From: Clostridia bacterium
GTDB lineage: Bacteria > Bacillota > Clostridia > Christensenellales > Borkfalkiaceae
Reading direction: 5' to 3'
DNA: 64,000 nucleotides
Assembly (NCBI GenBank): GCA_029059705.1
Contig: JAIDVM010000015.1
Coordinates: forward strand, 62,001-126,000
Part shown: positions 1 through 64,000 of the stretch, piece by piece
Position numbering within the stretch: the first letter of the stretch is position 1
Layout: every line of letters starts with the position of its first letter
Made by a program: the position numbers and the translations under genes
Notes under the pieces: model-generated
Told to the model about the DNA's origin: nothing
The model's input: only the letters and a program-made list of their open reading frames with translations
The model's database searches: none

Positions 1-396
1 CGAGGAGCAGTCGTTTACGTGCAAGCCCTCGCCCGACGACTTAAATATGAACGCGCGTTTTCTTTCGCCGTTTTTAAGCGCGGGCAGCCTTTTGCAAAGC
101 TTAACGATAGGCTCGGGCGCGCAAAATGCGTGAATGGGATACCCCACGCCCACAATGTCGTAACCGTCGGGCATGGGCAGCTTTCCGCTTTTTTCGGAAA
201 CGCGGTAAATGTCTACCTTAGTGCCCAAATTGTATTCCCCGCCCTGCGTTTCGGCTTGGGCAATCTGCTCTTCGGTGTTTTTAATTAATTTTTCTTCCTG
301 TTCGTTTACGGGATTGTTTTCCAAAAATTTTTTATAAAGGTTTGCAACTGCAAGCGTGTTTCCCGTGCCCGAAAATACGTATAAAATTATTTTCAT
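1..396 (-). CDS. EFR1-type flavodoxin family protein, N-terminal part (cut by window edge)
   Basis: The 132 codons visible on the minus strand begin with an ATG at 396 that overlaps the TGA of the upstream SDR gene (ATGA), so the two are translationally coupled. The start has the flavodoxin FMN-binding pattern (residues 1-15, ending SGTGNT), then a charged stretch and a second-strand region around VGVGYPIHAFCAP, with SSGEG near the cut. This fits the flavodoxin half of EFR1-family proteins, which normally continue into a 2[4Fe-4S] ferredoxin domain. That domain would lie outside the window, so the ferredoxin part is not seen. A redox role together with the adjoining SDR is inferred from coupling only. 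Confidence 0.75.
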   Translation of the reverse strand, partial: MKIILYVFSGTGNTLAVANLYKKFLENNPVNEQEEKLIKNTEEQIAQAETQGGEYNLGTKVDIYRVSEKSGKLPMPDGYDIVGVGYPIHAFCAPEPIVKLCKRLPALKNGERKRAFIFKSSGEGLHVNDCSS

Positions 397-1958
397 TTCT
401 TTATAAAATCTTCCTCGTGTTCGGAAAGCGGATAGCTGTCGTAGATTTCCGACTTGTCGTGACTGTCGAAATAAACCTGACCGTAAAAGGGGATGTCGGC
501 AACAGCGCCGTACTTCCAGGGCTTAGGTTCGCAGCAATGCGGGCACCAATAGCCGCCCTTTAACACGGTGTAAGGGTTAAGGGCAAATTCGTGCCCCTCG
601 CGGCACTTCCACATGACCTTTTCGTAAAGGTTTCCCGCTTCGTAAATTTTATTAAGGCACTTTCCGCCGCGGAAAGCCGCCGCTTGCTGTAAGTCCGCAA
701 GCGTTAAACAATTTAACGGCTTGCTTTCGTCGTAGCCGTGGTCTAACAAAAGCGGCTTTGCGTTTTCTTTCTTTTTAAGCGCCTCGTAATCGATTTTTTC
801 GCCGTTTTCAGTTTTTCCTTCGCATAAAAGGTTGTAATCGTTCCACTTTAAAGGGATTTTGTTATAAGCTTCCCTGCCGCCGAAAAACGCTTTAATTCTG
901 CCTTCTTTGTCGTGCTTTAACCAATATTTGGGCGAGTTTGTGTTTTTAAACAGCCTTTTTATCGCGCATGCGGACAGGAAGGAAGAGGGCAAAATTGCGC
1001 CGAGCTTAAAATAGGCGTACTTTTTGGACATGCGCTTCCAATAACCGTTAAAGCTTTCGGTGCGGAAGTTTAATTTGTCGTTTAAAACGTCGCTGTCGTA
1101 AAACCAAACGCCGTGGAAGTTGCGCGCAATGTTCCAGTTGGGCTTAAAAAATTTCTTTGCGCTCTTGCCCATGAGGCGGAAGCCCGCGTCAATCGTTTCA
1201 AAGCCCGTAACGCGGCAGCACTCGCCGCCGCCGATGTTGTAAATTTCGTTCCAAAAACCGTTAAGCTCGCCCTTTTCGTCGCGCTCGACAAGGTGGCGGC
1301 ACAAAATTCCGCTGTCAACGTCGGTTGCCCATTCCAGCGCGCAGTTCCACGAGGTGTGGAACATAAGCCCGTCCTTCATGTTGTTGGCGAACATGTACTT
1401 GTGCAAAACCGCCGTTTGTCTTAAAGACACAAAGCGTTTAAGCCCGCTTTCCAAAACGTATTTTTCGGCTTTGAGCTTATACATCGAATAAACGTCGTAA
1501 TCGCTCGAAATCATAGGGTCGCCAACCCGCCCCCAAATATGCGGATAAGCGCGGTGCCCGTACATTGCAACCGTGGCAATGTGCACGTAAGCAGGTTCAT
1601 TTTTAGCGCCGCCCGCCAATATGGCGTCAACTAAGTTTTTCGTGCCCAAAAAGTTGCTTTTATAAGTTCCGTCGGGGTCGTGGTCGGACTTGGGGGGGAT
1701 TAAAGAAGCGCAGTTAATAACGTAATCCGCGCCGTTTACAAGCTTTACGCAGTCGTCGTAGTGCCCTAAGTCGCCCTTGAAAGTAAAAACGCGGTCCTTG
1801 TATTTTTTTATGGTTTTTTTGACGAAGGAGGGGATAGCCTTTTCCTTGTCAAAGAGTATGCATCTTATTATATAATTTCCGTCGGATTCGAGGAGGCTTT
1901 TTAAAACCTCGCCGCCCATCGCGCCGGTTGCGCCCGTGAGGGCTATTATCTTACCCAT
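393..1958 (-). CDS. NAD-dependent epimerase/dehydratase (extended SDR) with C-terminal zinc-ribbon-like tail
   Basis: A protein of about 521 residues. The N terminus carries the Rossmann glycine motif of short-chain dehydrogenases (LTGATGAMGG), an NCAS-type segment and a YxxxK-like motif (YDVYSMYKLKAEKY) suited to the catalytic Tyr/Lys. I chose the ATG at 1958 because AAAGGA lies about 10 bases upstream; longer in-frame reading would start inside the promoter region. The last 110 residues hold Cys/His pairs in the pattern KCREGHEF...WCPHC, resembling the treble-clef zinc ribbons seen on some DNA-binding proteins, which is unusual on an SDR. Its stop overlaps the next gene's start, making a two-gene operon with the flavodoxin. 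The substrate is unknown. Confidence 0.8.
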   Translation of the reverse strand: MGKIIALTGATGAMGGEVLKSLLESDGNYIIRCILFDKEKAIPSFVKKTIKKYKDRVFTFKGDLGHYDDCVKLVNGADYVINCASLIPPKSDHDPDGTYKSNFLGTKNLVDAILAGGAKNEPAYVHIATVAMYGHRAYPHIWGRVGDPMISSDYDVYSMYKLKAEKYVLESGLKRFVSLRQTAVLHKYMFANNMKDGLMFHTSWNCALEWATDVDSGILCRHLVERDEKGELNGFWNEIYNIGGGECCRVTGFETIDAGFRLMGKSAKKFFKPNWNIARNFHGVWFYDSDVLNDKLNFRTESFNGYWKRMSKKYAYFKLGAILPSSFLSACAIKRLFKNTNSPKYWLKHDKEGRIKAFFGGREAYNKIPLKWNDYNLLCEGKTENGEKIDYEALKKKENAKPLLLDHGYDESKPLNCLTLADLQQAAAFRGGKCLNKIYEAGNLYEKVMWKCREGHEFALNPYTVLKGGYWCPHCCEPKPWKYGAVADIPFYGQVYFDSHDKSEIYDSYPLSEHEEDFIKK

Positions 1959-1999
1959 TAAAAAATGTTCCTTTTTCAGTATGTGAATTATACGTGAAA

Positions 2000-2029
2000 A
2001 TTTTACCACAAATCGCTTGTAAATGTCAA
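2000..2029 (-). promoter_or_regulatory. Promoter of the SDR-flavodoxin operon
   Basis: On the minus strand TTGACA (2024-2029) and TAAAAT (2000-2005) are separated by 18 bases, about 40 bases upstream of the chosen SDR start. A good sigma-A match; not tested. Confidence 0.55.
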
Positions 2030-2124
2030 AGAAAACTTTTAAATTGTCATAAAAAAATCTGACAAAATTATGTGAATGTAACTTTTTTCTAAGTGCTAAA
2101 TTAAATTTTGACTTTATTATACTC

Positions 2125-2153
2125 TTGAAAACGGCATTGGTTAATGATATAAT
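2125..2153 (+). promoter_or_regulatory. Promoter of the 2218 flavodoxin gene
   Basis: TTGAAA at 2125-2130 and TATAAT at 2148-2153 with a 17-base spacer, upstream of the flavodoxin gene. The -10 box lies inside the palindrome at 2144-2163. Confidence 0.7.
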
Positions 2154-2163
2154 TTTATATCAT
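2144..2163. promoter_or_regulatory. Palindromic operator candidate over the flavodoxin -10 box
   Basis: A perfect 9-2-9 inverted repeat (ATGATATAA, TT, TTATATCAT) covers the -10 element and start region of the 2125 promoter. This placement fits a repressor site. The regulator is not identifiable from the window. Confidence 0.5.
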
Positions 2164-2217
2164 AAAATAATCGGTCGATAACAATCCGATTATTGAAATA
2201 AGTAAAAGGAAGAAATT

Positions 2218-2763
2218 ATGAAAGTTTTGGTTATAACGGGTAGTCCGCATAAAAACGGGACTTCGGCTTGTCTTGCCGAAAAGTTTATTCAGGGTGCAAC
2301 GGAGGCGGGGCATACCGTTGTGCGCTTTGACGCGGCGCAGAAGCAAATACATCCCTGTATTGCGTGCGAAACCTGCCACAACACAAGCAAGGGGTGCATA
2401 TTTAACGACGGAATGGAAGAAGAGCTTAACAGGCATCTTGTTACGGCGGACGTGATTGCATTTGTTTCACCAATTTATTATTACATGTTAACCCCGCAGA
2501 TAGCGGCAGTTATAAGCAGGTTTTATGCAAACGACGCGGGACTGCATATGACGCATAGAAAAGTGCGGGCGGCGATGTTGCTCACTATGGCGGACGACAC
2601 CGAAGAGTCGGCTTTGGGCGCGTTGCAGACCTTTAAGGGAATGACGAATTATTTGGGTTGGGAAATTGCGGGAACCGTTGTGGGGTTGAATTGCGGAACT
2701 GTGGACGACTTGCAGGCAACGGACTATCGGGAACAAGCTTATAATCTGGGCAAGTCTTTATAA
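2218..2763 (+). CDS. Flavodoxin-fold NAD(P)H oxidoreductase / iron-sulfur flavoprotein family
   Basis: A protein of 181 residues. It opens with the FMN-reductase pattern TGSPHKNGTS and follows with a Cys-rich CIACETCHNT...GCIFND segment typical of the NADPH-dependent FMN reductase / iron-sulfur flavoprotein group, then VSPIYYYMLTPQ. It is a full-length cytosolic redox protein; the electron partner is unknown. The ATG at 2218 follows AAAGGAAG at good spacing. It is transcribed away from the SDR-flavodoxin pair through its own promoter and ends in a bidirectional hairpin shared with the tRNA gene. Confidence 0.85.
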   Translation: MKVLVITGSPHKNGTSACLAEKFIQGATEAGHTVVRFDAAQKQIHPCIACETCHNTSKGCIFNDGMEEELNRHLVTADVIAFVSPIYYYMLTPQIAAVISRFYANDAGLHMTHRKVRAAMLLTMADDTEESALGALQTFKGMTNYLGWEIAGTVVGLNCGTVDDLQATDYREQAYNLGKSL

Positions 2764-2790
2764 AAATCGGAAAATATAATATAACAATGT

Positions 2791-2834
2791 AAAAAATAAC
2801 GTAAGCGGAACTTAGTTCAACTTACGTTATTTTT
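2791..2834. terminator. Bidirectional terminator between flavodoxin and tRNA-Leu
   Basis: AAAAATAACGTAAG (ending 2805) pairs with CTTACGTTATTTTT (2821-2834), giving a 14-bp stem with A and T runs at each end. It can end the flavodoxin transcript on + and the tRNA transcript on -. Confidence 0.75.
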
Positions 2835-2916
2835 GGTGCTGATGACAGGACTTGAACCTGCACGGTTATCCACAGGATTCTAAGTCCTGCGCGTCTGCCA
2901 ATTCCGCCACATCAGC
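2834..2916 (-). tRNA. tRNA-Leu (anticodon UAG), CCA encoded
   Basis: On the minus strand the acceptor arms GCTGATG and CATCAGC pair, followed by discriminator A and an encoded CCA (plus-strand 2834-2836). The D-arm block TGGCGGAATTGGCAGACGC is typical of leucine tRNAs, the anticodon loop is CTTAGAA (anticodon UAG), a long class II variable arm follows, and the T arm holds GGTTCAA. Length is 80 nt plus CCA. Confidence 0.95.
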
Positions 2917-2927
2917 ACGGCAATTCA

Positions 2928-2956
2928 ATTTTAATTTAACTTTATTTAAAAGTCAA
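2928..2956 (-). promoter_or_regulatory. Promoter of tRNA-Leu
   Basis: On the minus strand TTGACT (2951-2956), a 17-base spacer and TAAAAT (2928-2933), ending about 12 bases before the mature tRNA 5' end. Confidence 0.7.
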
Positions 2957-3056
2957 CTTTTGTTTGGCGTTTTTACGCCGTTTTCACACAACGGCTATTT
3001 TTTTTACACTTTATCTTTTTATAATATTGCAATAAAAGTATAAGGAGAATACTACC

Positions 3057-3803
3057 TTGAAAAAGCCGACCGCACAACTTAACACGCAAAAAACCGAAAA
3101 TTCAAAGTTCCTCACGCTGAGCGGCGTGGGCAAGGAATATAAAAGCGGTTCGCTTTCGGTTAAGGCTTTAAAGGGAGTGACCTTCGATTTGCACGACGGC
3201 GAGTTCGTCGTGATTTTGGGCAGCTCGGGCGCGGGCAAAACCACCCTTTTGAATTTGTTGGGCGGCATGGACTCGGCAACGGAGGGCAGCATAATTTTGG
3301 ACGGCAAAGACGTAACCGCCTTAGACAAAAAGGGGCTTACCGATTATCGCCGCAACGACGTGGGCTTTGTGTTTCAGTTTTATAACCTTATGCCCAACTT
3401 AACCGCGCTTGAAAACGTGGAAATAGCCGTGGAAATTTGCAAAGACCACTTAGACCCCGCCGAGGTGTTAAAGGAAGTGGGGCTGGAAGAAAGGTTGAAC
3501 AACTTCCCCGCGCAGCTTTCGGGCGGCGAACAGCAGCGCGTTTCGATTGCAAGGGCAATTGCGAAAAACCCCAAGCTTTTACTTTGCGACGAGCCTACGG
3601 GCGCGCTCGATTATAACACGGGCAAAAAGATTTTAAAGCTTTTGCACGACGTTTGCAAAAAGCGCAACCGTTTGGTAATAATCGTTACCCACAACTCCGC
3701 GCTGAAGGACATGGCGGACAAAGTGATTTATATAAAGAGCGGCGAGGTTGAAAAAATAGTAATAAAACAGCACCCCACGCCAATCGAGGAGATTGAGTGG
3801 TAA
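3057..3803 (+). CDS. ABC transporter ATP-binding protein, MacB/LolD/YknY class
   Basis: A 248-residue nucleotide-binding subunit. Walker A is GSSGAGKTT, the signature is [14 protein letters not shown], Walker B is [12 protein letters not shown], and the H-loop is VTHN. The GALD form and the neighbouring FtsX-type permease place it in the MacB/LolD class, which moves peptides or lipids or acts mechanically, rather than in nutrient import. The start is a TTG at 3057 with AAGGAG about 10 bases upstream. An extra N-terminal 20 residues precede the usual start of the fold. The stop overlaps the permease start (TAATG), so the two form one operon. The substrate is unknown. Confidence 0.88.
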
Positions 3804-5803
3804 TGAAAACTTATTTAAAAACTCTTCTCCGCACCTTTAAAAAACACGTAACGCGTTTTCTTTCGATTATTTTCATGGTGTTGGTTTCGGTCGGTTTTAT
3901 TTCGGGCATAGGCTCTGCGACGGATAAAATAAACTTTTCTTTATCCGACCATTACGCCGAAAAAAACGTGAGCGATTTTATAATTAAATGCGCCTCGGAA
4001 GACGGCTTTTCCGACGGGCAAATCGCAAAAGTAAAGGATATGTACGGGGCAAACAACGTAAACGCGGGCATGTCCTTTGATGTGAACGTGAAAATCGGCG
4101 GGGTTTCGCGCTTAACAAGGCTTTATTTTATAGATTTTAACGATTGGACGGTTAATATCCCCGATTTAACGCACGGCGCAGCCCCCGCCGACAAAACGGA
4201 AATTTATTCGGAGGCTTCCGACAACAAGATAGTCGGGGTGGAAACGGGCGCGGAGGTAACGCTCGATTTCGCCGACATTTTAAAGCAGCTTGCCGAGCAG
4301 GGCGGGACGGAAATAACTTCGGCAATGGAAACTATGCTTGCGCGGCTGAAAACGGTTACGCTTAAAGTAAGCGGAGTGGTTCAAAGCCCTTTGACCTTTG
4401 CGCGCGACGGCGAGCCGAGTTATAAAAACCCCGAGGACACAAAAATCCCCGACAATATCACCGACGTAAACAATTTAATCACGCTTGAAAATATCCTTTA
4501 CGTTTCGAAGGACGTTATCCCCACATACAAGGATATTATGTCGTTTTTGCCGTCAGACCCCGTAATATCCCCCGGCGATTTATACGTGGCGCTTCCCAAC
4601 CGCAAGACTTTTAACGCCTTTGACAGACGTTACGATAAATATATCGTGGAGGAAAAGCAAAGCGTTTTAACGGCGCTTGCCGCCCTCGAGCCCGAAACTG
4701 CGGAAGAGGCGGACGGCGGAGAAAACGAAACTTACAGATTTATTACGTTAAACGAAAATTACAGCTTTTGCTCGCTTCATTCTTACGGACAAAAGGTAAA
4801 GGGCATAGGCATAGTTTTAATGGTTGCGTTCATTTTCGTAACCGCGCTTGTGGTGCTTTCGACAATGACGAGGCTTTTGGAAGAGGAGCGCGGGCAGATA
4901 GCGTGCCTTAAAACCCTGGGATATTCGGCGCCCAAAATCATTTTTAAGTATATTTTGTTCGCCATGCTCGGCACGGGCATAGGCGGCGCGGGGGCGTACT
5001 TCGTCGGGCTGGGGCTGGCCTATCTTTTATGCGGCGCGTTTAATTTCAGCTTTGCAATGCCGCCCATATCCTCGCACGTTGCGCTCGGCTTCTTTTTGAT
5101 AACCTTTTTTACAATCGTGGCGGCAACGCTTGTTTCAACGCTTATCGCGGGGCTGCGCTTAACGCGCGAAAAGCCCGCAAATCTGTTGCGCCCCAAGCCC
5201 CCCAAGGCGGGCAAAAAGGTTTTTTTGGAAAGAATTCCTTTTATCTGGAACGCTCTTTCGTTTAAATACAAGTCCACAATGCGCAACGTTTTAAGGTATA
5301 AAAGCAGGTTTTTTATGACGGTAATCGCTGTCGGCGTTTCGATGGCGCTTGTGCTTGCGGGGCTGGGGCTTTTGGATTTGTGCCTTTTCGGCGGGATTGA
5401 TTCCGCCACGGTTTTGGCAATCTCGCTCGTGGTCGTAGTGTTTGCGGGGCTTTTGACGATGGTCGTAGTTTACACGCTGACGAACATAAACATAAGCGAG
5501 CGGAACAAGGAGCTTGCCACGCTGCAGGTGCTGGGTTACCACGGAAGAGAAATCGCGGGCTATATCTACCGCGAAATTTACATAGACACGGCTGTGGGAA
5601 TAATCGTAGGTTACCCTTTGTCGCTGCTCGTTATGTGGCTCATTTTCAGCGTGATGGCGATGGGGTCAATAGGCGGCGTAACCTGGTTTTGGTGGCTTAT
5701 TGCACCCGTAATCGTGCTGTTTTTCACTTTTTTGGTGACAATGGTTCTGCGCCGCAAGATTGTAGGCATAGACATGAACGAGAGCTTAAAGGCAAACGAA
5801 TAA
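3803..5803 (+). CDS. FtsX/MacB-type ABC transporter permease
   Basis: About 666 residues. One transmembrane helix near residues 15-35 is followed by an extracytoplasmic domain of about 290 residues, then a three-helix FtsX block starting near residue 332, a linker, and a second FtsX-like block with four helices at the C terminus. This duplicated FtsX layout matches large Firmicute permeases paired with MacB/YknY-type ATPases. I use the ATG at 3803 that overlaps the ATPase stop; a GTG at 3797 nearer the GAGGAG site is an alternative adding two residues. The cargo is unknown; antimicrobial peptide or lipid handling is possible. Confidence 0.85.
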   Translation: MKTYLKTLLRTFKKHVTRFLSIIFMVLVSVGFISGIGSATDKINFSLSDHYAEKNVSDFIIKCASEDGFSDGQIAKVKDMYGANNVNAGMSFDVNVKIGGVSRLTRLYFIDFNDWTVNIPDLTHGAAPADKTEIYSEASDNKIVGVETGAEVTLDFADILKQLAEQGGTEITSAMETMLARLKTVTLKVSGVVQSPLTFARDGEPSYKNPEDTKIPDNITDVNNLITLENILYVSKDVIPTYKDIMSFLPSDPVISPGDLYVALPNRKTFNAFDRRYDKYIVEEKQSVLTALAALEPETAEEADGGENETYRFITLNENYSFCSLHSYGQKVKGIGIVLMVAFIFVTALVVLSTMTRLLEEERGQIACLKTLGYSAPKIIFKYILFAMLGTGIGGAGAYFVGLGLAYLLCGAFNFSFAMPPISSHVALGFFLITFFTIVAATLVSTLIAGLRLTREKPANLLRPKPPKAGKKVFLERIPFIWNALSFKYKSTMRNVLRYKSRFFMTVIAVGVSMALVLAGLGLLDLCLFGGIDSATVLAISLVVVVFAGLLTMVVVYTLTNINISERNKELATLQVLGYHGREIAGYIYREIYIDTAVGIIVGYPLSLLVMWLIFSVMAMGSIGGVTWFWWLIAPVIVLFFTFLVTMVLRRKIVGIDMNESLKANE

Positions 5804-5855
5804 GCCTGTGCGCGGGCGCGCGCAAAAAATAATTACAAAATTTTGCCTTAATATG

Positions 5856-5884
5856 TTTACTTTTGGCTTTTTTTCGGTTATAAT
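5856..5884 (+). promoter_or_regulatory. Promoter of the CvpA-like gene
   Basis: TTTACT (5856-5861), a 17-base spacer and TATAAT (5879-5884), about 44 bases before the ATG at 5928. Confidence 0.65.
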
Positions 5885-5927
5885 ATAACAAACCATATTT
5901 TATAAATTGTTAAGGAGGGCGTAAAAT

Positions 5928-6539
5928 ATGTTGATGGTAGATTGGATTGCGCTTGCAATTTTAGTCGTGTTCGCGGCAATCGGCGCGCTCGTTGGGTTCG
6001 GCAAGGGCTTAAAGTTCCTTACCGGCGGTATATTCGGTATAATAATTTCGGTTGTGCTGTGCTACATATTCGGCAGCATGATTTTAGGCATACCTTTCGT
6101 GAATGACTTGCTTACAAAGCTTGCGGAAGCAATCGGCGGCTGGAGTATTGCGGTAACCGTAATTTATTACATTGTTCTGTTTGTGCTTTTTACGCTCATA
6201 AGAATTTTAATCGTAAAAATAATAAGAAAGGTTGCCGAGGCGGACGTTCTCGTAATGAAAATAATCAACCGTGTTCTCGGCGCGGTGCTTTTGGCGGCTT
6301 TCGGCATACTTTTGGGCATGCTCGCGCTTCAAATTATCTATTGGGTGCAGGCAAATCCCGATACGTACGGCGAAATTTATTTAAACTGGATGTCGCACGC
6401 GGAAACGGGCGAGCCCAGCGCAATAGTCGGCGCGCTTTACATCAACAATCCGCTTTCGGCTCTTGCAGATTACTTTATGCATCTTGTTGAGATGATTAAG
6501 GGCGGAGTAGAAGGCGCGGCGCTTGCGCTTGCTGGTTAA
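5928..6539 (+). CDS. CvpA-like integral membrane protein
   Basis: 203 residues with four hydrophobic helices near residues 5-25, 30-55, 70-95 and 110-140. The opening VDWIALAILVVFAAIGALVG, with its Gly-rich first loop, recalls the CvpA / colicin V production family of small membrane proteins. The C-terminal 60 residues are amphipathic and lack the usual CvpA ending, so the family call is moderate. The ATG at 5928 follows AAGGAGG; an in-frame ATG two codons later is possible. It is monocistronic behind its own promoter. Role unknown. Confidence 0.6.
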   Translation: MLMVDWIALAILVVFAAIGALVGFGKGLKFLTGGIFGIIISVVLCYIFGSMILGIPFVNDLLTKLAEAIGGWSIAVTVIYYIVLFVLFTLIRILIVKIIRKVAEADVLVMKIINRVLGAVLLAAFGILLGMLALQIIYWVQANPDTYGEIYLNWMSHAETGEPSAIVGALYINNPLSALADYFMHLVEMIKGGVEGAALALAG

Positions 6540-6572
6540 TTTAATAAACGCGCAATAAATCGATAAAGTTTC

Positions 6573-6601
6573 GCGGCGGGCAATTTTAAATTGCCCGCCG
6601 C
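6573..6601 (+). terminator. GC-rich hairpin after the CvpA-like gene
   Basis: A 14-bp near-perfect palindrome with arms starting GCGGCGGGCAATTT. No clear T run follows, so it may be a weak terminator or processing stem ahead of the YlmC-like gene. Confidence 0.5.
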
Positions 6602-6617
6602 ATATATTATATAGAAT

Positions 6618-6998
6618 ATGGAAGTAACCTTTATCGACTTAAAACAAAAGGACGTAATAAATTTAATTGACGGAGCGCACCTCGGCAAGGTGTGCAATTT
6701 AAGCTTTTCCTTTCCCGAAAACAAGGTTTTGGGCTTTACGGTGACGGGCTGCCGCGGGTTTAAATTTTCAAAGCAGGAAATTTTTCTGCCCATAAGCTCT
6801 ATTGTCAAAATAGGGCGCGACGCCGTGCTTGTGAAGTACGGCAAGGAAGAATTGCCGCCGCCCCCCAAGCCGCCAAAGCCGCCGAAAGGCTGCCCGCCGC
6901 CAAATTGCTGTCCTACGGATTTCTTTCCGTGCCCGCCTTGTCCGCCGCCCAATTGCCCTTCCGACGGCAACAGGCGCAGCTACGACGAATACGAATAA
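6618..6998 (+). CDS. YlmC/YmxH family PRC-barrel sporulation-type protein with Pro/Cys-rich tail
   Basis: 126 residues. Residues 1-75 follow the YlmC/YmxH pattern (DLKQKDVINLIDGAHLGKV near the start, then ISSIVKIGRDAVLV), a small PRC-barrel fold found in sporulating Firmicutes. Residues 80-115 form a tail built of PPPPKPPKPP, GCPPP, NCCP and CPPCPPP blocks with at least seven cysteines, followed by a charged end. This tail is not part of the ordinary family and could bind metal or cross-link in a spore layer; that is inference. No Shine-Dalgarno site is visible upstream. It ends at a strong hairpin shared with the convergent DUF4363 gene. Confidence 0.75.
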   Translation: MEVTFIDLKQKDVINLIDGAHLGKVCNLSFSFPENKVLGFTVTGCRGFKFSKQEIFLPISSIVKIGRDAVLVKYGKEELPPPPKPPKPPKGCPPPNCCPTDFFPCPPCPPPNCPSDGNRRSYDEYE

Positions 6999-7007
6999 AA
7001 ATTTTAA

Positions 7008-7034
7008 GCGCCGCGCGGATTTTCCGCGCGGCGC
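7008..7034. terminator. Bidirectional terminator between convergent genes
   Basis: A 12-bp GC-rich stem, GCGCCGCGCGGA (7008-7019) with TCCGCGCGGCGC (7023-7034), lies between the + strand YlmC-like gene and the - strand DUF4363 gene, with A/T tracts on both sides. Confidence 0.75.
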
Positions 7035-7039
7035 GTATT

Positions 7040-7417
7040 TTATAAAATGTTTTCCCATTTAAGGCGGTAGGCGTCGGGCAGATTTTTTGCAATCTGTTTT
7101 AAAACCTCGACGTTGCCCAAAGCCAAATCGTAATTTTTAGTGTAAATCAAAGAGCACGCCTCGTTAAGCCAATAATCGATGTAGGATATGTCGTTGTGCG
7201 GCACGAGCATGTGCAGCTTGCTCTTTTTGTCCTCCCAAACGGCGCGCACGGCGTAACCGTCGTCGCGCGTGGCGGTTTCGTCCTCTATTTTTGCGTAAAG
7301 GGTTTCGAGCGCAACCGAAAATTCGTTAAACTGGTTCCCCAGATACCATTCCGAAAATATGAACAGCCCCGCGCACAAGAGGATTGCCGCCAGCGTATAG
7401 CAAATTGCCTTTACCAT
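7040..7417 (-). CDS. DUF4363 family protein
   Basis: 125 residues with one N-terminal transmembrane anchor (residues 4-24) and an alpha-helical extracytoplasmic domain. The pattern of small charged helices and the WEDKKSKLHMLVPHND block fit DUF4363, which in Firmicutes is commonly encoded directly after a DUF421/YetF gene, as here (7-bp overlap). Biochemical function is not known. Confidence 0.75.
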   Translation of the reverse strand: MVKAICYTLAAILLCAGLFIFSEWYLGNQFNEFSVALETLYAKIEDETATRDDGYAVRAVWEDKKSKLHMLVPHNDISYIDYWLNEACSLIYTKNYDLALGNVEVLKQIAKNLPDAYRLKWENIL

Positions 7418-8085
7418 TGCCCTTTTACCTCCGCGCTTAAAATTTTATATTTTTCGCCCCGCTTTTGAAAATATACGCGCCCTTCGCCGTTTATCGTCAT
7501 TGCCACAACTTCCTTCATTTTAGCGTTCTGTTCCTTTAAAAACGCGTTTATTTTTTCTTTGTCGAAGCCGCACCTTTCAAGGTTTTGCGCGTCGGGCTTG
7601 CCGCGGTCAATAAGCATAAGGGGAAGCGAGGTAGAGGTGATTTCTTCTTTGGGTAAAGCCGAAAACGAGCCGTTCGATTCGAATAAGCCGTAATAAACGT
7701 CGTCTAAGTTGAAATACCCCGCAACGCGCATGCTTTCGACAAGGTCGCTTACGTCAAGGTTGTTCTTTTTTAACTGAAATTCGTCGATGCCGTTTTTGTT
7801 GATGACGACCGAGGGCTTGCCGCTTATCACCGTTTTTGCGGGTTTAAACCAAAGGCTTAAAAGCCACATGATTTCGTGCAGAATAAAAATTGTGACAATT
7901 GCGATAACGCCGTATAAGAGCGGAATGGAGGTGTCGGCCATGGGTATGCACGCAAGCTCGGCAATGAGCAGCGAAATTACGAACTCGAAGGGTTGCATTT
8001 CGCCCACCTGACTTTTGCCCATTAATCGCATAATAAGTAAAAGCGTAATAAAAATAACCGCCGTGCGGATAAGTATGAGTGCCAT
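7411..8085 (-). CDS. DUF421 (YetF/YcaP-like) membrane protein
   Basis: 224 residues with three N-terminal transmembrane helices (residues 4-20, 30-48, 55-75), then a soluble domain with the SGKPSVVINKNGI segment and an acidic DDVYYGLFESNG segment typical of DUF421. It is an inner-membrane protein; spore-associated or envelope roles have been proposed for relatives. It overlaps the DUF4363 start and shares its divergent upstream region with folC. Confidence 0.85.
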   Translation of the reverse strand: MALILIRTAVIFITLLLIMRLMGKSQVGEMQPFEFVISLLIAELACIPMADTSIPLLYGVIAIVTIFILHEIMWLLSLWFKPAKTVISGKPSVVINKNGIDEFQLKKNNLDVSDLVESMRVAGYFNLDDVYYGLFESNGSFSALPKEEITSTSLPLMLIDRGKPDAQNLERCGFDKEKINAFLKEQNAKMKEVVAMTINGEGRVYFQKRGEKYKILSAEVKGQW

Positions 8086-8119
8086 AAAATAAGTATTCTC
8101 AAAAATCTTTACAATATTC

Positions 8120-8148
8120 TTGAAAAACAGCCTTTGCCGTGTTATAAT
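8120..8148 (+). promoter_or_regulatory. Promoter of the folate operon
   Basis: TTGAAA (8120-8125), a 17-base spacer and TATAAT (8143-8148), about 35 bases ahead of the folC start. This rules out in-frame starts at 8120 and 8147. Confidence 0.75.
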
Positions 8149-8182
8149 GTATAAGTGGAAATTTCGGATTTTCGGGGCGGTT

Positions 8183-9388
8183 ATGAATGCGATAAACGCG
8201 GTTGCGCAGCTTTATAAAAAGGGTATAAAAACGGGCACGGAACGCACCCGCGCCATTTTAAACGCGTTGGATAATCCCGATAAAGACTTAAAAATTATCC
8301 ACGTTGCGGGCACAAACGGCAAGGGTTCGGTAACCGAATACTTAACGCGAATTTTAATTGCCGCGGGCAAAACCGTGGGCACGTTTCAGTCGCCCGCCGT
8401 GTATGATTACTTTGAGCAATTCCGCATTAACGGCGTGCCGATAGCGGAAGAGGAGCTTGAAAAAGCTTTTAAAGAGGTAATCGCCCCCGCCGAACAATTC
8501 GGCGCGACGGGCTTCGAGGCGGAAACCGCGGGCGCAATCCTCGCCTTTAAAAACGCGGGCGTTGAATACGCCGTAATCGAGTGCGGCATGGGCGGGCTTA
8601 ACGACGCGACGAACGCAATTTTAAAAAAGGAGCTTGCCGTAATTACCTCGATAGGGCTTGAACACACCGCGTATCTGGGAAAAACGATTGAAGAAATCTG
8701 CGCCCAAAAAGCGGGAATAATAAGGGATTGCCCCGCGGTGGTAAGCGCGCTTCAAACGGACGAAACCAAGGCATATTTCGGGGGTAAAGGCGTAATTTTT
8801 GCCGATAAACCCGTGGAAATTATAGAAAGCAACTTAAACAGGCAAATCTTTATGTACGGCGGTTGCGCTTTTTGCGCACAGATGGCGGGGGTATTTCAGC
8901 CCTATAACGCGGCTTGCGCGATAGAGGCGGCGCGGCTGCTGAAAATAGACGACGGCGCGATATATGCGGGGGTTAAAGCGGCAAAGCTGCCCGCCCGCGC
9001 CGAAGTTATAAGGACGAACGGCAAAATTTATCTTTTGGACGGCGCGCACAATCCGCCCGCCTTGGGCGAGCTGGCAACTCTTGTTAAACAGAGATTTGCG
9101 CCCGTGGTTACGGCAATAGTTTTCGGCTGTCTTTCGGATAAGGACGTTGACGAGGGCGTTAAGGCGCTTGCGGGCAGCGCGGAAAAGATAATTGCCGTTC
9201 ACCCGCAAAACTCCCGGGGAATGGATTTGGAAAAAATTGTCGCCGCGTGCAAAAAACACTTTAAAAACGCGGTTTCGGCGGAGGATATTCCCGCAGCAAT
9301 CAAAGAAACGGCAGATTTTAAAAGCGTGGTAGTCTGCGGTTCGTTCACGATACTTTCGGAGGCAAAACGATGGATAGAGAAAGAGTAA
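8183..9388 (+). CDS. folC: Folylpolyglutamate synthase / dihydrofolate synthase
   Basis: About 401 residues, full length for FolC. The Mur-ligase type P-loop is VAGTNGKGSV, followed by TFQSPAVYDYFEQFRING and the CGMGGLNDATNA substrate and metal-binding block; a DGAHNPPAL motif marks the C-terminal domain. The enzyme adds glutamate to dihydropteroate and to folates. I start it at the ATG at 8183, since the longer reading begins inside the promoter. It leads a four-gene folate operon and overlaps folE by 19 bases. Confidence 0.93.
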   Translation: MNAINAVAQLYKKGIKTGTERTRAILNALDNPDKDLKIIHVAGTNGKGSVTEYLTRILIAAGKTVGTFQSPAVYDYFEQFRINGVPIAEEELEKAFKEVIAPAEQFGATGFEAETAGAILAFKNAGVEYAVIECGMGGLNDATNAILKKELAVITSIGLEHTAYLGKTIEEICAQKAGIIRDCPAVVSALQTDETKAYFGGKGVIFADKPVEIIESNLNRQIFMYGGCAFCAQMAGVFQPYNAACAIEAARLLKIDDGAIYAGVKAAKLPARAEVIRTNGKIYLLDGAHNPPALGELATLVKQRFAPVVTAIVFGCLSDKDVDEGVKALAGSAEKIIAVHPQNSRGMDLEKIVAACKKHFKNAVSAEDIPAAIKETADFKSVVVCGSFTILSEAKRWIEKE

Positions 9389-9915
9389 TAAAGGCGGTGG
9401 AAGAGCTTTTAAAGGCGCTTGGCGAGGACGTTTCGCGCGAGGGGTTAAAGGACACCCCGCGCCGCGTTGCCGACGCTTATGCCGAGCTGTTGTCGGGCGA
9501 GGGCAAAAACGCGAAGGAAGAGCTTTCGCGCACGTTCACCGCGGAGGGCGGCGACGTGGTGATTGAAAAGGACATAAGCTTTTCGTCCACATGCGAGCAC
9601 CATTTAATGCCCTTTTTCGGCAAGGTGCACGTGGCGTATATCCCTAACGGCAAGGTGGCGGGGCTTTCGAAGCTTGCAAGAACGGTTGAAATTTTTTCGA
9701 AGCGGCTGCAATTGCAGGAACGTTTAACTTCGCAAATCGCCGAAGAAATTATGCTCCGGTTACAGCCCGAAGGCGTTTTTGTAATCTGCGAGGCGGAGCA
9801 CACCTGCATGACCTGCCGCGGCATAAAAAAGGCGGGCAGCAAAACGGTTACTTACTGCACGAAGGGCAGCTTCCCCAAGGAGCTTAAAATCGAGGTTTTG
9901 GCGGCAATAAAATGA
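9370..9915 (+). CDS. folE: GTP cyclohydrolase I
   Basis: 181 residues, usual length. Signature pieces are DTPRRVADAY, the STCEHHLMPFFGKVHVAY block with zinc and active-site Cys/His, the RLQLQERLT block, and CEAEHTCMTCRG with the second zinc cysteine. It makes 7,8-dihydroneopterin triphosphate from GTP, the first pterin step. The ATG at 9370 follows GGAGG inside the end of folC; the stop overlaps folP as ATGA. Confidence 0.95.
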   Translation: MDRERVIKAVEELLKALGEDVSREGLKDTPRRVADAYAELLSGEGKNAKEELSRTFTAEGGDVVIEKDISFSSTCEHHLMPFFGKVHVAYIPNGKVAGLSKLARTVEIFSKRLQLQERLTSQIAEEIMLRLQPEGVFVICEAEHTCMTCRGIKKAGSKTVTYCTKGSFPKELKIEVLAAIK

Positions 9916-10688
9916 TAATCGGCAATAAAAAATTTGAAAATTACACCTTTGTGATGGCAATAATAAACCTGACGCCAGACAGCTTTTGGGCGGCGAGCCG
10001 CAAGAGTGCGGACAACGTTTTGTTTGCCGTTGAAAGGGCGATTGGGGACGGCGCGGCGGTAATCGATTTGGGCGCGCAGTCCACCCGTCCGGGGTATACC
10101 GAGGTAACCGCCGACGAGGAAATTCTGCGCTTTGAAAAGCCTTTGAAAATGATAAAGGAGCGCTTTGATATTCCCGTTTCTTTGGACACGTATTTTTCAA
10201 AGAGCGCGTCCGCCGCTTTGGAGCTGGGCGCTGACATGATAAACGACGTTTGGGGCTTGACGCACGACGGGGATATGGCGCAAGTAGTTGCAAAGCACAA
10301 CGCTTCCGCGTGTATTATGCACAATGCGAAATGCGCTTTGTCGGGGGATATATGGCAGCCGATTGAAGAATTTCTGCAAAAAAGCGCGCAAACGGCGTTG
10401 AACGCGGGCGTAGATAAAAATAAAATTATTCTGGACGGCGGCATCGGCTTTGCAAAGAACAAGGAGCAGAATTTCGAGCTGTTAAACGGTTATGAAAAGC
10501 TTTCCGCTTTGGGATATCCTTTGCTTTTGGGCACGAGCCGCAAGTCTATGTTCGGCGGCGACCCCGCGGAAAGGCTTGCGCAAACGGTGGCGTCAACCCG
10601 CCTTGCCGCGCAAAAGGGCGTGCTGTTCGTGCGGGTGCACGACGTAAAGGAAAACGCGCTGGCGATAAGGGAATTTTACGGAAACTGA
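9912..10688 (+). CDS. folP: Dihydropteroate synthase
   Basis: 258 residues. Key motifs are MAIINLTPDSF near residue 15, DLGAQSTRPGYTEV for the pyrophosphate and pABA site, the ADMINDVWG block, ILDGGIGFAKN and LLGTSRKS. It condenses pterin pyrophosphate with p-aminobenzoate and is the sulfonamide target. Translationally coupled to folE. Confidence 0.95.
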   Translation: MIIGNKKFENYTFVMAIINLTPDSFWAASRKSADNVLFAVERAIGDGAAVIDLGAQSTRPGYTEVTADEEILRFEKPLKMIKERFDIPVSLDTYFSKSASAALELGADMINDVWGLTHDGDMAQVVAKHNASACIMHNAKCALSGDIWQPIEEFLQKSAQTALNAGVDKNKIILDGGIGFAKNKEQNFELLNGYEKLSALGYPLLLGTSRKSMFGGDPAERLAQTVASTRLAAQKGVLFVRVHDVKENALAIREFYGN

Positions 10689-10727
10689 GGCATATTCCCG
10701 CCCCGACGCGCGAAACACGAGGAAAAT

Positions 10728-11522
10728 ATGGACAAAATTTTAATACGCGGTTTAACCGTTTCCGCATGTCACGGCGTGCACGGTTACGAAAAGACCACCC
10801 CGCAAAAGTTTATATTCGACTGCGACCTGTATAAGGATTTAACCCTTGCCGCGCAGACGGACGAGCTGGAAAACACGGTAAATTATTCGGCGGTATGCAA
10901 CGCGGTTGCCGGGCTTGCAAAGGGCAACACCTTTGATTTGATTGAAAAACTTGCGTACGAGGCGGCTTATAAAATTTTGGAAAGCTTTGCCGTTGAGCGG
11001 GCGGACGTGACCGTTTATAAGCCCGAAGCGCCCGTAAAGCACCCTTTTGAAAACGTGGGCGTAAGCATGAGCGCGGAGTGGACGACGTGCTTTTTGTCGC
11101 TCGGTTCAAGCGTGGGCGATAAAAAGAATTTTTTGGATACGGCGGTGAAAAAGCTTGAAAAAACCCGCGGGATACGCGTGGAAAAGGTTTCTTCTTATAT
11201 AAAAACCGAGCCTTACGGCGGCGTTGCGCAAAACGAATTTTTAAACTGCGCGGTTAAAATAAAGACCTTTTTAAATCCGCAAAGGCTGCTTTTAGAAATT
11301 AACCGCATAGAGGCGGAGTGCGGCAGGGTGCGCGCGGTTCGCTGGGACGACAGAACGCTGGATATAGACATAATTTTCTTCGGTGACAAAATCATAAACG
11401 ACGAAAATTTAACCGTTCCGCACCGCGAATATTTCAAGCGCGATTTCGTGCTTGTTCCCTTAAAGGAAATTGCGCCCGATTTTGTTTGTCCGCTTAAAAA
11501 ACGCCGCATAAGCGAACTATGA
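10728..11522 (+). CDS. folBK: Fused dihydroneopterin aldolase / HPPK (FolB-FolK)
   Basis: 264 residues. Residues 1-118 are FolB (ACHGVHGYEKTTPQ, the VNYSAV block, FDLIEKLA, YKPEAPV). Residues 120-264 are FolK (LSLGSSVGDKKNFL, YGGVAQNEFLNCAV, the RWDDRTLDIDIIFFG catalytic loop, VPHREYFKRDFVLVPLKEI). The fusion joins two successive pterin steps ahead of FolP. It is the last gene of the folate set; with folE, folP and folC only reduction and pABA supply are missing from this locus. Both domains look intact. Confidence 0.94.
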   Translation: MDKILIRGLTVSACHGVHGYEKTTPQKFIFDCDLYKDLTLAAQTDELENTVNYSAVCNAVAGLAKGNTFDLIEKLAYEAAYKILESFAVERADVTVYKPEAPVKHPFENVGVSMSAEWTTCFLSLGSSVGDKKNFLDTAVKKLEKTRGIRVEKVSSYIKTEPYGGVAQNEFLNCAVKIKTFLNPQRLLLEINRIEAECGRVRAVRWDDRTLDIDIIFFGDKIINDENLTVPHREYFKRDFVLVPLKEIAPDFVCPLKKRRISEL

Positions 11523-11590
11523 AAAAAATTTTCAAAAAACGAAAATTAAAAATTTTTATGTGCAATGTGCACAAAAGTTTTTAAAAAATC

Positions 11591-11619
11591 TATACAAATA
11601 ACGAACATTATGTTATAAT
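11591..11619 (+). promoter_or_regulatory. Promoter of the Ppx/GppA gene
   Basis: TATACA (11591-11596), a 17-base spacer and TATAAT (11614-11619). A TGTGCA/TGCACA small hairpin precedes it near 11560-11575. Confidence 0.55.
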
Positions 11620-11699
11620 ATGGGCTAAGCTGAAAAATTTGGCGTTTGCAAAGCGGCGTAAAAAAATGAAGTTTAGTTCGCCGCGTCAGAGGTAAAAAA

Positions 11700-13214
11700 T
11701 TGGAAAAGCTTGGCATTATAGATTTGGGCTCGAATTCGGCAAGGCTTGTAATCGTAAACTTGTTTGCCGACGGCTATTTTATGGTGGTGGACGAGCTTAA
11801 AGAAAGCGTTCGCTTAGGTCAGGATATGGAGCGCGACGGTTTTTTAAAACCCGCCCGCGTAGCCGAAACGATTAAAACTTTAAAGATGTTCCGCAAGCTG
11901 TGCGATTCTGCGGGAGTGACCCGCATAATCGCCGTTGCAACCGAGGCGGTTCGCCGCGCGAAAAACCAGCGCAGCTTTTTAGATGAAATTCAGGCGAATT
12001 GCGGCATTAAAATACGCGTGCTCTCCGCAGAGGAAGAGGCGGTTCTGGTTTACCGCGGCGTAATAAACACCATGGACGTGCCCAAGGGCATAGTGCTTGA
12101 AATAGGCGGCGGTTCGACGAAAATCGTTTATTACAACCGCAGAAACATGCTAAATTACGTAACGCTGCCCTTCGGCGCGGTTACGCTTACGGGACTTTTT
12201 TCGGAGGACGGCTTAAAGCCCGAACAGCAGGCGGCAAAGATAGAAGAGTTCTTTACCGAACAGTTAAAGCAGGTTGAATGGCTTAAAGAAGTAGACCCCG
12301 ACGTGCAGATGATTGGCGTTGGCGGTTCGTTCAGAAACTTGTTCAAAATTTCGAAAATGGTGCACAAATATCCCTTGGATACCGTGCACAACTACAAGAT
12401 GAGTACGGACGAATTTTTACCCATTTACGACATGTTGAAGGTGCTCGATTTGGATAAAAAGAAGAAGATAAAGGGCTTGTCCGCCGAACGCGCCGACATT
12501 TTGCCCGCCGCGCTTGCGGTTGTGAAATCATTTGTAAGCTATCTCAATTTAGACGGCTTTACATTCTCGGGCGCGGGGCTAAGGGAAGGACTGATGTTTA
12601 ATCAGGCGCTTCCCATGACGCTCGAAAAGCCCATTGCCGACGTTTTGAATTATTCGCTGACAACCCTTGTAAAATATTACGACTGCGACGAAAAGCACGT
12701 TGAACACGTTGTGAATTTAAGCATACAGCTGTTTAAGCAGCTCCGCGTGTTGCACAAATTCCCCCGCCAATATCTTAAAGTTTTAAAGGTTGCGGCCATG
12801 CTTCACGACTGCGGCATGCGCATAAAATATTACAACCACCAGCGTCACAGCTGGTATATGATTTTGAATTCCACGCTTTACGGCGTAACCCACCGCGACA
12901 TAGTTCTTGCCGCTTTTACGGCGTGCTGCCACAAAAAAGAGGACATAAACATGTACGACTGGGCGCGCTATAAGGATATCGTTTCGGAAGACGATTTGGA
13001 AATCGTTAAAAAGCTCGGCGTAATGCTGCGCATAGCCGAAAGCCTTGACAGGGCAAACTCGGGCACGATTAAGAGCATTAATTGCGACATTCTGGGCGAT
13101 TCGGTAATTATGAAAACCGAAATAGACGGCGACGCAACTTTGGAAATTCGCAACGCAATGACGGCGGCAACCGAGTTCAGAAAAGCCTTCCACAAAAATC
13201 TCGAACTTTTATAA
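11700..13214 (+). CDS. Ppx/GppA family exopolyphosphatase with C-terminal HD-like domain
   Basis: 504 residues. The actin-like ATPase fold opens with IDLGSNSARLVIV, with EIGGGSTKIVYY as the second phosphate loop. The C-terminal half carries an HD-type helical domain (MLHDCGMRI, followed by the SWYMILNS block), as in Ppx proteins of about 500 residues. The likely role is breakdown of polyphosphate or of (p)ppGpp-type pentaphosphate in the cytoplasm. The start is TTG at 11700 with AGAGG upstream. It has its own promoter and terminator, so it is probably a single-gene unit. Confidence 0.88.
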   Translation: MEKLGIIDLGSNSARLVIVNLFADGYFMVVDELKESVRLGQDMERDGFLKPARVAETIKTLKMFRKLCDSAGVTRIIAVATEAVRRAKNQRSFLDEIQANCGIKIRVLSAEEEAVLVYRGVINTMDVPKGIVLEIGGGSTKIVYYNRRNMLNYVTLPFGAVTLTGLFSEDGLKPEQQAAKIEEFFTEQLKQVEWLKEVDPDVQMIGVGGSFRNLFKISKMVHKYPLDTVHNYKMSTDEFLPIYDMLKVLDLDKKKKIKGLSAERADILPAALAVVKSFVSYLNLDGFTFSGAGLREGLMFNQALPMTLEKPIADVLNYSLTTLVKYYDCDEKHVEHVVNLSIQLFKQLRVLHKFPRQYLKVLKVAAMLHDCGMRIKYYNHQRHSWYMILNSTLYGVTHRDIVLAAFTACCHKKEDINMYDWARYKDIVSEDDLEIVKKLGVMLRIAESLDRANSGTIKSINCDILGDSVIMKTEIDGDATLEIRNAMTAATEFRKAFHKNLELL

Positions 13215-13221
13215 AATAACG

Positions 13222-13253
13222 TTGCCGTCCGCGCAGGGCGGCAATTATTATTT
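13222..13253 (+). terminator. Terminator of the Ppx/GppA gene
   Basis: TTGCCGTCC (13222-13230) pairs with GGGCGGCAA (13236-13244, one G-U pair) and is followed by a T-rich tract. Confidence 0.65.
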
Positions 13254-13261
13254 TGCGTTCG

Positions 13262-13368
13262 GTCGGAGAGATGTTTCACTTCGTTCAACATGACAAAGTG
13301 TGGAGAGATGTTTCACTTCGTTCAACATGACTAGACTACTGTCATTCTGAGGCTTGCCGAAGAAGCTT
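13262..13368. repeat. R1 dispersed repeats (three units)
   Basis: Two tandem units read GGAGAGATGTTTCACTTCG then TTCAACATGAC on +, equal on - to GTCATGTTGAACGAAGTG-type repeats. A third, at 13341, reads GTCATTCTGAGGCTTGCCG then AAGAAGC on +. They fill the gap between the Ppx terminator and the maf ribosome site. Confidence 0.8.
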
Positions 13369-13395
13369 TTGCCTGAAATTTTAAGGATATACAAA

Positions 13396-13950
13396 ATGAA
13401 ATATGTGCTTGCCAGCGCGTCGCCGCGCCGAAAAGAGCTTTTAGCGCAAATTCTCGAAGAGTTCGAGGTTATACCCGCTTTCGCGGAGGAAAGAGTAAAT
13501 CTTTCGCTGTTCCCCGAGGACATGGCTTGCTCGCTTGCGGAAAGTAAGTGCGACGAGGTGTTTGCGAAAAATCCCGAAAAGGTGATAATCGCGTGCGACA
13601 CGATAGTCGTTTACGGAAAAGAAATTTTGGGCAAACCGAAAAGCGAAGATGACGCGGTTAAAACCTTAAAAATGCTTTCGGGCAAAACGCACTACGTTAT
13701 AACGGGCGTGTGCGTTAGGTACAAGAACAAAAAATTGACCGAATACGACAAAACCGAAGTAAAGTTCAACGTTTTAACGGACGAATTCATTAAAGATTAC
13801 GTTAGCGGCGGTTCGCCCATGGACAAGGCGGGTAGCTACGGAATACAGGACGGCGGGGTAGTAAGCGTTTACTACGGCAGCTATACAAACGTGGTGGGGC
13901 TTCCCGTCGCGCTCACCAAAAAGCTATTAGAAGAGGTAATAAAAAACTGA
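13396..13950 (+). CDS. maf: Maf-family nucleoside triphosphate pyrophosphatase
   Basis: 184 residues from the ATG at 13396, chosen because AAGGA sits 9 bases upstream and the protein then starts MKYVLASASPRRKELL, the exact family start. Other motifs are ACDTIVVYGKEILGKP and SYGIQDGG. The enzyme hydrolyses modified or canonical NTPs and is tied to septum formation in relatives. The stop overlaps the mreB-like start by one base, matching the known maf-mreB neighbourhood of Firmicutes. Confidence 0.93.
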   Translation: MKYVLASASPRRKELLAQILEEFEVIPAFAEERVNLSLFPEDMACSLAESKCDEVFAKNPEKVIIACDTIVVYGKEILGKPKSEDDAVKTLKMLSGKTHYVITGVCVRYKNKKLTEYDKTEVKFNVLTDEFIKDYVSGGSPMDKAGSYGIQDGGVVSVYYGSYTNVVGLPVALTKKLLEEVIKN

Positions 13951-14966
13951 TGAAAAAGATAGCCGTCGATTTCGGCTCAGGCTCGACTAAAATTTATATG
14001 CCCGGCTGCGGAGTGGTTTTGTGTGAAGCCACCTGCGTTGCCGTGGAAGAATACGAAGAAAACGGCGAAACCGTGCTCGGCATAAAGGCGCTCGGCGACA
14101 AGGCGCGCGCGCTTTCGGGCAGGGCAGCCGTAAACACGCACATAATAAACCCCGTCGTCGAGGGCGATATCGTCCACGAAAATCTGGCGGCGGAGCTATT
14201 AAAATACTTTTTCGAAAAGATAGAGCTCGGCGGCAAAAAGGCAAAGCGCGCCGAGGTGATTTTTACGCTTCCTTGCGGAATAAAGCCGCAAATAAAGGAA
14301 AAATACGTTCGCCTTGCGCAAAACTGCGGCATTGGCGCGGCGTACTTTACTTATACGCCCTTTGCGGCGGTGCTTGGGCACAACACGGCGATAGGCGAAA
14401 GCACGCCCGTGTTCTCGCTCGATATCGGTCAGTCGGTTACGAATATTGCGGCTTTTTCAAAGGACGGCATAATTTCGGGGCTGTCCGTCAACCTCGGAGG
14501 CGGCAATATCGACGTGCACTTAATTGACGAGCTTGCCGAAAACAACGGCTTTAAAATAGGCACGTTGACGGCCGAGCGCCTGAAAAATACGGTTGGAAGC
14601 CTTTTGGACGACGATAATAAAATGTCGGTTATCGGCGGCAGACAGGTTTCTAACGGCGCGCCCGCTTCGATAGCAGTAAATTCTTCGCAGATTTACGAAG
14701 CGATTACGACGTATATAGATAAAATTTTGGATTATGCAACGCTTGTAATATCCGAGCTGCCCGCCGAGGTTGCTTCGGCGGTAATGCGCGGCGGCGTTTA
14801 TCTTTCGGGCGGAGTAACCAAAATGGACGGGCTTCCCGAATATATTGAAAACAAGTTAAACATTCCCGTCAACGTTTCGGAAGAGCCCCGCCTTGCCGCG
14901 GTAATCGGCGCGGGCACAATTCTTTCTTCCGACGACTTGCTTGACGCTTTCGCCTCGGTAGAATGA
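13950..14966 (+). CDS. MreB/Mbl-like bacterial actin (divergent)
   Basis: 338 residues, normal for MreB. Actin-fold motifs are DFGSGSTKIYM (phosphate 1), FSLDIGQSVTNIAAF (phosphate 2) and VYLSGGVTKMDGLP (adenosine). The family norm for phosphate 1 is nearer DLGTANT, so this is a divergent member; the membrane-binding N terminus is short. Coupling to maf supports a cell-shape or envelope role. No mreC or mreD follows; the operon ends in a strong terminator. It may be a second, specialised MreB. Confidence 0.8.
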   Translation: MKKIAVDFGSGSTKIYMPGCGVVLCEATCVAVEEYEENGETVLGIKALGDKARALSGRAAVNTHIINPVVEGDIVHENLAAELLKYFFEKIELGGKKAKRAEVIFTLPCGIKPQIKEKYVRLAQNCGIGAAYFTYTPFAAVLGHNTAIGESTPVFSLDIGQSVTNIAAFSKDGIISGLSVNLGGGNIDVHLIDELAENNGFKIGTLTAERLKNTVGSLLDDDNKMSVIGGRQVSNGAPASIAVNSSQIYEAITTYIDKILDYATLVISELPAEVASAVMRGGVYLSGGVTKMDGLPEYIENKLNIPVNVSEEPRLAAVIGAGTILSSDDLLDAFASVE

Positions 14967-15013
14967 TAAACGGTTTGCAGAGTTAAAACAAAAAACTAAA
15001 AAACGGTAAAATA

Positions 15014-15055
15014 AAAGCGGCGCGGGCTTTTAAGCCCGCGCCGCTTTCGTTTTTC
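15014..15055. terminator. Strong bidirectional terminator
   Basis: A 16-bp stem, AAAGCGGCGCGGGCTT (15014-15029) against 15032-15047, followed by TTTCGTTTTT, lies between the convergent mreB-like and leucine-rich-repeat genes. Confidence 0.85.
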
Positions 15056-15065
15056 AACAGAAATA

Positions 15066-16595
15066 TTAAATTTTCTTGATTATGCGATAGGAAATCAAGT
15101 TTACGTCGGAAGGTAAATCGGAAGTAATTATTTGCTTTGCCCAAACGTTTACGTCCTCGCTGAAATACAGCGCCACGTCTTCGGGTTTTTCCAAAAGAGA
15201 GGGGGTTATGTCAACGTAAAGATAATTTGTCTGTTCGGAATAGAACTCAAACTGCCAGTTTTCGACGTCTTCAACGGTTACTGTTTCGGGGTAACGTCCG
15301 TAGTTCGGGTCGGTCAAATGGAAGATATCGTTGCCGACATGCTTTACGCTTGCGGGGATAACAAAATTTCTTATGTAATTGTTTGCAAAGGCGAAATCTT
15401 CTATCCGCTCCAAACGCACCTGATTTTCGGGGTTTAAATAATCGTCGTCGAAAGGATTTCCGAAGGTTACGGAATCAATCCCGCAGTTTTCGAACGCGAA
15501 GCTGCCAATGAAAATTACGCTTTCGGGAATTATCAAATTTCCCATTGGTCTGCCGTTAAACGCGTAATCGCCGATTGCCTGAAGCCTTTGGGGAAGAGCT
15601 ATTCCGCCGTATCCGAAGGCAAACGCCCAGCTTGCAATTTCGGTAATGTTGTCGGGTAAAAGCAACAATTCTTCAAACTCAACGCTTTGAAAAGCGGCAA
15701 CGCCTATCGCGCGGACGCTTTCGTCGGTGGGGATAACGCTGTTTTTGCAGCCGATTACCACTTCGCCGTATTTACTTACAACGCAGTTGCCCTCGCCGTA
15801 AAACGCGGCGTTGCCGCTTTCAACGGTTATCTCTTTTAAAGACGTGCTGCCGTAAAAAGGATTACTCTGAATTTGATTCGTTGCCGCGGGAATATTTATG
15901 CTTTCCAAACCGGAATATGCAAACGCGCCTTGTTCGATAGTTGTTAAAGTAGAGGGAAAATTAATTTGTTTAAGCTTGTTGCAGTACCAAAAAGCGTTTT
16001 GCGCTATTTTTTGCAGCCCCTCGTTGAGTTGCGCTCTTTCAAGGTTATAACAATTAGAAAAAGCGTAGTCGTCAATTTCGGTTATCGTTTCGGGAAGCTC
16101 CACGCCCGTAATTTCCGACTTTCCGCTGAAAGCGTTTTTATGTATTCTCGTAACGGGTTTTCCGTTGTGTTCCTTTGGAATAACAATTTCAACCGCGCCG
16201 TAAGCGTCCAAATCTACGCCTATCACCGAATAAGCGGTTACGTTGCCCGTTTCGGTGCCGTCGTCGGTTACGGGTGCAAAGATAAACCCGTCGGTTACGG
16301 GCGCGTCGGGGTCGGGAGTTCCGCAACCCGAGCAAACGTAATTTACGTAATTATGCGCCGTCTTTTCCACTTCGTCGGTTTTGTATTCGTCGCCGCACGC
16401 GCACTTGTGCAAAACGTAGCCGCCGTGCGTGCAGGTGGGTGTAACCGTGCTCTCTGCGTAAGAGTGGGTGTGCGGAACCTGAGTGCCGTTTTCGCCGAGC
16501 TCGTCGTCAAGCGCCTTGCATTCCGAAGCCGTCATAAGCAGCCCGCCCAAACAAGCAACCGCAACAAGCGGTATTGCCAAAAATTTTTTATTCAT
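15066..16595 (-). CDS. BspA-type leucine-rich-repeat (LRR_5) secreted surface protein
   Basis: 509 residues. An N-terminal signal sequence (residues 4-22) precedes an HTHSY...PTCTHGGYVLHKC...CGDEYKT Cys/His block common in gut Firmicute surface proteins. Residues 150-460 hold repeats of the type ITGVELPETITEIDDYAFSNC, the LRR_5 (BspA) unit, about ten copies. There is no LPXTG or C-terminal membrane anchor, so attachment is unclear; a Cys near residue 26 could be lipidated but the lipobox is poor. The likely role is adhesion to host or matrix (family knowledge). The start has GGAGGC at good spacing. Confidence 0.85.
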   Translation of the reverse strand: MNKKFLAIPLVAVACLGGLLMTASECKALDDELGENGTQVPHTHSYAESTVTPTCTHGGYVLHKCACGDEYKTDEVEKTAHNYVNYVCSGCGTPDPDAPVTDGFIFAPVTDDGTETGNVTAYSVIGVDLDAYGAVEIVIPKEHNGKPVTRIHKNAFSGKSEITGVELPETITEIDDYAFSNCYNLERAQLNEGLQKIAQNAFWYCNKLKQINFPSTLTTIEQGAFAYSGLESINIPAATNQIQSNPFYGSTSLKEITVESGNAAFYGEGNCVVSKYGEVVIGCKNSVIPTDESVRAIGVAAFQSVEFEELLLLPDNITEIASWAFAFGYGGIALPQRLQAIGDYAFNGRPMGNLIIPESVIFIGSFAFENCGIDSVTFGNPFDDDYLNPENQVRLERIEDFAFANNYIRNFVIPASVKHVGNDIFHLTDPNYGRYPETVTVEDVENWQFEFYSEQTNYLYVDITPSLLEKPEDVALYFSEDVNVWAKQIITSDLPSDVNLISYRIIKKI

Positions 16596-16710
16596 TGTTT
16601 CGCCTCCGAAAATTTCGTTAAATTTAAAAGCCGTAAAGCGGATTTTGCCGCTTACACTTATATAATGATTTAACCCGCGGTTTTGTTGGTAAATTTTAAT
16701 AATTTTTCTC

Positions 16711-16739
16711 TTGCAAAAGTTCGGCTTTTTTTATATAAT
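16711..16739 (+). promoter_or_regulatory. Promoter of lepA
   Basis: TTGCAA (16711-16716), a 17-base spacer and TATAAT (16734-16739). The leader to the lepA ATG is only about 20 bases and shows no clear Shine-Dalgarno site. Confidence 0.7.
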
Positions 16740-16765
16740 GAATAAAAATATTCCCTTGGTTTTTT

Positions 16766-18571
16766 ATGGCAAATAAAAGCAATATCCGAAATTTTTGTAT
16801 AATCGCCCACATCGACCACGGCAAGTCTACCCTTGCGGACAGATTGATGGAACGCACGGGGCAGGTTTCAGAACGCGACATGGAAGCCCAGCTTTTGGAC
16901 AGCATGGACATCGAGCGCGAGCGCGGCATTACGATAAAGCTCACCCCCGTAAGAATGTTTTATAAGGCAAAGGACGGGGTGGAGTACGAATTTAATCTTA
17001 TAGACACTCCGGGGCACGTTGACTTTACTTACGAGGTTTCGCGTTCTCTCGCCGCGTGCGAGGGCGCAATCTTGATTGTGGACGCGTCGCAGGGGGTAGA
17101 GGCGCAAACGCTTGCAAACGTTTATCTCGCGCTTGAAAACAACCTTGAAATTTTGCCCGTAATAAATAAAATCGACCTCCCTTCCGCCCGCCCCGACGAG
17201 GTGAAAAAGGAAATAGAGGACGTAATAGGCTTGGACGCAAGCAACGCCCCCTTGATTTCCGCAAAGGAAGGCATAGGCATAGACGACGTTTTGGAGGCGA
17301 TAGTAACCGCTTTCCCCGCGCCCGACTGCAACGAAACCGCCCCCTTAAAGGCGCTCATTTTCGACAGCTATTACGACAATTACAAGGGCGTAATCCTCTT
17401 CGTCCGCATAAAGGACGGCAAGGTAAAGGCGGGAGATAAAATTAAAACTTTCCGCTCGGATAAAATTTACGAAGTGGTGGAAACGGGCGTGTTCGCTCCC
17501 GATTTAACCCCTAAAAACGGGCTTTCGGCGGGCGACGTAGGCTATGTTGCGGCTTCGATAAAGTCCATTCAGGACGTCGCCGTGGGCGATACGTTAATCA
17601 ATCCCGACTTTCCCGCCGCCGAACCGCTCCCCGGTTATAAAAAGGTGCAAAGCGTGGTGTTTTGCGGCATTTACCCCTTGGACGGCAGTAAGTTCAACGA
17701 CTTAAAGGACGCGATTTTGAAATTGCAGTTAAACGACGCGTCGTTGTTGTTCGAGCCCGACAGCTCGGTTGCGCTCGGCTTTGGCTTCCGCTGCGGCTTT
17801 TTGGGGCTGCTGCACATGGAAATTATTCAGGAGCGAATCGAGCGCGAATTCGGGCTTGAAATAATAACCACCGCGCCTTCGGTAAGCTATAAAGTAGTTA
17901 AAACCGACGGCGAGGAGCTGTTTGTGGACAATCCCTCGCATTTGCCGCCGACTTCGGAAATAGAGCATATGGAAGAGCCGATTGTAAAGGCGGACATCTA
18001 TTCCCCGCCCGATTATCTGGGGCAGATTATGGATTTGTGCCGCGAAAAGAGGGGGGTGTTCCTTCAAATGACCTACCTCGATAAGTCGCGCGTGCGCTTG
18101 GAATATAACTTGCCTTTAAACGAAATAATTTTCGATTTCTTCGACCAGATAAAATCCCGCACCCGCGGTTACGCCAGCTTCGATTACGAGCTTAAAGGCT
18201 ATGAAAGGAGCAAGCTTGTAAAATTAGATATTATGTTAAACGGCGACGTTTGCGACGCGCTTTCTATGATAGTGCACGAGGACAGCGCCTATACCCGCGG
18301 CAGAACGCTTTGCGAAAATTTAAAAGAGGCAATCCCCCGACAGCTTTTCGAAGTGCCCGTTCAGGCGGCAATAGGCGGCAAAATAATCGCGCGCGAAACG
18401 GTTAAAGCCGTGCGTAAAGACGTTTTGGCAAAGTGCTACGGCGGCGACATAACCCGCAAGAAAAAGCTTTTGGAAAAACAGAAGGAAGGCAAAAAGCGCA
18501 TGCGCAGGGTTGGCAACGTGGATGTGCCCTCGGAAGTGTTTATGCAAATATTAAAAACTAATAAGGATTGA
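16766..18571 (+). CDS. lepA: Elongation factor 4 (LepA), translational GTPase
   Basis: 601 residues, standard length. G1 is [10 protein letters not shown]2 ERGITIK, G3 DTPGHVDF, G4 NKID. The C-terminal LepA-specific block includes [21 protein letters not shown] and ends [21 protein letters not shown]. It back-translocates ribosomes and aids assembly or stress recovery. It leads a group continuing through a membrane protein, an MGMT-like gene and hemW; lepA-hemW adjacency is common in Firmicutes. Confidence 0.97.
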
Positions 18572-18574
18572 GTT

Positions 18575-19699
18575 ATGCAGGAAAATAATAACAATCAACA
18601 GAACGCAAGCTGCCAAAAAGTATTAAAAATTAAGTCCTTTAATAAAAAACGGCGCAACATGAGCATTATATGGTGCGTGGTTATGCTTGTTGTGAGCGTT
18701 GTGTTTTTTATTGCGGGCGCGCAAACTTTTGAGCCCGCGTGCATTGCATTGGGCGCTGTCAGCATTGTTTGCGGAATAGTAATCATTGTGACGGACCTGG
18801 TTATCCAGAACGAAGTTTACGAAGTTTTTACGCCCGAATACTACGTTCACATAAAAAGCGGGAAAGAGGGCGAAAGAGTTTACTGGGATACGGTAGATTC
18901 GGTAGAATATTCAAGGCTGATACAGGCTGCCTCCTCGTGGTCGTATATGGGAAGGGTAACTAACTTTGTAATAGATTATAAGATAAAGGACAAAAGCGGA
19001 AATTACGTTTTAAAGAGAGCTTTGGCGTACGTTCCGCCCGTGCATCTTAATTTGGTTCAAAGCGTTATTCCCGTTTTAATTTCGGGCGGAAAATATGCGG
19101 ACGAAAACCGTTTAAATACCATTCTCGGCAATTTGGAGGCGGACGGGCAGACCGTTGACGGTGACGAACAAAAAGCCGCGGCGGCAGCCGAAGCCGCGCA
19201 ACCCGAAGCAAAAGATAACGTTAAGGAAAATTCCGTCGGGACGCAAAAAACCGTTTTGACAACGAACGGAAATAATAAAAAGCCTTACGTTAAAATGCCG
19301 TCCGCGTTTAAAGGATTGATTATTTTCGGCGCAATATTGGGTTTTTTATCGATAATTTGCTTTTTCATATACGAACTTGTTCCGTTTGAGCCGCTCATTA
19401 TTGTCGGCATGGTGTGCAGCATCTCCACCGCAATATGCTTTGAATGGTCCAATTTTAACATAAGGGCGATTTACCGCAGCGGCTATAATCCGTCAAAACG
19501 CAAATTAACCGCGCTGTATGCGGTTATGTTTGTAAGCTTTTTTGCTACTTCCGTTTATGCGATAGCAACTTACGATGTCTATATCCCCAAACTTATATGT
19601 ATAATAGGGTTTGTGCTCTGCACGGTGGCTTGTCTGGCGGAAACGATTTATTTTGCAATAAAAAAACAGCCCCCGCAGAGCGGCAAAGGCGGCAAATAA
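18575..19699 (+). CDS. Multi-pass membrane protein of unknown function
   Basis: 374 residues. Two hydrophobic helices lie near residues 28-72, a beta-rich soluble region that may be PH-like covers residues 80-175, an Ala/Glu-rich linker covers residues 185-225, and four more helices lie near residues 245-365. No family recognised. The ATG at 18575 follows AAGGA. Spacing of four bases from lepA and direct abutment to the MGMT-like gene suggest one transcript. Confidence 0.75.
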   Translation: MQENNNNQQNASCQKVLKIKSFNKKRRNMSIIWCVVMLVVSVVFFIAGAQTFEPACIALGAVSIVCGIVIIVTDLVIQNEVYEVFTPEYYVHIKSGKEGERVYWDTVDSVEYSRLIQAASSWSYMGRVTNFVIDYKIKDKSGNYVLKRALAYVPPVHLNLVQSVIPVLISGGKYADENRLNTILGNLEADGQTVDGDEQKAAAAAEAAQPEAKDNVKENSVGTQKTVLTTNGNNKKPYVKMPSAFKGLIIFGAILGFLSIICFFIYELVPFEPLIIVGMVCSISTAICFEWSNFNIRAIYRSGYNPSKRKLTALYAVMFVSFFATSVYAIATYDVYIPKLICIIGFVLCTVACLAETIYFAIKKQPPQSGKGGK

Positions 19700-20011
19700 A
19701 TGTCCGACTTTTTTAACGCCGTTTACGGGTTTGTAAAAAGTGTGCCCAAGGGGAAGGTGGTGACCTACGGCGACGTTGCCCGCGCTATAGGCGCGCCGCG
19801 CTGCGCACGTCAGGTTGGCTGGGCGCTTCATTGCAATCCGCAGCAAGGCGTAATCCCTTGCCACAGAGTGGTGTTTGCGGACGGTTCGCTTACTTCGGGC
19901 TTTGCGTTCGGCGGCATAGATATCCAAAAAGCCATGCTCGTTTCCGAGGGCGTCGAGGTTTCGGAAGATTATAAAGTAGATTTAAAAAATTACCGCTTTT
20001 TGTCATTCTGA
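19700..20011 (+). CDS. MGMT-family (alkyltransferase-like) DNA-binding protein
   Basis: 103 residues, covering only the C-terminal DNA-binding/active-site domain of O6-methylguanine methyltransferases. GKVVTYGDVARAIG and the active-site VIPCHRVV with its cysteine are present, so it may still transfer alkyl groups, unlike ATL proteins with Trp at that place. The substrate end is FAFGGIDIQKAMLVSEGV. Its last three residues and stop codon fall inside an R1 repeat (20001 onward), so its C terminus may have been reset by repeat insertion. Confidence 0.85.
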   Translation: MSDFFNAVYGFVKSVPKGKVVTYGDVARAIGAPRCARQVGWALHCNPQQGVIPCHRVVFADGSLTSGFAFGGIDIQKAMLVSEGVEVSEDYKVDLKNYRFLSF

Positions 20012-20034
20012 GCAACAGCGAAGAAGCTTTCACC
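20001..20034 (+). repeat. R1 dispersed repeat overlapping the MGMT-like stop codon
   Basis: TGTCATTCTGAGCAACAGCG then AAGAAGC. It supplies the TGA of the upstream gene and ends just before the AAGGAGG site of hemW. Confidence 0.8.
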
Positions 20035-20048
20035 GAAGGAGGTTTTTA

Positions 20049-21167
20049 ATGGCGGGCATATACGTTCATATTCCGTTTTGCAAATCCAAATGTTCCTATT
20101 GCGACTTTACGTCCTTCCCCGACAAGCTTTGCTATGCCGAAAGCTACATGACGTGCGTTTACCGCGAAATGGCTATGCGTTCGCCCGAGCTTAAAAATTA
20201 CACCTTTCAAACGCTGTATATAGGCGGGGGAACGCCGTCTGTTATCGACGAAAATTACATTGCGATGCTTGTTGCGGCGGCAAAAAAATATTTTAATTTA
20301 ACCGCCGACGCCGAAATTACGATTGAAATGAACCCCGGCACGGTGAGCACGAAAAAGATAGAAACGTATTTAAAGTGCGGCGTAAACCGCTTTTCGGTAG
20401 GGCTGCAAACGGCGGTTGACAGCCAGCTTTCGGATTTGGGCAGAATACATAATTTAAAGGATTATTTGAACTGCGCAAAGCTGTTAAAAGGGCAAAATTT
20501 CAGCGCGGATATTATGTTCGGCTTAAAAAACCAGACCGTTGCGGATATCGAAAAATCCATTGAAACCGCGGCATATTCGGGGGCTAACCACATTTCAACC
20601 TACGCTTTGACGCCCGAAGACGGCACGCCGATATACACCGATTATTTAAACGGCGAGCTTCCCGACGGCGACGAGGTTGCCGACATGTACGCTTTTATAG
20701 TAAAAAAACTCCGCTCCCTCGGCTACGAGAGATACGAAGTTTCGAACTTTGCAAAGCGCGGCAAGGAAAGCCGCCACAACTTAAATTACTGGAAAAGGGG
20801 CGAGTATATCGGCTTCGGCGTTTCCGCCTCGTCGTGCATAAACAACGTGCGCATGACAAACACCTTCGATTTGGACGAATATTTTAAATGTATTCTTTCA
20901 AATCATTTAGCCGTAATCAGCCGCGAGGAAATAGACAAGGCGGGGCAGGAAGAGGAGTTTATCATGCTTGCGCTGCGCACTGCCGCGGGGCTGGATTTGG
21001 AGGAATACACCGCGCTTTTCGGCGGCGATTTTACTAAAAAATATGCAAAACAAATTCAAAACACCCGCGAATATGTAGAAGTTACGCCCAAAACCTTTAA
21101 AATCAAGGACGAATACCTTTTCGTGCAAAACAGCATAATAATCGAGTATTTAAACGCCGCGGATTAA
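20049..21167 (+). CDS. hemW: Radical SAM heme chaperone HemW
   Basis: 372 residues. Starts YVHIPFCKSKCSYCDFTSF with the CxxxCxxC iron-sulfur motif; LYIGGGTPSV and the SVGLQT block follow. HemW-type proteins resemble coproporphyrinogen III dehydrogenase (HemN) but lack its N-terminal extension and act in heme delivery. AAGGAGG precedes the ATG. The transcription terminator stem begins inside the last codons of the gene. Confidence 0.93.
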   Translation: MAGIYVHIPFCKSKCSYCDFTSFPDKLCYAESYMTCVYREMAMRSPELKNYTFQTLYIGGGTPSVIDENYIAMLVAAAKKYFNLTADAEITIEMNPGTVSTKKIETYLKCGVNRFSVGLQTAVDSQLSDLGRIHNLKDYLNCAKLLKGQNFSADIMFGLKNQTVADIEKSIETAAYSGANHISTYALTPEDGTPIYTDYLNGELPDGDEVADMYAFIVKKLRSLGYERYEVSNFAKRGKESRHNLNYWKRGEYIGFGVSASSCINNVRMTNTFDLDEYFKCILSNHLAVISREEIDKAGQEEEFIMLALRTAAGLDLEEYTALFGGDFTKKYAKQIQNTREYVEVTPKTFKIKDEYLFVQNSIIIEYLNAAD

Positions 21168-21179
21168 GCGGCGTTTTTT
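21153..21179 (+). terminator. hemW terminator overlapping the stop codon
   Basis: AACGCCGC (21153-21160) pairs with GCGGCGTT (21168-21175), then a T run; the hemW TAA (21165-21167) lies in the loop. Confidence 0.8.
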
Positions 21180-21220
21180 GTTGCGTGCGCGTTGCCCAAA
21201 GCGTGGCAAAAGTCAACGGG

Positions 21221-21883
21221 TTACCCTTGCAACGATTTGGTAGCAAGAATTTTGCCGCTTTCGCCGTCAATCAAAAACGCGGTAATGCGGCACGATTTGT
21301 CGCAAACGCCCACGTAATAATAGCACCCCTCGTCAAACAGCAGCCGCACGAAAATTTCGCCGTCGAAAAGGTTGTTTTTCGTAAGCCCTTCGAACAAAGC
21401 CTTGTCGTGTTCGACCACGCATTTTACGGCTTGCTCGCAGCTCATAACGCCCGCGTATTTTACCGAAAGCGCCTTAAAGGTTTTTTGCTCGCCGCCGTAG
21501 GATAAGGTTACTTCCACGCCGTCCTTGTTAAAGGCGGGCGCCGAAAAGCTGAGGTAAAAACGCTTATCGACCGCCTGATAGTTCATTTCGCCGCCGTGTC
21601 CCTCAACGCTTACTTCCAGCTCGTCGGGGTTTTTGGGCAGCGTTACGAAAATTTCGCAAAGGGGCGAAACGTCGCCTCTGTATCCGTCCGCGGCAAAGGG
21701 TTGCTCCTTTTCGGAGCATTGAATTTTAACCGAAACCGCGTCATCCTCGTAAAGGTAAATTTCCGCCCGCTTTTCGGATATGTACTTTGTGTAATCCACG
21801 CCTCTGCCGCAACCCAAAACCGGCAACAGGACGGCGGCAAGCGCCGAGGTAAAAATAAGAACGATTTTGTTTTTTCTGGTCAT
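21221..21883 (-). CDS. Putative lipoprotein of unknown function
   Basis: 220 residues. The N terminus has a basic start, a hydrophobic stretch and the lipobox LPVLGC (Cys near residue 25), so it is likely a membrane-anchored lipoprotein facing outside. The mature part is beta-rich with VSVKIQCSEKE and a C-terminal segment YYYVGVCDKSCRITAFLIDGESGKIL that looks like a PepSY-type or YcdB-like strand pair. No family assigned. It is transcribed alone, convergent with hemW. Confidence 0.65.
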   Translation of the reverse strand: MTRKNKIVLIFTSALAAVLLPVLGCGRGVDYTKYISEKRAEIYLYEDDAVSVKIQCSEKEQPFAADGYRGDVSPLCEIFVTLPKNPDELEVSVEGHGGEMNYQAVDKRFYLSFSAPAFNKDGVEVTLSYGGEQKTFKALSVKYAGVMSCEQAVKCVVEHDKALFEGLTKNNLFDGEIFVRLLFDEGCYYYVGVCDKSCRITAFLIDGESGKILATKSLQG

Positions 21884-21938
21884 AAGATATGTATATTTTA
21901 AAGCGTTTAAATTATGAATAATTTATAATTTCAAACAG

Positions 21939-21967
21939 TTGCGTTTTTTTTTTGCGTGTGATAAAAT
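21939..21967 (+). promoter_or_regulatory. Promoter of the 22007-guaB group
   Basis: TTGCGT (21939-21944), a 17-base spacer and TAAAAT (21962-21967). Confidence 0.5.
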
Positions 21968-22006
21968 AATCCAAATAATCCAACAAAGCAAAAGTTTGAG
22001 GTCGTT

Positions 22007-22603
22007 TTGGACAACGTAATTTTAAAAACCGCCTTAAAGACGCTGCTGGCGGTGATAATCGCTTTTATACTCGCGCTGTTAATTTTGTGTTTCGGCTTTC
22101 CCGCCACCACGGCGGATTTGTGCCAAAGCTTTGGCAATTATTCGCTTGCCGAAACGTTTTCGTCGCTCAATTATAAATATTACGGCAATATAGACGATTT
22201 GTATAACTGCGCCAACTACAGCATACTTGCTAAAAACGATAATAAAATAATCGAAAACTGCAAGGCTTTTTCCGAGGACGAGGGCTTTGAAGCTTATTGC
22301 GCCGAAAACGACGGCTTAGAGCACAGGATTTTCAGCAATCTTGCCTCCGCGCAATACAGAAAAGGCGACAAGGAAGGCGCGCTTGCAACCGTAAAAAAAT
22401 CTTTTGAAGGGGTAACCGACTTCCCCGCGGGCAACGCGGCGGTTTCGCTGACCGTGGAAATAGGCAAGGCAAAGGACAGGCAGTCGGCAGCCGCGCTTAA
22501 AGAATTTCTCGACGGAAAGAATTTAACCCCTTCCGACGGGCAGCAGTTAATTTACGACAACGTTATAAAAGTTTTACAGGACTTAATCAATAATCAAGTA
22601 TAA
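22007..22603 (+). CDS. Membrane-anchored helical protein of unknown function
   Basis: 198 residues with one N-terminal transmembrane helix (residues 10-32) and a helical extracytoplasmic part with short TPR-like pairs (SNLASAQYRKGDKEGALATV). The start is a TTG at 22007 preceded by GAGG. It lies 19 bases before guaB and is probably co-transcribed. No family recognised. Confidence 0.7.
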   Translation: MDNVILKTALKTLLAVIIAFILALLILCFGFPATTADLCQSFGNYSLAETFSSLNYKYYGNIDDLYNCANYSILAKNDNKIIENCKAFSEDEGFEAYCAENDGLEHRIFSNLASAQYRKGDKEGALATVKKSFEGVTDFPAGNAAVSLTVEIGKAKDRQSAAALKEFLDGKNLTPSDGQQLIYDNVIKVLQDLINNQV

Positions 22604-22619
22604 ACACCAAGGAGAGTAA

Positions 22620-24077
<1,458 letters not shown>

Positions 24078-24083
24078 CCGTTC

Positions 24084-24205
24084 TAAACCGCATATAAGCT
24101 ACGCATAACTTTGTTGCGTTCCGCGCCGCCTCAGTCATGTACTTCTGTGTACACTCCTTCGGTGGTGCTCGCGCGCCTCGTTCTGCTTGCTTCTCTGCGG
24201 TTTTA
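24084..24205 (+). repeat. R2 structured repeat, copy 1 (between guaB and guaA)
   Basis: A 120-bp element. Ends AAACCGCA and TGCGGTTT pair; a hairpin TGTAC/GTACA (24138-24142 with 24149-24153) lies inside a stem CCGCC/GGTGG. Compared with other copies the outer stem carries a compensated C-G change. Confidence 0.85.
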
Positions 24206-24235
24206 ACTTTATGTATTACAAGAGGATTTTTACAT

Positions 24236-25777
24236 ATGCAACACGAAAAAGTTTTAATTTTGGACTTCGGCGGACAGTATAACCAGTTAATCGCAAGAAG
24301 AGTGCGCGAACACAACGTTTATTGCGAAGTCAAATCGTATAAAACGCCAATAGACGAAATCCGCGCCATGGATTTAAAGGGCATAATCTTTACGGGCGGA
24401 CCCAAATCCGTTTACCTTGAAGATTCCCCCCGCATGGATAAAGAAATTTTCGAACTCGGCGTGCCCATTCTGGGCATCTGCTACGGCGCGCAGTTCCTCG
24501 TTTACGGTTTGGGCGGCGAAATCGGCGCGGCAAGCGAAGAGGCGGCTGCGGAATTCGGCAGAACGGACTGCACTTTTGATACAAAGTCGCAGATATTCAA
24601 GGGGTTAAAGAAAAAATCCGTTGTTTGGATGAGCCATAACGACTACATAAAAACCCTTCCGCAAGGCTTCCGCTCGGTTGCCCACAGCGACAAGTGCCCC
24701 TACGGCGCAATCGAAAATCCCGAAAAGAAATTTTACGGCACGCAGTTCCACCCCGAGGTCAACCACACCGAGCAGGGCTTCGATATGCTCGGCAACTTCC
24801 TTTATAACGTGTGCGGCTGCAAGGGCGACTGGACGATGAAAGGCTACGCCGAAACCGCCACGCGCGAGCTTCGCGAAAAAATAGGCAACGGCAAAGCGCT
24901 TTTGGCTCTTTCTGGCGGCGTGGACAGCTCAGTCGCGTGCAAGCTGCTTGCAAACGCAATCGGCAGCCAGCTCACCTGCATTTTCGTAGACCACGGCTTA
25001 ATGCGCAAAAACGAGGGAGACGAGGTGGAGGCGGCTTTTGCGGGCAGCGGAGTTAATTTCGTTCGCGTAAACGCGGGCGAAAGATTCCTTTCGAAGCTTG
25101 CGGGCGTAACCGAGCCCGAAGCTAAACGCAAGATAATAGGCGAGGAATTTATCCGCGTGTTCGAGGAAGAGGCTAAAAAAATCGGCAAGGTGGATTACCT
25201 TGTTCAGGGCACTATATATCCCGACGTAATCGAAAGCGGGCTCGGCGACGCGGCGGTAATCAAATCCCACCACAACGTGGGCGGACTTCCCGACTACGTC
25301 GACTTTAAGGAAATAATCGAGCCTTTGCGCCTTTTGTTCAAGGACGAAGTCCGCGCGCTCGGCACGGCTTTGGGGCTTGACGACAAGCTTGTATGGCGCC
25401 AGCCCTTCCCCGGCCCCGGTCTTGCAATCCGCATTATCGGCGACATTACTCCCAAAAAGGTTAAGATTTTGCAGGAAGCCGACGCAATCTTCCGCGAGGA
25501 AATAGCCGCGGCAAAGCTTGACAGAGACATAAACCAATATTTTGCGGTGCTCACCAACATGCGCTCCGTGGGCGTTATGGGCGACGGAAGAACTTACGAT
25601 TACACCCTTGCGCTCCGCGGCGTAAGCACGACCGACTTTATGACGGCGGATTTTTCGCGTATTCCTTACGACGTTTTGGAAAAAGTTTCAAACCGCATAG
25701 TAAACGAGGTCAAGCACATAAACCGCATTGTGTATGACGTTACTTCTAAACCGCCCGCAACCATCGAATGGGAGTAA
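24236..25777 (+). CDS. guaA: GMP synthase (glutamine-hydrolysing)
   Basis: 513 residues from the ATG at 24236, preceded by AGAGGA; the longer in-frame reading comes from the R2 repeat and is rejected. The class I amidotransferase domain ([15 protein letters not shown] with the active Cys, FHPEVNHT) is followed by the ATP pyrophosphatase ([13 protein letters not shown]) and the dimerisation domain ending IEWE. It converts XMP to GMP. It stands behind guaB. Confidence 0.97.
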
Positions 25778-25806
25778 TAAAACGCATATAAGCTTTGCAT
25801 AATTTA
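25778..25806 (+). repeat. R2 fragment (5' end only) after guaA
   Basis: TAAAACGCATATAAGC then TTTGCATAATTT, one base after the guaA stop. Only the first quarter of the element remains. Confidence 0.7.
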
Positions 25807-25820
25807 ATGAAGAGTTAAAA

Positions 25821-27230
25821 ATGAATGATTTTCAGGCAACGGAAACGAGTTTGGAACAAGGTAACCGCTACCTGGGCGAGGAAAAAATTTCCCGCCTTAT
25901 GCTCAAATTTTCCGTACCGTGCGTGCTGTCGCTTGTCGTCAGCGCGCTTTACAATATAATAGACCAGATTTTTATAGGCAACAGCGAGCTGGGCACACTC
26001 GGCAACGGCGCGACGGGCGTCGTGTTTCCGCTTTTCGTAATCGCGCAGGCGTTTGCCTGGTGGTTCGGCGACGGCTGCGCGGCGTATTTAAACATTTGTC
26101 AGGGCGAAAAAAGTTCCCAAAACGCACACAGGGCAATCGGCACGGGCATTGTTTTAACCCTTGCCGCAAGCTTGGTTTTAATTGCTGTTTTCTTTCCGCT
26201 TAAATATCCGCTTTTAACGCTTTTCGGCGCGCGCGAGAACAATATGGAGCTTGCCGTGCAGTATTGCGACATAATCCTCGCATTTTTCCCCGTGATGATG
26301 CTGATGAATATGCTTTCAAGCGTCGTTCGCGCGGACGGCTCGCCGGGCTGGGCAATGGCTTCGATGCTGGCGGGCGCGGCGGTTAATATCGTTTTGGACG
26401 CCGTCTTTATCCTCGTCTTAAAATGGGGAATGGCGGGCGCGGCGTGGGCAACGGTTATCGGGCAAATAACTTCGCTTGCCGTTTCCGTTTTCTATCTTTG
26501 GCGCAAAACAAAAACGTTTAAACTCGGCTTAAAAAGCTTTGTTCCCGACTTTAAGGAATTTTCGGGTGCGGCAAAACTCGGCATATCATCTTTTATCACG
26601 CAGGCAACAATAGTAATCGTCGCCACCGTCGGCAACAACGCGCTTGCGCAATATGGCGAGCAGTCGGTTTACGGCGCGTATTCGCCCATTGCAATAATGG
26701 GTGTCGAAAACAAGGTTTACGCCCTCGTAATCAACCTTGTCGTGGGTATCTGTTTGGGCTGCCAGCCGATAATCAGCTATAACGTCGGGGCGAAAAACAC
26801 CAAAAGAGTAAAAAAATTATACCTTTCCATTCTTTTATGCACGTTAATAATCGGCGTCGTGGCAACGCTCGTGTTCGAGATTTTTCCCACGCAGGTTGCG
26901 GGGCTGTTCGGCGAGCCGAGCGGCGAGGGGGTAGACCCCGTAACTTACTGGCAGTTCGCCGAAAAAACCTTCCGCATATATTTAATGCTGGTTATATTTA
27001 CGCTGTTCGTCAAAATGACGTCAATCTTTTTTATGGCAGCGGGCAAACCCGTGTTTGCAACCGTGGTTTCGCTTATAAGGGACTTAATCTGTTTAATCCC
27101 GCTAATATGCGTTCTTCCCATATATCTGGGGGTTGAGGGCGTTTTATGGGCGGCTCCCGTGGCAGACGGCGTTTCGGCTGTCGTAACCGTAATCCTCACG
27201 GTAATCTGGTTTAAATCCTTGGATAAATAA
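25821..27230 (+). CDS. MATE family efflux transporter
   Basis: 469 residues with about 12 transmembrane helices and the MATE pattern (FSVPCVLSLVVSALYNIIDQIFIG, later GVENKVYALVINLVVGICLGCQPIISYNVGA). The DinF/NorM fold exports drugs or metabolites using Na+ or H+. It lies just after guaA but the R2 fragment between them may separate transcripts. The substrate is unknown. Confidence 0.92.
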   Translation: MNDFQATETSLEQGNRYLGEEKISRLMLKFSVPCVLSLVVSALYNIIDQIFIGNSELGTLGNGATGVVFPLFVIAQAFAWWFGDGCAAYLNICQGEKSSQNAHRAIGTGIVLTLAASLVLIAVFFPLKYPLLTLFGARENNMELAVQYCDIILAFFPVMMLMNMLSSVVRADGSPGWAMASMLAGAAVNIVLDAVFILVLKWGMAGAAWATVIGQITSLAVSVFYLWRKTKTFKLGLKSFVPDFKEFSGAAKLGISSFITQATIVIVATVGNNALAQYGEQSVYGAYSPIAIMGVENKVYALVINLVVGICLGCQPIISYNVGAKNTKRVKKLYLSILLCTLIIGVVATLVFEIFPTQVAGLFGEPSGEGVDPVTYWQFAEKTFRIYLMLVIFTLFVKMTSIFFMAAGKPVFATVVSLIRDLICLIPLICVLPIYLGVEGVLWAAPVADGVSAVVTVILTVIWFKSLDK

Positions 27231-27312
27231 AAGGCAATCCTTGTCGTTTCATGCAAGCGAAGCGCGCCGAAAAATTTAATCAGCTCCCGCAAGGGGGCTA
27301 TTAATTTACCTC

Positions 27313-27341
27313 TTGACTTTTTTAAAACTCTATGATATATT
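27313..27341 (+). promoter_or_regulatory. Promoter of helD, probably leaderless
   Basis: TTGACT (27313-27318), a 17-base spacer and TATATT (27336-27341). The expected start of transcription (about 27348) coincides with the helD ATG at 27349. Confidence 0.7.
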
Positions 27342-27348
27342 GAGGTGT

Positions 27349-29721
27349 ATGGCAGATTTTAAGACTGTTAAAAACTTAATCGACCCGCATAAGGAACCGG
27401 ATAAACAGTTCTTTACGGACTTGCTCGACGGCGAAAAACAACAAGCTTACGAAAACGAGCACATTAACGCCGTTATGCTCATGTTAAAGGCGCTGTATAT
27501 CTCGCGGCTGCGGTTAAAAATCATACGGTTAAAGGAAGAGCGCGAAGAGCTTAAAAAATCACCCGATTACGACGCGGAAAAATATAAAAGGACGCTCGAA
27601 ATCAACGCCGAAATAACCCGCCTTAACAAAAAAACCGAAGAATACAAGCCCTTTTTTGACGAGCCTTATTTTGCCAGAATGGACGTGACCGACGAAAAAG
27701 AGGGCTATAACAGCTATTATATCGGCAAGCGCGGCGACGAAGGGCTTGAAATAGTCGACTGGCGCGCCCCGCTCGCCCAAAAATACTACCAAAAAAGCCG
27801 CACGAGCTTTTCGATAAACGATTACGACTACAAGCTGGTTTTGCGCCGCGCTTTGCGTACGGGCAAGGGTAAAGTGCTCGACGTGAAAAACGAGTATTTA
27901 AACCTTTCCGACTACCTCACCAAAGAGGAGATAGGCGGGCGCGACGAGGCTTTGGTTTTCGACCCGTTTTTAAAGGAAATTCTGCGCACCCGCAAGGAAA
28001 AGCAGGAAATCTGCGACATAATCGAAACCATTCAGGAAAAGCAGTTCGAAATAATAACTCTGCCCGAAGAAGACAGGTTCATTTTGCAGGGCGTTGCGGG
28101 CAGCGGCAAAACCATGATACTTTTGCACCGTCTTTCGTATATCATGTACAACAACGAAAGCGTGCGCCCCACCGACGTGTTGGTAATCACCCCGTCCGAT
28201 TCGTTTAACGCGTTCATCGACGAGCTTTCGCAGGTTTTAGAGCTGCAAAAAGTTAAAACCAGCACGTTGGAGAGGTACTTTATCAACCTTTTGAAGAGTA
28301 CGGGGCTCGAAGTCGAAAGCAAAATAAACTTCTCCGCGCCCGTGCCCGAAAGCTATTTAAGCTATATCTATTCCCCCGCGTTCGTAAAGGACGTCGAGGC
28401 AAAGCTTTCTAAAATTTTCGACGGCGTTTACGGCATGTTTGCCGCGGACGACTGCCGCGGAGTAATCGACGGGGTTTTGGCAGTTTGCGAAGAACAGATT
28501 GAAGAGTACGAAAAGCTTAAAAACGCGGGCTTGCGCGTGCGCCGCTGCGTGCTCGGCGAAATAAAGGAAAAGCCCGACGGCGGACTTTATTATACAAAGC
28601 AGTTCCGCTATATGTTCAACTGCATTCTGGATTTAAAGGAATTTCTTTCGCTCGTGTTTACGGACGACAGAATGAAGGGCTATGCCTATTTCTACCGTCA
28701 GCTCCTTTCTTTTTATAAATCAATAAAATTTTTGCGCCGCTATTCAAATAAAATCTGTCAAACGGCGGTGGAAGATTTGTCGCGGCTTTTAGAATCCGTC
28801 GAAAAGGAAATAACCGACTTAAAACGCTATAAAATGAAGTTGGGCGCAACCGAAGTGCTTACCTATGCCGACGGAATTGAAAAGCGCGAACAGCTTAAAA
28901 CCGAGATTAGCGCCGCAATATGCGCCGTTGAACGCATTTTAAGCGGGTTTTCGGTCTTTTACGATTTTGCCGACGTTTTGCGCGGCGAAACCTATTTCAC
29001 CGCAATCGGCAAGTGTGAAAACACGGCGGACATTTTAAGATTTTTCTATAAGGAAACCGTGCGCAAGGCAAAGCAGAAATACGGCGTTGCCTTAAAGCCG
29101 TTAATAAAAAGCGACCCGTTTTCTATGTGCTTATTGCTGACCCGCCTCGGCTTTAACCTTTCGCCGAAGTATTCCTTTATTTTCGTCGACGAGGCGCAGG
29201 ACGTTTCCCCCGCCGAATACGGGGTGTTAAAAGCGGTAAACGACAGAGCGGTTTTTAATATTTTCGGCGACTTAAAGCAAAATATCACCCCGTGGCGCGG
29301 CATAAAAAACTGGGAGGAAATAGGTTACAAGCTTTATAATTTAAAGTTAAACTACCGCAATACCGATAAAATAGTCAGCTTCGTTTCGCAAAATCTCGGC
29401 ATAGACATGCAGTCGATAGGCTTCGAGGGTACGGAGGTGGAGCGCGTTTCGCCGCGCGCCGTTACAAGCTGGCTCAACGAAAAAAACGGGCTTAAAGCCG
29501 TGATATGCACGTGGCAATCGCTTTTTAAATACTCAAAAAAGATTTATAACGTAATAAGCGAAACGGGCAAAATTTCGAAAACCAAAATTAATTTAATGAC
29601 GGTTTACGAAAGCAAGGGGCTTGAATTCACCGCCGTTGCCGTCGCCGACGCCGACATGACGGTAAACGAAAAGTATATTGCGTACACCCGCGCTTTAAAA
29701 AATCTGGCAATTATAAATTAA
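27349..29721 (+). CDS. helD: HelD-type UvrD-like helicase, RNA polymerase recycling factor
   Basis: 790 residues from the ATG at 27349; the earlier TTG reading coincides with the -35 box. An N-terminal coiled coil (residues 40-85, RLRLKIIRLKEEREELKK) and a DWRAPLAQKYY motif fit HelD. Walker A is GVAGSGKTM near residue 246, Walker B FIFVDEAQDVSP near 613, and motif VI-like AYTRAL closes the protein. HelD removes stalled RNA polymerase from DNA. It is a single-gene unit. Confidence 0.85.
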   Translation: MADFKTVKNLIDPHKEPDKQFFTDLLDGEKQQAYENEHINAVMLMLKALYISRLRLKIIRLKEEREELKKSPDYDAEKYKRTLEINAEITRLNKKTEEYKPFFDEPYFARMDVTDEKEGYNSYYIGKRGDEGLEIVDWRAPLAQKYYQKSRTSFSINDYDYKLVLRRALRTGKGKVLDVKNEYLNLSDYLTKEEIGGRDEALVFDPFLKEILRTRKEKQEICDIIETIQEKQFEIITLPEEDRFILQGVAGSGKTMILLHRLSYIMYNNESVRPTDVLVITPSDSFNAFIDELSQVLELQKVKTSTLERYFINLLKSTGLEVESKINFSAPVPESYLSYIYSPAFVKDVEAKLSKIFDGVYGMFAADDCRGVIDGVLAVCEEQIEEYEKLKNAGLRVRRCVLGEIKEKPDGGLYYTKQFRYMFNCILDLKEFLSLVFTDDRMKGYAYFYRQLLSFYKSIKFLRRYSNKICQTAVEDLSRLLESVEKEITDLKRYKMKLGATEVLTYADGIEKREQLKTEISAAICAVERILSGFSVFYDFADVLRGETYFTAIGKCENTADILRFFYKETVRKAKQKYGVALKPLIKSDPFSMCLLLTRLGFNLSPKYSFIFVDEAQDVSPAEYGVLKAVNDRAVFNIFGDLKQNITPWRGIKNWEEIGYKLYNLKLNYRNTDKIVSFVSQNLGIDMQSIGFEGTEVERVSPRAVTSWLNEKNGLKAVICTWQSLFKYSKKIYNVISETGKISKTKINLMTVYESKGLEFTAVAVADADMTVNEKYIAYTRALKNLAIIN

Positions 29722-29752
29722 ACGCGCAACGGCAATAAAATTATTTATTCGC

Positions 29753-29781
29753 TTGTCTAATCCTTTAAAAAGTGGTACAAT
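29753..29781 (+). promoter_or_regulatory. Promoter of the DUF4011 helicase gene
   Basis: TTGTCT (29753-29758), a 17-base spacer and TACAAT (29776-29781). Confidence 0.65.
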
Positions 29782-29827
29782 CAAGAAGAATATTTTAGTC
29801 GCATATCCGTGCGAAAGAGGGGCATAT

Positions 29828-32800
29828 ATGGCAGCTAAAAACAAAAAGCAAATCGATACGATAGAAATCGAGGGCGAACTTTTAAACGTCGTCGGCTACG
29901 CAACCTATTATTCGCGTTTGCCGCTGTTTACTTCGTTTAAAATCTTTAACACCGCCACCGAAAGCGCGCGTGATTTAACCGTTGTTGTCACGGGCAGCAC
30001 AAAGCTCATTTTGCCGTGCGAGGTTAAAATTGAAGAAATTCCCAACGAAAGCAGCGTCGAGGTCAGCTTCCCCGCCCTTTTAAACCCCAAATATCTTGCC
30101 GAAACCGAAGAGGTTGAGGTGTGCACCGTAGGGGTAAAGCTTCTTTCGGGCACGGATATCGTCTGTTCGCTGTCGGCGGAGGTAACGGCAATCCCCATCG
30201 ATTGCTGGAGCGGGCTTTCGGGCAACGCCGAAATGCTTGCGTCCTTCGTACGCCCCAAGCTTTCCGACTGCCAAAAGATTTTGGCGGAGGCGGGCCTGCA
30301 GCTTAGAACGTGGGGTTATTCGTCCGAGTTTTCGGGCTACGCCGGCACGGACAAAAGCGGCGTGCGCGGCGCGGCTGCGGCGGTTTACGCGGCAATCCAC
30401 CGCTTAAATATAGAGGGCGAGCCTTTGGAGGATTTAACCGCCTTCACCCGCACGGGGGATATTACCGAAATTTTAAAAAGCAAGGCGGCAACGCCCCTTC
30501 AAATGGCGCTTTTTGTTGCAAGCTGCTTCGAGGCGGCAAAATTAAACCCGCTCATTTTAATAGGCAAAAACCGCGTAGGGGTGGGAGTATGGCTTGCCGA
30601 AAGCTGTTTCTCGTCAGCTTCGCAGGACGACATGCAGCTGCTCGATAAATACGTTTCGGAGGGTGTGAACAACATAACCGTTTTCGAGACGGAGGATTTG
30701 TTCGCCCACAAAAACGCCAGTTACGCCACCAGCGAGGCGCACGCAATTTCAAGGCTTCGCGGCGGCGATTACGAAATTTGCATAGATATAAAGCGTTGCC
30801 GCATAGGCGGAATTTATCCCATGCCCTTAAAGGTTAAAACCGCGGCGGGTTACGAGTTGCTTTCGGAAAGCAGCTTTTCCTACGACGTGCGCCCCGAAGA
30901 GGTAATCGACGCTTCGAAATACGTTTACGACAAGGCGGCTTCAAAGGATTCCAACTGGCAGCGCCGCCTTTTGGACTTATCCTTAAAAAACAACCTTTTA
31001 AACTTCCGCTACCGCCGCGACTGCCTGCACCTTTTAAGCGCGGAGCTTTCGGAATTCTGCCAAAAGATAGAAGAAAAGGGCAAGTTCAACCTTTTGCCCG
31101 TTGCTGCGCCCATTAAAGACGCCGTTTACTTCGGCACAAGCAAAGAAGTTTTCAGCATGGCGGAGCTAATTCGCCTTGAAATGCGTTCGGGCAAAATCCG
31201 CTGCACTTCGTCAGCCGAAACCTTGCAGGAGGTTGCGGGCACGCTCATAAGAAAGGCCCGCTCCGCCGAAGAAGAGGCGGGCGCAAAAACGTTATATCTC
31301 GCGCTCGGCTTTTTAAAGTGGAAGCACGAGGACGACAGAGAGGATAAATACGCGCCCCTCGCGCTTTTACCCGTAACCGTAAAACGCCTTAAAACGCAGG
31401 GCGTGGTTTTGGAAACGGGCGAGGAATACGAAGTAAACACAACCCTTTTGGAATTTTTAAAGCAGGAATTCGGAATAGATATCCGCGGCGTAGAGGGCAA
31501 GGGGCTTTCGCCCAAGGAAATAATCGCCGTATTCCGCGCAAAAACGGCAAACATGAAGGGCTGGTACGTTTACGAGGACGTATACTTGTCGCAGTTCACC
31601 TTTGCAAGATACGCAATGTGGGCGGACGTAAAAAACAACGTTAAGCTCTATTCCAAAAACCCGCTTGTCGCAAGTTTGATTTCAAACGTAAACAAGCTTG
31701 GCGAAAGCAAGACGGAAGCGATAAGCGAGGACGACGGCGACCCCTGCGATATCCTTGTCCCGCTCCCCTGCGACAGCACCCAATACGCGGCGGTTGCCCG
31801 CTCGCAAACGGGCGCGTCGTTCGTTTTGCACGGGCCTCCGGGCACGGGCAAAAGCCAAACGATTACAAACATAATCGCAAACGCAGTCGCCCACGGCAAA
31901 CGCGTGCTGTTCGTCGCCGAAAAACAGGCGGCGTTGCAGGTAGTTAAAAAACGCCTTGTCGAAACCGGCATAGGCGAATTCTGCATGGAGCTTCATTCCG
32001 GCAAGTCTGCCGACAAGAGCGAAATTATAAGAAACATCGAAAACACGCTTTCGCTGACCGCCGAAAACGACGACGATAAGTTTGCGGCAACGGGCGGAAG
32101 AATAACCGAAACCCGCGCGGCTCTCCGTGCGCCCCTTGCGGCGCTCCACAAAAAGCGCAGGCTGGGCGTTTCCGTTTACGAGGGAATAGTCTATTATCTG
32201 CAAAACAAGGACGCGCCCGAGCTTTTAAACATTGAAAGCACCTTTTACGACAGCTTGACAAAGGAAAAGCTTGCCGAGTGCGAAAACATGCTGACCACCG
32301 CGCAGGCGGCGGCAAAGGAGTGCGGCGGGGTTTACCGTTCGCCGTTCTCCGAGGTTAAGCTCACAGAGTGCGACGAAAAGACGAAAACGGCGGTGCTCTG
32401 CGCCTCCGGCGTGGTGCTTGCCGAGCTTAAACACTTCAAAAACTACCTCGGCATGTTTTTGGAAACGTTCAACCAAAAGGTAAGCAAATTCACCTATAAA
32501 AAGCTTGAAAATTTAATCGCCGTCGCCACCGTTTTAAAGGAGGACGGCTTAAAGGCGTTTTTTACCTGCAACGAGGACGAGCTTTATAAATTCTACAACG
32601 CAAATTTAAGGTACGACAAAGAAACAAAGCATTGGCTCAAACACTTTAAATATTTGCCCGACCTCGACAAATACGGCGCGGAGCTTGAAAAAGAGCTTGA
32701 CAACTGGGGCGAAAATTACCGCTCCTCGCGCACCGTTTTGCAGGTGTTAAAGCGCATAAACCGCTGCGGCGGGCAGGTTACCGAAAAGGAAGAGCTGGAG

Positions 32801-35446
32801 TGGGTTCGCCGCGCCTTGGAAATCGATAAGTCCCGCAATATGCTGCTTTCAAACACGAATTTAAGCGCAAACTTTACGGGCTTTGGCGGCATAAACGAAA
32901 AGAAGCGCGTAGAATTTATGCGCCCTATATACGAGTTCCACAAGCTCTGCGCCGAAACGTTTATGGACTACAACGCCGACGCGTTCAACAGCGTTTGTGT
33001 AAAATCGCAGGGCGGCGCGTTAAAGCCCCTCATAGTCGGGTTAATCAACGCGGCAACGTCCTTCGTCCGCGCGGCGGACAGCTATTTAAAGACGGTAAAA
33101 GCCGAAAAAACCGCCTATGTGGACGAGGACGTCTTCGAGTGCTACACCAAAAAATGCACCGCGCTCATCGACAATATAGACATGCTCCCCGCGTGGTGCA
33201 TGTACAAGCAAACGGCTAAAAAGTTAAACGAATACGGCTTAACCTTTATGACCGACGCAATGGAAAGCGGCAAAATTTCGGGCAAGCAGCTTTTGTCCGC
33301 CTTCCGCAAAAACGTTTACCGTAACTTCATTCAAACCAACATACCCGCGGACGAAAGTCTTGCGGCGTTCTCGGCAAGCGTTCTCGACGAAAACGCGGCA
33401 ATCTTCTCGCAGCTTTTAGAAGAATTTTCGCGCCTCACCAAACAAAAAATCCGCTCAACCTTAATTTCAAGGCTGCCCGCGCCCGAAACCGAAGGCGCGC
33501 TCGCGCTCGAACTTATGACCTTCCAACGCAAAATAAAGGGCAATATAAGGGGGGTAAACCTCCGCACGATATTCGCGGAAATCCCCGAGCTTTTAAAGGT
33601 AGTTGCGCCGTGCATGCTCATGAGCCCCAACACCGTTTCGCAGTATTTGCCCGCCGACCCCGAGCTTTTCGACCTCGTCATCTTCGACGAAGCTTCGCAA
33701 ATGCCCACGTGCGAAGCCGTTCCTTCGCTCGCAAGGGCAAAGAGCGCAATCATCGTCGGCGACCCCAAGCAAATGCCGCCCACGGCTTTCTTTACGGGCT
33801 TCGGCGCAGACGAAGACCACCCCGAAGCCGAGGATTTGGAAAGCGTTTTGGAAGACTGCCTCGCTTTGGGCATGCCCGAAATGCACCTTATCTGGCACTA
33901 CCGTTCCAAGCACGAAAGCCTTATAGCTTTTTCAAACATAACTTATTATTCCTCGCGCCTTTGCACCTTCCCCTCGCCCGACGCGCTCGACAGCAAGGTC
34001 ACGCTCCGCTATATCGAAAACGGAGTTTACGAGCGCGGTTCAACAAAGTGCAACAAGGAGGAGGCGGAAGCGCTCGTGCAGGAGGTTATCCGCCGCTTAA
34101 AGGACGAGCGTTTGCGCCGTTCCAGCATAGGTATAGTAACCTTCTCCACGCCCCAGCAGGTATACGTCGAAAGGCTGCTATCCAAAGAAATTATTAAGCG
34201 CGGACTTGAGGAAGCGGCTTACGAGCGCGAAGAACCGTTATTCGTTAAAAACTTGGAAAACGTTCAGGGCGACGAGAGGGACGTGATTTTATTCTCCGTC
34301 TGCTACGGTCCCGACAAAATGGGCAAAATTTCACTTAACTTCGGCCCCTTAAACCAGTTCGGCGGCTGGCGCAGGCTTAACGTTGCCGTTTCCCGCGCAA
34401 GGGAAGAAATGCTCGTTTTCTCGTCCATGCGCTATTCCATGATAGACCTCTCGCGCACAACCTCGCGCGGCGTGGCGGGGCTTAAAGCCTTTTTGGAATT
34501 TGCCGAAAAGGGCAGGTCTAACATTTCGGTAAAGTCAAACGACATAATCTTAAACAAGCAGGGCATAGGCAAATTCATTGCCGAAGAGCTTCAAAGCTAC
34601 GGCTACGAATGCCGTTGCAACGTCGGCGTTTCCGACTTCAAGCTTGACGTCGCCGTCGTCAACCCCAAAAACAAGCACGAATTCATTTTGGCAGTTCTCT
34701 GCGACGGCGCAACCAAATTCTCGGTTAAAGACCGTTCCGTAATGCAGGCGCAAACCTTAAAACGCAACAACTGGAACGTTTACCGCCTTTATTCGATAAA
34801 CTTTTTCAACAACCCCAAGCGCGAAATCAAAAAATTAAAGGACTATCTTGATAGATTAACCGCCGACGGCAAGCCCGCGCAAATTAACTTCAAAAAGCCT
34901 TACCGCACGGTTAAGTACGAAGAAAAAACGGTTGACCCCGCATATATTTTAAGCGGCGAAAACGACGCCGAGGTTACAAGGGCGATAAAAGCGGTTGTCA
35001 CCGCCGAAGAACCTGTATCACAGCAGTTTTTAACGGAGCGCACACTGTCGCTGTTCGGAATCGAAAAATGCGGCGTAAAGCTCCAAAACAAGCTGCGCGC
35101 GCTGACAGAAGCCTGCAACTTCCCCTCCGCGCAAATGCTCGGCAACGTCTATTACTTCAAAACGGACAAGTTCGGTGCGTTCGATAAATACAGAGTGGAA
35201 GAGGGAACTTCGTTCCGCTCCAAGGATACCGACTACACCCCGTTTGACGTAATTTCTTTAATTAAGGGAATTTTAATCAGCAAAGTCAGCGTTTACCTCG
35301 ACGAGCTTATCCCCGCCGTGTTAAAGGAGCTGAAAGTCCCCCGCGCAACCGCGCAGCTTTCTTCCTTCGTCCTCGCGTGCGTGGAAGAGGGGGTAACCCG
35401 CGGCTTGTTAATCCGCTCCGTCTCCGACAGAATTTCCCTCGCCTAA
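29828..35446 (+). CDS. Giant SF1 helicase: DUF4011, AAA_11/12, MTES_1575-like nuclease fold, DUF3320
   Basis: 1872 residues from the ATG at 29828 (AGAGGGG upstream). Order: an N-terminal beta-rich domain, DUF4011 (RRLLDLSLKNNLLNFRY near 378-395), Walker A LHGPPGTGKSQT near 667, a long helical insert, Walker B FDEASQMP near 1281, helicase motifs NVQGDERDVILFS and LNVAVSRARE, then a vsr/MTES_1575-type nuclease fold (residues about 1577-1680) and a C-terminal DUF3320 helical region. The nuclease motif usually written ECDG reads LCDG here (residues 1624-1627), so cleavage activity is doubtful. Such proteins are often found in defence or mobile contexts, but this one stands alone with housekeeping neighbours; DNA or RNA substrate unknown. 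Confidence 0.8.
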   Translation: MAAKNKKQIDTIEIEGELLNVVGYATYYSRLPLFTSFKIFNTATESARDLTVVVTGSTKLILPCEVKIEEIPNESSVEVSFPALLNPKYLAETEEVEVCTVGVKLLSGTDIVCSLSAEVTAIPIDCWSGLSGNAEMLASFVRPKLSDCQKILAEAGLQLRTWGYSSEFSGYAGTDKSGVRGAAAAVYAAIHRLNIEGEPLEDLTAFTRTGDITEILKSKAATPLQMALFVASCFEAAKLNPLILIGKNRVGVGVWLAESCFSSASQDDMQLLDKYVSEGVNNITVFETEDLFAHKNASYATSEAHAISRLRGGDYEICIDIKRCRIGGIYPMPLKVKTAAGYELLSESSFSYDVRPEEVIDASKYVYDKAASKDSNWQRRLLDLSLKNNLLNFRYRRDCLHLLSAELSEFCQKIEEKGKFNLLPVAAPIKDAVYFGTSKEVFSMAELIRLEMRSGKIRCTSSAETLQEVAGTLIRKARSAEEEAGAKTLYLALGFLKWKHEDDREDKYAPLALLPVTVKRLKTQGVVLETGEEYEVNTTLLEFLKQEFGIDIRGVEGKGLSPKEIIAVFRAKTANMKGWYVYEDVYLSQFTFARYAMWADVKNNVKLYSKNPLVASLISNVNKLGESKTEAISEDDGDPCDILVPLPCDSTQYAAVARSQTGASFVLHGPPGTGKSQTITNIIANAVAHGKRVLFVAEKQAALQVVKKRLVETGIGEFCMELHSGKSADKSEIIRNIENTLSLTAENDDDKFAATGGRITETRAALRAPLAALHKKRRLGVSVYEGIVYYLQNKDAPELLNIESTFYDSLTKEKLAECENMLTTAQAAAKECGGVYRSPFSEVKLTECDEKTKTAVLCASGVVLAELKHFKNYLGMFLETFNQKVSKFTYKKLENLIAVATVLKEDGLKAFFTCNEDELYKFYNANLRYDKETKHWLKHFKYLPDLDKYGAELEKELDNWGENYRSSRTVLQVLKRINRCGGQVTEKEELEWVRRALEIDKSRNMLLSNTNLSANFTGFGGINEKKRVEFMRPIYEFHKLCAETFMDYNADAFNSVCVKSQGGALKPLIVGLINAATSFVRAADSYLKTVKAEKTAYVDEDVFECYTKKCTALIDNIDMLPAWCMYKQTAKKLNEYGLTFMTDAMESGKISGKQLLSAFRKNVYRNFIQTNIPADESLAAFSASVLDENAAIFSQLLEEFSRLTKQKIRSTLISRLPAPETEGALALELMTFQRKIKGNIRGVNLRTIFAEIPELLKVVAPCMLMSPNTVSQYLPADPELFDLVIFDEASQMPTCEAVPSLARAKSAIIVGDPKQMPPTAFFTGFGADEDHPEAEDLESVLEDCLALGMPEMHLIWHYRSKHESLIAFSNITYYSSRLCTFPSPDALDSKVTLRYIENGVYERGSTKCNKEEAEALVQEVIRRLKDERLRRSSIGIVTFSTPQQVYVERLLSKEIIKRGLEEAAYEREEPLFVKNLENVQGDERDVILFSVCYGPDKMGKISLNFGPLNQFGGWRRLNVAVSRAREEMLVFSSMRYSMIDLSRTTSRGVAGLKAFLEFAEKGRSNISVKSNDIILNKQGIGKFIAEELQSYGYECRCNVGVSDFKLDVAVVNPKNKHEFILAVLCDGATKFSVKDRSVMQAQTLKRNNWNVYRLYSINFFNNPKREIKKLKDYLDRLTADGKPAQINFKKPYRTVKYEEKTVDPAYILSGENDAEVTRAIKAVVTAEEPVSQQFLTERTLSLFGIEKCGVKLQNKLRALTEACNFPSAQMLGNVYYFKTDKFGAFDKYRVEEGTSFRSKDTDYTPFDVISLIKGILISKVSVYLDELIPAVLKELKVPRATAQLSSFVLACVEEGVTRGLLIRSVSDRISLA

Positions 35447-35466
35447 AACGCATATATGCGTTTTTA
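35444..35466 (+). terminator. Minimal R2: 20-bp palindromic terminator after the DUF4011 helicase
   Basis: AAAACGCATA directly followed by TATGCGTTTT makes a perfect palindrome and then a T run. It has the same ends as R2 copies with the interior missing; the gene's TAA is its first three bases. Confidence 0.8.
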
Positions 35467-35483
35467 TGTAACCGTTTCCGCCC

Positions 35484-35565
35484 TTGTCATTCTGGCGTAG
35501 TATGCTTTGTCGTTCCGCCTTGTCATTCTGAGGCTTGCCGAAGAATCTTTTTGCGCAAAAATAAC
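35484..35565 (+). repeat. R1 dispersed repeats (two units)
   Basis: A degraded unit begins at 35484 (TGTCATTCTGGCG). A full unit at 35521 reads TGTCATTCTGAGGCTTGCCG then AAGAATC with the TTTTTGCGCAAAAA palindrome at its 3' end. Confidence 0.8.
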
Positions 35566-35572
35566 CGCAACA

Positions 35573-35603
35573 AAAAGCCCGCGATTGAAAATCGCGGGCT
35601 TTT
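35573..35603. terminator. Hairpin terminator at left edge of the Xre cluster
   Basis: AAAAGCCCGCGATT, loop GAA, AATCGCGGGCTTTT. It ends the minus-strand Xre genes and is an exact inverted copy of the hairpin at 36623-36652. Confidence 0.85.
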
Positions 35604-35616
35604 AAATTATATTAAA

Positions 35617-35820
35617 TTAATCTTCCAAACCCAATAAATAATCGGCTGAAACTTCAAAATATTTTGCCAATACAATAATTGCGTTAATATTCGGCGTTCT
35701 TTCGCCGCTTTCCCAAAAAGAAATTGCGCTCTTGCTTAAATTAGTCGCTTTTGCAAGTTCAACTTGTGTTAAATTCTTTTCGGTTCTTAATTCTTTCAGT
35801 CTTTCCGCAAAAGTTTCCAT
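35617..35820 (-). CDS. Small Xre/HTH_3 regulator (third of cluster)
   Basis: 67 residues from the ATG at 35820; a longer reading overlaps the previous gene. A single HTH_3 fold: ERLKELRTEKNLTQVELAKATNLSKSAISFWESG-type recognition helix, ending VSADYLLGLED. It has no effector domain. It sits last in a run of three minus-strand Xre genes. Confidence 0.88.
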   Translation of the reverse strand: METFAERLKELRTEKNLTQVELAKATNLSKSAISFWESGERTPNINAIIVLAKYFEVSADYLLGLED

Positions 35821-35828
35821 AAAAAGCA

Positions 35829-36029
35829 CTATTCTTCCAAACCCAACAAATAATCGGCTGAAACGTCTAAACACTCGCACAAAAGATAAAGCGTTTCAAT
35901 ACTCGGATAAGTTCTGCCCGTTTTAAAATTCGAAATATTTTGCCTTGTTGTCTTGCAATATTTTGCAATTTCACTCTGCTTCATATCGGAATATTTAAGG
36001 CACTCGTTAAACCTTTCAGTAAATTTCAT
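35829..36029 (-). CDS. Small Xre/HTH_3 regulator (second of cluster)
   Basis: 66 residues, one HTH_3 domain (MKQSEIAKYCKTTRQNISNFKTG) ending DVSADYLLGLEE. It is spaced 7-8 bases from its neighbours, so the three are one operon. Its recognition helix differs from those of the flanking copies. Confidence 0.88.
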   Translation of the reverse strand: MKFTERFNECLKYSDMKQSEIAKYCKTTRQNISNFKTGRTYPSIETLYLLCECLDVSADYLLGLEE

Positions 36030-36036
36030 ATAATAA

Positions 36037-36249
36037 CTAATCTTTCAATCCCAACAAATCGGCTGGGTCTACATCAAGCAACAAACACAAATCCACAAAA
36101 GTCGGAATTGACGGCATAATGTCGCCTTTAACGTAATGTGCCACGCACGACGGCGAAACCGCGAGCATTTCGGCAAGTTTTGTCTGCGTAAGCCCGCTCG
36201 TTTTTATAGCGTCACTTATTCTCTTTTTAATCAGTTCTATATTCGCCAT
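36037..36249 (-). CDS. Small Xre/HTH_3 regulator (first of cluster)
   Basis: 70 residues, HTH_3 domain (LTQTKLAEMLAVSPSCVAHYVKG) ending DVDPADLLGLKD. First gene of the leftward operon and nearest to the divergent DUF6809 gene, so the best candidate to bind the palindromes at 36273-36317; this is inference. Confidence 0.88.
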   Translation of the reverse strand: MANIELIKKRISDAIKTSGLTQTKLAEMLAVSPSCVAHYVKGDIMPSIPTFVDLCLLLDVDPADLLGLKD

Positions 36250-36272
36250 AGCTTTGACCTTAATATTAATAT

Positions 36273-36287
36273 ATGATTATTAATCAT
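36273..36287. promoter_or_regulatory. Second operator-like palindrome, Xre/DUF6809 locus 1
   Basis: ATGATTATTAATCAT, a perfect 15-bp palindrome with the same TGATTA half-site core as the spacer operator 29 bp downstream (centre to centre). It lies on the Xre side of the intergenic region. Confidence 0.6.
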
Positions 36288-36294
36288 TAATTGC

Positions 36295-36323
36295 TTGACT
36301 TGTGATTATAAATCACATATAAT
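36295..36323 (+). promoter_or_regulatory. DUF6809 promoter whose whole spacer is a palindrome (locus 1)
   Basis: TTGACT (36295-36300) and TATAAT (36318-36323) flank exactly 17 bases, TGTGATTATAAATCACA, which form a perfect palindrome. A protein on this site would block RNA polymerase. Confidence 0.8.
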
Positions 36324-36349
36324 TAAGAAAAAGCATGAGGCGAGCTTAT

Positions 36350-36610
36350 ATGAAATCCGTAATCGAAGAAATTTATTTAAATAAGCCAGATAACGAGGAC
36401 GGTGAAAAAACCGAAAATTACCGCAAGATACGTAAAGAGGCGGAGGAGGTAATCGAGCGCATAAAAGCTTTTTTGCCCGACGGACAAAAGGAGCAGCTTG
36501 CAAAGCTATATAATTTAATGTGCTATCTTGTCAATGAACAAGGTCTTGCCGCATATAAACAAGGCTTTAAAGAGGGCGTGCTCCTTGCCTATGAAACCTT
36601 TAACCCGTAA
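36350..36610 (+). CDS. DUF6809-type small helical protein (locus 1)
   Basis: 86 residues from the ATG at 36350, with GAGGCGAG upstream; an ATG at 36335 lies within that ribosome site and is rejected. It begins KSVIEEIYLN and ends AAYKQGFKEGVLLAYETF, matching the DUF6809 pattern and the second copy at 47762-48034. All-helical, acidic, cytosolic. Function unknown. It is divergent from Xre regulators in both loci. Confidence 0.75.
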   Translation: MKSVIEEIYLNKPDNEDGEKTENYRKIRKEAEEVIERIKAFLPDGQKEQLAKLYNLMCYLVNEQGLAAYKQGFKEGVLLAYETFNP

Positions 36611-36622
36611 GTTGCCATCAAA

Positions 36623-36652
36623 AAAAGCCCGCGATTTTCAATCGCGGGCTTT
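36623..36652. terminator. Hairpin terminator at right edge of the Xre cluster
   Basis: AAAGCCCGCGATT, loop TTC, AATCGCGGGCTTT; serves the DUF6809 gene and the convergent dapB gene. It is the exact inverse of the hairpin at 35573-35603. Confidence 0.8.
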
Positions 36653-36673
36653 CATTAATCCCGAAAATTAAAT

Positions 36674-37429
36674 TTACAAATTCTCCAAAACGTCGGTCAT
36701 GTCGTAAAGCCCCGCGCCTTTGCCGCAAATCCATTTTGCCGCCTTAATAGCGCCCGCCGCAAACACCTTTTTCGAGCGCGCCGAGTGCGAAAGAGTAATA
36801 ATTTCGTCCTCGCCCGCAAACATAACCTCGTGCTCGCCCACGATAGTGCCGCCGCGCACCGCGTGAATACCTATTTCCGCCCCGCGTTTCCCTACTGCGC
36901 CCTCGCGTCCGTTTACAAAATCCTTCTTTCCGCCAAACGCCGAGTTTGCGCCGTCCGCAAGCATTAACGCCGTGCCCGAAGGCGCGTCAACCTTTTTGTT
37001 GTGGTGCCGTTCTATTATTTCGATGTCGAATTTCTCGCCCAGCGTTTGCGCGGCTTCCTTAACAAGCTTTACAAGCAGGTTCACGCCCAAGGAAAAATTC
37101 GCCGTCTTAAAAACGGCGGTCTTTTTCGCCGCTTCGTTAATCATTTTTACGTGTTCTTCGTTATATCCCGTCGCCGCCAAAACCATGGGCTTTTTGTTTT
37201 TAACCGCCCATTCCAGCTCGCCCTTCAAAGCGGCGGGGGAGGAGAAGTCCACAACCACGTCCACAGGCTCGCAAACGTCGTTAAACGAGGCATATACAGG
37301 CGTCTTTGCGCTTTCGGGCGCTCTTAAATCGACCCCGCAAACGACTTCAACTTCGCTGTCCGCGGCGCACAAATCAACAACGTTTTTGCCCATCGCGCCG
37401 CCTATGCCGCAAACCAAAATCTTTACCAT
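36674..37429 (-). CDS. dapB: 4-hydroxy-tetrahydrodipicolinate reductase
   Basis: 251 residues. NAD(P) motif VCGIGGAMGKNV, VDFSSPAAL, active-site block ERHHNKKVDAPSGTAL. It reduces the DapA product in the lysine and diaminopimelate route. It overlaps the dapA end by 7 bases and is the last gene of asd-dapA-dapB. Confidence 0.96.
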   Translation of the reverse strand: MVKILVCGIGGAMGKNVVDLCAADSEVEVVCGVDLRAPESAKTPVYASFNDVCEPVDVVVDFSSPAALKGELEWAVKNKKPMVLAATGYNEEHVKMINEAAKKTAVFKTANFSLGVNLLVKLVKEAAQTLGEKFDIEIIERHHNKKVDAPSGTALMLADGANSAFGGKKDFVNGREGAVGKRGAEIGIHAVRGGTIVGEHEVMFAGEDEIITLSHSARSKKVFAAGAIKAAKWICGKGAGLYDMTDVLENL

Positions 37430-38316
37430 ACTTTTTTCAACCCCGCATTGTCAATTGCGTTTTGTAAAATAATTTTGTTCTTTTCTTCAAGCTCCGTCAG
37501 CGGCGAACGCGGCGTTCCCGCCTTAAAGCCAAGCATATTATACGCGGCTTTTACGGGTATGGGGTTCACCTCCAAAAAGCACGCGTCCTCCAAAGGCAGC
37601 AAAAAGTCCTGAACTTCGTTCGCCTCGTCAAGGTTGCCCGCCTTTACAAGGTTATACATTTTCTTTACAAGCGCGGGCGCGATGTTGGAGGTGACCGAAA
37701 TTAAGCCCGCCCCGCCTATGGCAAGCATTGGCAGGTTTAAAAAATCCTCGCCGGAATACAAATCCATCTTCCCGCGGATTCTGCGCATGGTCTCGCACAC
37801 CTGCGCCATGTTGCCGCTCGCTTCCTTTATGCCAGCCATATTAGCAAGGGTTGCTAATTTTTCCGCCGTTTCGGGCAGAATATTCACAGCCGTGCGCGAG
37901 GGCACGTTGTATGCGATTACGGGGATTTTAACCGCGTCGCAAACCGCTTTGTAATATTCGAAAAGCCCCGCCTGCGTGCATTTGTTGTAATAGGGAGTAA
38001 CCACCAGAACGCCGTCCGCGCCCAGTTCTTCGGCGCGCTTCGAAGCGGCAACCGCCTTAGCCGTGTCGTTGCTGCCCGTGCCGATTATAATTTTAATTTT
38101 TCCCGCGGCTTTTTTAACGGCGTACTTAATGGTGGCAACCTTTTCGTCCTCGGTCATGGTTGCAGGCTCGCCCGTCGTTCCCAAAACCACCAAAGCGTCG
38201 GCGCCGCCGTCAATCTGATATTCAATCATTTTGCCGAACTCTTCAAAGTTCACGCCGTTTTTATCGAACGGCGTAACCATCGCCGTAATAATCCCGTCAC
38301 AAAACCCAATCATCAT
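37423..38316 (-). CDS. dapA: 4-hydroxy-tetrahydrodipicolinate synthase
   Basis: 297 residues. TIM-barrel aldolase with LVVLGTTGEPATM, the IAYNVPSRTA block holding the catalytic Tyr, and the Schiff-base Lys in AGIKEASGN. It condenses pyruvate and aspartate semialdehyde. AGAGG precedes the start; the second ATG (38313) has better spacing and is equally possible. Middle gene of the lysine operon. Confidence 0.96.
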   Translation of the reverse strand: MMIGFCDGIITAMVTPFDKNGVNFEEFGKMIEYQIDGGADALVVLGTTGEPATMTEDEKVATIKYAVKKAAGKIKIIIGTGSNDTAKAVAASKRAEELGADGVLVVTPYYNKCTQAGLFEYYKAVCDAVKIPVIAYNVPSRTAVNILPETAEKLATLANMAGIKEASGNMAQVCETMRRIRGKMDLYSGEDFLNLPMLAIGGAGLISVTSNIAPALVKKMYNLVKAGNLDEANEVQDFLLPLEDACFLEVNPIPVKAAYNMLGFKAGTPRSPLTELEEKNKIILQNAIDNAGLKKVW

Positions 38317-38415
38317 AAACCTCTTTTTGTTTTCAAAATAACCGCGTAATCCGCGCGTTTTTTAAATTGCCCCGTATATATATTGTAATCAATCGCCTTC
38401 GCAAATGTTACGCGC

Positions 38416-39492
38416 CTAATCAAAATACCCTTTCGCCGCAAGCAGTTCGGCAAGTAAAACCGCGCCGCCCGCCGCGCCCCTTAACGTGTTGTGCGAAAAC
38501 CCGATAAACTTGTAATCGAACAAATTATCCTCGCGCAAACGCCCCGCGCAAACCGCCATGCCGTTTTCGGTGTATCTGTCCAGCTTGGGCTGGGGGCGGT
38601 TGTCTTCCTCGAAATAATGAATAAACTCAGCGGGGGCGGAGGGCAGCTTCAAGGTCTGCGGCTCGCCGTAAAATTCTTTCCACGCCTTTAAAATCTCTTC
38701 CTTTGTCGGCTTAGTTTCAAACTTAACAAAGCACGCCGCCGTATGCCCGTCCGAAACGGGTACTCTCACGCATTGCGCCGTGATGACGGGCGCGTCCGCG
38801 GGCACGATTTTGCCGTCTGAAATTTCGCCCCAGATTTTTAAAGGCTCTTTTTCGCTCTTTTCTTCCTCGCCGCCGATGTAAGGTATAACGTTGTCCAAAA
38901 TTTCGGGCATCGTTTCAAAGGTCTTGCCCGCGCCCGAAATTGCCTGATAAGTGCAAACCGCCGCGCTTACAATTCCGAATTTCTTCAACGGGTGCAAAAG
39001 GGGCACGTAGGATTGCAGCGAGCAGTTGCTCTTAACCGCAACAAACCCGCGCTTAGTCCCAAGCCGTTTTTTCTGCGCCGCAATAACTTGCAGGTGCTCG
39101 GCGTTTATTTCGGGAATAATCATCGGCACGTCGTCCGTAAAACGGTGCGCCGAATTGTTCGAAACGATAGGGCACTCTGATTTAGCGTAAGCCGTTTCAA
39201 GCTCTTTAATGTCGTTTTTGGGCATGTTCACCGCGCAAAAGCAAAAATCCACTTTTTGTGCAATGGCTTTCATGTCCGCCGACGCGTCCATAACGGTTAC
39301 GTTTGCAAACTTTTCGGGCATAGGCTCGGCAAGGTGCCACTTTTTAACCGCGTCCTTATATTTTTTGCCCGCCGAAGAGGCGGAGGCGGCAAGGCACGCA
39401 ACCTCGAATTGCGGGTGGTTTGCAAGCAGCAGCAAAAACCGCTGTCCAACCATGCCCGTCGCACCGATAACGCCAACTTTATACTTTTTCAT
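38416..39492 (-). CDS. asd: Aspartate-semialdehyde dehydrogenase
   Basis: 358 residues from the ATG at 39492, preceded by AAGGAG. NADP motif GVIGATGMVGQRF, the active-site Cys in VKSNCSLQSY, and SDGHTAACF typical of the longer archaeal/fungal-like Asd form. It makes aspartate semialdehyde for lysine, DAP, threonine and methionine. First gene of the operon; its leader holds a lysine riboswitch and an R2 copy. Confidence 0.94.
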   Translation of the reverse strand: MKKYKVGVIGATGMVGQRFLLLLANHPQFEVACLAASASSAGKKYKDAVKKWHLAEPMPEKFANVTVMDASADMKAIAQKVDFCFCAVNMPKNDIKELETAYAKSECPIVSNNSAHRFTDDVPMIIPEINAEHLQVIAAQKKRLGTKRGFVAVKSNCSLQSYVPLLHPLKKFGIVSAAVCTYQAISGAGKTFETMPEILDNVIPYIGGEEEKSEKEPLKIWGEISDGKIVPADAPVITAQCVRVPVSDGHTAACFVKFETKPTKEEILKAWKEFYGEPQTLKLPSAPAEFIHYFEEDNRPQPKLDRYTENGMAVCAGRLREDNLFDYKFIGFSHNTLRGAAGGAVLLAELLAAKGYFD

Positions 39493-39506
39493 AATTTTCT
39501 CCTTTT

Positions 39507-39627
39507 TAAAACGCATATAAGCGGCGCAATACGGCGTTGCGTTCCGCTTTTTTCGGTTACATACTTCTGTGTATGCGCCCTCAAAAAATGCTCGCGCTCC
39601 TTGTCTTGCTTGCTTCTCTGCGTTTTA
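39507..39627 (+). repeat. R2 structured repeat, copy 2 (in the asd leader, opposite orientation)
   Basis: Ends AAAACGCA and TGCGTTTT; apical stem CATAC/GTATG (39560-39564 with 39571-39575); middle stem TTTTTT/AAAAAA (39548-39553 with 39583-39588). The stems differ in sequence from the other copies but still pair. It abuts the asd ribosome site. Confidence 0.85.
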
Positions 39628-39644
39628 TGCTAGTCGTTTCCCTC

Positions 39645-39672
39645 TGTCATTCTGAGACTTGTCGAAGAATCC
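39645..39672 (+). repeat. R1 dispersed repeat
   Basis: TGTCATTCTGAGACTTGTCG then AAGAATCCC, between R2 copy 2 and the riboswitch terminator. Confidence 0.8.
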
Positions 39673-39673
39673 C

Positions 39674-39703
39674 GAAAAACAAAAAGACAGCTTGCGCTGC
39701 CCT
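39674..39703 (-). terminator. Attenuator terminator of the lysine riboswitch
   Basis: On the minus strand GGCAGC, GCAA loop, GCTGTC, then TTTTTGTTTTT. Placed directly after the aptamer, it fits transcription attenuation of asd-dapA-dapB. Confidence 0.75.
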
Positions 39704-39725
39704 CCGAAACGTCATAAATCAAAAC

Positions 39726-39900
39726 GGCATTAGCGCAACACTAAAAGTGACAGTCGCAAGGGTATTAACCCGTGCGCCCGACGCGGGGCAAGGCAGCCCG
39801 CACCTCGGCGGAGGCGCCCTTTTGCCGCAACTTCAACGGAATTTCCCTTAAAAATCCCTCCGTCCGCGGTTACTTTTGCCCGTCCGCTCCTCTGAATGCT
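39726..39900 (-). promoter_or_regulatory. Lysine riboswitch (L box)
   Basis: Read on the minus strand: closing stem GCATT/AATGC (39895-39899 with 39727-39731), AGAGGAGCG (39885-39893), an AAAAGTA turn, AAAGGGCGCC followed by CGCCGAGG, the hairpin GGGTTAATACCC (39760-39771), and ACTGTCA (39748-39754). These blocks, in this order, match the lysine aptamer as known from Bacillus lysC and Thermotoga asd. Position ahead of asd-dapA-dapB agrees. Lysine binding would favour the terminator at 39674-39703. Confidence 0.85.
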
Positions 39901-39905
39901 CTTAA

Positions 39906-39934
39906 ATAATATCACGCCGCGGCGATAAAGTAAA
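39906..39934 (-). promoter_or_regulatory. Promoter of the lysine operon
   Basis: On the minus strand TTTACT (39929-39934), a 17-base spacer and TATTAT (39906-39911); transcription would start at the riboswitch 5' end. Confidence 0.75.
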
Positions 39935-39977
39935 GAAATTTCACTCACAAAAAAATTTTTCCACTCGTTATTTTGAA

Positions 39978-40006
39978 TTGACATAGCCATTTTATTATAG
40001 TAAAAT
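39978..40006 (+). promoter_or_regulatory. Promoter of the 40062 surface protein gene
   Basis: TTGACA (39978-39983), a 17-base spacer and TAAAAT (40001-40006). Divergent from the lysine operon promoter about 45 bases away. Confidence 0.75.
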
Positions 40007-40061
40007 AAACAAGTACAATTATAAATAGTAACGCGCCCGCGGGCGCAAATGTGAGAAAGAT

Positions 40062-42572
40062 ATGAAGTCTTTAAAAATCAGGTTAAGTATAATTTTGGCG
40101 CTTGCCGTAACATTCCTTGCGGCAGTCGGCGCATTTTTCGGCACGGGCATGTTTGCCAGCGCCGACAGGGACACCACGGTAGACGGTTCGTCCACAACCC
40201 TTTTCAATGCTTCGGCGGGCGCTGACCTGCGCGCTCACGAACAGGACGGCGAGGGTGAAGAAAAAGAATATTACACCATGTTCGCCATCAAGGAAAAGGA
40301 CGGCGTGATTTCCTATAAAAAGAACCTCGCATACTGGTGGTATTCCAACACGGCAACCACCACCGAAACGGAAGGCGAGGGCGAAGGCGCTGTCGAAAAG
40401 ACGGTGGAGGACTTAAAAAATCCCACCCGCAGCGAAAAATCCTTCTTCAATATGGAAGTCGGCTTCGAAAATCTCAATTTCGAAAGATATATCATCAAAT
40501 TCGAAAGCCAGCAATATTACAAAACCAAGGACGAAAAAACCTCCAACTACGTAATTTTCGTTCCCTCGAAAACCGAAGAAAATAAAGTCAACGTAATAAT
40601 AACCGACAACAAAGACGAAAAAAATCTTACCGCAGACACGGCTTTTAATAAAGACAAAATCAAAATAGAATTCACGGGCACAACCGAAAACGGCTATTCC
40701 GTAAAAATTTCCGACGAAACTGCAAGCGTAACGGGCGAGTTCGTAAACGTAGGCGGCACCCACGCAAAGTATACTTCAACTTCTTCGCTCACGGTAACGC
40801 CCCTTTCGTTCGAGGCTGAACTCAAAGCTCCCGCCGAAGGCGAAACGGCAGCTCCCGCGCTCTTAACGCTTTATTCGTTAAACGGACAAAGCTTCAAGCT
40901 CAAATCCGCAACAAAGGAAGAGGGCAACGACTATTTCACGGGCACAACCGTTATCGACAACACGCCCCCCGTGCTCTGCCTCGACGACAACGTATCCTTT
41001 ATCAAACGCGGCGAACAAATGTCGTTCGGCTATACGGTAATCGACGTTTTGCAGGCTTACCCCAGCAGCACGCTTTCCTATTATATACTTACCGACAAGC
41101 AGGCAAAGGGCGAGGTTGAAAACTTCAACCCCGAGGACATGTCCGATACAAGTCTTTTCACCGAAATAGTTTCGGGCACCGTCCAGCGCGTAATTCCCCG
41201 CGTAGAGCACTACGTTCCCGAAGCAACGGATTACAACACCCCCAAATTTGACGACAACGTAAAGGTAACCGCGGCTGTTAAGGCTTTCATAAAGCTCACC
41301 GACTATTCTTATACCGGCGGTCTGTCCACTTACGTTTTGGTGGACTGGTATGCCGATAGCGACCTTCTCTTAACGGTAGACGGCAACAAATACCTCGCGG
41401 TTGCAAACGATAATCAGGGCGCAACTTTTGCCTATACCAAAGGCAACGCAAGCACCCCCACCGCGCAGGATTGGAAGGATTTGGTAACCGCTTACCAAAA
41501 GGAAGTAAACAAGGCGGCAAAAAACATAAAGGCGGGCAGCAAAAACTATTTCTATCTCCCCGCTCTCGACAATATCGATACGGGCGCAGCCGAAAAGCAA
41601 AGCCTTCTTGCCGACAACGTTACCGCTTATGAAGATTTAACCTTTTCCATATATTATAATAACGGCTCGCAGCAGTCGCCCGTAACAGGCAAAAAATACA
41701 ACGACTTGTCAATCCCCGTCACAAGGGAAGGCGATTACGGCTTTACCATTTACGCAACCGACGCAGTCAGCGGCGAAATGTATTACTTCGACGAAAACGG
41801 CGAAAAGCAGGAGTTTGCGGCAAGCGACATCTGGGAAATGCACGACGACACCGACGTAAACGACGCGGGTATAAGCAAGAGCGATTATTTGCCTTGGTTC
41901 ACCTTCCACGTAGGCGCGGCGGAATTAAGCATCGAAGAGCCTAAGGAACAGGATATCGCCTACGTTGAAAACGCCGCAAGCGTTTCCTTCGAAATAAACG
42001 GCGTTTCCGGCACCTACAACGCAACCTACACGCTTTATCTGTTCGACAGCGCCGAATATTACAATTACGCTCACGAAGCGCTCACTTACGAAAAGTTTAT
42101 GGAATTAAAACAGCAGCTTTTCGAAAATAAAACCGACTTAAAGGACGAAAACGGCAACCCCGTCAACAGCAGAAGATGGTTCGAAACCATTCAAATAACC
42201 TCGGGCGACAACAGCGTCGACGAAAACAGCGCCGATTATAAAAAGTACGAAGATTATAAGTGGAACGGCTCTTCGAGCTTCGAACCGCAAAACCCCAACT
42301 CGTTCTATCTTGTAACGTGCGAGGTAAAGGGCAACGACGGACAAACGGCTAAGGCGTATATGGGCATAGCCGCAGCTCCCAAGGTGCGCGACCTTGTCGG
42401 CGAAGACACGTGGGTGCAGGACAATATGGTTTCCGTAATTCTCCTTTGCATCGCGGGCGCGTCGCTCATAGGCATAGTCCTTCTTCTCGTAATCAAACCC
42501 AGAAACAAGGGCGACGTAGACGAGGAATTCGAGCTTGAACAAGACAAAAAAGCAAAGAAAAAGCGCAAATAA
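40062..42572 (+). CDS. Large membrane-anchored surface protein of unknown function
   Basis: 836 residues. A signal sequence or anchor (residues 8-32) is followed by about 760 extracytoplasmic residues rich in Asp, Glu, Thr and Tyr, including Ig-like segments (VIDNTPPVLCLDDNVSF; a second FTIYATDAVSG region). One C-terminal transmembrane helix (about 797-818) precedes a charged, Lys-rich tail. This type I layout resembles other uncharacterised gut Clostridia surface proteins. No enzyme motif seen. Monocistronic, with own promoter and terminator. Confidence 0.8.
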   Translation: MKSLKIRLSIILALAVTFLAAVGAFFGTGMFASADRDTTVDGSSTTLFNASAGADLRAHEQDGEGEEKEYYTMFAIKEKDGVISYKKNLAYWWYSNTATTTETEGEGEGAVEKTVEDLKNPTRSEKSFFNMEVGFENLNFERYIIKFESQQYYKTKDEKTSNYVIFVPSKTEENKVNVIITDNKDEKNLTADTAFNKDKIKIEFTGTTENGYSVKISDETASVTGEFVNVGGTHAKYTSTSSLTVTPLSFEAELKAPAEGETAAPALLTLYSLNGQSFKLKSATKEEGNDYFTGTTVIDNTPPVLCLDDNVSFIKRGEQMSFGYTVIDVLQAYPSSTLSYYILTDKQAKGEVENFNPEDMSDTSLFTEIVSGTVQRVIPRVEHYVPEATDYNTPKFDDNVKVTAAVKAFIKLTDYSYTGGLSTYVLVDWYADSDLLLTVDGNKYLAVANDNQGATFAYTKGNASTPTAQDWKDLVTAYQKEVNKAAKNIKAGSKNYFYLPALDNIDTGAAEKQSLLADNVTAYEDLTFSIYYNNGSQQSPVTGKKYNDLSIPVTREGDYGFTIYATDAVSGEMYYFDENGEKQEFAASDIWEMHDDTDVNDAGISKSDYLPWFTFHVGAAELSIEEPKEQDIAYVENAASVSFEINGVSGTYNATYTLYLFDSAEYYNYAHEALTYEKFMELKQQLFENKTDLKDENGNPVNSRRWFETIQITSGDNSVDENSADYKKYEDYKWNGSSSFEPQNPNSFYLVTCEVKGNDGQTAKAYMGIAAAPKVRDLVGEDTWVQDNMVSVILLCIAGASLIGIVLLLVIKPRNKGDVDEEFELEQDKKAKKKRK

Positions 42573-42607
42573 GCTTGCTTTTAAGTAACAAAATTAAATA
42601 ACCTTTT

Positions 42608-42638
42608 ATGCCGAGGCGTTTCCGCCCCGGCATTTTTT
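42608..42638 (+). terminator. Terminator of the surface protein gene
   Basis: ATGCCGAGGCG pairs with CGCCCCGGCAT (one mismatch), followed by TTTTTT. Confidence 0.8.
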
Positions 42639-42676
42639 ATGTAAACACTTGCTAACGCAATTACTGCAAAGGATGT

Positions 42677-42905
42677 TTCGATTACGCTACGCTCCACTCA
42701 ACATGACAAACATAGTGTGTCATTCTGCACCTCTCTCTGTCATTCTGCCCGAGGGCTTTGCTCGAAGGTTTGCGTGTTGCCACGTTTTGTTTAACCTTAC
42801 CAAGTGGTCGCAAAGCGCGCCGCCCGCCTATGCCCCGTCATTCTGAGCAAGGGCGAAGCCCGCGTCGAAGAATCTTTTTGCACAAAAATCTTTTCAAAAA
42901 AATAA
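42677..42905. repeat. R1 repeat cluster in the gap before the ArsR gene
   Basis: The gap between 42639 and the ArsR promoter holds four or five R1 units in varied states: GATGTTTCGATTACGCTACG with CAACATGAC on the left, TGTCATTCTGC twice near 42719-42745, and GTCATTCTGAGCAAGGGCG ending in AAGAATCTTTTTGCAC near 42838-42890. No gene is seen in it. Confidence 0.75.
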
Positions 42906-42914
42906 ATAAAATCC

Positions 42915-42943
42915 TTGACAATTACATATACATATATTATTAT
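42915..42943 (+). promoter_or_regulatory. Promoter of the arsR-P1B ATPase operon
   Basis: TTGACA (42915-42920), a 17-base spacer and TATTAT (42938-42943). Confidence 0.8.
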
Positions 42944-42952
42944 ACTATTATC

Positions 42953-42972
42953 ATATGAATATAGCTTCATAT
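42953..42972. promoter_or_regulatory. ArsR/SmtB-type operator
   Basis: ATATGAA-6-TTCATAT inverted repeat at the expected transcription start, with the AT-rich arms typical of SmtB/CzrA/CadC sites. Autoregulation by the 42991 gene is inferred. Confidence 0.7.
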
Positions 42973-42990
42973 ATAAACAAAGGAGTACTT

Positions 42991-43359
42991 ATGTCAAACA
43001 CAATAAAAAATCAAATCTGCGACGAAGAAGAGGTGCATAAGGCGCGCGTAAAGTCCGCCCTCGGCAACATGCCGTCGGAAGAAAACATAGCCGAGCTTTC
43101 CGAACGCTTTAAAGCCTTGTCCGAAGCTTCCCGCCTTAAAATACTGTTCGCTCTTTCGGGCGGCGAGCTGTGCGTCGAGCACATCACCGAAGCCGTAAAC
43201 GGACTTCAAAGCGCCGTTTCGCACCAGCTCAAAACGCTGCGTTTAAACAAAATCGTCAAGTGCAGAAGAGAGGGCAAAAAAGTCCTCTATTCCGTGTCGG
43301 ACGACCACGTAATCACAATGATAAACGTTGCAAAGGAGCACTTAAACTGCGATGAATAA
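42991..43359 (+). CDS. ArsR/SmtB family metal-sensing repressor
   Basis: 122 residues from the ATG at 42991, with AAAGGAG 7 bases upstream; an ATG at 42955 lies in the operator and is rejected. Winged helix with LKILFALSGGELCVEHI and SAVSHQLKTLR. The last helix carries D-x-H-x10-H-x2-C (DDH...KEHLNC), like the zinc site of SmtB/CzrA but with Cys in the last position. The CadC-type alpha-3 site is incomplete (ELCVEH has one Cys). So Zn or Cd sensing at helix 5 is likely. It overlaps the P1B ATPase gene by 8 bases. Confidence 0.9.
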   Translation: MSNTIKNQICDEEEVHKARVKSALGNMPSEENIAELSERFKALSEASRLKILFALSGGELCVEHITEAVNGLQSAVSHQLKTLRLNKIVKCRREGKKVLYSVSDDHVITMINVAKEHLNCDE

Positions 43360-45697
43360 CGTAATTAAAATAAGCGGGCTCGACTGCGCCAACTGCGCCC
43401 GCGAGCTTGAAGAAGAAATTTCAAAAATAAAGGGAGTAACTTCGGCAACCGTCGATTTTATGGCACAAAAGGTATATTGCGACTGCGACGAAAGAACTCT
43501 CGAAAAGATAAAATACTGTTGTAACCATTTTGAAGAAGTCAAAGTGGAGGAAGAGCAAGCCGTCCCGCAAACAAGTTCCCCAACCGCGCAAAACTCCCGC
43601 ATATACGGCGAAAAAATCAAAATAGCCAACCTCTGCTGCGCCAACTGCGCCCGCGAGCTCGAAGAAGAACTCAACAAAATCGAGGGCGTTTCCGCCACGG
43701 TGGACTTCATCAATATGCGCGTAATACTCAACGCCCCCTCGCCCGACCTGCGCGAAAAGGCAATTTACGCAATCACCCACTTCGAAAACGTAAAAATAGT
43801 GGACGGCAAAGCTCCGCAAAAGGGCATAATCAAAGCTCACTTAAAAGAAATTATCTTAATAGCCGTCGCCACCGCGCTGTTTATTCCCGCGCTCGTTTTG
43901 CAACTTACGGGAATAACGGAAGAGCTCGCGGGTAAAATTGCCGCATGGGTGTTATACGGCGTTTCATATCTGGTAATCGGTTATCCCGTGCTCTGGAACA
44001 CGTTAAAAAATATCGCCAAGGGCAAAATCTTCGACGAAAACTTTTTAATGACGATAGCCTCGCTCGGCGCAATCGCCCTAGGTATATTCGCGGACGACGG
44101 CTTTGTCGAAGGCGTCGCGGTCATGCTCTTATACCAAATCGGCGAGCTGTTGCAGTCCGTCGCCGTCGGCTCGTCGCGTAGCTCCATTTCCGCGCTCATG
44201 GACATGAAAAGCGACAGCGCAACGCTGCTTGAAAACGGCGTTCAGCGCGTAATATCCCCCGACGAATTGCGTTTGGGCGATATAATAATGATTAAAGTCG
44301 GCGAAAAAGTCCCCGTTGACTGCCGCATAACAAGCGGAGCAACCTCGCTCGATATGAAAAGCCTCAACGGCGAACCGCTCCCCCGCGACGTAAAGGAAGG
44401 GGACGAAATTCTGTCGGGCAGTATAAACCTTTCAAAGGTAATCGAAGCGGAGGTTATAAGGGAATACAAAAACTCCGCCGTCGCAAAAATTTTAGAGCTT
44501 GTCGAAAATTCCACCGCAAAAAAATCCAAGCCCGAAAAATTCATAACCAAATTCGCCAAATATTACACGCCCGCCGTCTGCGCCGCGGCTTTAATTGTCG
44601 CCGCGCTCGTTCCCACCGTAATATGCGCCGTCCGCGGCGCTTTCGTGTGGCCGACCTACAAAGAATGGCTTTACAACGCGCTCAGCTTCCTCGTCATTTC
44701 CTGCCCGTGCGCGCTCGTCATTTCGGTGCCGCTGTCCTATTTCGGCGGCATAGGCCGCTGCGCCAAATCGGGCATACTCGTCAAAGGCTCAACGTGCCTT
44801 GACGAACTCGCCCTTTCCACGGTCGCCGCGTTCGATAAAACGGGCACCTTAACCGTCGGCGCCTTCCAAATCAAAAATTCAACTAACGAAAAAACCTTAA
44901 AGCTCGCCGCCGCCGCGGAAAAATTTTCCTCGCACCCCATCGCAGCCGCGTTTAACGGCGTGGAAACCGATTACGTTGCAGCCGAGGCGGAAGAGGTGGC
45001 GGGCAAGGGCGTAAGGTGTGTGGTAGAGGGCAAGCCGCTCCTTTGCGGCAACGCCAAGCTTTTAAAGGAAAACGGAATTGCCTTCACTCCCGTAAAAAGC
45101 CCGTCAACCCTCGTATATGTCGCGTTTAACGGCGAATATATCGGCGTAATCGAAATAGACGACAGCCTTAAAGAGGGCGTAAAGGAAACGGTTTCGCAGC
45201 TCAAATCTCAGGGCGTGGTGTATACCGAAATGCTCACGGGCGACCTTCCCGAACGCGCCGAACTCGTTGCCAAAGAGGCGGGGCTCGACGGCTTTAAAGC
45301 CGCGCTTTTGCCCGACGAAAAGCTCGCGCGTGCCGAACAGTTAAAGGAAAAAGGCAAACTAATTTACGTCGGCGACGGCGTAAACGACGCCCCCGTAATG
45401 ACGGCTGCGGATTGCGCAGTTTCAATGGGCAGCGTGGGCAGCGACGCGGCAATCGAGGCAAGCGACGTAGTTATCATTTCCGACAATATTTCCCTTCTTC
45501 CCAAGGGCAAAAAAATCGCCAAAGCCACGCGAAGAATAGTAATACAAAACATAATCGGCTCGCTCCTCGTCAAGCTTGCAATCATGGCGCTAAGCGTTGC
45601 AATAGCCGACTTCCATCTCATTGTCGCGGTCGTCGCGGACGTGGGGGTTATGCTCCTCGCCGTTGTCAACGCAATGCGCACAGCGTTAATCAAGTAA
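43352..45697 (+). CDS. P1B-type Cd/Zn/Pb-translocating ATPase with two heavy-metal domains
   Basis: 781 residues. Two N-terminal HMA domains with CANCAREL (near residues 10 and 93), the transmembrane CPC motif in SCPCALVISVPLSYFGG, DKTGTL phosphorylation site, SSHPIAAAF, and GDGVNDAPVM. The last helices carry the ADVGVMLLAVVNAMR pattern of the Zn/Cd/Pb group (P1B-2), as opposed to Cu pumps. It exports divalent metal under control of the ArsR protein. The stop codon TAA is also the first part of an R2 repeat. Confidence 0.93.
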   Translation: MNNVIKISGLDCANCARELEEEISKIKGVTSATVDFMAQKVYCDCDERTLEKIKYCCNHFEEVKVEEEQAVPQTSSPTAQNSRIYGEKIKIANLCCANCARELEEELNKIEGVSATVDFINMRVILNAPSPDLREKAIYAITHFENVKIVDGKAPQKGIIKAHLKEIILIAVATALFIPALVLQLTGITEELAGKIAAWVLYGVSYLVIGYPVLWNTLKNIAKGKIFDENFLMTIASLGAIALGIFADDGFVEGVAVMLLYQIGELLQSVAVGSSRSSISALMDMKSDSATLLENGVQRVISPDELRLGDIIMIKVGEKVPVDCRITSGATSLDMKSLNGEPLPRDVKEGDEILSGSINLSKVIEAEVIREYKNSAVAKILELVENSTAKKSKPEKFITKFAKYYTPAVCAAALIVAALVPTVICAVRGAFVWPTYKEWLYNALSFLVISCPCALVISVPLSYFGGIGRCAKSGILVKGSTCLDELALSTVAAFDKTGTLTVGAFQIKNSTNEKTLKLAAAAEKFSSHPIAAAFNGVETDYVAAEAEEVAGKGVRCVVEGKPLLCGNAKLLKENGIAFTPVKSPSTLVYVAFNGEYIGVIEIDDSLKEGVKETVSQLKSQGVVYTEMLTGDLPERAELVAKEAGLDGFKAALLPDEKLARAEQLKEKGKLIYVGDGVNDAPVMTAADCAVSMGSVGSDAAIEASDVVIISDNISLLPKGKKIAKATRRIVIQNIIGSLLVKLAIMALSVAIADFHLIVAVVADVGVMLLAVVNAMRTALIK

Positions 45698-45816
45698 AAC
45701 GCATATAAGCTACGCATAACTTTGTTGCGCTGTGGCAACTTTCAGTCACTTGCGCCAAAGCAAGCTCCTTCAAGTTTTCCTCGCGCTCCTCGTTCTGCTT
45801 GCTTCTCTGCGTTTTA
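45695..45816 (+). repeat. R2 structured repeat, copy 3 (after the P1B ATPase)
   Basis: Ends AAAACGCA and TGCGTTTT; apical stem CTTGC/GCAAG (45749-45753 with 45760-45764); middle stem AACTT/AAGTT (45737-45741 with 45772-45776). Its first three bases are the ATPase stop codon. Confidence 0.85.
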
Positions 45817-45853
45817 CGGTAACCGTCCCCGCGGGAAGCATCGCTCCCGCACT

Positions 45854-45880
45854 TGTCATTCCGAGCGAAGCGAATAAGCT
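45854..45880 (+). repeat. R1 dispersed repeat (short)
   Basis: TGTCATTCCGAGCGAAGCG then AATAAGC, in the 360-bp gap before the purine permease. Confidence 0.7.
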
Positions 45881-45930
45881 CTTCCAATCAAATAAAACCC
45901 GACAAAATTCGGCAAACGTTGTTTATACGC

Positions 45931-45959
45931 TTGCCGAATTTACTTTTGTGTGTTAAAAT
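45931..45959 (+). promoter_or_regulatory. Promoter of the purine permease
   Basis: TTGCCG (45931-45936), a 17-base spacer and TAAAAT (45954-45959). Confidence 0.55.
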
Positions 45960-45976
45960 TGTGATAACTGAGTGAA

Positions 45977-46018
45977 CAAAGCCCCCGCGGGGGCTTTTGC
46001 GGTTTAAAAAACCGCATC
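45977..46018 (+). promoter_or_regulatory. Two tandem hairpins in the purine permease leader
   Basis: A perfect palindrome AAAGCCCCCGCGGGGGCTTT is followed by GCGGTTT-AAA-AAACCGC. They lie between the promoter and the ribosome site and could attenuate or stabilise the message; no purine aptamer motif was seen. Confidence 0.5.
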
Positions 46019-46058
46019 AAAAACACTTAAAAGAAAAAAATTTTTGGAGGTACTTTCG

Positions 46059-47693
46059 ATGAGTGAAGAAGCGAAAGACGAAGTAGTTTCCGAACAGCCC
46101 GAAGTGCAGGCAGAGGCAACGGCCGAAGCTCCCGCACCCGACGGAACTGTGGCGGAAACGCAAAGCCCCCACAAGGGCTTTTTGGGCAAGGTCGACAACT
46201 GGTTCGGCATCACAAAGTCAAAGTCGAGCTACAAGGCTGAAATCATAGCCGGCTTAACGACTTTCATGGCAATGGTTTACATATTAATCGTAAACCCCAG
46301 CATATTCGTATATGCCGACGGCGTAACGATTCCCGGGCTTTCGTTCGACGCAATGTACATTGCAACGTCGCTCGGCGCAATCGTCGGCACAATGCTCATG
46401 GCGCTGCTCGCAAAAATGCCGCTGGCGCAAGCCTCGGGCATGGGCGTAAACGCTTTCGTGGTGTATAACCTCGTGGGCGGCGGCTTAACCTACGCCAACG
46501 CAATGGTGTTCACGCTGTTAGACGGCGTAATCTTCATCCTCTTAACGGTAACGGGCCTCAGAAAATACATCTTCACGGCAATCCCCGACGAAGTTAAAAA
46601 GGCAATAAACGTAGGCTTGGGACTTTTCATCGCTTTCATAGGCTTGCAAAACGCGGGCGTAATCGTAAACAGCGATTCCACGCTCGTCGGGCTTGTTTCC
46701 TTCAACATGCTCAAGCTCAAGGATTTATTCAATCCCAGCTTCCTCGTAACTTTCAACAACGGCACGGTCGGCGGCATGCTTCCCGCATTCGTTGCAATCG
46801 CGGGCGTAACCGCAACCGCAATCATGACGAAAAAGAAGATAAAGGGCGCAATCCTCTGGGGCATACTCGGTTCAACCGTCCTTTTCTATATCCTCGCGGG
46901 CTTCGGCTGCATAGGCGCTGGCGACCCCGTGCTTGGCGCAATGGCAACCAACGGCGAAGCCTGCAAGGCAATCTTCAACAACATCACCATTTCCAACCCC
47001 TTCACGGCGTTCGCTTCATGGGGCACCGAATCGGCGGGCAAAGTGTTCTACGAAGGCTTTGACTTCTCGCACTATCTCGGCATAGAAGGCAACAACGCGG
47101 GCTCGCTCGTCGTTCTTTTAATCACTTCCGCGCTTTCGCTCTGCATGCTCGACATGTTCGATACGCTCGGCACGTTATACGGCGCTTGCACCAAGGGCGG
47201 ACTTCTCGACGAAAACGGCAACCCCAAAAACATGAACAGATGCATGCTTGCCGACGCAATCGCAACCACCACGGGCGCAATCGCGGGCACTTCCACGGTT
47301 ACCACGTTCGTGGAATCCTCCGCGGGCGTAGCGGCGGGCGGCAAAACGGGCTTCACCGCTTTGGTAACGGGGCTTTGCTTCGTCGTTGCAATGTTCCTTT
47401 CGCCCCTTGCAAAGCTCATTCCCTCGGCGGCAACCGCAACGGCTTTAATCTGGGTCGGCGTACTCATGATGAGCACGGTTACCAAAATCGAATGGACAGA
47501 CCCCGCGCAGGCGCTTCCCGCATTCCTCACTCTCGCAGTTATGTCGTTCGGCTACGAAATTTCTTACGGTATCGGCATCGGCATCATTTCCAGCGTAGTG
47601 GTAAGGGTATGCACCGGCAAGATAAAGAGCGTTTCCATAGTAACCTGGATAATCGCCGCATTCTTCCTTGCAACCTTCCTTTTAACCCACTAA
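46059..47693 (+). CDS. NCS2-type purine permease (guanine/hypoxanthine, PbuG/PbuO/AzgA group)
   Basis: 544 residues from the ATG at 46059, with GGAGG 8 bases upstream. After an acidic Ala/Glu-rich N-terminal stretch (residues 1-45) come 12-13 transmembrane helices. AEIIAGLTTFMAMVYILIVNP and ASGMGVNAF are the family marks; the later GTSTVTTFVESSAGVAAGGKTG region is the second signature. Likely imports guanine or hypoxanthine by proton symport, which fits adenine deaminase nearby. The acidic extension is uncommon. Confidence 0.92.
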   Translation: MSEEAKDEVVSEQPEVQAEATAEAPAPDGTVAETQSPHKGFLGKVDNWFGITKSKSSYKAEIIAGLTTFMAMVYILIVNPSIFVYADGVTIPGLSFDAMYIATSLGAIVGTMLMALLAKMPLAQASGMGVNAFVVYNLVGGGLTYANAMVFTLLDGVIFILLTVTGLRKYIFTAIPDEVKKAINVGLGLFIAFIGLQNAGVIVNSDSTLVGLVSFNMLKLKDLFNPSFLVTFNNGTVGGMLPAFVAIAGVTATAIMTKKKIKGAILWGILGSTVLFYILAGFGCIGAGDPVLGAMATNGEACKAIFNNITISNPFTAFASWGTESAGKVFYEGFDFSHYLGIEGNNAGSLVVLLITSALSLCMLDMFDTLGTLYGACTKGGLLDENGNPKNMNRCMLADAIATTTGAIAGTSTVTTFVESSAGVAAGGKTGFTALVTGLCFVVAMFLSPLAKLIPSAATATALIWVGVLMMSTVTKIEWTDPAQALPAFLTLAVMSFGYEISYGIGIGIISSVVVRVCTGKIKSVSIVTWIIAAFFLATFLLTH

Positions 47694-47717
47694 TTAAAAC
47701 GCTCTGTAATTATTTTC

Positions 47718-47747
47718 GCGCCCCGCGGCATAAATGCCGCGGGGCGC
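47718..47747. terminator. Terminator between permease and DUF6809 gene
   Basis: GCGCCCCGCGGCA, TAAA loop, TGCCGCGGGGCGC, a 13-bp stem between convergent genes. Confidence 0.8.
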
Positions 47748-47761
47748 TTCATTTATTAACT

Positions 47762-48034
47762 TTAATCTTCCTCGCTCAACGCTTCAAAGGCGATTTTAAA
47801 CCCAAACTTAAACCCGTCCTTAAATTTTTTTGCATAACCCGCGTCGGCAACCCCTAAATGCAAATAAAGCGCCTCGTCAAGCTCCTTTTTCAAATCGTCG
47901 TTCAGCTTGCCCGAAAGCCGCTCATAAGCCGCCGTAAATTCCTTTTTCGCCGCCGCATTTTCCGCCGCGTCGTCCGTTTCGTCGCAAAACGTGTTGTAAT
48001 AATTAAATATTTTTTCAATAACCGAGTTTGTCAT
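47762..48034 (-). CDS. DUF6809-type small helical protein (locus 2)
   Basis: 90 residues, preceded by AAAGGAG. Homologous to the 36350 product: NSVIEKIFN at the start and FKDGFKFGFKIAFEAL at the end align with KSVIEEIYL and YKQGFKEGVLLAYETF. All-helical and acidic. Function unknown. It is divergent from a single Xre gene, so the same two-part arrangement occurs twice in 12 kb. Confidence 0.75.
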   Translation of the reverse strand: MTNSVIEKIFNYYNTFCDETDDAAENAAAKKEFTAAYERLSGKLNDDLKKELDEALYLHLGVADAGYAKKFKDGFKFGFKIAFEALSEED

Positions 48035-48052
48035 AACTGCTCCTTTTAAACA

Positions 48053-48081
48053 ATGTTAATACTAAATTTTAGTATTGTCAA
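48053..48081 (-). promoter_or_regulatory. DUF6809 promoter whose whole spacer is a palindrome (locus 2)
   Basis: On the minus strand TTGACA (48076-48081), 17 bases, then TAACAT (48053-48058). The spacer (plus strand ATACTAAATTTTAGTAT, 48059-48075) is a perfect palindrome, the same design as locus 1 with another sequence. Confidence 0.8.
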
Positions 48082-48103
48082 CTAAAATTTAGTAGTTTTA
48101 TGT
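48075..48103 (+). promoter_or_regulatory. Divergent Xre promoter with operator in its spacer (locus 2)
   Basis: TTGTCA (48075-48080), a 17-base spacer and TTATGT (48098-48103). The first 13 spacer bases, ACTAAAATTTAGT, are a palindrome with the same CTAAA half-site. The two -35 boxes overlap. The leader to the Xre ATG is only about 5 bases. Confidence 0.6.
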
Positions 48104-48114
48104 AAACTGAACTT

Positions 48115-48321
48115 ATGAAATACGAAATTAAGTACAGGTTAAAAACTTTGCGTATTGAAAAAGGTTTAACACAAAAGGAGCTTGCAAAGTTAATGAATAA
48201 GTCTACAACCGGACTTGCAAGCTGGGAACAAGGACTATCTGAGCCGAGCGTAAACGATTTAATTCAACTATGCAAAATTTTTGAGGTTTCAGCCGATTAT
48301 TTATTGGGATTAGAAGATTAA
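48115..48321 (+). CDS. Small Xre/HTH_3 regulator (locus 2)
   Basis: 68 residues, one HTH_3 domain (LTQKELAKLMNKSTTGLASWEQG) ending VSADYLLGLED, the same ending as the locus 1 regulators. No Shine-Dalgarno site is visible and the promoter is very close, so translation may be nearly leaderless. Likely autoregulator and repressor of the DUF6809 gene. Confidence 0.9.
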   Translation: MKYEIKYRLKTLRIEKGLTQKELAKLMNKSTTGLASWEQGLSEPSVNDLIQLCKIFEVSADYLLGLED

Positions 48322-48330
48322 CAAATTTTC

Positions 48331-48358
48331 GCGCCCCCGCTTGAAAAAGCGGGGGCGC
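48331..48358 (+). terminator. Xre terminator hairpin carrying the ade -35 box in its loop
   Basis: GCGCCCCCGCTT (48331-48342), loop GAAA, AAGCGGGGGCGC (48347-48358). Confidence 0.75.
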
Positions 48359-48369
48359 TGTGTTATAAT
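48341..48369 (+). promoter_or_regulatory. Promoter of ade, embedded in the upstream terminator
   Basis: TTGAAA (48341-48346) spans the end of the left arm and the loop of the hairpin; 17 bases on lies TATAAT (48364-48369). Confidence 0.6.
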
Positions 48370-48410
48370 TAAAAGGCACTCAAAAATATTACAAACCGAG
48401 GTTTTTTACT

Positions 48411-50180
48411 ATGTTGGAAAAATACGTCAAAGCCGCCCGCGGATTAGAAAAGGCGGACTTGGTCTTAAAAAATACAACCTATCTCGACGTGTTCACGGGC
48501 ACGCTCAAAACGGGCGATATTGCCGTCGTCGGCGAAAAAATCGTCGGCACGGGCAAGTATCAGGGTAAAGAAGAAATCGACTGCTCGGGCTTAACCGTTA
48601 TCCCCGGCTATATCGACGGTCACGTGCATATCGAAAGCTCGCAGCTCTCCCCCGAAGAATTCGCCTCGCTCATAGTTCCCCGCGGCACAACCACAATAAT
48701 AGCCGACCCGCACGAAATAACCAACGTCTGCGGCATGGCTGGCTGCGAATATATCGCCAAAGCCTCGCAAAACGTCCCTCTGGAAGTCAAATTGCAGCTT
48801 CCCTCGTGCGTTCCCGCAACCCCGTTCGAAACGAGCGGCGCGGTTTTAAACGGCAAGGACATAGAAAATAATATAAACAACGACTATATTTTCGGCTTGG
48901 GCGAGTTTATGAATTATCCCGGGTTAATCTACTGCGACCCCGACACCTTAAAAAAGGCGGAGGCGGCCCATTCGGCGGGTAAAGTAATCGACGGCCACGC
49001 GCCCGCAATAAGCGGCTACGACTTAAACGGTTACCTCGCGTGCGGCGTAACAACCGACCACGAGTGCGTAACAAAGGAAGAGATAGAAGAAAAAATTTCA
49101 AAGGGCATGTACGTGCATATCCGTCACGGCTCTTCCACGCAAAACCTCGGCAATGCAAAGTATATAACCGATAAAAACATGCGCCGCTTTATTCTCTGCA
49201 CCGACGACAGACATGCCGCCGACTTAAAGGAAAAGGGACACTTAGACGACGCTTTAAGAAGGCTTGTCGCAAACGGCTTAAACCCCGTTACCGCCGTAAT
49301 ATGCGCCACTTTAAACGCCGCCGAGTGCTACAACTTAAAGTGGAGGGGCGGCATCGCGCCCTTCTACCTCGCCGATTTGGTCGCGGTGGATAACCTTAAA
49401 AACTTCAACGCAAAATACGTTGTAAAAGGCGGCAAGCTCGTTGCAAAAAACGGCAAACCGCTCTTCGATACGTCAAAGCGCTACCTGCCCGCAAACGTCT
49501 TAAACACGGTGCACTTAAAGCGCCCCTTAACCGCCAAAGACTTCGTCTTAACGCTTAAAGGCACAAAGGCAAAGGCAATGACCATAGAACCGGGCGGCGT
49601 GGTAACGGGCTGCGAGATAGTGGAGGTTAAAAGCGAAAACGGCGACGTAACCGTAAAGGACACCGATTTGCTTAAATTAGCCGTCGTCGAAAGGCATAAA
49701 TTAACCGGCAACATAGGCAAAGGACTTTTCAAGGGCTACGGCTTCAAGGGCGGCGCACTCGGTATAACCATCGCCCACGACTCGCACAATATTATATTGA
49801 TGGGCGACGACAACGAGGCTATGGCAAAAGCCGCAAACCACCTCAAAGAAATCGGCGGCGGCATGGTAATAGTGGAGCGCACCCCTTGTCATTCCGAAAA
49901 TTCTTCATGTCATTCTGAGCGCAGCGAAGAACCCCCCCAATACAAAATATATTCTTTAACGCTGGATATAGGCGGGTTAATGTCCTCGCGCGACGCCGAA
50001 AGCCTGCAGCGCGACAGCAAGGCGTTAATCGAGCGCGCCTACTCAATGGGCGTCAAGCGCGACTACGAAGCGTTCATGTCCTTGGCGTTTTTATCCCTCG
50101 CGGTTATCCCCAAACTCAAGCTCACCGACGCGGGACTGTTCGACGTTGAAAAATTCACCTTCACAGATATTAATGTTTAA
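48411..50180 (+). CDS. ade: Adenine deaminase with an in-frame R1 repeat insertion
   Basis: 589 residues. Amidohydrolase motifs: GYIDGHVHIESS, PRGTTTIIADPHEI, IDGHAPAISGYDLNGY, TTDHE, RHGSSTQN, TDDRHA, and HDSHNIILMGDD in the C-terminal domain. Converts adenine to hypoxanthine, matching the purine permease. Between GGGMVIVER and KIYSLTLDIGGLMS a stretch of about 18 residues (TPCHSENSSCHSERSEEPP) is encoded by R1 repeat DNA (49887-49933) and is foreign to the family; reading frame is kept. It falls in a C-terminal loop, so the enzyme may still work. Confidence 0.93.
   Translation: MLEKYVKAARGLEKADLVLKNTTYLDVFTGTLKTGDIAVVGEKIVGTGKYQGKEEIDCSGLTVIPGYIDGHVHIESSQLSPEEFASLIVPRGTTTIIADPHEITNVCGMAGCEYIAKASQNVPLEVKLQLPSCVPATPFETSGAVLNGKDIENNINNDYIFGLGEFMNYPGLIYCDPDTLKKAEAAHSAGKVIDGHAPAISGYDLNGYLACGVTTDHECVTKEEIEEKISKGMYVHIRHGSSTQNLGNAKYITDKNMRRFILCTDDRHAADLKEKGHLDDALRRLVANGLNPVTAVICATLNAAECYNLKWRGGIAPFYLADLVAVDNLKNFNAKYVVKGGKLVAKNGKPLFDTSKRYLPANVLNTVHLKRPLTAKDFVLTLKGTKAKAMTIEPGGVVTGCEIVEVKSENGDVTVKDTDLLKLAVVERHKLTGNIGKGLFKGYGFKGGALGITIAHDSHNIILMGDDNEAMAKAANHLKEIGGGMVIVERTPCHSENSSCHSERSEEPPQYKIYSLTLDIGGLMSSRDAESLQRDSKALIERAYSMGVKRDYEAFMSLAFLSLAVIPKLKLTDAGLFDVEKFTFTDINV
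49887..49933 (+). repeat. R1 dispersed repeats inside the ade coding region
   Basis: A short unit at 49887 (TGTCATTCCGAAAATTC) and a full unit at 49908 (TGTCATTCTGAGCGCAGCG then AAGAACC). Same sequence as the intergenic R1 copies. Confidence 0.85.
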
Positions 50181-50218
50181 AATTCCCCCCAATTCTACTT
50201 TAATTCGACTTAATTCTA

Positions 50219-50247
50219 TTGCGCAAACGCCGTAAAGCGAATAAAAT
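50219..50247 (+). promoter_or_regulatory. Promoter of the Xre membrane protein gene
   Basis: TTGCGC (50219-50224), a 17-base spacer and TAAAAT (50242-50247). Confidence 0.5.
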
Positions 50248-50280
50248 AACCGTATAAAACCGCAAAAAAGGAATAAAAAA

Positions 50281-50961
50281 ATGAACAACTTCGGAGATTT
50301 TTTATACAAATTGCGCAAAGAAAAGGGTATAACGCAGGCGGAGCTCGCCCAAATCCTCGGCGTAACAAACAAGGCCGTGTCCAAATGGGAAACGGGCGAA
50401 GCCATGCCCGAAACTTCTCTGCTTCTGCCCATAGCCCGCACCTTCGGCGTAACGGTTGACGAACTCTTAAACGGCTCCCGCGCAGAACACACGGAAAACG
50501 AGCCCGAACCCGCGCCCGTTCCGCCCGAAGACGAAATCAAAGCGCACCTCTTCACCCGCGGCAACGACGAGCCTCCCAAAACAAGGGCTGACGCTATCGT
50601 CGGCGCGGTGTGCGGCGGTGTGTTCTTTGCGGGCATGCTCGCCTATCTCTTGCTCGGCGCGCTTGCAAATTTGTGGCACCCTTGGTGGATAATAGTAACC
50701 GACGCCGCGCTCTTATGCGGTTTAATAGGCACCGTTTACGACGTCTGCAATCCTTTAAAGCGCGCAAGGCGCATGGCTAAGGGCGAAAACCCCTACACGG
50801 GCGCGGCGTGCGGCATAATAATGCTGACGTGCGTAATAACCTATATAACCGCGTCCGTCTTTACAAACCTTTGGCACCCGCTTTGGGTAATCGTCTGCGG
50901 CGGCGGCATAGCCTGCTTCGTCGTCGGTACCTTGGGCGATTTCCTGTTTCTCCGCAAATAA
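50281..50961 (+). CDS. Xre-type regulator with C-terminal membrane domain
   Basis: 226 residues. Residues 1-66 are an HTH_3 DNA-binding domain (ITQAELAQILGVTNKAVSKWETG). A Pro/Glu-rich linker (residues 70-105) leads to two pairs of transmembrane helices near 110-150 and 172-222, each pair with an NLWHPWW / NLWHPLW turn, so the membrane part looks duplicated. Membrane-tethered one-component regulator; signal unknown. Confidence 0.85.
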   Translation: MNNFGDFLYKLRKEKGITQAELAQILGVTNKAVSKWETGEAMPETSLLLPIARTFGVTVDELLNGSRAEHTENEPEPAPVPPEDEIKAHLFTRGNDEPPKTRADAIVGAVCGGVFFAGMLAYLLLGALANLWHPWWIIVTDAALLCGLIGTVYDVCNPLKRARRMAKGENPYTGAACGIIMLTCVITYITASVFTNLWHPLWVIVCGGGIACFVVGTLGDFLFLRK

Positions 50962-51010
50962 TCACATTCTTCGGCTTATTGTTAAAATATAAAATATTTT
51001 TTCAAAACTG

Positions 51011-51038
51011 TTGACTTTTTCCCCGAACGGTTTAAAAT
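51011..51038 (+). promoter_or_regulatory. Promoter of the 51078 gene
   Basis: TTGACT (51011-51016), a 16-base spacer and TAAAAT (51033-51038). Confidence 0.55.
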
Positions 51039-51077
51039 AAAGTTGTTACCGATAATGTTTTTATAAAGGAGATAACA

Positions 51078-51482
51078 ATGGTTACATTTTACGGTCCCGA
51101 CGGCGACACGGTTGAAAATCCCGACGAGGAATTTATTAAGGACTTAATTTTTAATAAGGACGAGGATTTTTGGCAGGATGGCAGCGGCGATTCCTCTTTA
51201 GAAGTAGAAGGCTGCGACGAATCGCTCTTATTTTTCTATGACGAGCCTTACGGTTTCTTCATTATGCGCCACCCCGATTACCTTGTTCCCTATGACGAAG
51301 ACGGAAGCACCGAAACAGTTGAACACGACGTGGGCGGCGAGCCTATGGTTGTGCCTCAATGCGCTTATGTCAACCGCGAAACAGCTTATAAAATCATAAC
51401 CGAATACGTAAAAAACAAAAAATTTTCAGATTGCGTTAAATGGATTGACTTATACGACATAGATTTTGAAAACGATTTTTAA
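51078..51482 (+). CDS. Small acidic protein of unknown function
   Basis: 134 residues, strongly acidic, cytosolic. The layout (YGFFIMRHPDYLVPYD in the middle, VNRETAYKIITEYVKNKKFSDCVKW near the end) recalls Imm1-like immunity proteins, but no toxin gene lies next to it and the likeness is weak. It could also be a SMI1/KNR4-type or housekeeping protein. It has its own promoter, ribosome site (AAGGAG) and terminator. Confidence 0.75.
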   Translation: MVTFYGPDGDTVENPDEEFIKDLIFNKDEDFWQDGSGDSSLEVEGCDESLLFFYDEPYGFFIMRHPDYLVPYDEDGSTETVEHDVGGEPMVVPQCAYVNRETAYKIITEYVKNKKFSDCVKWIDLYDIDFENDF

Positions 51483-51489
51483 ATTACCA

Positions 51490-51516
51490 AACCCCCGAAG
51501 ACGTTTCGGGGGTTTT
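51490..51516 (+). terminator. Terminator of the 51078 gene
   Basis: AACCCCCGAA pairs with TTCGGGGGTT, then TTTT. Confidence 0.8.
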
Positions 51517-51558
51517 CCTTTATTTTCCAAAATTTTACCAAAAAACAAAAAAAACAAT

Positions 51559-51587
51559 TTTACTTATTAAATTAAATATAGTACAAT
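51559..51587 (+). promoter_or_regulatory. Promoter of secA
   Basis: TTTACT (51559-51564), a 17-base spacer and TACAAT (51582-51587). Confidence 0.6.
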
Positions 51588-51622
51588 TAAAAGCGGGAAA
51601 AAATCTTTAAAAGAGGAAGTAT

Positions 51623-54600
51623 ATGGGACTTATAAAATATATACTCGGCGCGGACTCGCGCAGCGCCTTAAAAAAGCTCAATAAAATGGCTTTAAAGGTA
51701 GAAGAACTCGACGAAAAATACGCGGCAATGTCCGACGAAGAATTAAAGGGACAAACCCAAATTCTCAAAAACCGCCTTGCGGGCGGCGAAACGCTCGACG
51801 ATATCATGTACGACGCGTTCGCGGCTTTAAGAGAGGCAAGCTGGCGCGTGCTCAAAATGAAGCACTTCCACGTGCAGATTGTCGGCGGCATATGTCTGCA
51901 CCAAGGCAGAATTGCCGAAATGAAAACGGGCGAAGGTAAAACCCTCGTTTCAACACTCCCCGCATACCTCAACGCGCTCACGGGCAAGGGCGTGCATATC
52001 GTTACCGTCAACGACTACCTCGCCAAGCGCGACGCCGAGTGGATGGGCAAGGTTCACAAATTCATGGGCTTAACCGTCGGCGTGGTCGTCCCCGGCATGG
52101 ACGACGAGGACAAAAAGAAGTCCTACGCCTGCGACATAATCTACGCCACCAACAACGAGCTCGGCTTCGATTATCTTAGGGACAACTTAAAAACTTCAAT
52201 CCCCGCAATGGTTCAGCGCGAGCTCAACTATTGCATAATCGACGAGGTTGACAGCATTTTAATCGACGAGGCGAGAACCCCGCTCATAATTTCCGGACGC
52301 GGCGGCGAAAGCTCTATTTTGTACGAACAGGTAGATAAATTCGTCCGCACCCTGTCGGGCGGCTTCGACGACGACAAAAAGGACGCCGAAAAGAACGCGC
52401 CCACCCGCAAAAAGAAAGAGCTTTCCGAAAAGGAGCTTCAAGCGCAGCAAAAGCTTCAAGCCGTCCTCGAAGAAATGGAAAATTGGGACTATATAATCGA
52501 CAGAAAGGAAAAATCGGTAACCATTACCGAAAAGGGCGCCGAAAAAGCCGAAAGATTTTTCAATATCAAAAACCTCGGCGATATTGAAAACGCCGAACTC
52601 AACCACCATATTCAGCAAGCCTTAAAGGCTCACGAATTATTCCACAACGGCGAAGAATACATCGTCTCGCAGGACGGTGAAATTTTAATCGTCGACGAAT
52701 TTACGGGGCGCGTTTTAAACGGCAGAAGATATTCCGACGGACTTCATCAGGCAATCGAAGCCAAGGAAAAGGTTAAGGTAAAGGAAGAAAACAAAACCCA
52801 CGCAACCGTAACCTTCCAAAACTATTTCCGTTTATACTCAAAGCTCGCGGGCATGACGGGTACGGCAATGACCGAAGAGGACGAGTTCCGCACCATTTAC
52901 TCGCTGGACGTAGTTCCCATTCCCACCAACCGCCCCGTGCAGAGAATTGACGAAGCCGACATGATTTACTCCACAGTAGAGGGCAAAAAGAAGGCAATCG
53001 TCAACGAGGTGGTAAAACGCCACGAAAAAGGGCAGCCTATCTTAATAGGTACGGTAACCGTAGAAAAGTCCGAAGAAATTTCAAGGCTTTTAAGAAGAAA
53101 CGGCATAAAGCACAATATCTTAAACGCAAAAAACCACGAGCGCGAGGCTGAAATCGTCGCGCAGGCGGGCAGATTAAACGCCGTAACCATCGCCACCAAC
53201 ATGGCGGGGCGCGGCACCGACATTCTTTTGGGCGGCAACCCCGAATACCTCGCCAAAAAGCGCATGCGCGAAGAGGGCTACGACCACGAAATGGTAGAAG
53301 TTGCAATCTCCTATGCCGACAGGGAATTCACCCCCGAAGAGCAGACCGCGCGCGACAGATATGCCGAGCTTTACAAAAATTACAAGGCTGAAACCGACGC
53401 CGAAAAGCAGGAAGTAATCGCAGCCGGCGGCTTGTGCATAATAGGCACCGAGCGCCACGAATCCCGCCGTATCGACAACCAGCTCCGCGGACGAAGCGGT
53501 CGTCAGGGCGACCCCGGCAGCTCCGTGTTCTTCATTTCGCTCGAAGACGATTTGGCAAAACGCTTCGGCGGCGAAAGCATGAAAAGGCTTTACGAAGTCT
53601 TTAAAATCGACGACGACCAATGCCTTCAATCAAAAATGCTCACGCGCAGCGTCGAAAACGCCCAAAAGGCAATCGAGGGCAGAAACTTCGGCATAAGAAA
53701 GCACACCCTTCAATACGACGAAGTAATGAACGAACAGCGCAAAACCATCTACGGCGAGCGCATGAAAGTGTTAAAGGGCGAGGACGTGCACGGGCAAATG
53801 CTTAAATATATCCCCGACTATATCGCAAAAGTTTTAAGCGAAACGGTCGATACCTCGGCAATGCCCGAAAAGTGGGACGAGCTCGCCTTAAACGCCGCCC
53901 TCGCGCAAAAAGTCTACCCCGACGAATGCACGTTCGAAATCACGCGCGAAATGTTGGAGCGCTGGGATTACGAAAAGGCTTTAAACAAAATTTCAAAGGA
54001 AGTAATCAAAGCCTACGAGCAGAAAATAGTCAACATTGCCGACATGACCGAAGGGCAGGTAGACTATCACCAGATAGAGCGCAACGAGCTTTTGCGCTCG
54101 GTAGACCGAAACTGGATAGACCACATCGACGCAATGGACCAGCTCAGAAAGGGCATAGGCTTGCGCGGCTACGCCCAGCAAGACCCCGTAATCGCCTACA
54201 AGCAGGAAGGTTACGAAATGTTCGAAGAAATGATTGACCGCGTCCAAACCACAACCATTTCAAGGCTATTAAAGGGCAGAATAGTAAGGGTTGAACAACC
54301 CCGCCCCGCAATGCGCCCCATGCCCCAAACTCAAACGGGCATGAACCCGTCTGTTGCGGCTCGCGCCGAAGAAATCGCCAACAAGCGCGCTTCCGAAAAC
54401 CCCGCGCAGCAAAATAACGCAACCGAAAACGCGCCCGCACCCGCTAAGCCCGCGCAGGGCAGCGCCCCCTTAATAGGGCAAGCGCCCCAGCCCCCCAAGG
54501 ACTTGTTCACCAATATCGGCGGCAAGCAAATCCCCAAAACCGCGCCCAAATCGGCAAAAGTCGGCAGAAACGACCCCTGCCCCTGCGGCAGCGGCAAAAA

Positions 54601-54637
54601 GTATAAGGATTGTTGCTACTGGAAAGACAACAAGTAA
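51623..54637 (+). CDS. secA: Protein translocase ATPase SecA
   Basis: 1004 residues. Nucleotide site MKTGEGKTLVSTLPAYLNAL, DEVDSILIDEARTPLIISG, NMAGRGTDILLGG, and DNQLRGRSGRQGDPG. The C terminus keeps the SEC-C zinc motif (NDPCPCGSGKKYKDCCYW), used for SecB or ribosome contact. The linker before it is Ala/Pro/Gln-rich. It drives preprotein export through SecYEG. Stop codon TAA begins R2 copy 4. prfB follows, the common secA-prfB order, though here 245 bp of repeats lie between them. Confidence 0.98.
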   Translation: MGLIKYILGADSRSALKKLNKMALKVEELDEKYAAMSDEELKGQTQILKNRLAGGETLDDIMYDAFAALREASWRVLKMKHFHVQIVGGICLHQGRIAEMKTGEGKTLVSTLPAYLNALTGKGVHIVTVNDYLAKRDAEWMGKVHKFMGLTVGVVVPGMDDEDKKKSYACDIIYATNNELGFDYLRDNLKTSIPAMVQRELNYCIIDEVDSILIDEARTPLIISGRGGESSILYEQVDKFVRTLSGGFDDDKKDAEKNAPTRKKKELSEKELQAQQKLQAVLEEMENWDYIIDRKEKSVTITEKGAEKAERFFNIKNLGDIENAELNHHIQQALKAHELFHNGEEYIVSQDGEILIVDEFTGRVLNGRRYSDGLHQAIEAKEKVKVKEENKTHATVTFQNYFRLYSKLAGMTGTAMTEEDEFRTIYSLDVVPIPTNRPVQRIDEADMIYSTVEGKKKAIVNEVVKRHEKGQPILIGTVTVEKSEEISRLLRRNGIKHNILNAKNHEREAEIVAQAGRLNAVTIATNMAGRGTDILLGGNPEYLAKKRMREEGYDHEMVEVAISYADREFTPEEQTARDRYAELYKNYKAETDAEKQEVIAAGGLCIIGTERHESRRIDNQLRGRSGRQGDPGSSVFFISLEDDLAKRFGGESMKRLYEVFKIDDDQCLQSKMLTRSVENAQKAIEGRNFGIRKHTLQYDEVMNEQRKTIYGERMKVLKGEDVHGQMLKYIPDYIAKVLSETVDTSAMPEKWDELALNAALAQKVYPDECTFEITREMLERWDYEKALNKISKEVIKAYEQKIVNIADMTEGQVDYHQIERNELLRSVDRNWIDHIDAMDQLRKGIGLRGYAQQDPVIAYKQEGYEMFEEMIDRVQTTTISRLLKGRIVRVEQPRPAMRPMPQTQTGMNPSVAARAEEIANKRASENPAQQNNATENAPAPAKPAQGSAPLIGQAPQPPKDLFTNIGGKQIPKTAPKSAKVGRNDPCPCGSGKKYKDCCYWKDNK

Positions 54638-54757
54638 AACGCATATAAGCTACGCATAACATTGTCGTGCTTGCGTTTTCCTCGGGTCATGTACTTCATG
54701 TACACTCCCCGTCGTCGAGCCGCGCACTCCTCGTTCTGCTTGCTTCTCTGCGTTTTA
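54635..54757 (+). repeat. R2 structured repeat, copy 4 (between secA and prfB)
   Basis: Ends AAAACGCA and TGCGTTTT; apical stem TGTAC/GTACA (54690-54694 with 54700-54704); middle CTCG/CGAG (54681-54684 with 54716-54719). Starts on the secA stop codon. Confidence 0.85.
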
Positions 54758-54794
54758 GGGTTAGCGTAATCGCTCCCGCAATTTCACCCCCCCT

Positions 54795-54865
54795 TGTCAT
54801 TCTGAGGCTTGCCGAAGAATCTTTTTGCGCATTGCAAAGCAATTTCTTGCGCAAAAATCACACTA
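54795..54865 (+). repeat. R1 dispersed repeat with extended nested hairpin
   Basis: TGTCATTCTGAGGCTTGCCG then AAGAATC, followed by TTTTTGCGCA, a TTGC-AAA-GCAA hairpin, and TTGCGCAAAAA. Longer form of the TTTTTGCGCAAAAA tail seen at 35550. Confidence 0.8.
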
Positions 54866-54882
54866 CAATCAGGAATTACCCC

Positions 54883-55983
54883 ATGTTCAAAGCAGACGAT
54901 TACAGATTAAAATTAAAAGCCCTCTCGGATACCTTGTCCGAGGCAAAATACGCGCTCGATATCGACAACCTCGGTTCACGCCTTTCCCAATTAAAGGAAG
55001 AGCAGGAAAACCCCGAAGTCTGGCAGGATTTGGAAAAATCCAAAAAAATCGCGCGCGAAATTTCGGCTGTCGAAAATAAAATCGCCTCCTACGAAAGCGG
55101 CAAATCCGCGCTTGCCGACGCGTCCGCATTTATCGATTTAATCGAGGAAGCCGACGACGAAAGCTTAATCCCCGAGCTCGAAAACATGATTACCGCCGCC
55201 GCGGACGATATCGAAAACATGCGCATACGCGCGCTCCTCCGCGGCAAATACGACGGCAACAACGCAATTTTAAACCTCCACGCAGGCGCGGGCGGCACCG
55301 AAGCGTGCGACTGGACGCAAATGCTTTACCGCATGTACAGCCGCTACTGCGAACAGCAGGGCTTTAAAGTAACCGAGCTCGACTTCGAGGACGGCGACGA
55401 AGCGGGCATAAAAAGCGTTTCCTTCAAGGTCGAAGGCGAAAACGTCTACGGCTTTTTAAAGGCGGAAAAGGGAGTGCACCGCTTAGTCCGCATTTCCCCC
55501 TTCGACAGCAATAAACGAAGACACACCTCGTTCGCCTCGTTAGAGGTAATGCCCGAAATCGACGACGAAAACGAAGTCGAAATCAAGGACGAGGACATAA
55601 GAATAGACGTATACCGTTCAAGCGGCGCGGGCGGGCAAAAGGTAAACAAAACCGAAACGGCAATAAGAATTACCCACTTCCCCACGGGCATAGTGGTAAC
55701 CTGCCAAAACGAGCGCAGCCAGCTCCAAAACAAAGCCATGGCTTTCGAGTATTTGCGCGCAAAATTAATCGAAAGGCAAATCGCCGAGCGCGAAGCGGCC
55801 GACGCCGAAATCAAGGGCGAAATCAAAAAGATAGAGTGGGGCAGCCAGATAAGAAGCTACGTTTTCTGCCCTTACACCCTCGTAAAGGACCACCGCACGG
55901 GCTACGAAAACACCAACGTTCAGGCGGTTATGGACGGCGACATTCAGGGTTTTATAATCGACTACCTCAAAAAAACAGTTTAA
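54883..55983 (+). CDS. prfB: Peptide chain release factor 2, no programmed frameshift
   Basis: 366 residues from the ATG at 54883 (AGGAATT upstream). The GGQ loop (SSGAGGQKVNKTE) and the stop-reading tripeptide SPF in RISPFDSNKRR identify RF2, reading UGA and UAA. The reading frame is open through the region where most prfB genes carry an in-frame UGA and +1 frameshift, so the usual autoregulation is absent. In-frame codons upstream come from R1/R2 repeats and are not coding. The TAA begins a partial R2. Confidence 0.95.
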   Translation: MFKADDYRLKLKALSDTLSEAKYALDIDNLGSRLSQLKEEQENPEVWQDLEKSKKIAREISAVENKIASYESGKSALADASAFIDLIEEADDESLIPELENMITAAADDIENMRIRALLRGKYDGNNAILNLHAGAGGTEACDWTQMLYRMYSRYCEQQGFKVTELDFEDGDEAGIKSVSFKVEGENVYGFLKAEKGVHRLVRISPFDSNKRRHTSFASLEVMPEIDDENEVEIKDEDIRIDVYRSSGAGGQKVNKTETAIRITHFPTGIVVTCQNERSQLQNKAMAFEYLRAKLIERQIAEREAADAEIKGEIKKIEWGSQIRSYVFCPYTLVKDHRTGYENTNVQAVMDGDIQGFIIDYLKKTV

Positions 55984-56028
55984 ACCGCATATAAGCTTCG
56001 TTATGCTTTGTCAAACTCCGCGCCGCCA
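55981..56028 (+). repeat. R2 fragment (5' part) after prfB
   Basis: TAAACCGCATATAAGC then TTCG and a GC-rich piece; the 3' arm is missing. Stop codon of prfB is its first three bases. Confidence 0.7.
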
Positions 56029-56046
56029 CGCATATGTTTCACCCCG

Positions 56047-56070
56047 CAAGTGCAAAAAAACGCACTTGCC
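56047..56070 (+). promoter_or_regulatory. Hairpin in the tsaD leader
   Basis: GCAAGTGC, AAAAAAAC loop, GCACTTGC. An 8-bp stem 29 bases before the tsaD ATG; purpose unclear. Confidence 0.4.
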
Positions 56071-56098
56071 CCAAAACACACTTATAATTTCCCCGCAT

Positions 56099-57136
56099 AT
56101 GTACGACAAAACAACCTTCAAACTTAAAGAAAACCCCGTAATTTTGGGCTTGGAATCGAGCTGCGACGAAACCGCCGCCGCAATCATATGCGGCAGAAAG
56201 TTGCTTGCAAACCAAATCATTTCGTCAGCAACCGAACAAGCCAAATACGGCGGCGTCGTGCCCGAAATCGCCTCGCGCGCACATACCGAGGCTGTCGCAC
56301 ATGTCGTTTCCCGCACGTTAGCCGAAGCGCATATGCCCGCAACCGCAATCGACGCGGTCGCCGTCACCTACGGCGCGGGGCTTCTGGGCGCGCTCCTCGT
56401 CGGGTTGTCGTTCGCAAAAGCCTTTGCCTACGCCTTAAACGTGCCTTTAATCGCCGTCAACCACATCCGCGGTCACATGGCGGCAAGCTATTTAATCGAT
56501 ACAAGCTTAAAGCCCCCCTTCGTCACGCTTTTGGCAAGCGGCGGGCACACCGCAATTCTCCACACCCAAACCCCGACAAAATTCAAGGTTTTGGGCGGAA
56601 CGTGCGACGACGCCGCGGGCGAAGCATTCGATAAAGTCGCCAGAGTTCTCGGTTTAAGCTACCCCGGCGGGGTAAACGTCGAAAAGCTCGCAAAAAGCGG
56701 GCAAAACGCCGTCCCCCTCCCCAAATGTTTAGTTAAAAACTCGCAAAGCATGCAGTTTTCGTATAGCGGCTTAAAAACCGCGGTAATCAATTACTGCCAC
56801 AATAAAGAGCAAAAGGGCGAAGAGGTAGACAGGGAAAACGTCGCCTGCTCCTTCCAGCACGCGGCAATCGACCCGCTCGTCAAAAAAACGGTGGAGTGCG
56901 CGCAAAATCTGCGCGTAAGCACGGTGACCGCGGGCGGCGGGGTAATCGCCAACGGCTATTTAAGGGAGCAGCTCACAAAAGAGTGCCAAAAGGCGGGCTT
57001 AAAACTCGTCCTGCCCGAAAAAAAGTTCTGCACCGACAACGCGGCAATGATAGCGGCGGAAGGCTTAATCCAATATCAGGCGGGTAACTTCGCCGATTTA
57101 TCCCTTAACGCCGCCGCCCAAATCCCATTAGTTTAA
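56099..57136 (+). CDS. tsaD: tRNA N6-adenosine threonylcarbamoyltransferase (Kae1/TsaD)
   Basis: About 345 residues from the ATG at 56099; longer reading runs back into repeat DNA. Motifs: LGLESSCDETAAAI, the metal site NHIRGHMAA, LASGGHTAI, GEAFDKVARVLGL and a late VTAGGGVIANGYLRE. It attaches threonylcarbamoyl to A37 of ANN-reading tRNAs. No clear ribosome site. The TAA begins R2 copy 5. Confidence 0.95.
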   Translation: MYDKTTFKLKENPVILGLESSCDETAAAIICGRKLLANQIISSATEQAKYGGVVPEIASRAHTEAVAHVVSRTLAEAHMPATAIDAVAVTYGAGLLGALLVGLSFAKAFAYALNVPLIAVNHIRGHMAASYLIDTSLKPPFVTLLASGGHTAILHTQTPTKFKVLGGTCDDAAGEAFDKVARVLGLSYPGGVNVEKLAKSGQNAVPLPKCLVKNSQSMQFSYSGLKTAVINYCHNKEQKGEEVDRENVACSFQHAAIDPLVKKTVECAQNLRVSTVTAGGGVIANGYLREQLTKECQKAGLKLVLPEKKFCTDNAAMIAAEGLIQYQAGNFADLSLNAAAQIPLV

Positions 57137-57255
57137 AACGCGTATATGCTTCGCATAACTTTGTTGCGTTCCGCTTTTCGTCGGGTCGTTTACGCAAAGT
57201 AAACTCCCCTTGAAAATGCTCGCGCGCCTCGTTCTGCTCGTATCTCCGCGTTTTA
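57134..57255 (+). repeat. R2 structured repeat, copy 5 (after tsaD)
   Basis: Ends AAAACGCG and CGCGTTTT, a compensated A-to-G / T-to-C change in the outer stem relative to most copies. Apical stem GTTTAC/GTAAAC (57188-57193 with 57199-57204); middle TTTTC/GAAAA (57175-57179 with 57212-57216). Confidence 0.85.
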
Positions 57256-57272
57256 ATGCTCCCGCACCACCT

Positions 57273-57337
57273 TGTCATTCTGAGCGTAGCCGAAGAATCT
57301 TTTTGCGCGTTGCAAGGCAATTTTTGCGCAAAAATTC
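57273..57337 (+). repeat. R1 dispersed repeat with extended nested hairpin
   Basis: TGTCATTCTGAGCGTAGCCG then AAGAATC, with the TTTTTGCGC, TTGC/GCAA, TTGCGCAAAAA tail as at 54795 but with different loop bases. Confidence 0.8.
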
Positions 57338-57362
57338 CCCTATTTTAAAAAATAATTTCTTG

Positions 57363-57391
57363 TTGACAAAGCAAGAAAATTATTATATAAT
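57363..57391 (+). promoter_or_regulatory. Exact-consensus sigma-A promoter of the noncoding region
   Basis: TTGACA (57363-57368), a 17-base spacer and TATAAT (57386-57391). The only promoter in the window found with both boxes perfect. Confidence 0.85.
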
Positions 57392-57397
57392 TTAGCA

Positions 57398-57900
57398 AAT
57401 CATACCAAACGGGAGGAGTATTTTATATAAGATATTGCGCCGAAGGTAAATAACCATTTTCATGCTTTCGGTAACGTACAACTTAATAAAATTGTGAACA
57501 TAATTTAAAAGCTTGGTGCAAGTCTCTCTAAAATTCTTGTTCCGCAAAAACAATACGTTTATGAAATTATTTTGTTAAAAACTGTATTAAACAGCTTTTT
57601 AACTCCCCACGTTTATTCCAACCCGATAACGAGCTTAAAGAAAAGCGTGTCAGTCGTTTAAACGACGTGATATCCGTCTTAAAGAAAATTGTAATTGGTT
57701 AGGAAAAACGTTCATGAGTAAGTCGAAAAACCCTTAAAGGCAAAAACGAATTATCCGAATAATTTATTTTCCGCTTATTCTTAAACATAAAAATAATTCG
57801 TCATGGCGAAATTGTATTTTCGGTTATGAAGATTATTTAATCAGACGGCGCGGCACCGTGCGGCGCTCGGGTTCAAGCTTTTAAATTAGTAACCGTTCAC
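57398..57900 (+). ncRNA. Putative large structured noncoding RNA or very long leader
   Basis: About 500 bases with no open frame of note, more A/T-rich than its surroundings. Visible stems: CCGAA/TTCGG (57440-57444 with 57467-57471) enclosing GGT/ACC; GTTAAAAA-CTGT against ACAG-TTTTTAAC (57574-57603); the palindrome GTCGTTTAAACGAC (57653-57666); a long-range ACGAATTAT/ATAATTCGT pair (57746-57754 with 57793-57801); GATTATTTAATC (57831-57842); and a GC-rich block at 57848-57866. It lacks tmRNA, RNase P, SRP, T-box and common riboswitch marks. It could be a large ornate RNA (ROOL, OLE or GOLLD type) or the 5' leader of the NYN-LOTUS gene. No terminator is seen before that gene. Confidence 0.45.
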
Positions 57901-57938
57901 TCCTTTCGTTTTGTTGTGATTGATATGAGGTAAAAATC

Positions 57939-58706
57939 ATGAACAAAATTCACTCAAACGAAACGGTAATCGCCCTTTTAATCGACGGCGACAACGTGCA
58001 CAGCCGCTATATCGACGTAATCGAAAAAGAGCTTGCCATCACCGGCAATACGTCCTATAAGCGCCTTTACTACACGTCTAAAAACGGTATGCCCGGCGGC
58101 TGGGACGAGATGTGCAACGCGCACGCCCTCACCGTAAGGCAAATGCTCCCCTATGCAAAGAGCAACGGAAGCGTTAAAAACGTTGCCGACGCCGCGCTCA
58201 TTATCGATGCCATGGACATTTTGTACAGCGGCAACGTCAACTGCGTTTGCATAGTCGCAAGCGACAGCGACTACACCACCATCGTCAAAAGGCTCAGGGA
58301 ATCAAACATCAGCGTAATAGGCATGGGCGCAAAGCACACCCCCGCGGCGTTCGTAAAAGCCTGCACCGAGTTCAAGTGTTTAGAAGATTTATTGTCAAAA
58401 TACAACGCAGGCGAAGCTGTCGAACAGCTTTCGGTAGACGGAGTTTCGGCTGAAACCGAAGAGGAAGAAACCACCGTAACCCCTAAAAGCGAAATCGAAA
58501 ACTTCGTCGTAAACCTTCTCGAAGACGCCGGCGAAAAAATGGACTGCGGCGAAATCAAAAAGAGAATTTGCAAAATGTGGCCGGGTTTCAACGTAAAAAT
58601 TTACGGAGTAAACAAAACCCACAAGCTCTTCGACATGATGAAAAGCCTTCGGGTAATTCACGAAAAGGGCGGCAACATCAACATCGATTTGAAAAACCGC
58701 GACTAA
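57939..58706 (+). CDS. NYN-domain ribonuclease with C-terminal LOTUS/OST-HTH domain
   Basis: 255 residues. Residues 8-150 form a NYN (PIN-like) nuclease fold with acidic sites in ALLIDGDNV, ADAALIIDAMD and VASDSDYTTIV. A Glu/Thr-rich linker (residues 155-183) leads to a LOTUS/OST-HTH fold (ENFVVNLLEDAGEKMDCGEIKKRI to the end), a module that binds RNA. GAGGT precedes the ATG. It is probably an RNA-processing or decay enzyme; its placement after a 500-nt noncoding stretch suggests that RNA as target or leader, which is inference. Confidence 0.85.
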   Translation: MNKIHSNETVIALLIDGDNVHSRYIDVIEKELAITGNTSYKRLYYTSKNGMPGGWDEMCNAHALTVRQMLPYAKSNGSVKNVADAALIIDAMDILYSGNVNCVCIVASDSDYTTIVKRLRESNISVIGMGAKHTPAAFVKACTEFKCLEDLLSKYNAGEAVEQLSVDGVSAETEEEETTVTPKSEIENFVVNLLEDAGEKMDCGEIKKRICKMWPGFNVKIYGVNKTHKLFDMMKSLRVIHEKGGNINIDLKNRD

Positions 58707-58772
58707 AAACACGGCAAAACAAATCTCACCTAAAACAACAGGGTTAAAAATTCGGATAATTTAAAATCGCAG

Positions 58773-58807
58773 GGCGCGGCTAAAAGCCGCGCCTTGTTTC
58801 GTTTTTT
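58773..58807 (+). terminator. Terminator of the NYN-LOTUS gene
   Basis: GGCGCGGC, TAAAA loop, GCCGCGCC, then TTGTTTCGTTTTTT. Confidence 0.8.
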
Positions 58808-58826
58808 AAAAATCTTTTTAAAAACC

Positions 58827-58855
58827 TTTACTTTTTACCGCGCTTTTTATATAAT
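58827..58855 (+). promoter_or_regulatory. Promoter of ileS
   Basis: TTTACT (58827-58832), a 17-base spacer and TATAAT (58850-58855). The leader is about 20 bases, leaving no room for a T-box. Confidence 0.7.
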
Positions 58856-58883
58856 TGAAAATATAAAAATCGGAGTATTTTCT

Positions 58884-61800
58884 ATGTATAAAAAGGTAGA
58901 CACCTCCCTCGATTTCGTCGAAAGGGAAAAGGAAGTAATCGAATTCTGGAAACAGAACAAAATCTTTGAACAAAGCGTCGAAAAAAACGAAAACGCCGAA
59001 GAGTTTTCCTTTTACGACGGCCCTCCCACGGCAAACGGCAAGCCGCACGTCGGGCACATTTTAACGCGGGTAATGAAGGATTTAATCCCCCGCTACCAAA
59101 CCATGAAGGGCAAGCACGTTTTAAGAAAAGCGGGCTGGGATACTCACGGGCTTCCCGTCGAGCTCGAAGTCGAAAAATCCCTCGGCTTGGACGGCAAACC
59201 GCAGATAGAAAGCTACGGCATAGAACCCTTCGTAAAGCAATGCAAACAATCCGTATGGAAGTATAAAAACGAATGGGAAAAAATGTCCTCCCGCGTCGGC
59301 TATTGGGCGGATATGGACAACCCCTACGTAACCTACGACGATAACTATATCGAAAGCGAATGGTGGGCGTTAAAGCGCATGCACCAAAAGGGCTTACTCT
59401 ATAAAGGCCACAAAATCGTGCCCTATTGCCCCCGCTGCGGCACCGCGCTCTCCTCGCACGAGGTAGCGCAGGGCTACAAAACGGTTAAAGAGAACTCCGC
59501 AATCGCACGTTTCAAGGTTCGCGGCGAGCAAAACTCTTATATCCTCGCGTGGACGACCACCCCGTGGACGCTCCCTTCAAACGTCGCCCTCTGCGTCAAC
59601 CCCAACGAAACCTACGTGCAGATTGAAACATATGGCGTAAAATACATATTGGCGGAAGCCCTTTTAAGCAGCGTTTTCGAGTCCGACTATTACGTAACCG
59701 CAAAAATGCAGGGCAAACAGCTCGAAGGGCTCGAATACGAACCCCTCTTCGAAGAAACCACGGCTGAAATCAACCGCATAACCCCCGCAAACGTGCAGGC
59801 AAAATCGCACTTCGTCGTCTGCGACGACTACGTAACCATGTCCGACGGCACGGGCGTTGTCCACATCGCCCCCGCCTTCGGCGAGGACGACTACAAGGTC
59901 GGCAAAAAATACGGCTTGCCCGTCGTCCAGCTCGTAAACGAGCGCGGCTGCTTCGACGAAAGATTTGAAAAATTAAACGGCTTGTTCGCCAAAAAGGCGG
60001 ATAAAACCATACTCGAAATGCTCGAAGAAAAGGAGCTTTTATTCAAAGTTCTGCCCTACGAGCACGACTATCCCCATTGCTGGCGCTGCGACACCCCGCT
60101 TTTGTATTACGCGCGCTCAAGCTGGTTTATCGAGGTCACAAAGGTAAAGGACGAAATAATCTCCGCCAACCGCTCGGTCAACTGGATGCCCGAAAACATA
60201 AAAGAGGGCAGAATGGGCAACTTCTTGGAAAACGTAATCGACTGGGGACTTTCCCGCGACAGATATTGGGGCACGCCGCTCCCCGTCTGGGTCTGCCCCG
60301 ACTGCGGCGAAATCGAGGTAATAGGCAGCAAGCAGGAATTAAAGGAAAAGTGCAGCCTTCCCTTAGAAAGCGAAATCGAGCTTCACCGCCCGTATCTTGA
60401 TAACTTAACTTGCGCCTGCCCCCGCTGCGGCGGCAAAATGAAGCGCACGCCCGAGGTTATCGACTGCTGGTTCGATTCGGGCTCGATGCCGTTTGCACAG
60501 TACCATTATCCGTTCGAAAATAAAGAAACGTTCGAAAAAACCTTCCCCGCCGACTTCATTTCCGAAGCCGTAGACCAAACCCGCGGGTGGTTCTATACGC
60601 TTCTCGTAATAAACACGATTTTATTCGGCAAAGCGCCCTTCAAAAACTGCATAGTTTTGGGGCACGTAAACGACAAAAACGGCGTAAAAATGTCCAAACA
60701 CAAGGGCAACGTCGTTGACCCTTGGACAATTTTGGATAAGCAGGGCGCCGACGCAACCCGCTGGCACTTCTACACGGCTTCCGCGCCTTGGCTTCCTTCG
60801 CGCTTCGCCGAAGAAACGGTTTCCGAAGCCCAAAGAAAGTATATCGGCACGCTCTGGAACACCTACGCGTTCTTCACACTCTACGCCGAAATAGACAAAT
60901 ACAACCCCGCGGAATATAATTTAAGCGACTGCAAGCTGTCCTTAATGGATAAGTGGATTTTGTCCGCTTTAAATTCCCTCGTAAAAGAGGTGGACGAAGG
61001 ACTTGCAAATTACGAAATTTTCGAAACCTCGCGCAAAATTCAGGACTTTACCGACGTGTTGTCAAATTGGTACGTCCGCCGCGGCCGCGACAGATATTGG
61101 GGCGCGGAAATGACCGAAGACAAAGCCGCGGCTTACACCACGCTTTACGTCGTTTTAACAACGCTCGCAAAGCTCACCGCGCCTTACACGCCGTTCATTT
61201 CCGAAATGATTTATCAAAACCTCGTGGCAAATCTTTTCCCCGCCGCTCCCAAATCCGTGCACTTGTGCGCATATCCGCAGGCGGAAGAGGAGTATATCGA
61301 TAAAGAGCTCGAAAAAGCCATGGAGCAGGTTCAGGAAATAGTCGTCTTGGGCAGAGCCGCAAGAAACGCAGGCAACCTCAAAAACCGCCAGCCCCTCGCA
61401 AAAATGTTCGTCGTCTCCGAAAAGGATATCAGCCTTTCGGAAGAAGAGCAAAGCATCGTCTTGGACGAGCTCAACGTAAAGGAATTTAAGGTGGCGGAAG
61501 ACGCCGAGCTCTATATAACTTACAAGTTAAAGCCCCAGCTCAAAACGCTCGGTCCAAAATACGGCAAGCTCCTCGGCGAAATTTCAAAGTTCCTTTCAAC
61601 CTGCAACGCAAAAGAGGTCGTAACCGCAGTCAAAAACGGCGGCTCGTATACTATCCCCGAAACGGATATAACCTTACTTTACGAGGACTTGCAAATCTTT
61701 ACCGAAAGCGCAAACGGCTTTGTCGCCGCCGAAGATAACGGCGTAACCGTCGCCTTAGACTGCGAGCTTACCGAAGAGCTCATTTTAGAGGGCGTCGAAA

Positions 61801-62078
61801 GGGAGCTTGTTTCCAAAATCCAGAATATGCGAAAGGAAGCGGGCTACGAGGTAACCGACAGAATAGAAATATATTACAAGGCGGAAGGCAGAAGCTTAAC
61901 GGTGTTAAAGCGCGCAAGCTTCGCCCCCGACGTTCTTGCAGAAAAGGTTGCCGCGGGCATACCCGCAACCGCGCCCGCCCTCGGCGGCTTCGGGGTAATC
62001 GTCCTCCCGAACGCGTTCACCCGCGACTTGTCCGTCAACGGCGACAATGTAAGACTAACAATTTTAAAACGCATCTAA
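58884..62078 (+). CDS. ileS: Isoleucyl-tRNA synthetase, type 2 (eukaryote-like)
   Basis: 1064 residues from the ATG at 58884 (CGGAG upstream). HIGH motif is HVGH in GPPTANGKPHVGHILTRVMKD, KMSKS is KMSKHKGN. The opening YKKVDTSLDFVEREKEVIEFWKQ and length fit the type 2 IleRS clade, which is generally insensitive to mupirocin (family knowledge). The zinc ribbon CPRCGTALSSHE and the editing domain TTTPWTLPSN are present. The final LKRI and stop codon fall on an R2 fragment. Confidence 0.96.
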   Translation: MYKKVDTSLDFVEREKEVIEFWKQNKIFEQSVEKNENAEEFSFYDGPPTANGKPHVGHILTRVMKDLIPRYQTMKGKHVLRKAGWDTHGLPVELEVEKSLGLDGKPQIESYGIEPFVKQCKQSVWKYKNEWEKMSSRVGYWADMDNPYVTYDDNYIESEWWALKRMHQKGLLYKGHKIVPYCPRCGTALSSHEVAQGYKTVKENSAIARFKVRGEQNSYILAWTTTPWTLPSNVALCVNPNETYVQIETYGVKYILAEALLSSVFESDYYVTAKMQGKQLEGLEYEPLFEETTAEINRITPANVQAKSHFVVCDDYVTMSDGTGVVHIAPAFGEDDYKVGKKYGLPVVQLVNERGCFDERFEKLNGLFAKKADKTILEMLEEKELLFKVLPYEHDYPHCWRCDTPLLYYARSSWFIEVTKVKDEIISANRSVNWMPENIKEGRMGNFLENVIDWGLSRDRYWGTPLPVWVCPDCGEIEVIGSKQELKEKCSLPLESEIELHRPYLDNLTCACPRCGGKMKRTPEVIDCWFDSGSMPFAQYHYPFENKETFEKTFPADFISEAVDQTRGWFYTLLVINTILFGKAPFKNCIVLGHVNDKNGVKMSKHKGNVVDPWTILDKQGADATRWHFYTASAPWLPSRFAEETVSEAQRKYIGTLWNTYAFFTLYAEIDKYNPAEYNLSDCKLSLMDKWILSALNSLVKEVDEGLANYEIFETSRKIQDFTDVLSNWYVRRGRDRYWGAEMTEDKAAAYTTLYVVLTTLAKLTAPYTPFISEMIYQNLVANLFPAAPKSVHLCAYPQAEEEYIDKELEKAMEQVQEIVVLGRAARNAGNLKNRQPLAKMFVVSEKDISLSEEEQSIVLDELNVKEFKVAEDAELYITYKLKPQLKTLGPKYGKLLGEISKFLSTCNAKEVVTAVKNGGSYTIPETDITLLYEDLQIFTESANGFVAAEDNGVTVALDCELTEELILEGVERELVSKIQNMRKEAGYEVTDRIEIYYKAEGRSLTVLKRASFAPDVLAEKVAAGIPATAPALGGFGVIVLPNAFTRDLSVNGDNVRLTILKRI

Positions 62079-62090
62079 GCCGCGCATTAT
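62065..62090 (+). repeat. R2 fragment overlapping the ileS 3' end
   Basis: TAAAACGCATCTAAGCCGCG; the last ileS codons and its TAA (62076-62078) are read from it. Confidence 0.6.
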
Positions 62091-62095
62091 CCCCC

Positions 62096-62234
62096 CTGTC
62101 ATTCCGCCCGCCGCCCCTTGTCATTCTGAGCGGAGTGAGCGTATGCCCTTGTCATTCTGAGCGTAGTCGAAGAATCTCGCGCGCAGCGCGGACAAGGCAT
62201 TGGTACGCCGAAGAATCTTTTCGTGCAAAAATCA
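62096..62234 (+). repeat. R1 repeat cluster in the 300-bp gap after ileS
   Basis: At least three units: TGTCATTCCGCCC at 62097, TGTCATTCTGAGCGGAGTG near 62119, TGTCATTCTGAGCGTAGTCG then AAGAATC near 62150, and a further CGAAGAATCTTTTCGTGC end near 62208. No gene in this gap. Confidence 0.75.
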
Positions 62235-62310
62235 CCCGATTTTTAAAGCGGACATATCCGAAAATTACATGAAAAGTGCGGATTTTTCCATATAACAAAC
62301 TCAAAAAACA

Positions 62311-62350
62311 CCGCCGCGGAAGGTTAAACCTTCCGCGGCGGTATTATTTT
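62311..62350 (+). terminator. Terminator before feoA
   Basis: CCGCCGCGGAAGGTT, A, AACCTTCCGCGGCGG, followed by TATTATTTTTT; 15-bp stem closing the ileS transcript. Confidence 0.8.
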
Positions 62351-62382
62351 TTACGCCCCGTAATAAATTATACAAGGTGATT

Positions 62383-62607
62383 ATGACTTTATTTAATTTA
62401 AAAAAGGGCGAAAAAGCGCTTATAAAATCCATTTCTTTCGGCGGCGGCGCCCGCGCAAGGCTGTCTTCCTTGGGCGTAACCGAGGGAAAAACGGTTACCG
62501 TTTTGTCGTTTTCGCTGTTTAAAAGCGCGGTTTTAATTTCGTGCGGCTATATAAGATTGGGGATAAGGCGCGCCCTTGCAACCCAAATCGAGGTGGAAAA
62601 ATGTTAA
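62383..62607 (+). CDS. feoA: FeoA, ferrous iron transport accessory protein
   Basis: 74 residues from the ATG at 62383, with AAGGTG upstream (a GTG reading at 62377 overlaps that site). SH3-like FeoA fold: KKGEKALIKSI, RARLSSLGVTEGKTV, SCGYIRLGIRRALATQIEV. It overlaps feoB by 7 bases and probably assists FeoB. Confidence 0.9.
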   Translation: MTLFNLKKGEKALIKSISFGGGARARLSSLGVTEGKTVTVLSFSLFKSAVLISCGYIRLGIRRALATQIEVEKC

Positions 62608-64000
62608 AATTAAGCTTAAAAAACACCAAAACCGCGCAAAAAGCCGCCCAAACGGTTCAAAAACGCGTCGTTTTGGCGGGCAACCCCAACGCGGGCAAAA
62701 CCACTCTTTTCAACGCGCTCACAAAAAGCAATCTGCGCACGGGCAACTTCCACGGCGTAACCACCTCGCCCGCGCGAAAAACCGTTGAAGAAATTTCCTT
62801 TGCCGACGTCCCCGGCATGTACTCGTTCACGCCCTATTCCATGGAAGAGCAGTCGGCAATAGACGAAATAAAATCCGCCGATTTGGTAATAAACGTAGTC
62901 GACGCCCTAACGCTTGAAAACAGCTTAAACTTAACCCGCGCGATAATCGCGTCGGGCGTTCCCACTGTCGTTTATATAACCAAATACGCCGCGCTTAAAA
63001 GGCGGGGCGGCAAAATCGATTTCGAAAAATTGTCCTCTTTTTTGGGCGTTCCCGTGGTAAATTATTCCCCCAAAACGCTTAAAAACGCAATAAAAAGCGG
63101 TTCTTTTGCCCAAATCCCCCAAAATAAAACGGCGCAGCCCGCGCTTAAAGACTGCTATTCTGGCGGCAAAGACGGCGTTTCAAAAGCGGACAAATTGTTT
63201 TACAACCGCTTTTTTGCGCTGCCTTTTTTCGCGCTTTCGGTCACCTTAATGTTTTTCCTCGCGTTCCACCCCGCAATGCCCGGCGCGCTTTTAAAGGGGC
63301 TGTGCGAAAAGTGGATATGTGAGGACTTGTGCAATTGGATATGTGCGCATATGCAGAACAAAGCGGTTATTTCGCTCGTTTCCGAAGGGATTTTGGGCGG
63401 CGTGGGCACGGTTTTGTCCTTCGTGCCACAGCTTGCAATTTTATACCTCGTTTTAATACTTCTCGACGAAAGCGGCGTAACCTCCGCGCTCTCGTTTGCA
63501 ACCGACGGACTTTTCGAAAAAGCCCGCCTTTCGGGGCGCGCCGCGTTTTCGCTCGTTTCGGGCTTCGGCTGCACCGCCGCGGCAATCTTAACCACGCGCG
63601 GCTATTCCACCGTGAGCGCGCAAAAGCGCACCGTCGCAATTCTGCCCTTTATCCCTTGCGGCGCAAAACTGCCCGTGTTTTTAACCTTTTTGTCGCCGCT
63701 TTTCAAAAATCCCTTTCCCGTGATAACCTGCTTTTACTTTGCGGGGCTTGCCGTGGCAATAATCGCCTCCGTGCTAATAAAGGGCGGCGGGGAGGGAATG
63801 CTCTCGGAAGTAACCCCCGTATGCCTGCCCTCGCCCAAGGCGGTGGCAATAAAGTTGCTTTTTCAGATTAAAAGCTTTATAATAAAAATCGCGGGCGTAA
63901 TAACCGTTTTTTGCGTGCTTTCGTGGTTTTTTTCGCACTTTTCGTTTACGTTTTCTTACGTTGAGGGCGAAGGCAGCATGCTCGCGGGAGTAAGCCGCAT
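62601..64000 (+). CDS. feoB: FeoB ferrous iron transporter (cut by window edge)
   Basis: 466 codons visible. G1 is LAGNPNAGKTTLFN, the switch region reads TGNFHGVTT, and G3 is DVPGMYSF. The G4 motif that gives guanine specificity, normally NMMD, reads ITKYA, so N and D are both gone. The first Gate block (ILGGVGTVLSFVPQLAILYL) and SGFGCTAAAILTTR are present. It imports Fe2+. The GTPase part looks short and degenerate, so this may be a FeoB variant with altered nucleotide use. Confidence 0.93.
   Translation, partial: MLKLSLKNTKTAQKAAQTVQKRVVLAGNPNAGKTTLFNALTKSNLRTGNFHGVTTSPARKTVEEISFADVPGMYSFTPYSMEEQSAIDEIKSADLVINVVDALTLENSLNLTRAIIASGVPTVVYITKYAALKRRGGKIDFEKLSSFLGVPVVNYSPKTLKNAIKSGSFAQIPQNKTAQPALKDCYSGGKDGVSKADKLFYNRFFALPFFALSVTLMFFLAFHPAMPGALLKGLCEKWICEDLCNWICAHMQNKAVISLVSEGILGGVGTVLSFVPQLAILYLVLILLDESGVTSALSFATDGLFEKARLSGRAAFSLVSGFGCTAAAILTTRGYSTVSAQKRTVAILPFIPCGAKLPVFLTFLSPLFKNPFPVITCFYFAGLAVAIIASVLIKGGGEGMLSEVTPVCLPSPKAVAIKLLFQIKSFIIKIAGVITVFCVLSWFFSHFSFTFSYVEGEGSMLAGVSR

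Follow-up and report, generated by a model that had tools for sequence, protein, structure and literature searches.

Integron attC sites lie just past the stop codon of a gene, fold from one DNA strand and leave their stems free to vary; their core boxes are RYYYAAC and GTTRRRY, and their apex is variable. The target hairpin of diversity-generating retroelements is short, lies near a gene 3' end and works together with a reverse transcriptase and a variable gene. This target is a DNA hairpin/cruciform (PMC3240598). Among dispersed repeats, the ERIC, RUP, Correia/NEMIS and RPE families are bounded by terminal repeats whose length is specified, for the most part with TA ends, and each is listed for one bacterial group (PMC2229807). 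REP/REPIN sequences are dispersed palindromes for which mobilisation in trans by RAYT transposases has been proposed (PMC2817692 and PMC8266576). The intergenic repeats of P. fluorescens include R178, 101 bp long with an inverted repeat of 11 bp inside it, and R30, 120 bp long (PMC2718517).

We analysed an element dispersed in the window, i.e. the whole 64-kb stretch of DNA under study, and consider it, tentatively, a non-autonomous mobile DNA hairpin aimed at gene 3' ends, with a putative mover acting in trans. Like attC, it lies past stop codons, one of its DNA strands folds and its stems vary; unlike attC, it has no core boxes and a conserved apex, and it is scattered after chromosomal genes rather than set in a cassette array. 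It shares with the retroelement target a DNA hairpin near the gene 3' end, and with REP/REPIN a dispersed palindrome; however, RVT_1 and the Y1 (RAYT) transposase, respectively, are absent from several element-rich genomes. ERIC, RUP, Correia/NEMIS and RPE resemble the element in size (~100-200 bp), in forming one long stem-loop and in being dispersed and non-autonomous (PMC2229807), whereas in the element nothing but the loops and the shape is kept, and it occurs in several phyla and lies at stop codons. R178 and R30 are similar in size and copy number and come from a phylum that shares the fold; they and the element could be the same family. Searches of open-licence papers gave no description of the element in the titles and abstract openings listed.

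Copies in the window and their fold

The preliminary description had placed five full copies in the window, at 24084, 39507, 45695, 54635 and 57134. All are present there, together with a truncated sixth:

22623-24077, plus strand: guaB (IMP dehydrogenase) ORF, host of copy 1
24084-24204, plus strand: copy 1, starting 6 nt past the guaB stop; model score 126.8 bits
25777: end of the guaA ORF, upstream of the truncated sixth copy
25778-25805, plus strand: sixth copy, truncated (5' 28 nt only), directly past the guaA stop codon
38416-39516, minus strand: asd ORF (listed extent), beside copy 2
39507-39627, plus strand: copy 2, antisense to asd; score 117 bits
39723-39903, minus strand: lysine riboswitch, on the other side of copy 2 from asd
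43352-45697, plus strand: heavy-metal P-type ATPase ORF, host of copy 3
45695-45816, plus strand: copy 3, whose first three bases, TAA, are the host gene stop; 135.9 bits
51623-54637, plus strand: secA ORF, host of copy 4
54635-54757, plus strand: copy 4, whose opening three bases are the secA stop codon
56003-57136, plus strand: tsaD ORF, host of copy 5
57134-57255, plus strand: copy 5, whose opening three bases are the tsaD stop codon

Copy 2, between the minus-strand asd and the lysine riboswitch, is the exception to the rule that the element follows a gene end. The host proteins guaB, guaA, asd, metal P-type ATPase, secA, tsaD, lysS, queA and htpG scored over the NCBIfam cut-off; a tenth NCBIfam-named host, a secY piece, scored below it, and the remaining hosts were named from their C-termini by reading. 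Of the ends proposed as common to the five copies, those of copy 5 differ slightly (AAAACGCG..CGCGTTTT, GTATATGC). The five copies do show the paired changes quoted for their outer, middle and apical stems. The fold is laid out here on copy 3:

45696-45703, plus strand: P1 outer stem, 5' arm, pairing with 45808-45815
45808-45815, plus strand: P1 outer stem, 3' arm
45707-45710, plus strand: P1b, AAGC, partner GCTT at 45801-45804; elsewhere ATAC/GTAT, AAAC/GTTT
45714-45720, plus strand: P2, GCATAAC, partner GTTCTGC at 45792-45798; contains a T.C mismatch
45721-45726, plus strand: conserved internal loop TTTGTT, opposite TCCTC at 45787-45791
45727-45730, plus strand: P3, GCGC, partner at 45783-45786; elsewhere AAGC/GCTT, GAAC/GTTC, GTGC/GCAC
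45737-45741, plus strand: P4, AACTT, partner AAGTT at 45772-45776; a very variable stem
45744-45748, plus strand: AG TCA, P6 (two pairs) and the conserved 3x3 loop under the apex, opposite CTC CT at 45765-45769
45749-45764, plus strand: P5 apical hairpin, CTTGC-GCCAAA-GCAAG

All seven helices covary in alignment A2, which holds 52 copies of the genus (63 aligned copies minus 11 that were truncated, rearranged or near-duplicate and were set aside beforehand). Paired cells make up 92.6% of A2 and fall to 31-49% when the 3' partner is slid by 1-3 columns. In the same alignment, two-sided changes occur at 28 of the 34 base pairs, and the observed covariation score was reached by none of 500 column shuffles. 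In A5, the 46 copies from other phyla, 90.8% of cells are paired against 36-50% after sliding, in an alignment fitted to the model. These simple pair counts, set against shuffles and slides, confirm that the paired stem changes exceed chance; covariation persists in larger alignments, where its absence had been named as grounds for giving up the structure, and supports a maintained structure rather than the plain spread of a decayed repeat. The loops are conserved as claimed, and the internal loops and T.C mismatches are kept across phyla. The claim did not hold for the flanks: sequence outside the element is not conserved, and in the tail past it conservation is weak, at subfamily level at most. 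The element has no Rfam 15 match in the window at gathering scores or in 12 loci at E<=1. A sub-threshold Rfam match, n00280, falls at 1146-1244 of locus L356, beside the element and not on it.

Placement at gene ends

The main set for the wider counts combines alignments A3 and A4 and includes a few rows from other phyla; its 252 rows become 220 after removal of short and duplicate ones, and 197 of these have sufficient flank. Slightly different filters on the same set give denominators of 227 (end motifs) and 232 (folding energies). With gene ends taken from simple ORF calls, 128 of 197 main-set copies start -14 to +10 nt from the stop codon of a long, same-strand upstream ORF, compared with 7 in the reverse (mirrored) control and 9.6 in the random one. 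The count is 126/195 without the rows from other phyla, and in A5 35 of 42 copies start at a same-strand stop (mirrored control, 3). The nearest upstream ORF is on the strand of the element in 162 of 186 copies, and 123 of 186 lie between co-directional ORFs. Host gene ends include queA, secA, lysS, guaA and htpG, and there are families in which the TAA stop of the upstream gene comes from the element.

A giant terminator was among the roles first offered for the element. Many copies of the source genome do end in GCGTTTT, as an intrinsic, possibly bidirectional, terminator might. However, TTTT occurs near the 3' end in only 68/227 main-set and 21/45 other-phyla copies, and many outer stems are GC-rich without a T run. 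Since the element also often lies between co-directional genes, we reject termination as a general role and consider this reading most improbable.

At queA, the last codons of the gene are themselves the 5' arm of the element, and the other arm tracks them. Across 23 queA ends, the 3' arm matches the codons of its own gene at 8.65 of 11 positions, against 6.35 of 11 for the arms of other queA elements, a difference equalled in none of 2000 permutations. Where queA has copies in tandem, these contain additional pieces of the queA end. One rather unlikely extension is that cross-phylum, shape-recognised elements integrate as folded single-stranded DNA with an arm complementary to the last codons of the host, so that base pairing would set the target. 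If so, the gene end would be kept or restored after integration by a base-pairing-guided element, and a second, integron-independent system using folded DNA sites would exist, in which tandem gene-end pieces accrete, as at queA.

Pairing chemistry and the folding strand

G-U wobbles (1.4-2.2% of cells) and A-C mismatches (1.4-3.1%) are about equally rare, with 189 and 201 cells, respectively, in A3, A4 and A5 pooled. Structured RNA favours G-U over A-C on its functional strand, and no such preference is seen overall. As a yardstick, 25 tRNAs from the same loci contain 21 G-U (7.0%) and 0 A-C (0%) in 300 cells; this yardstick is small, and its zero is partly built in, since the tRNA finder favours standard pairs. 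G-U lies slightly above A-C in the inner helices alone (136 vs 110), and in A3 alone the counts are 57 and 27. Since G-U is as rare as A-C, unlike in the tRNAs, the wobble counts point to pairing in DNA. Strong covariation alone would label this element an RNA, and the wobble count disagrees; RNA discovery should take this as a caution.

Under DNA parameters, 228 of 232 main-set copies fold better on the strand antisense to the upstream gene, and under RNA parameters the transcribed strand gives the less stable fold in 225 of 232. In the other phyla, the antisense strand is more stable in 42 of 45 copies (DNA parameters), although the sign of the difference alone is no better there than in shuffles (42/45 vs 41/45). 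The mean antisense-versus-sense difference is -5.3 kcal/mol in the main set and -4.2 in the other phyla, against -1.4 in shuffles.

The main rival is a structured 3'-UTR or inter-cistronic RNA, co-transcribed with the upstream gene and affecting mRNA stability or processing, a role proposed for ERIC and NEMIS transcripts (PMC2229807). The preliminary description had likewise suggested a 3' UTR element, and the position just past stop codons on the same strand fits this. The frequent location between co-directional ORFs, the loops conserved across phyla and the slight G-U lean of the inner helices also agree with an RNA, and the association with stop codons and the direction of transcription would suit an mRNA element too. 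The pairing chemistry and the folding strand, on the other hand, disagree with it: there is no clear wobble preference overall, and both parameter sets give the transcribed strand the lower stability. The Rfam searches gave no match on the element, and its presence varies among close relatives. We regard the RNA reading as unlikely, yet as one that deserves weight.

A further alternative is mutation instead of selection, in which two-sided changes arise without intermediates when, by template switching during replication, one arm of the imperfect palindrome is copied onto the other. Two-sided changed cells indeed number 318 in A2 and 456 in A5, against 28 and 14 one-sided cells with a standard pair; the lack of wobble bias agrees, and the process would account for the match of the queA 3' arm to the gene codons. 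However, unpaired cells occur (7.4% in A2, 9.2% in A5), and intermediates are therefore not lacking. Template switching should also remove the internal loops and the T.C mismatches, both of which are still present, and it leaves the stop-codon placement unexplained. It thus seems improbable as a replacement for the mobile DNA hairpin, with which it may act together.

Spread among genomes and proposed mobility

The source genome carries at least 38 copies. Of the 93 genus genomes, 84 have the fold, as do 38 of 81 genomes in the family of an Arcobacter genome; it was also found in Sulfurovum, in Gracilibacteria and in a small number of Pseudomonadota. Copies per genome in these groups are lower bounds among the candidates scored. 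Loci from the general contig scan were picked by one apical pattern (80 of 120 stretches, among the matches listed). A fold spanning gut Clostridia, Campylobacterota, Gracilibacteria and Pseudomonadota, whose helices change freely around fixed loops, would imply a widespread recognising protein.

Of the three roles first offered, a MITE-like structure fits best, although the fixed terminal repeat and TA ends of such elements are missing. The size, palindromy and dispersal would suit a TA-flanked MITE akin to ERIC, RUP or Correia whose ends have diverged, and so would an arm shared by the 17 of 31 copies of the source genome that begin TAAAACGCA or AAAAACGCA. Against it, stop-codon placement is not named for these families in the passages of PMC2229807 consulted. 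TA stands at both ends in only 19/227 main-set and 5/45 other-phyla copies, and there is no fixed terminal inverted repeat, the 31 copies having 15 different 9-nt arm starts and other species behaving likewise. We therefore consider a MITE of this kind very unlikely.

A relation to attC sites would account for the position directly past the stop codon, the better-folding antisense strand, the structure kept while stems vary and the tandem copies. However, attC-type core boxes at both ends occur in 0/227 main-set and 1/45 other-phyla copies, and the apex of the element is conserved, whereas that of attC varies. No integron integrase scored over the curated cut-off in any of the 93 genomes, 87 of which have weaker tyrosine-recombinase matches. 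Since core boxes and an integrase over the cut-off are missing, we reject the integron relation, which appears highly improbable. If the putative recognising protein acts on folded DNA, it is relevant to the origin of integron-like folded sites beside genes.

In the mobile-hairpin proposal, the unit would be a dispersed imperfect palindrome of ~120 bp that folds as single-stranded DNA, the antisense strand better. Recognition by a protein would depend on the conserved internal loops and overall shape and not on the stem sequence, a recombinase or transposase supplied in trans would move the element, and insertion would put the base of the outer stem at or over the stop codon of the upstream gene. 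The 3' arm may be matched to the gene end via guided targeting, or one arm may be copied from the other. Mobility would then be the general cause of the spread.

Reading by eye of the 60 largest neighbour-ORF clusters, unannotated and drawn from 233 copies, revealed no mobility gene. A Y1 transposase occurs in 28/93 genus genomes and a reverse transcriptase (RVT_1) in 30/93, and neither was found in the element-rich genomes G029, G006, G102, G111, G106 and G107; both were rejected as the mover because element-rich genomes lack them. By BLAST, which is weak for freely diverging stems, one clostridial copy had no match in plasmids or E. coli genomes and a single 39-nt partial match in phages, one Pseudomonadota copy had none in plasmids or phages, and one Arcobacter-family copy had none in plasmids. 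Viral contigs scanned for an exact pattern had 0 matches. This near-absence from plasmids and phages is odd for an active mobile element.

Presence varies between related genomes. Of the 50 genus genomes (of 93) whose lysS 3' end was examined, 13 carry the element there; G000 has it, but three genomes whose LysS is 89-90% identical do not. A 14th match of the lysS search, L300, lies elsewhere. At the secA end, the element is full in G004 and G078, decayed in G095 and absent from G005, G009, G079 and G094. At window sites 45695 and 57134, it is found in one of seven relatives (G004) and in none of six, respectively.

Strong direct repeats flank 21 of 201 copies, against 0 expected from permuted pairs, and 19 of the 21 cases are loci with several elements. 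As candidate target-site duplications, such repeats are clear in tandem arrays and weak at single copies. The repeat search reported no flanking duplication at any window copy; a candidate target duplication at copy 45695 has a score of 10, a level seen in 27/201 copies against 10.35 expected. Copy 4 (54635) and a copy on contig C1 are identical at 122 of 123 positions, and the identity continues for 30/30 nt past the 3' end. Since the left flanks are only 27% identical, the copied unit starts at TAAAACGC. The two lie at different genes, and this near-identical pair shows a recent copying event.

Copies, fold and gene-end position

Direct inspection and subsequent alignment bore out the five copies of the hairpin element in the window (24084, 39507, 45695, 54635 and 57134). 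BLAST with one copy gave 36 matches, some partial, in its own genome G000 (1.51 Mb, 41 contigs), and the covariance model R1 found at least 38 copies there at E ≤ 1e-4, a lower bound equal to the number scored. R1 was built from 52 genus copies (set A2), taken from 63 aligned copies after 11 truncated, rearranged or near-duplicate ones were excluded. The family is much wider than in the preliminary description. RNAalifold folds the 63-row alignment essentially into the rod also visible by eye, with conserved internal loops separating the helices.

Helices of the RNAalifold rod, outer to apical
P1, outer stem, 8 bp
P1b, next helix inside P1
P2, helix with a T.C mismatch
P3, helix between P2 and P4
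P4, helix between P3 and P6
P6, two-pair helix
P5, apical helix

In A2, 92.6% of 1765 cells are paired, against 31–49% when the 3′ partner is slid by 1–3 columns, which confirms the compensated structure claimed earlier. Two-sided changes occur at 28 of the 34 base pairs, as in the variants of P3 (GCGC/GCGC, AAGC/GCTT, GAAC/GTTC, GTGC/GCAC) and P2 (GCATAAC/GTTCTGC, GCAATAC/GTCTTGC, GCATCTC/GACCTGC, GCATTGC/GCACTGC). The 46 copies from other groups (set A5; Arcobacter family, phylum of the SAR86-labelled MAG, etc.) are 90.8% paired versus 36–50% slid.

In 162 of 186 copies, the closest ORF upstream shares the element's strand; the median gap is 4 nt. Counting ORFs of 90 codons or more, 128 of 197 copies begin between −14 and +10 nt relative to a stop (mirrored test, 7; random positions, 9.6), and so do 35 of 42 A5 copies (mirrored, 3; random positions, 26/840). 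Two start offsets dominate: at −3 the gene stops at the element's first TAA, and at −14 the stop lies within the first internal loop. Host genes assigned by NCBIfam include guaB, secA, tsaD, a metal ATPase, lysS, queA and htpG, and C-termini read by eye add secY, infA and clpP; guaA-like ends carry the element in the genus, Sulfurovum and one Pseudomonadota genome. Copy 39507 is an exception: it lies in antisense orientation, flanked by a lysine riboswitch and asd, and may alter the expression platform of the riboswitch.

39490–39903, region of copy 39507
39723–39903, minus strand, lysine riboswitch

In 23 queA copies, the conserved C-terminal codons of the gene form the 5′ arm, and the 3′ arm matches its own gene at 8.65 of 11 positions versus 6.35 of 11 for permuted partners, a match reached by 0 of 2000 permutations. 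Additional copies in tandem arrays bear other queA-like ends, whose coding type sometimes differs from that of the host gene (loci L092 and L211). In G000, in contrast, the arm moves with the element, and 17 of 31 copies start with TAAAACGCA or AAAAACGCA. Palindrome correction, a main rival as the origin of the matched stem changes, seems improbable to us. We tentatively prefer, at somewhat less than even odds, a non-autonomous DNA-hairpin element that is recognised by shape and dispersed among gene 3′ ends.

Tandem arrays of 3–5 elements (members spaced ~105–190 nt, some partial)
L035, 1207–1622
L038, 1482–1986
L224, 4284–4871
L144, 2259–2835
L263, 2766–3145

Pairing in DNA or RNA

RNA helices tolerate G-U but not A-C. 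Acceptor and T stems of 25 tRNAs from the same loci contained 21 G-U and 0 A-C in 300 cells, a yardstick from a finder that itself prefers standard pairs. In the element, G-U rates are 2.2%, 2.0% and 1.4% in sets A3, A4 (together the main set, with a few other-phyla rows) and A5, and A-C rates are 1.4%, 2.4% and 3.1%, some A-C cells coming from out-of-register outer arms; the inner helices alone hold 136 G-U versus 110 A-C. Since A3 leans to G-U (57 versus 27 A-C) and A5 to A-C (34 versus 13 G-U), no strand is favoured throughout. With DNA parameters, the strand antisense to the upstream gene folds better in 228 of 232 main-set copies (means −23.9 versus −18.7) and 42 of 45 other-phyla copies (−20.2 versus −16.0). 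Shuffled copies show the same strand sign in 67/80 and 41/45, respectively, with a smaller mean difference (−1.4). Loops visibly rich in pyrimidines on the gene strand are rich in purines on the opposite one.

From the wobble counts, strand folding energies and loop composition, we take the pairing to be kept in DNA; among the main steps, this one has the weakest calibration. A role in the mRNA 3′-UTR, the other main rival, is the likelier of the two and still appears unlikely. Of the earlier account, the structure is confirmed, and the interpretation is supported in part.

Distribution and probable mobility of the element

The element occurs in 84 of 93 genomes of the genus and, in an order sample, in 125 of 297 genomes and 47 of 125 genera. 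Among the 80 of 120 stretches listed in a pattern scan of named genomes, most belong to uncultured Clostridia, including Candidatus Coproplasma; other hosts among the matches listed are Sulfurovum, Arcobacter, a SAR86-labelled MAG and Gracilibacteria. At E ≤ 0.01, R1 finds 27 copies in the Arcobacter genome, 27 in the SAR86-labelled genome, nine in the Gracilibacteria genome and 2–4 in each of three Sulfurovum genomes. Matches occur in 38 of 81 genomes of the Arcobacter genome's family (1e-4), several on million-base contigs, and in 11 of 299 genomes of the SAR86-labelled MAG's phylum (1e-5).

An exact-pattern scan gave 0 matches in viral contigs. By BLAST, which is insensitive for an element with freely diverging stems, one clostridial copy matched phage sequence once, partially (39 nt), and plasmids and E. 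coli genomes not at all; one Pseudomonadota copy had no match in plasmids or phages, and one Arcobacter-family copy none in plasmids. For an active element, this lack of matches in the plasmids and phages covered is unexpected, and it counts against the preferred reading.

Copy 54635 and a copy on G000 contig C1 are identical at 122 of 123 positions and share 30/30 bases 3′ of the element, with unrelated left flanks (27%). At the lysS end, the element is present in 13 of 50 genomes sampled from the 93 (the 30 most similar and 20 picked from the list), including G000, and absent from three whose LysS is 89–90% identical. The secA end in seven relatives carries two full elements with different arms, one decayed element (16 bits) and four times none; site 45695 is occupied in 1/7 relatives and site 57134 in 0/6. 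A direct repeat of the left flank lies downstream of 21 of 201 copies (0 expected at that score), 19 of them in multi-element loci. These data argue well for gain, loss and dispersal of elements, and bear only weakly on the insertion reaction.

No mobility gene was read by eye among the 60 largest neighbour clusters of 233 copies. Y1 transposase and RVT_1 are each present in roughly one in three genus genomes, and several element-rich genomes yielded no match to either; tyrosine-recombinase-like matches are common in the genus genomes, and no integron integrase exceeded its cut-off there. G000 contigs C4 and C10 hold two 321-aa open frames with tyrosine-recombinase-like segments near the contig starts, and C4 an RVT_1 frame.

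Other repeats near the elements

A mini hairpin (GTAAGGC-loop-GCCTTCGGTACGAC, 24–26 nt) occurs six times, none in the window.

L002, ~2561, plus strand (same site as L009:4805–4949)
L020, ~13023, minus strand
L025, ~2505, minus strand
L307, ~177, minus strand
L064, ~1655, plus strand
L086, ~1751, plus strand

By eye, at least four of the six interrupt GT|C in one of the larger element's loops, as would be expected if an even smaller hairpin inserted into it. Two weakly matching short forms of ~47 nt (L020, minus strand, starts 10417 and 3175) comprise only the outer stem and first hairpin, AAACGCATATAAGC..CTGCGTTTTT. A separate dispersed repeat, TTGTCATTCTGAGCGNAGCCGAAGAATC, in some cases preceded by a GCGGGAAGCATCGCTCCCGC hairpin, lies downstream of several elements and at other loci too.

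45852–45880, 54793–54821 and 57270–57299, TTGTCATTCTGAGCGNAGCCGAAGAATC sites in the window

Upstream of an Arcobacter-family element, L356 1146–1244 gives a sub-threshold match to Rfam n00280 (47.3 bits; cut-off 65.2).

Follow-up and report, generated by a model that had tools for sequence, protein, structure and literature searches.

A structured noncoding RNA and, directly behind it on the same strand, a gene for an NYN-LOTUS ribonuclease were found in a 64,000-nucleotide stretch of a Clostridia bacterium contig (hereafter, the window), and both the architecture of the RNA and its link to the NYN gene recur at another locus in a second species. The sequences suggest that the enzyme is controlled by the RNA in front of it, or that the two work together. 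In the reading that we put forward, with confidence that falls somewhat short of even, this is a one-gene transcription unit composed of a strong promoter, a 541-nt folded leader, the NYN-LOTUS ribonuclease gene, a short 3'UTR, and a terminator, in which the nuclease regulates its own mRNA through this cis-acting leader, as RNase E does.

The promoter (57363 to 57391, + strand, as are all of the features of the unit) is the sole exact match to TTGACA-17-TATAAT on either strand of the 64 kb, and no such match was present in shuffled sequences, in agreement with an earlier note on this DNA, which had singled it out as the only perfect promoter of this kind in the window. With a start predicted 7 nt 3' of the -10 element, the leader spans 57398 to 57938 (541 nt; 34% GC versus 49% in the window). 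It contains no + strand open reading frame of at least 50 aa, which bears out the earlier observation of about 500 bases without an open frame. The gene for the ribonuclease (255 aa), identified as an open reading frame and by domain searches, occupies 57939 to 58706, and a terminator-like hairpin follows at 58769 to 58797. In both the window and the second species (genome G464), coding-strand terminator-like sites are absent from the leader and there is one 3' of the NYN gene; thus, a single mRNA is expected. The unit is flanked by tsaD and ileS in the window. A repeat, TTGTCATTCTGAGC-TAGCCGAAGAATCT, has four + strand copies in the window (35520 to 35548, 54794 to 54822, 57272 to 57300, and 62149 to 62177), one of them about 60 nt 5' of the promoter of the NYN unit. 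A lysine riboswitch (RF00168, 60.9 bits) lies at 39723 to 39903 on the - strand.

The leader folds with a predicted free energy of -137.4 kcal/mol, compared with -107.4 ± 5.8 kcal/mol for dinucleotide shuffles (z = -5.2), and none of 100 shuffles equaled it, so the description of this stretch as a structured RNA stands. In the predicted fold, helix P1 opens at the predicted +1 (5' strand, 57398 to 57419, which includes an SD-like GGGAGGAG without a start codon) and closes the whole leader just 5' of the NYN ribosome site (3' strand, 57899 to 57921, overlapping a 24-nt element at 57897 to 57920). Inside P1 are P2 (57420 to 57431 with 57482 to 57492, the latter strand within the conserved island UACAACUUAAUAA at 57477 to 57489), the hairpin P3 (57436 to 57478), and the long-range helix P4 (57501 to 57514 with 57875 to 57888), and a P1/P2/P4 junction is predicted in the self-closed leader. 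The distance from the end of P1 to the start codon is 17 nt in the window and 12 nt in G464, with the ribosome site immediately after P1. Where the earlier note had described one long-range pair, the leader has two, P1 and P4, in addition to complementarity with the 3'UTR. The leader contains weak two-copy repeats only, with no tandem array 3' of the -10 element. A leader peptide was considered and rejected, as the two leaders have no peptide in common and, by eye, no ATG past the 5' SD-like site. In a search of the window with Rfam 15, the leader had no match at gathering thresholds and no credible one at E ≤ 10 (OLE, ROOL, GOLLD, raiA, tmRNA, RNase P, T-box, and riboswitches), in line with the earlier failure to match it to known RNAs, and in the same search of sequence L109 nothing came near the gathering score.

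A search of 93 genus genomes for close orthologs of the NYN protein turned up a single one besides that of the window, in G464 (65% identity). The G464 unit is flanked by a gene for a YpeB-like protein and one for a ParB protein (ypeB/parB) rather than by tsaD and ileS, and consists of a TTGACA-17-TAAAAT promoter (11/12), a noncoding leader of ∼420 nt, the NYN gene, and its own terminator, with a further terminator 5' of the promoter. The two layouts indicate isolated one-gene units at different sites. The leaders are nearly unalignable overall, and ordinary DNA alignment yields islands only; the islands UACAACUUAAUAA, AAUUAUCCGAAU, and UCACUCCUUUCG are identical between the two leaders and keep the same order. 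The 24-nt pattern from the leader's 3' end, with up to three mismatches allowed, was detected in 2 of the 93 genomes, exactly the window species and G464.

Independent folding of the two leaders gave P1, P2, P3, and the long-range P4 in each, with P4 at a nearly equal distance from +1, with P1 at leader positions 1 to 22/502 to 524 in the window and 1 to 25/386 to 408 in G464, and with posteriors for these helices mostly between 0.8 and 1.0 in both. P1, P2, and P4 are present in both free minimum-free-energy folds, all three were found together in 0/400 shuffles of each leader, and P1 with P4 was found in 2/400, numbers that serve as a guide only because the windows for the shuffle test were picked once the folds were known. 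Manual comparison of the two sequences, with structures predicted from those same sequences, gave ∼19 shared pairs in P1 with two two-sided changes, about four one-sided changes, and no broken pair; there was one two-sided change in P2, there were two at the base of P3, and P4 was wholly re-sequenced. A second species thus has the RNA and NYN side by side again, with the fold retained and with two-sided changes, which indicates that the pair is real. Of the three findings that the earlier note had named as counting against it, two were looked for, a match to a known RNA and a failure of conservation, and neither was made.

The leader is also complementary to the 3'UTR. Leader element a (AACCCU, 57729 to 57734) is complementary to 58740 to 58745, and element b (AAUUAUCCGAAU, 57749 to 57760) is complementary to 58750 to 58761, so that a' (AGGGUU) and b' (AUUCGGAUAAUU) are the corresponding elements of the 3'UTR, within 58740 to 58761. 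When the leader of either species is compared with its coding sequence plus 3'UTR, the longest perfect complement is this same conserved element pair. Helix b is 12 nt in the window (AAUUAUCCGAAU/AUUCGGAUAAUU) and 11 nt in G464 (UUAUCCGAAUU/AAUUCGGAUAA), lengths attained by 2/300 and 0/300 shuffled pre-terminator 3'UTRs. The adjoining helix a differs by a two-sided change, from AACCCU/AGGGUU in the window to AGCCCU/AGGGCU in G464. The order of the elements (a, b...a', b') means that helices a and b cross; they may form a pseudoknot, alternate, or pair between molecules, and with this crossing order and the short linkers both may not form in one molecule. In G464, AAATTCGGATAA has further copies, which are within open reading frames, and we claim no regulon.

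The earlier note had described the enzyme as an NYN nuclease fused to a LOTUS domain. The NYN domain is certain (PF01936, E = 1.6e-22). The assignment of OST-HTH/LOTUS at the C terminus is weaker, with the window protein scoring 20.5 bits against a cutoff of 23.8 (E = 4e-4), yet the domain is recognized at E ≤ 0.1 in 23 of the 25 family members that were aligned. The AlphaFold model (mean pLDDT, 85) has a confident, separate C-terminal domain, and the solved structures nearest to the model are 2qip and the MARF1 NYN domain. D16, D84, D109, and D111, which we take to be the catalytic acidic residues, are invariant in all 25 proteins. The two proteins that are linked to the RNA group together as a 100/100 clade with a long stem (1.66 changes per site), and in them a YGD motif has become YYT and 5 to 6 aa have been inserted. 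These changes are consistent with, and no proof of, the RNA and the enzyme having changed together.

NYN relatives were detected in 95 of 396 genomes of the order (E ≤ 1e-20). In 398 genomes of the family, E = 1e-37 was passed by G464 and G549 (a 42% relative) only, and in a sample of 366 genomes of the class none except the window's own passed E = 1e-48. The RNA motifs were absent from the NYN relatives whose upstream regions were examined; when 44 other NYN upstream regions were scanned for the islands, two had one weak match each and the others had zero. As most of the NYN-LOTUS genes seen are without such a leader, control through the leader would not be general for the family. In G549, the gene for the 42% relative (L128, 1435 to 2286) is leaderless and overlaps the end of the gene before it. 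The NYN protein matched no defense or toxin family, and no described RNA target of bacterial NYN-LOTUS proteins was found in a literature search.

Other candidate matches were rejected. A 29-nt blastn match in G084 was, by eye, inside a coding sequence and was attributed to chance, and the matches of GCGGCGCTCGGGTTCAAGC across the genome collection were scattered without regard to clade. The leader 3' element, which reads as an ordinary ribosome site on the opposite strand, had matches in viral contigs, none of them with the other islands; weak matches to the G464 leader in the genus also came without the other islands and were mostly in open reading frames or next to ordinary ribosome sites. 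Searches of phages and plasmids gave no DNA match, and TAL-effector matches were dismissed as compositional noise. In relatives within the genus for which both ends were located, tsaD is near ileS and NYN is absent, at times with other inserts. In one member of the genus, the gap contains a small HTH-like gene along with another small open reading frame (L107, 876 to 1428, reverse complement), so the tsaD-ileS site accepts different inserts. In L087, L090, L094, and L102, from genus relatives, a T-box-like leader was seen by eye before ileS (GAGAGYUUUCGGUUGGUGUAAG ... UUUUGGUGGUUUAUAAGC), which Rfam does not score at gathering thresholds; in the window, where the NYN unit occupies this position, no such leader was seen.

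In the reading that we favor, the target of the nuclease would be its own leader. P1 would hide the 5' end and border the NYN ribosome-binding site, and with the 5' end occluded and the ribosome site adjoined in this way the folded mRNA would be long-lived and its translation restrained. NYN-LOTUS would bind and cut the leader, or the duplex of leader and 3'UTR, and cutting would adjust the level of its own mRNA, as RNase E does through its long leader. The earlier note had offered two readings, an RNA with its dedicated ribonuclease or a long leader that controls the enzyme. This interpretation is partly supported, and the lack of a terminator between the RNA and NYN, the end of P1 12 to 17 nt from the start codon, and the 3'UTR matches favor the leader. 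These features, together with the lack of a repeat array and of a defense or toxin family match, make it somewhat unlikely that the RNA is a dedicated partner of the enzyme. In that reading, a stable RNA of its own, processed out of the common transcript, would hold, inhibit, or guide NYN-LOTUS, much as in a type III toxin-antitoxin pair or a ribonucleoprotein; a free RNA would need neither a P1 that ends at the NYN ribosome site nor elements matching the 3'UTR. Such a partnership would nonetheless agree with the finding of the RNA and NYN only together in the genomes searched, at two different loci, with their patchy occurrence (2/93 genus genomes), with the size, closed ends, and very fast evolution of the RNA, and with the strong changes in the linked proteins noted above. 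Unlikely, too, is a new RNA-nuclease pair in the form of a mobile unit whose large self-closed RNA and NYN-LOTUS changed together; there the RNA, dedicated to binding the enzyme, would hold, guide, or sense, either as part of an mRNA whose ends are both clamped by pairing of leader and 3'UTR or after release from it.

The P1 strands leave room for ribosome sensing. The SD-like 5' strand resembles real ribosome sites of the genus, the 3' strand, UCA-CUCCUUUC, is the genus 16S tail minus one base, and Firmicute 5' stabilizers rely on occlusion of the 5' end or on an SD that has no start codon (PMC3997798). However, pairing with a purine-rich SD is enough to make a strand look like the 16S tail, and the leader matched no known riboswitch or thermosensor family; we consider it quite unlikely that the leader sets NYN synthesis by sensing a signal other than NYN, such as free ribosomes, temperature, or a ligand. 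Chance folds and complementarities in an AT-rich intergenic stretch, with the species sharing a promoter-proximal relic only, would fit a comparison of two poorly alignable sequences made entirely in silico, with shuffle-test windows selected after the folds were known. This explanation appears improbable in view of the z scores (-5.2 and -3.4), the same architecture from independent folding (0/400 shuffles), the exact islands in the same order, the two-sided changes, and the movement of the unit as a whole to another locus. A conserved RNA physically tied to NYN-LOTUS is a candidate substrate and makes the target of the nuclease directly testable. If the nuclease is indeed controlled through its own leader, long-leader control would reach past RNase E to another nuclease, and a case of conserved leader-3'UTR pairing in bacterial mRNA would be added.

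Large folded noncoding RNAs such as OLE, ROOL, GOLLD, and raiA are known, and the leader is like them in these respects. In contrast to them, it has no Rfam match even at E ≤ 10 and was seen with NYN only. In type III toxin-antitoxin systems (ToxIN and CptIN), a promoter, an RNA, and an endoribonuclease gene follow one another and the distribution is patchy (PMC8860590). The order and the patchy occurrence are shared by the NYN unit, but it has no repeat array and no terminator that separates the RNA from the nuclease gene, and its protein is an NYN domain rather than a ToxN, CptN, or TenpN toxin. RNase E exerts feedback on its own mRNA through the rne 5'UTR, which is 361 nt in E. coli and 458 to 622 nt in cyanobacteria (PMC10989929). 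Judged by sequence, a very long structured 5'UTR likewise precedes the nuclease's own gene here; the differences are an enzyme of the NYN plus LOTUS type, predicted closure of the leader over its full length starting at +1, conserved leader-3'UTR complementarity, and an autoregulation that is as yet only proposed. In icaR of S. aureus, the mRNA carries in its 3'UTR an element that complements its 5'UTR, a 7-nt motif that covers the SD and creates an RNase III site (PMC3868564). Conserved complementary elements in the 5'UTR and 3'UTR of one mRNA are present here as well, with pairing predicted, but the matches of 11 to 12 nt plus 6 to 9 nt are to the interior of the folded leader rather than to the SD, and the gene encodes a nuclease. 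With the 5' mRNA stabilizers of Firmicutes (STAB-SD; reviewed in PMC3997798), the leader shares a 5' end that is predicted to be occluded and, close to that end, an SD-like sequence that lacks a start codon, whereas its SD-like strand is predicted to be paired with the 3' end of a domain of ∼520 nt.
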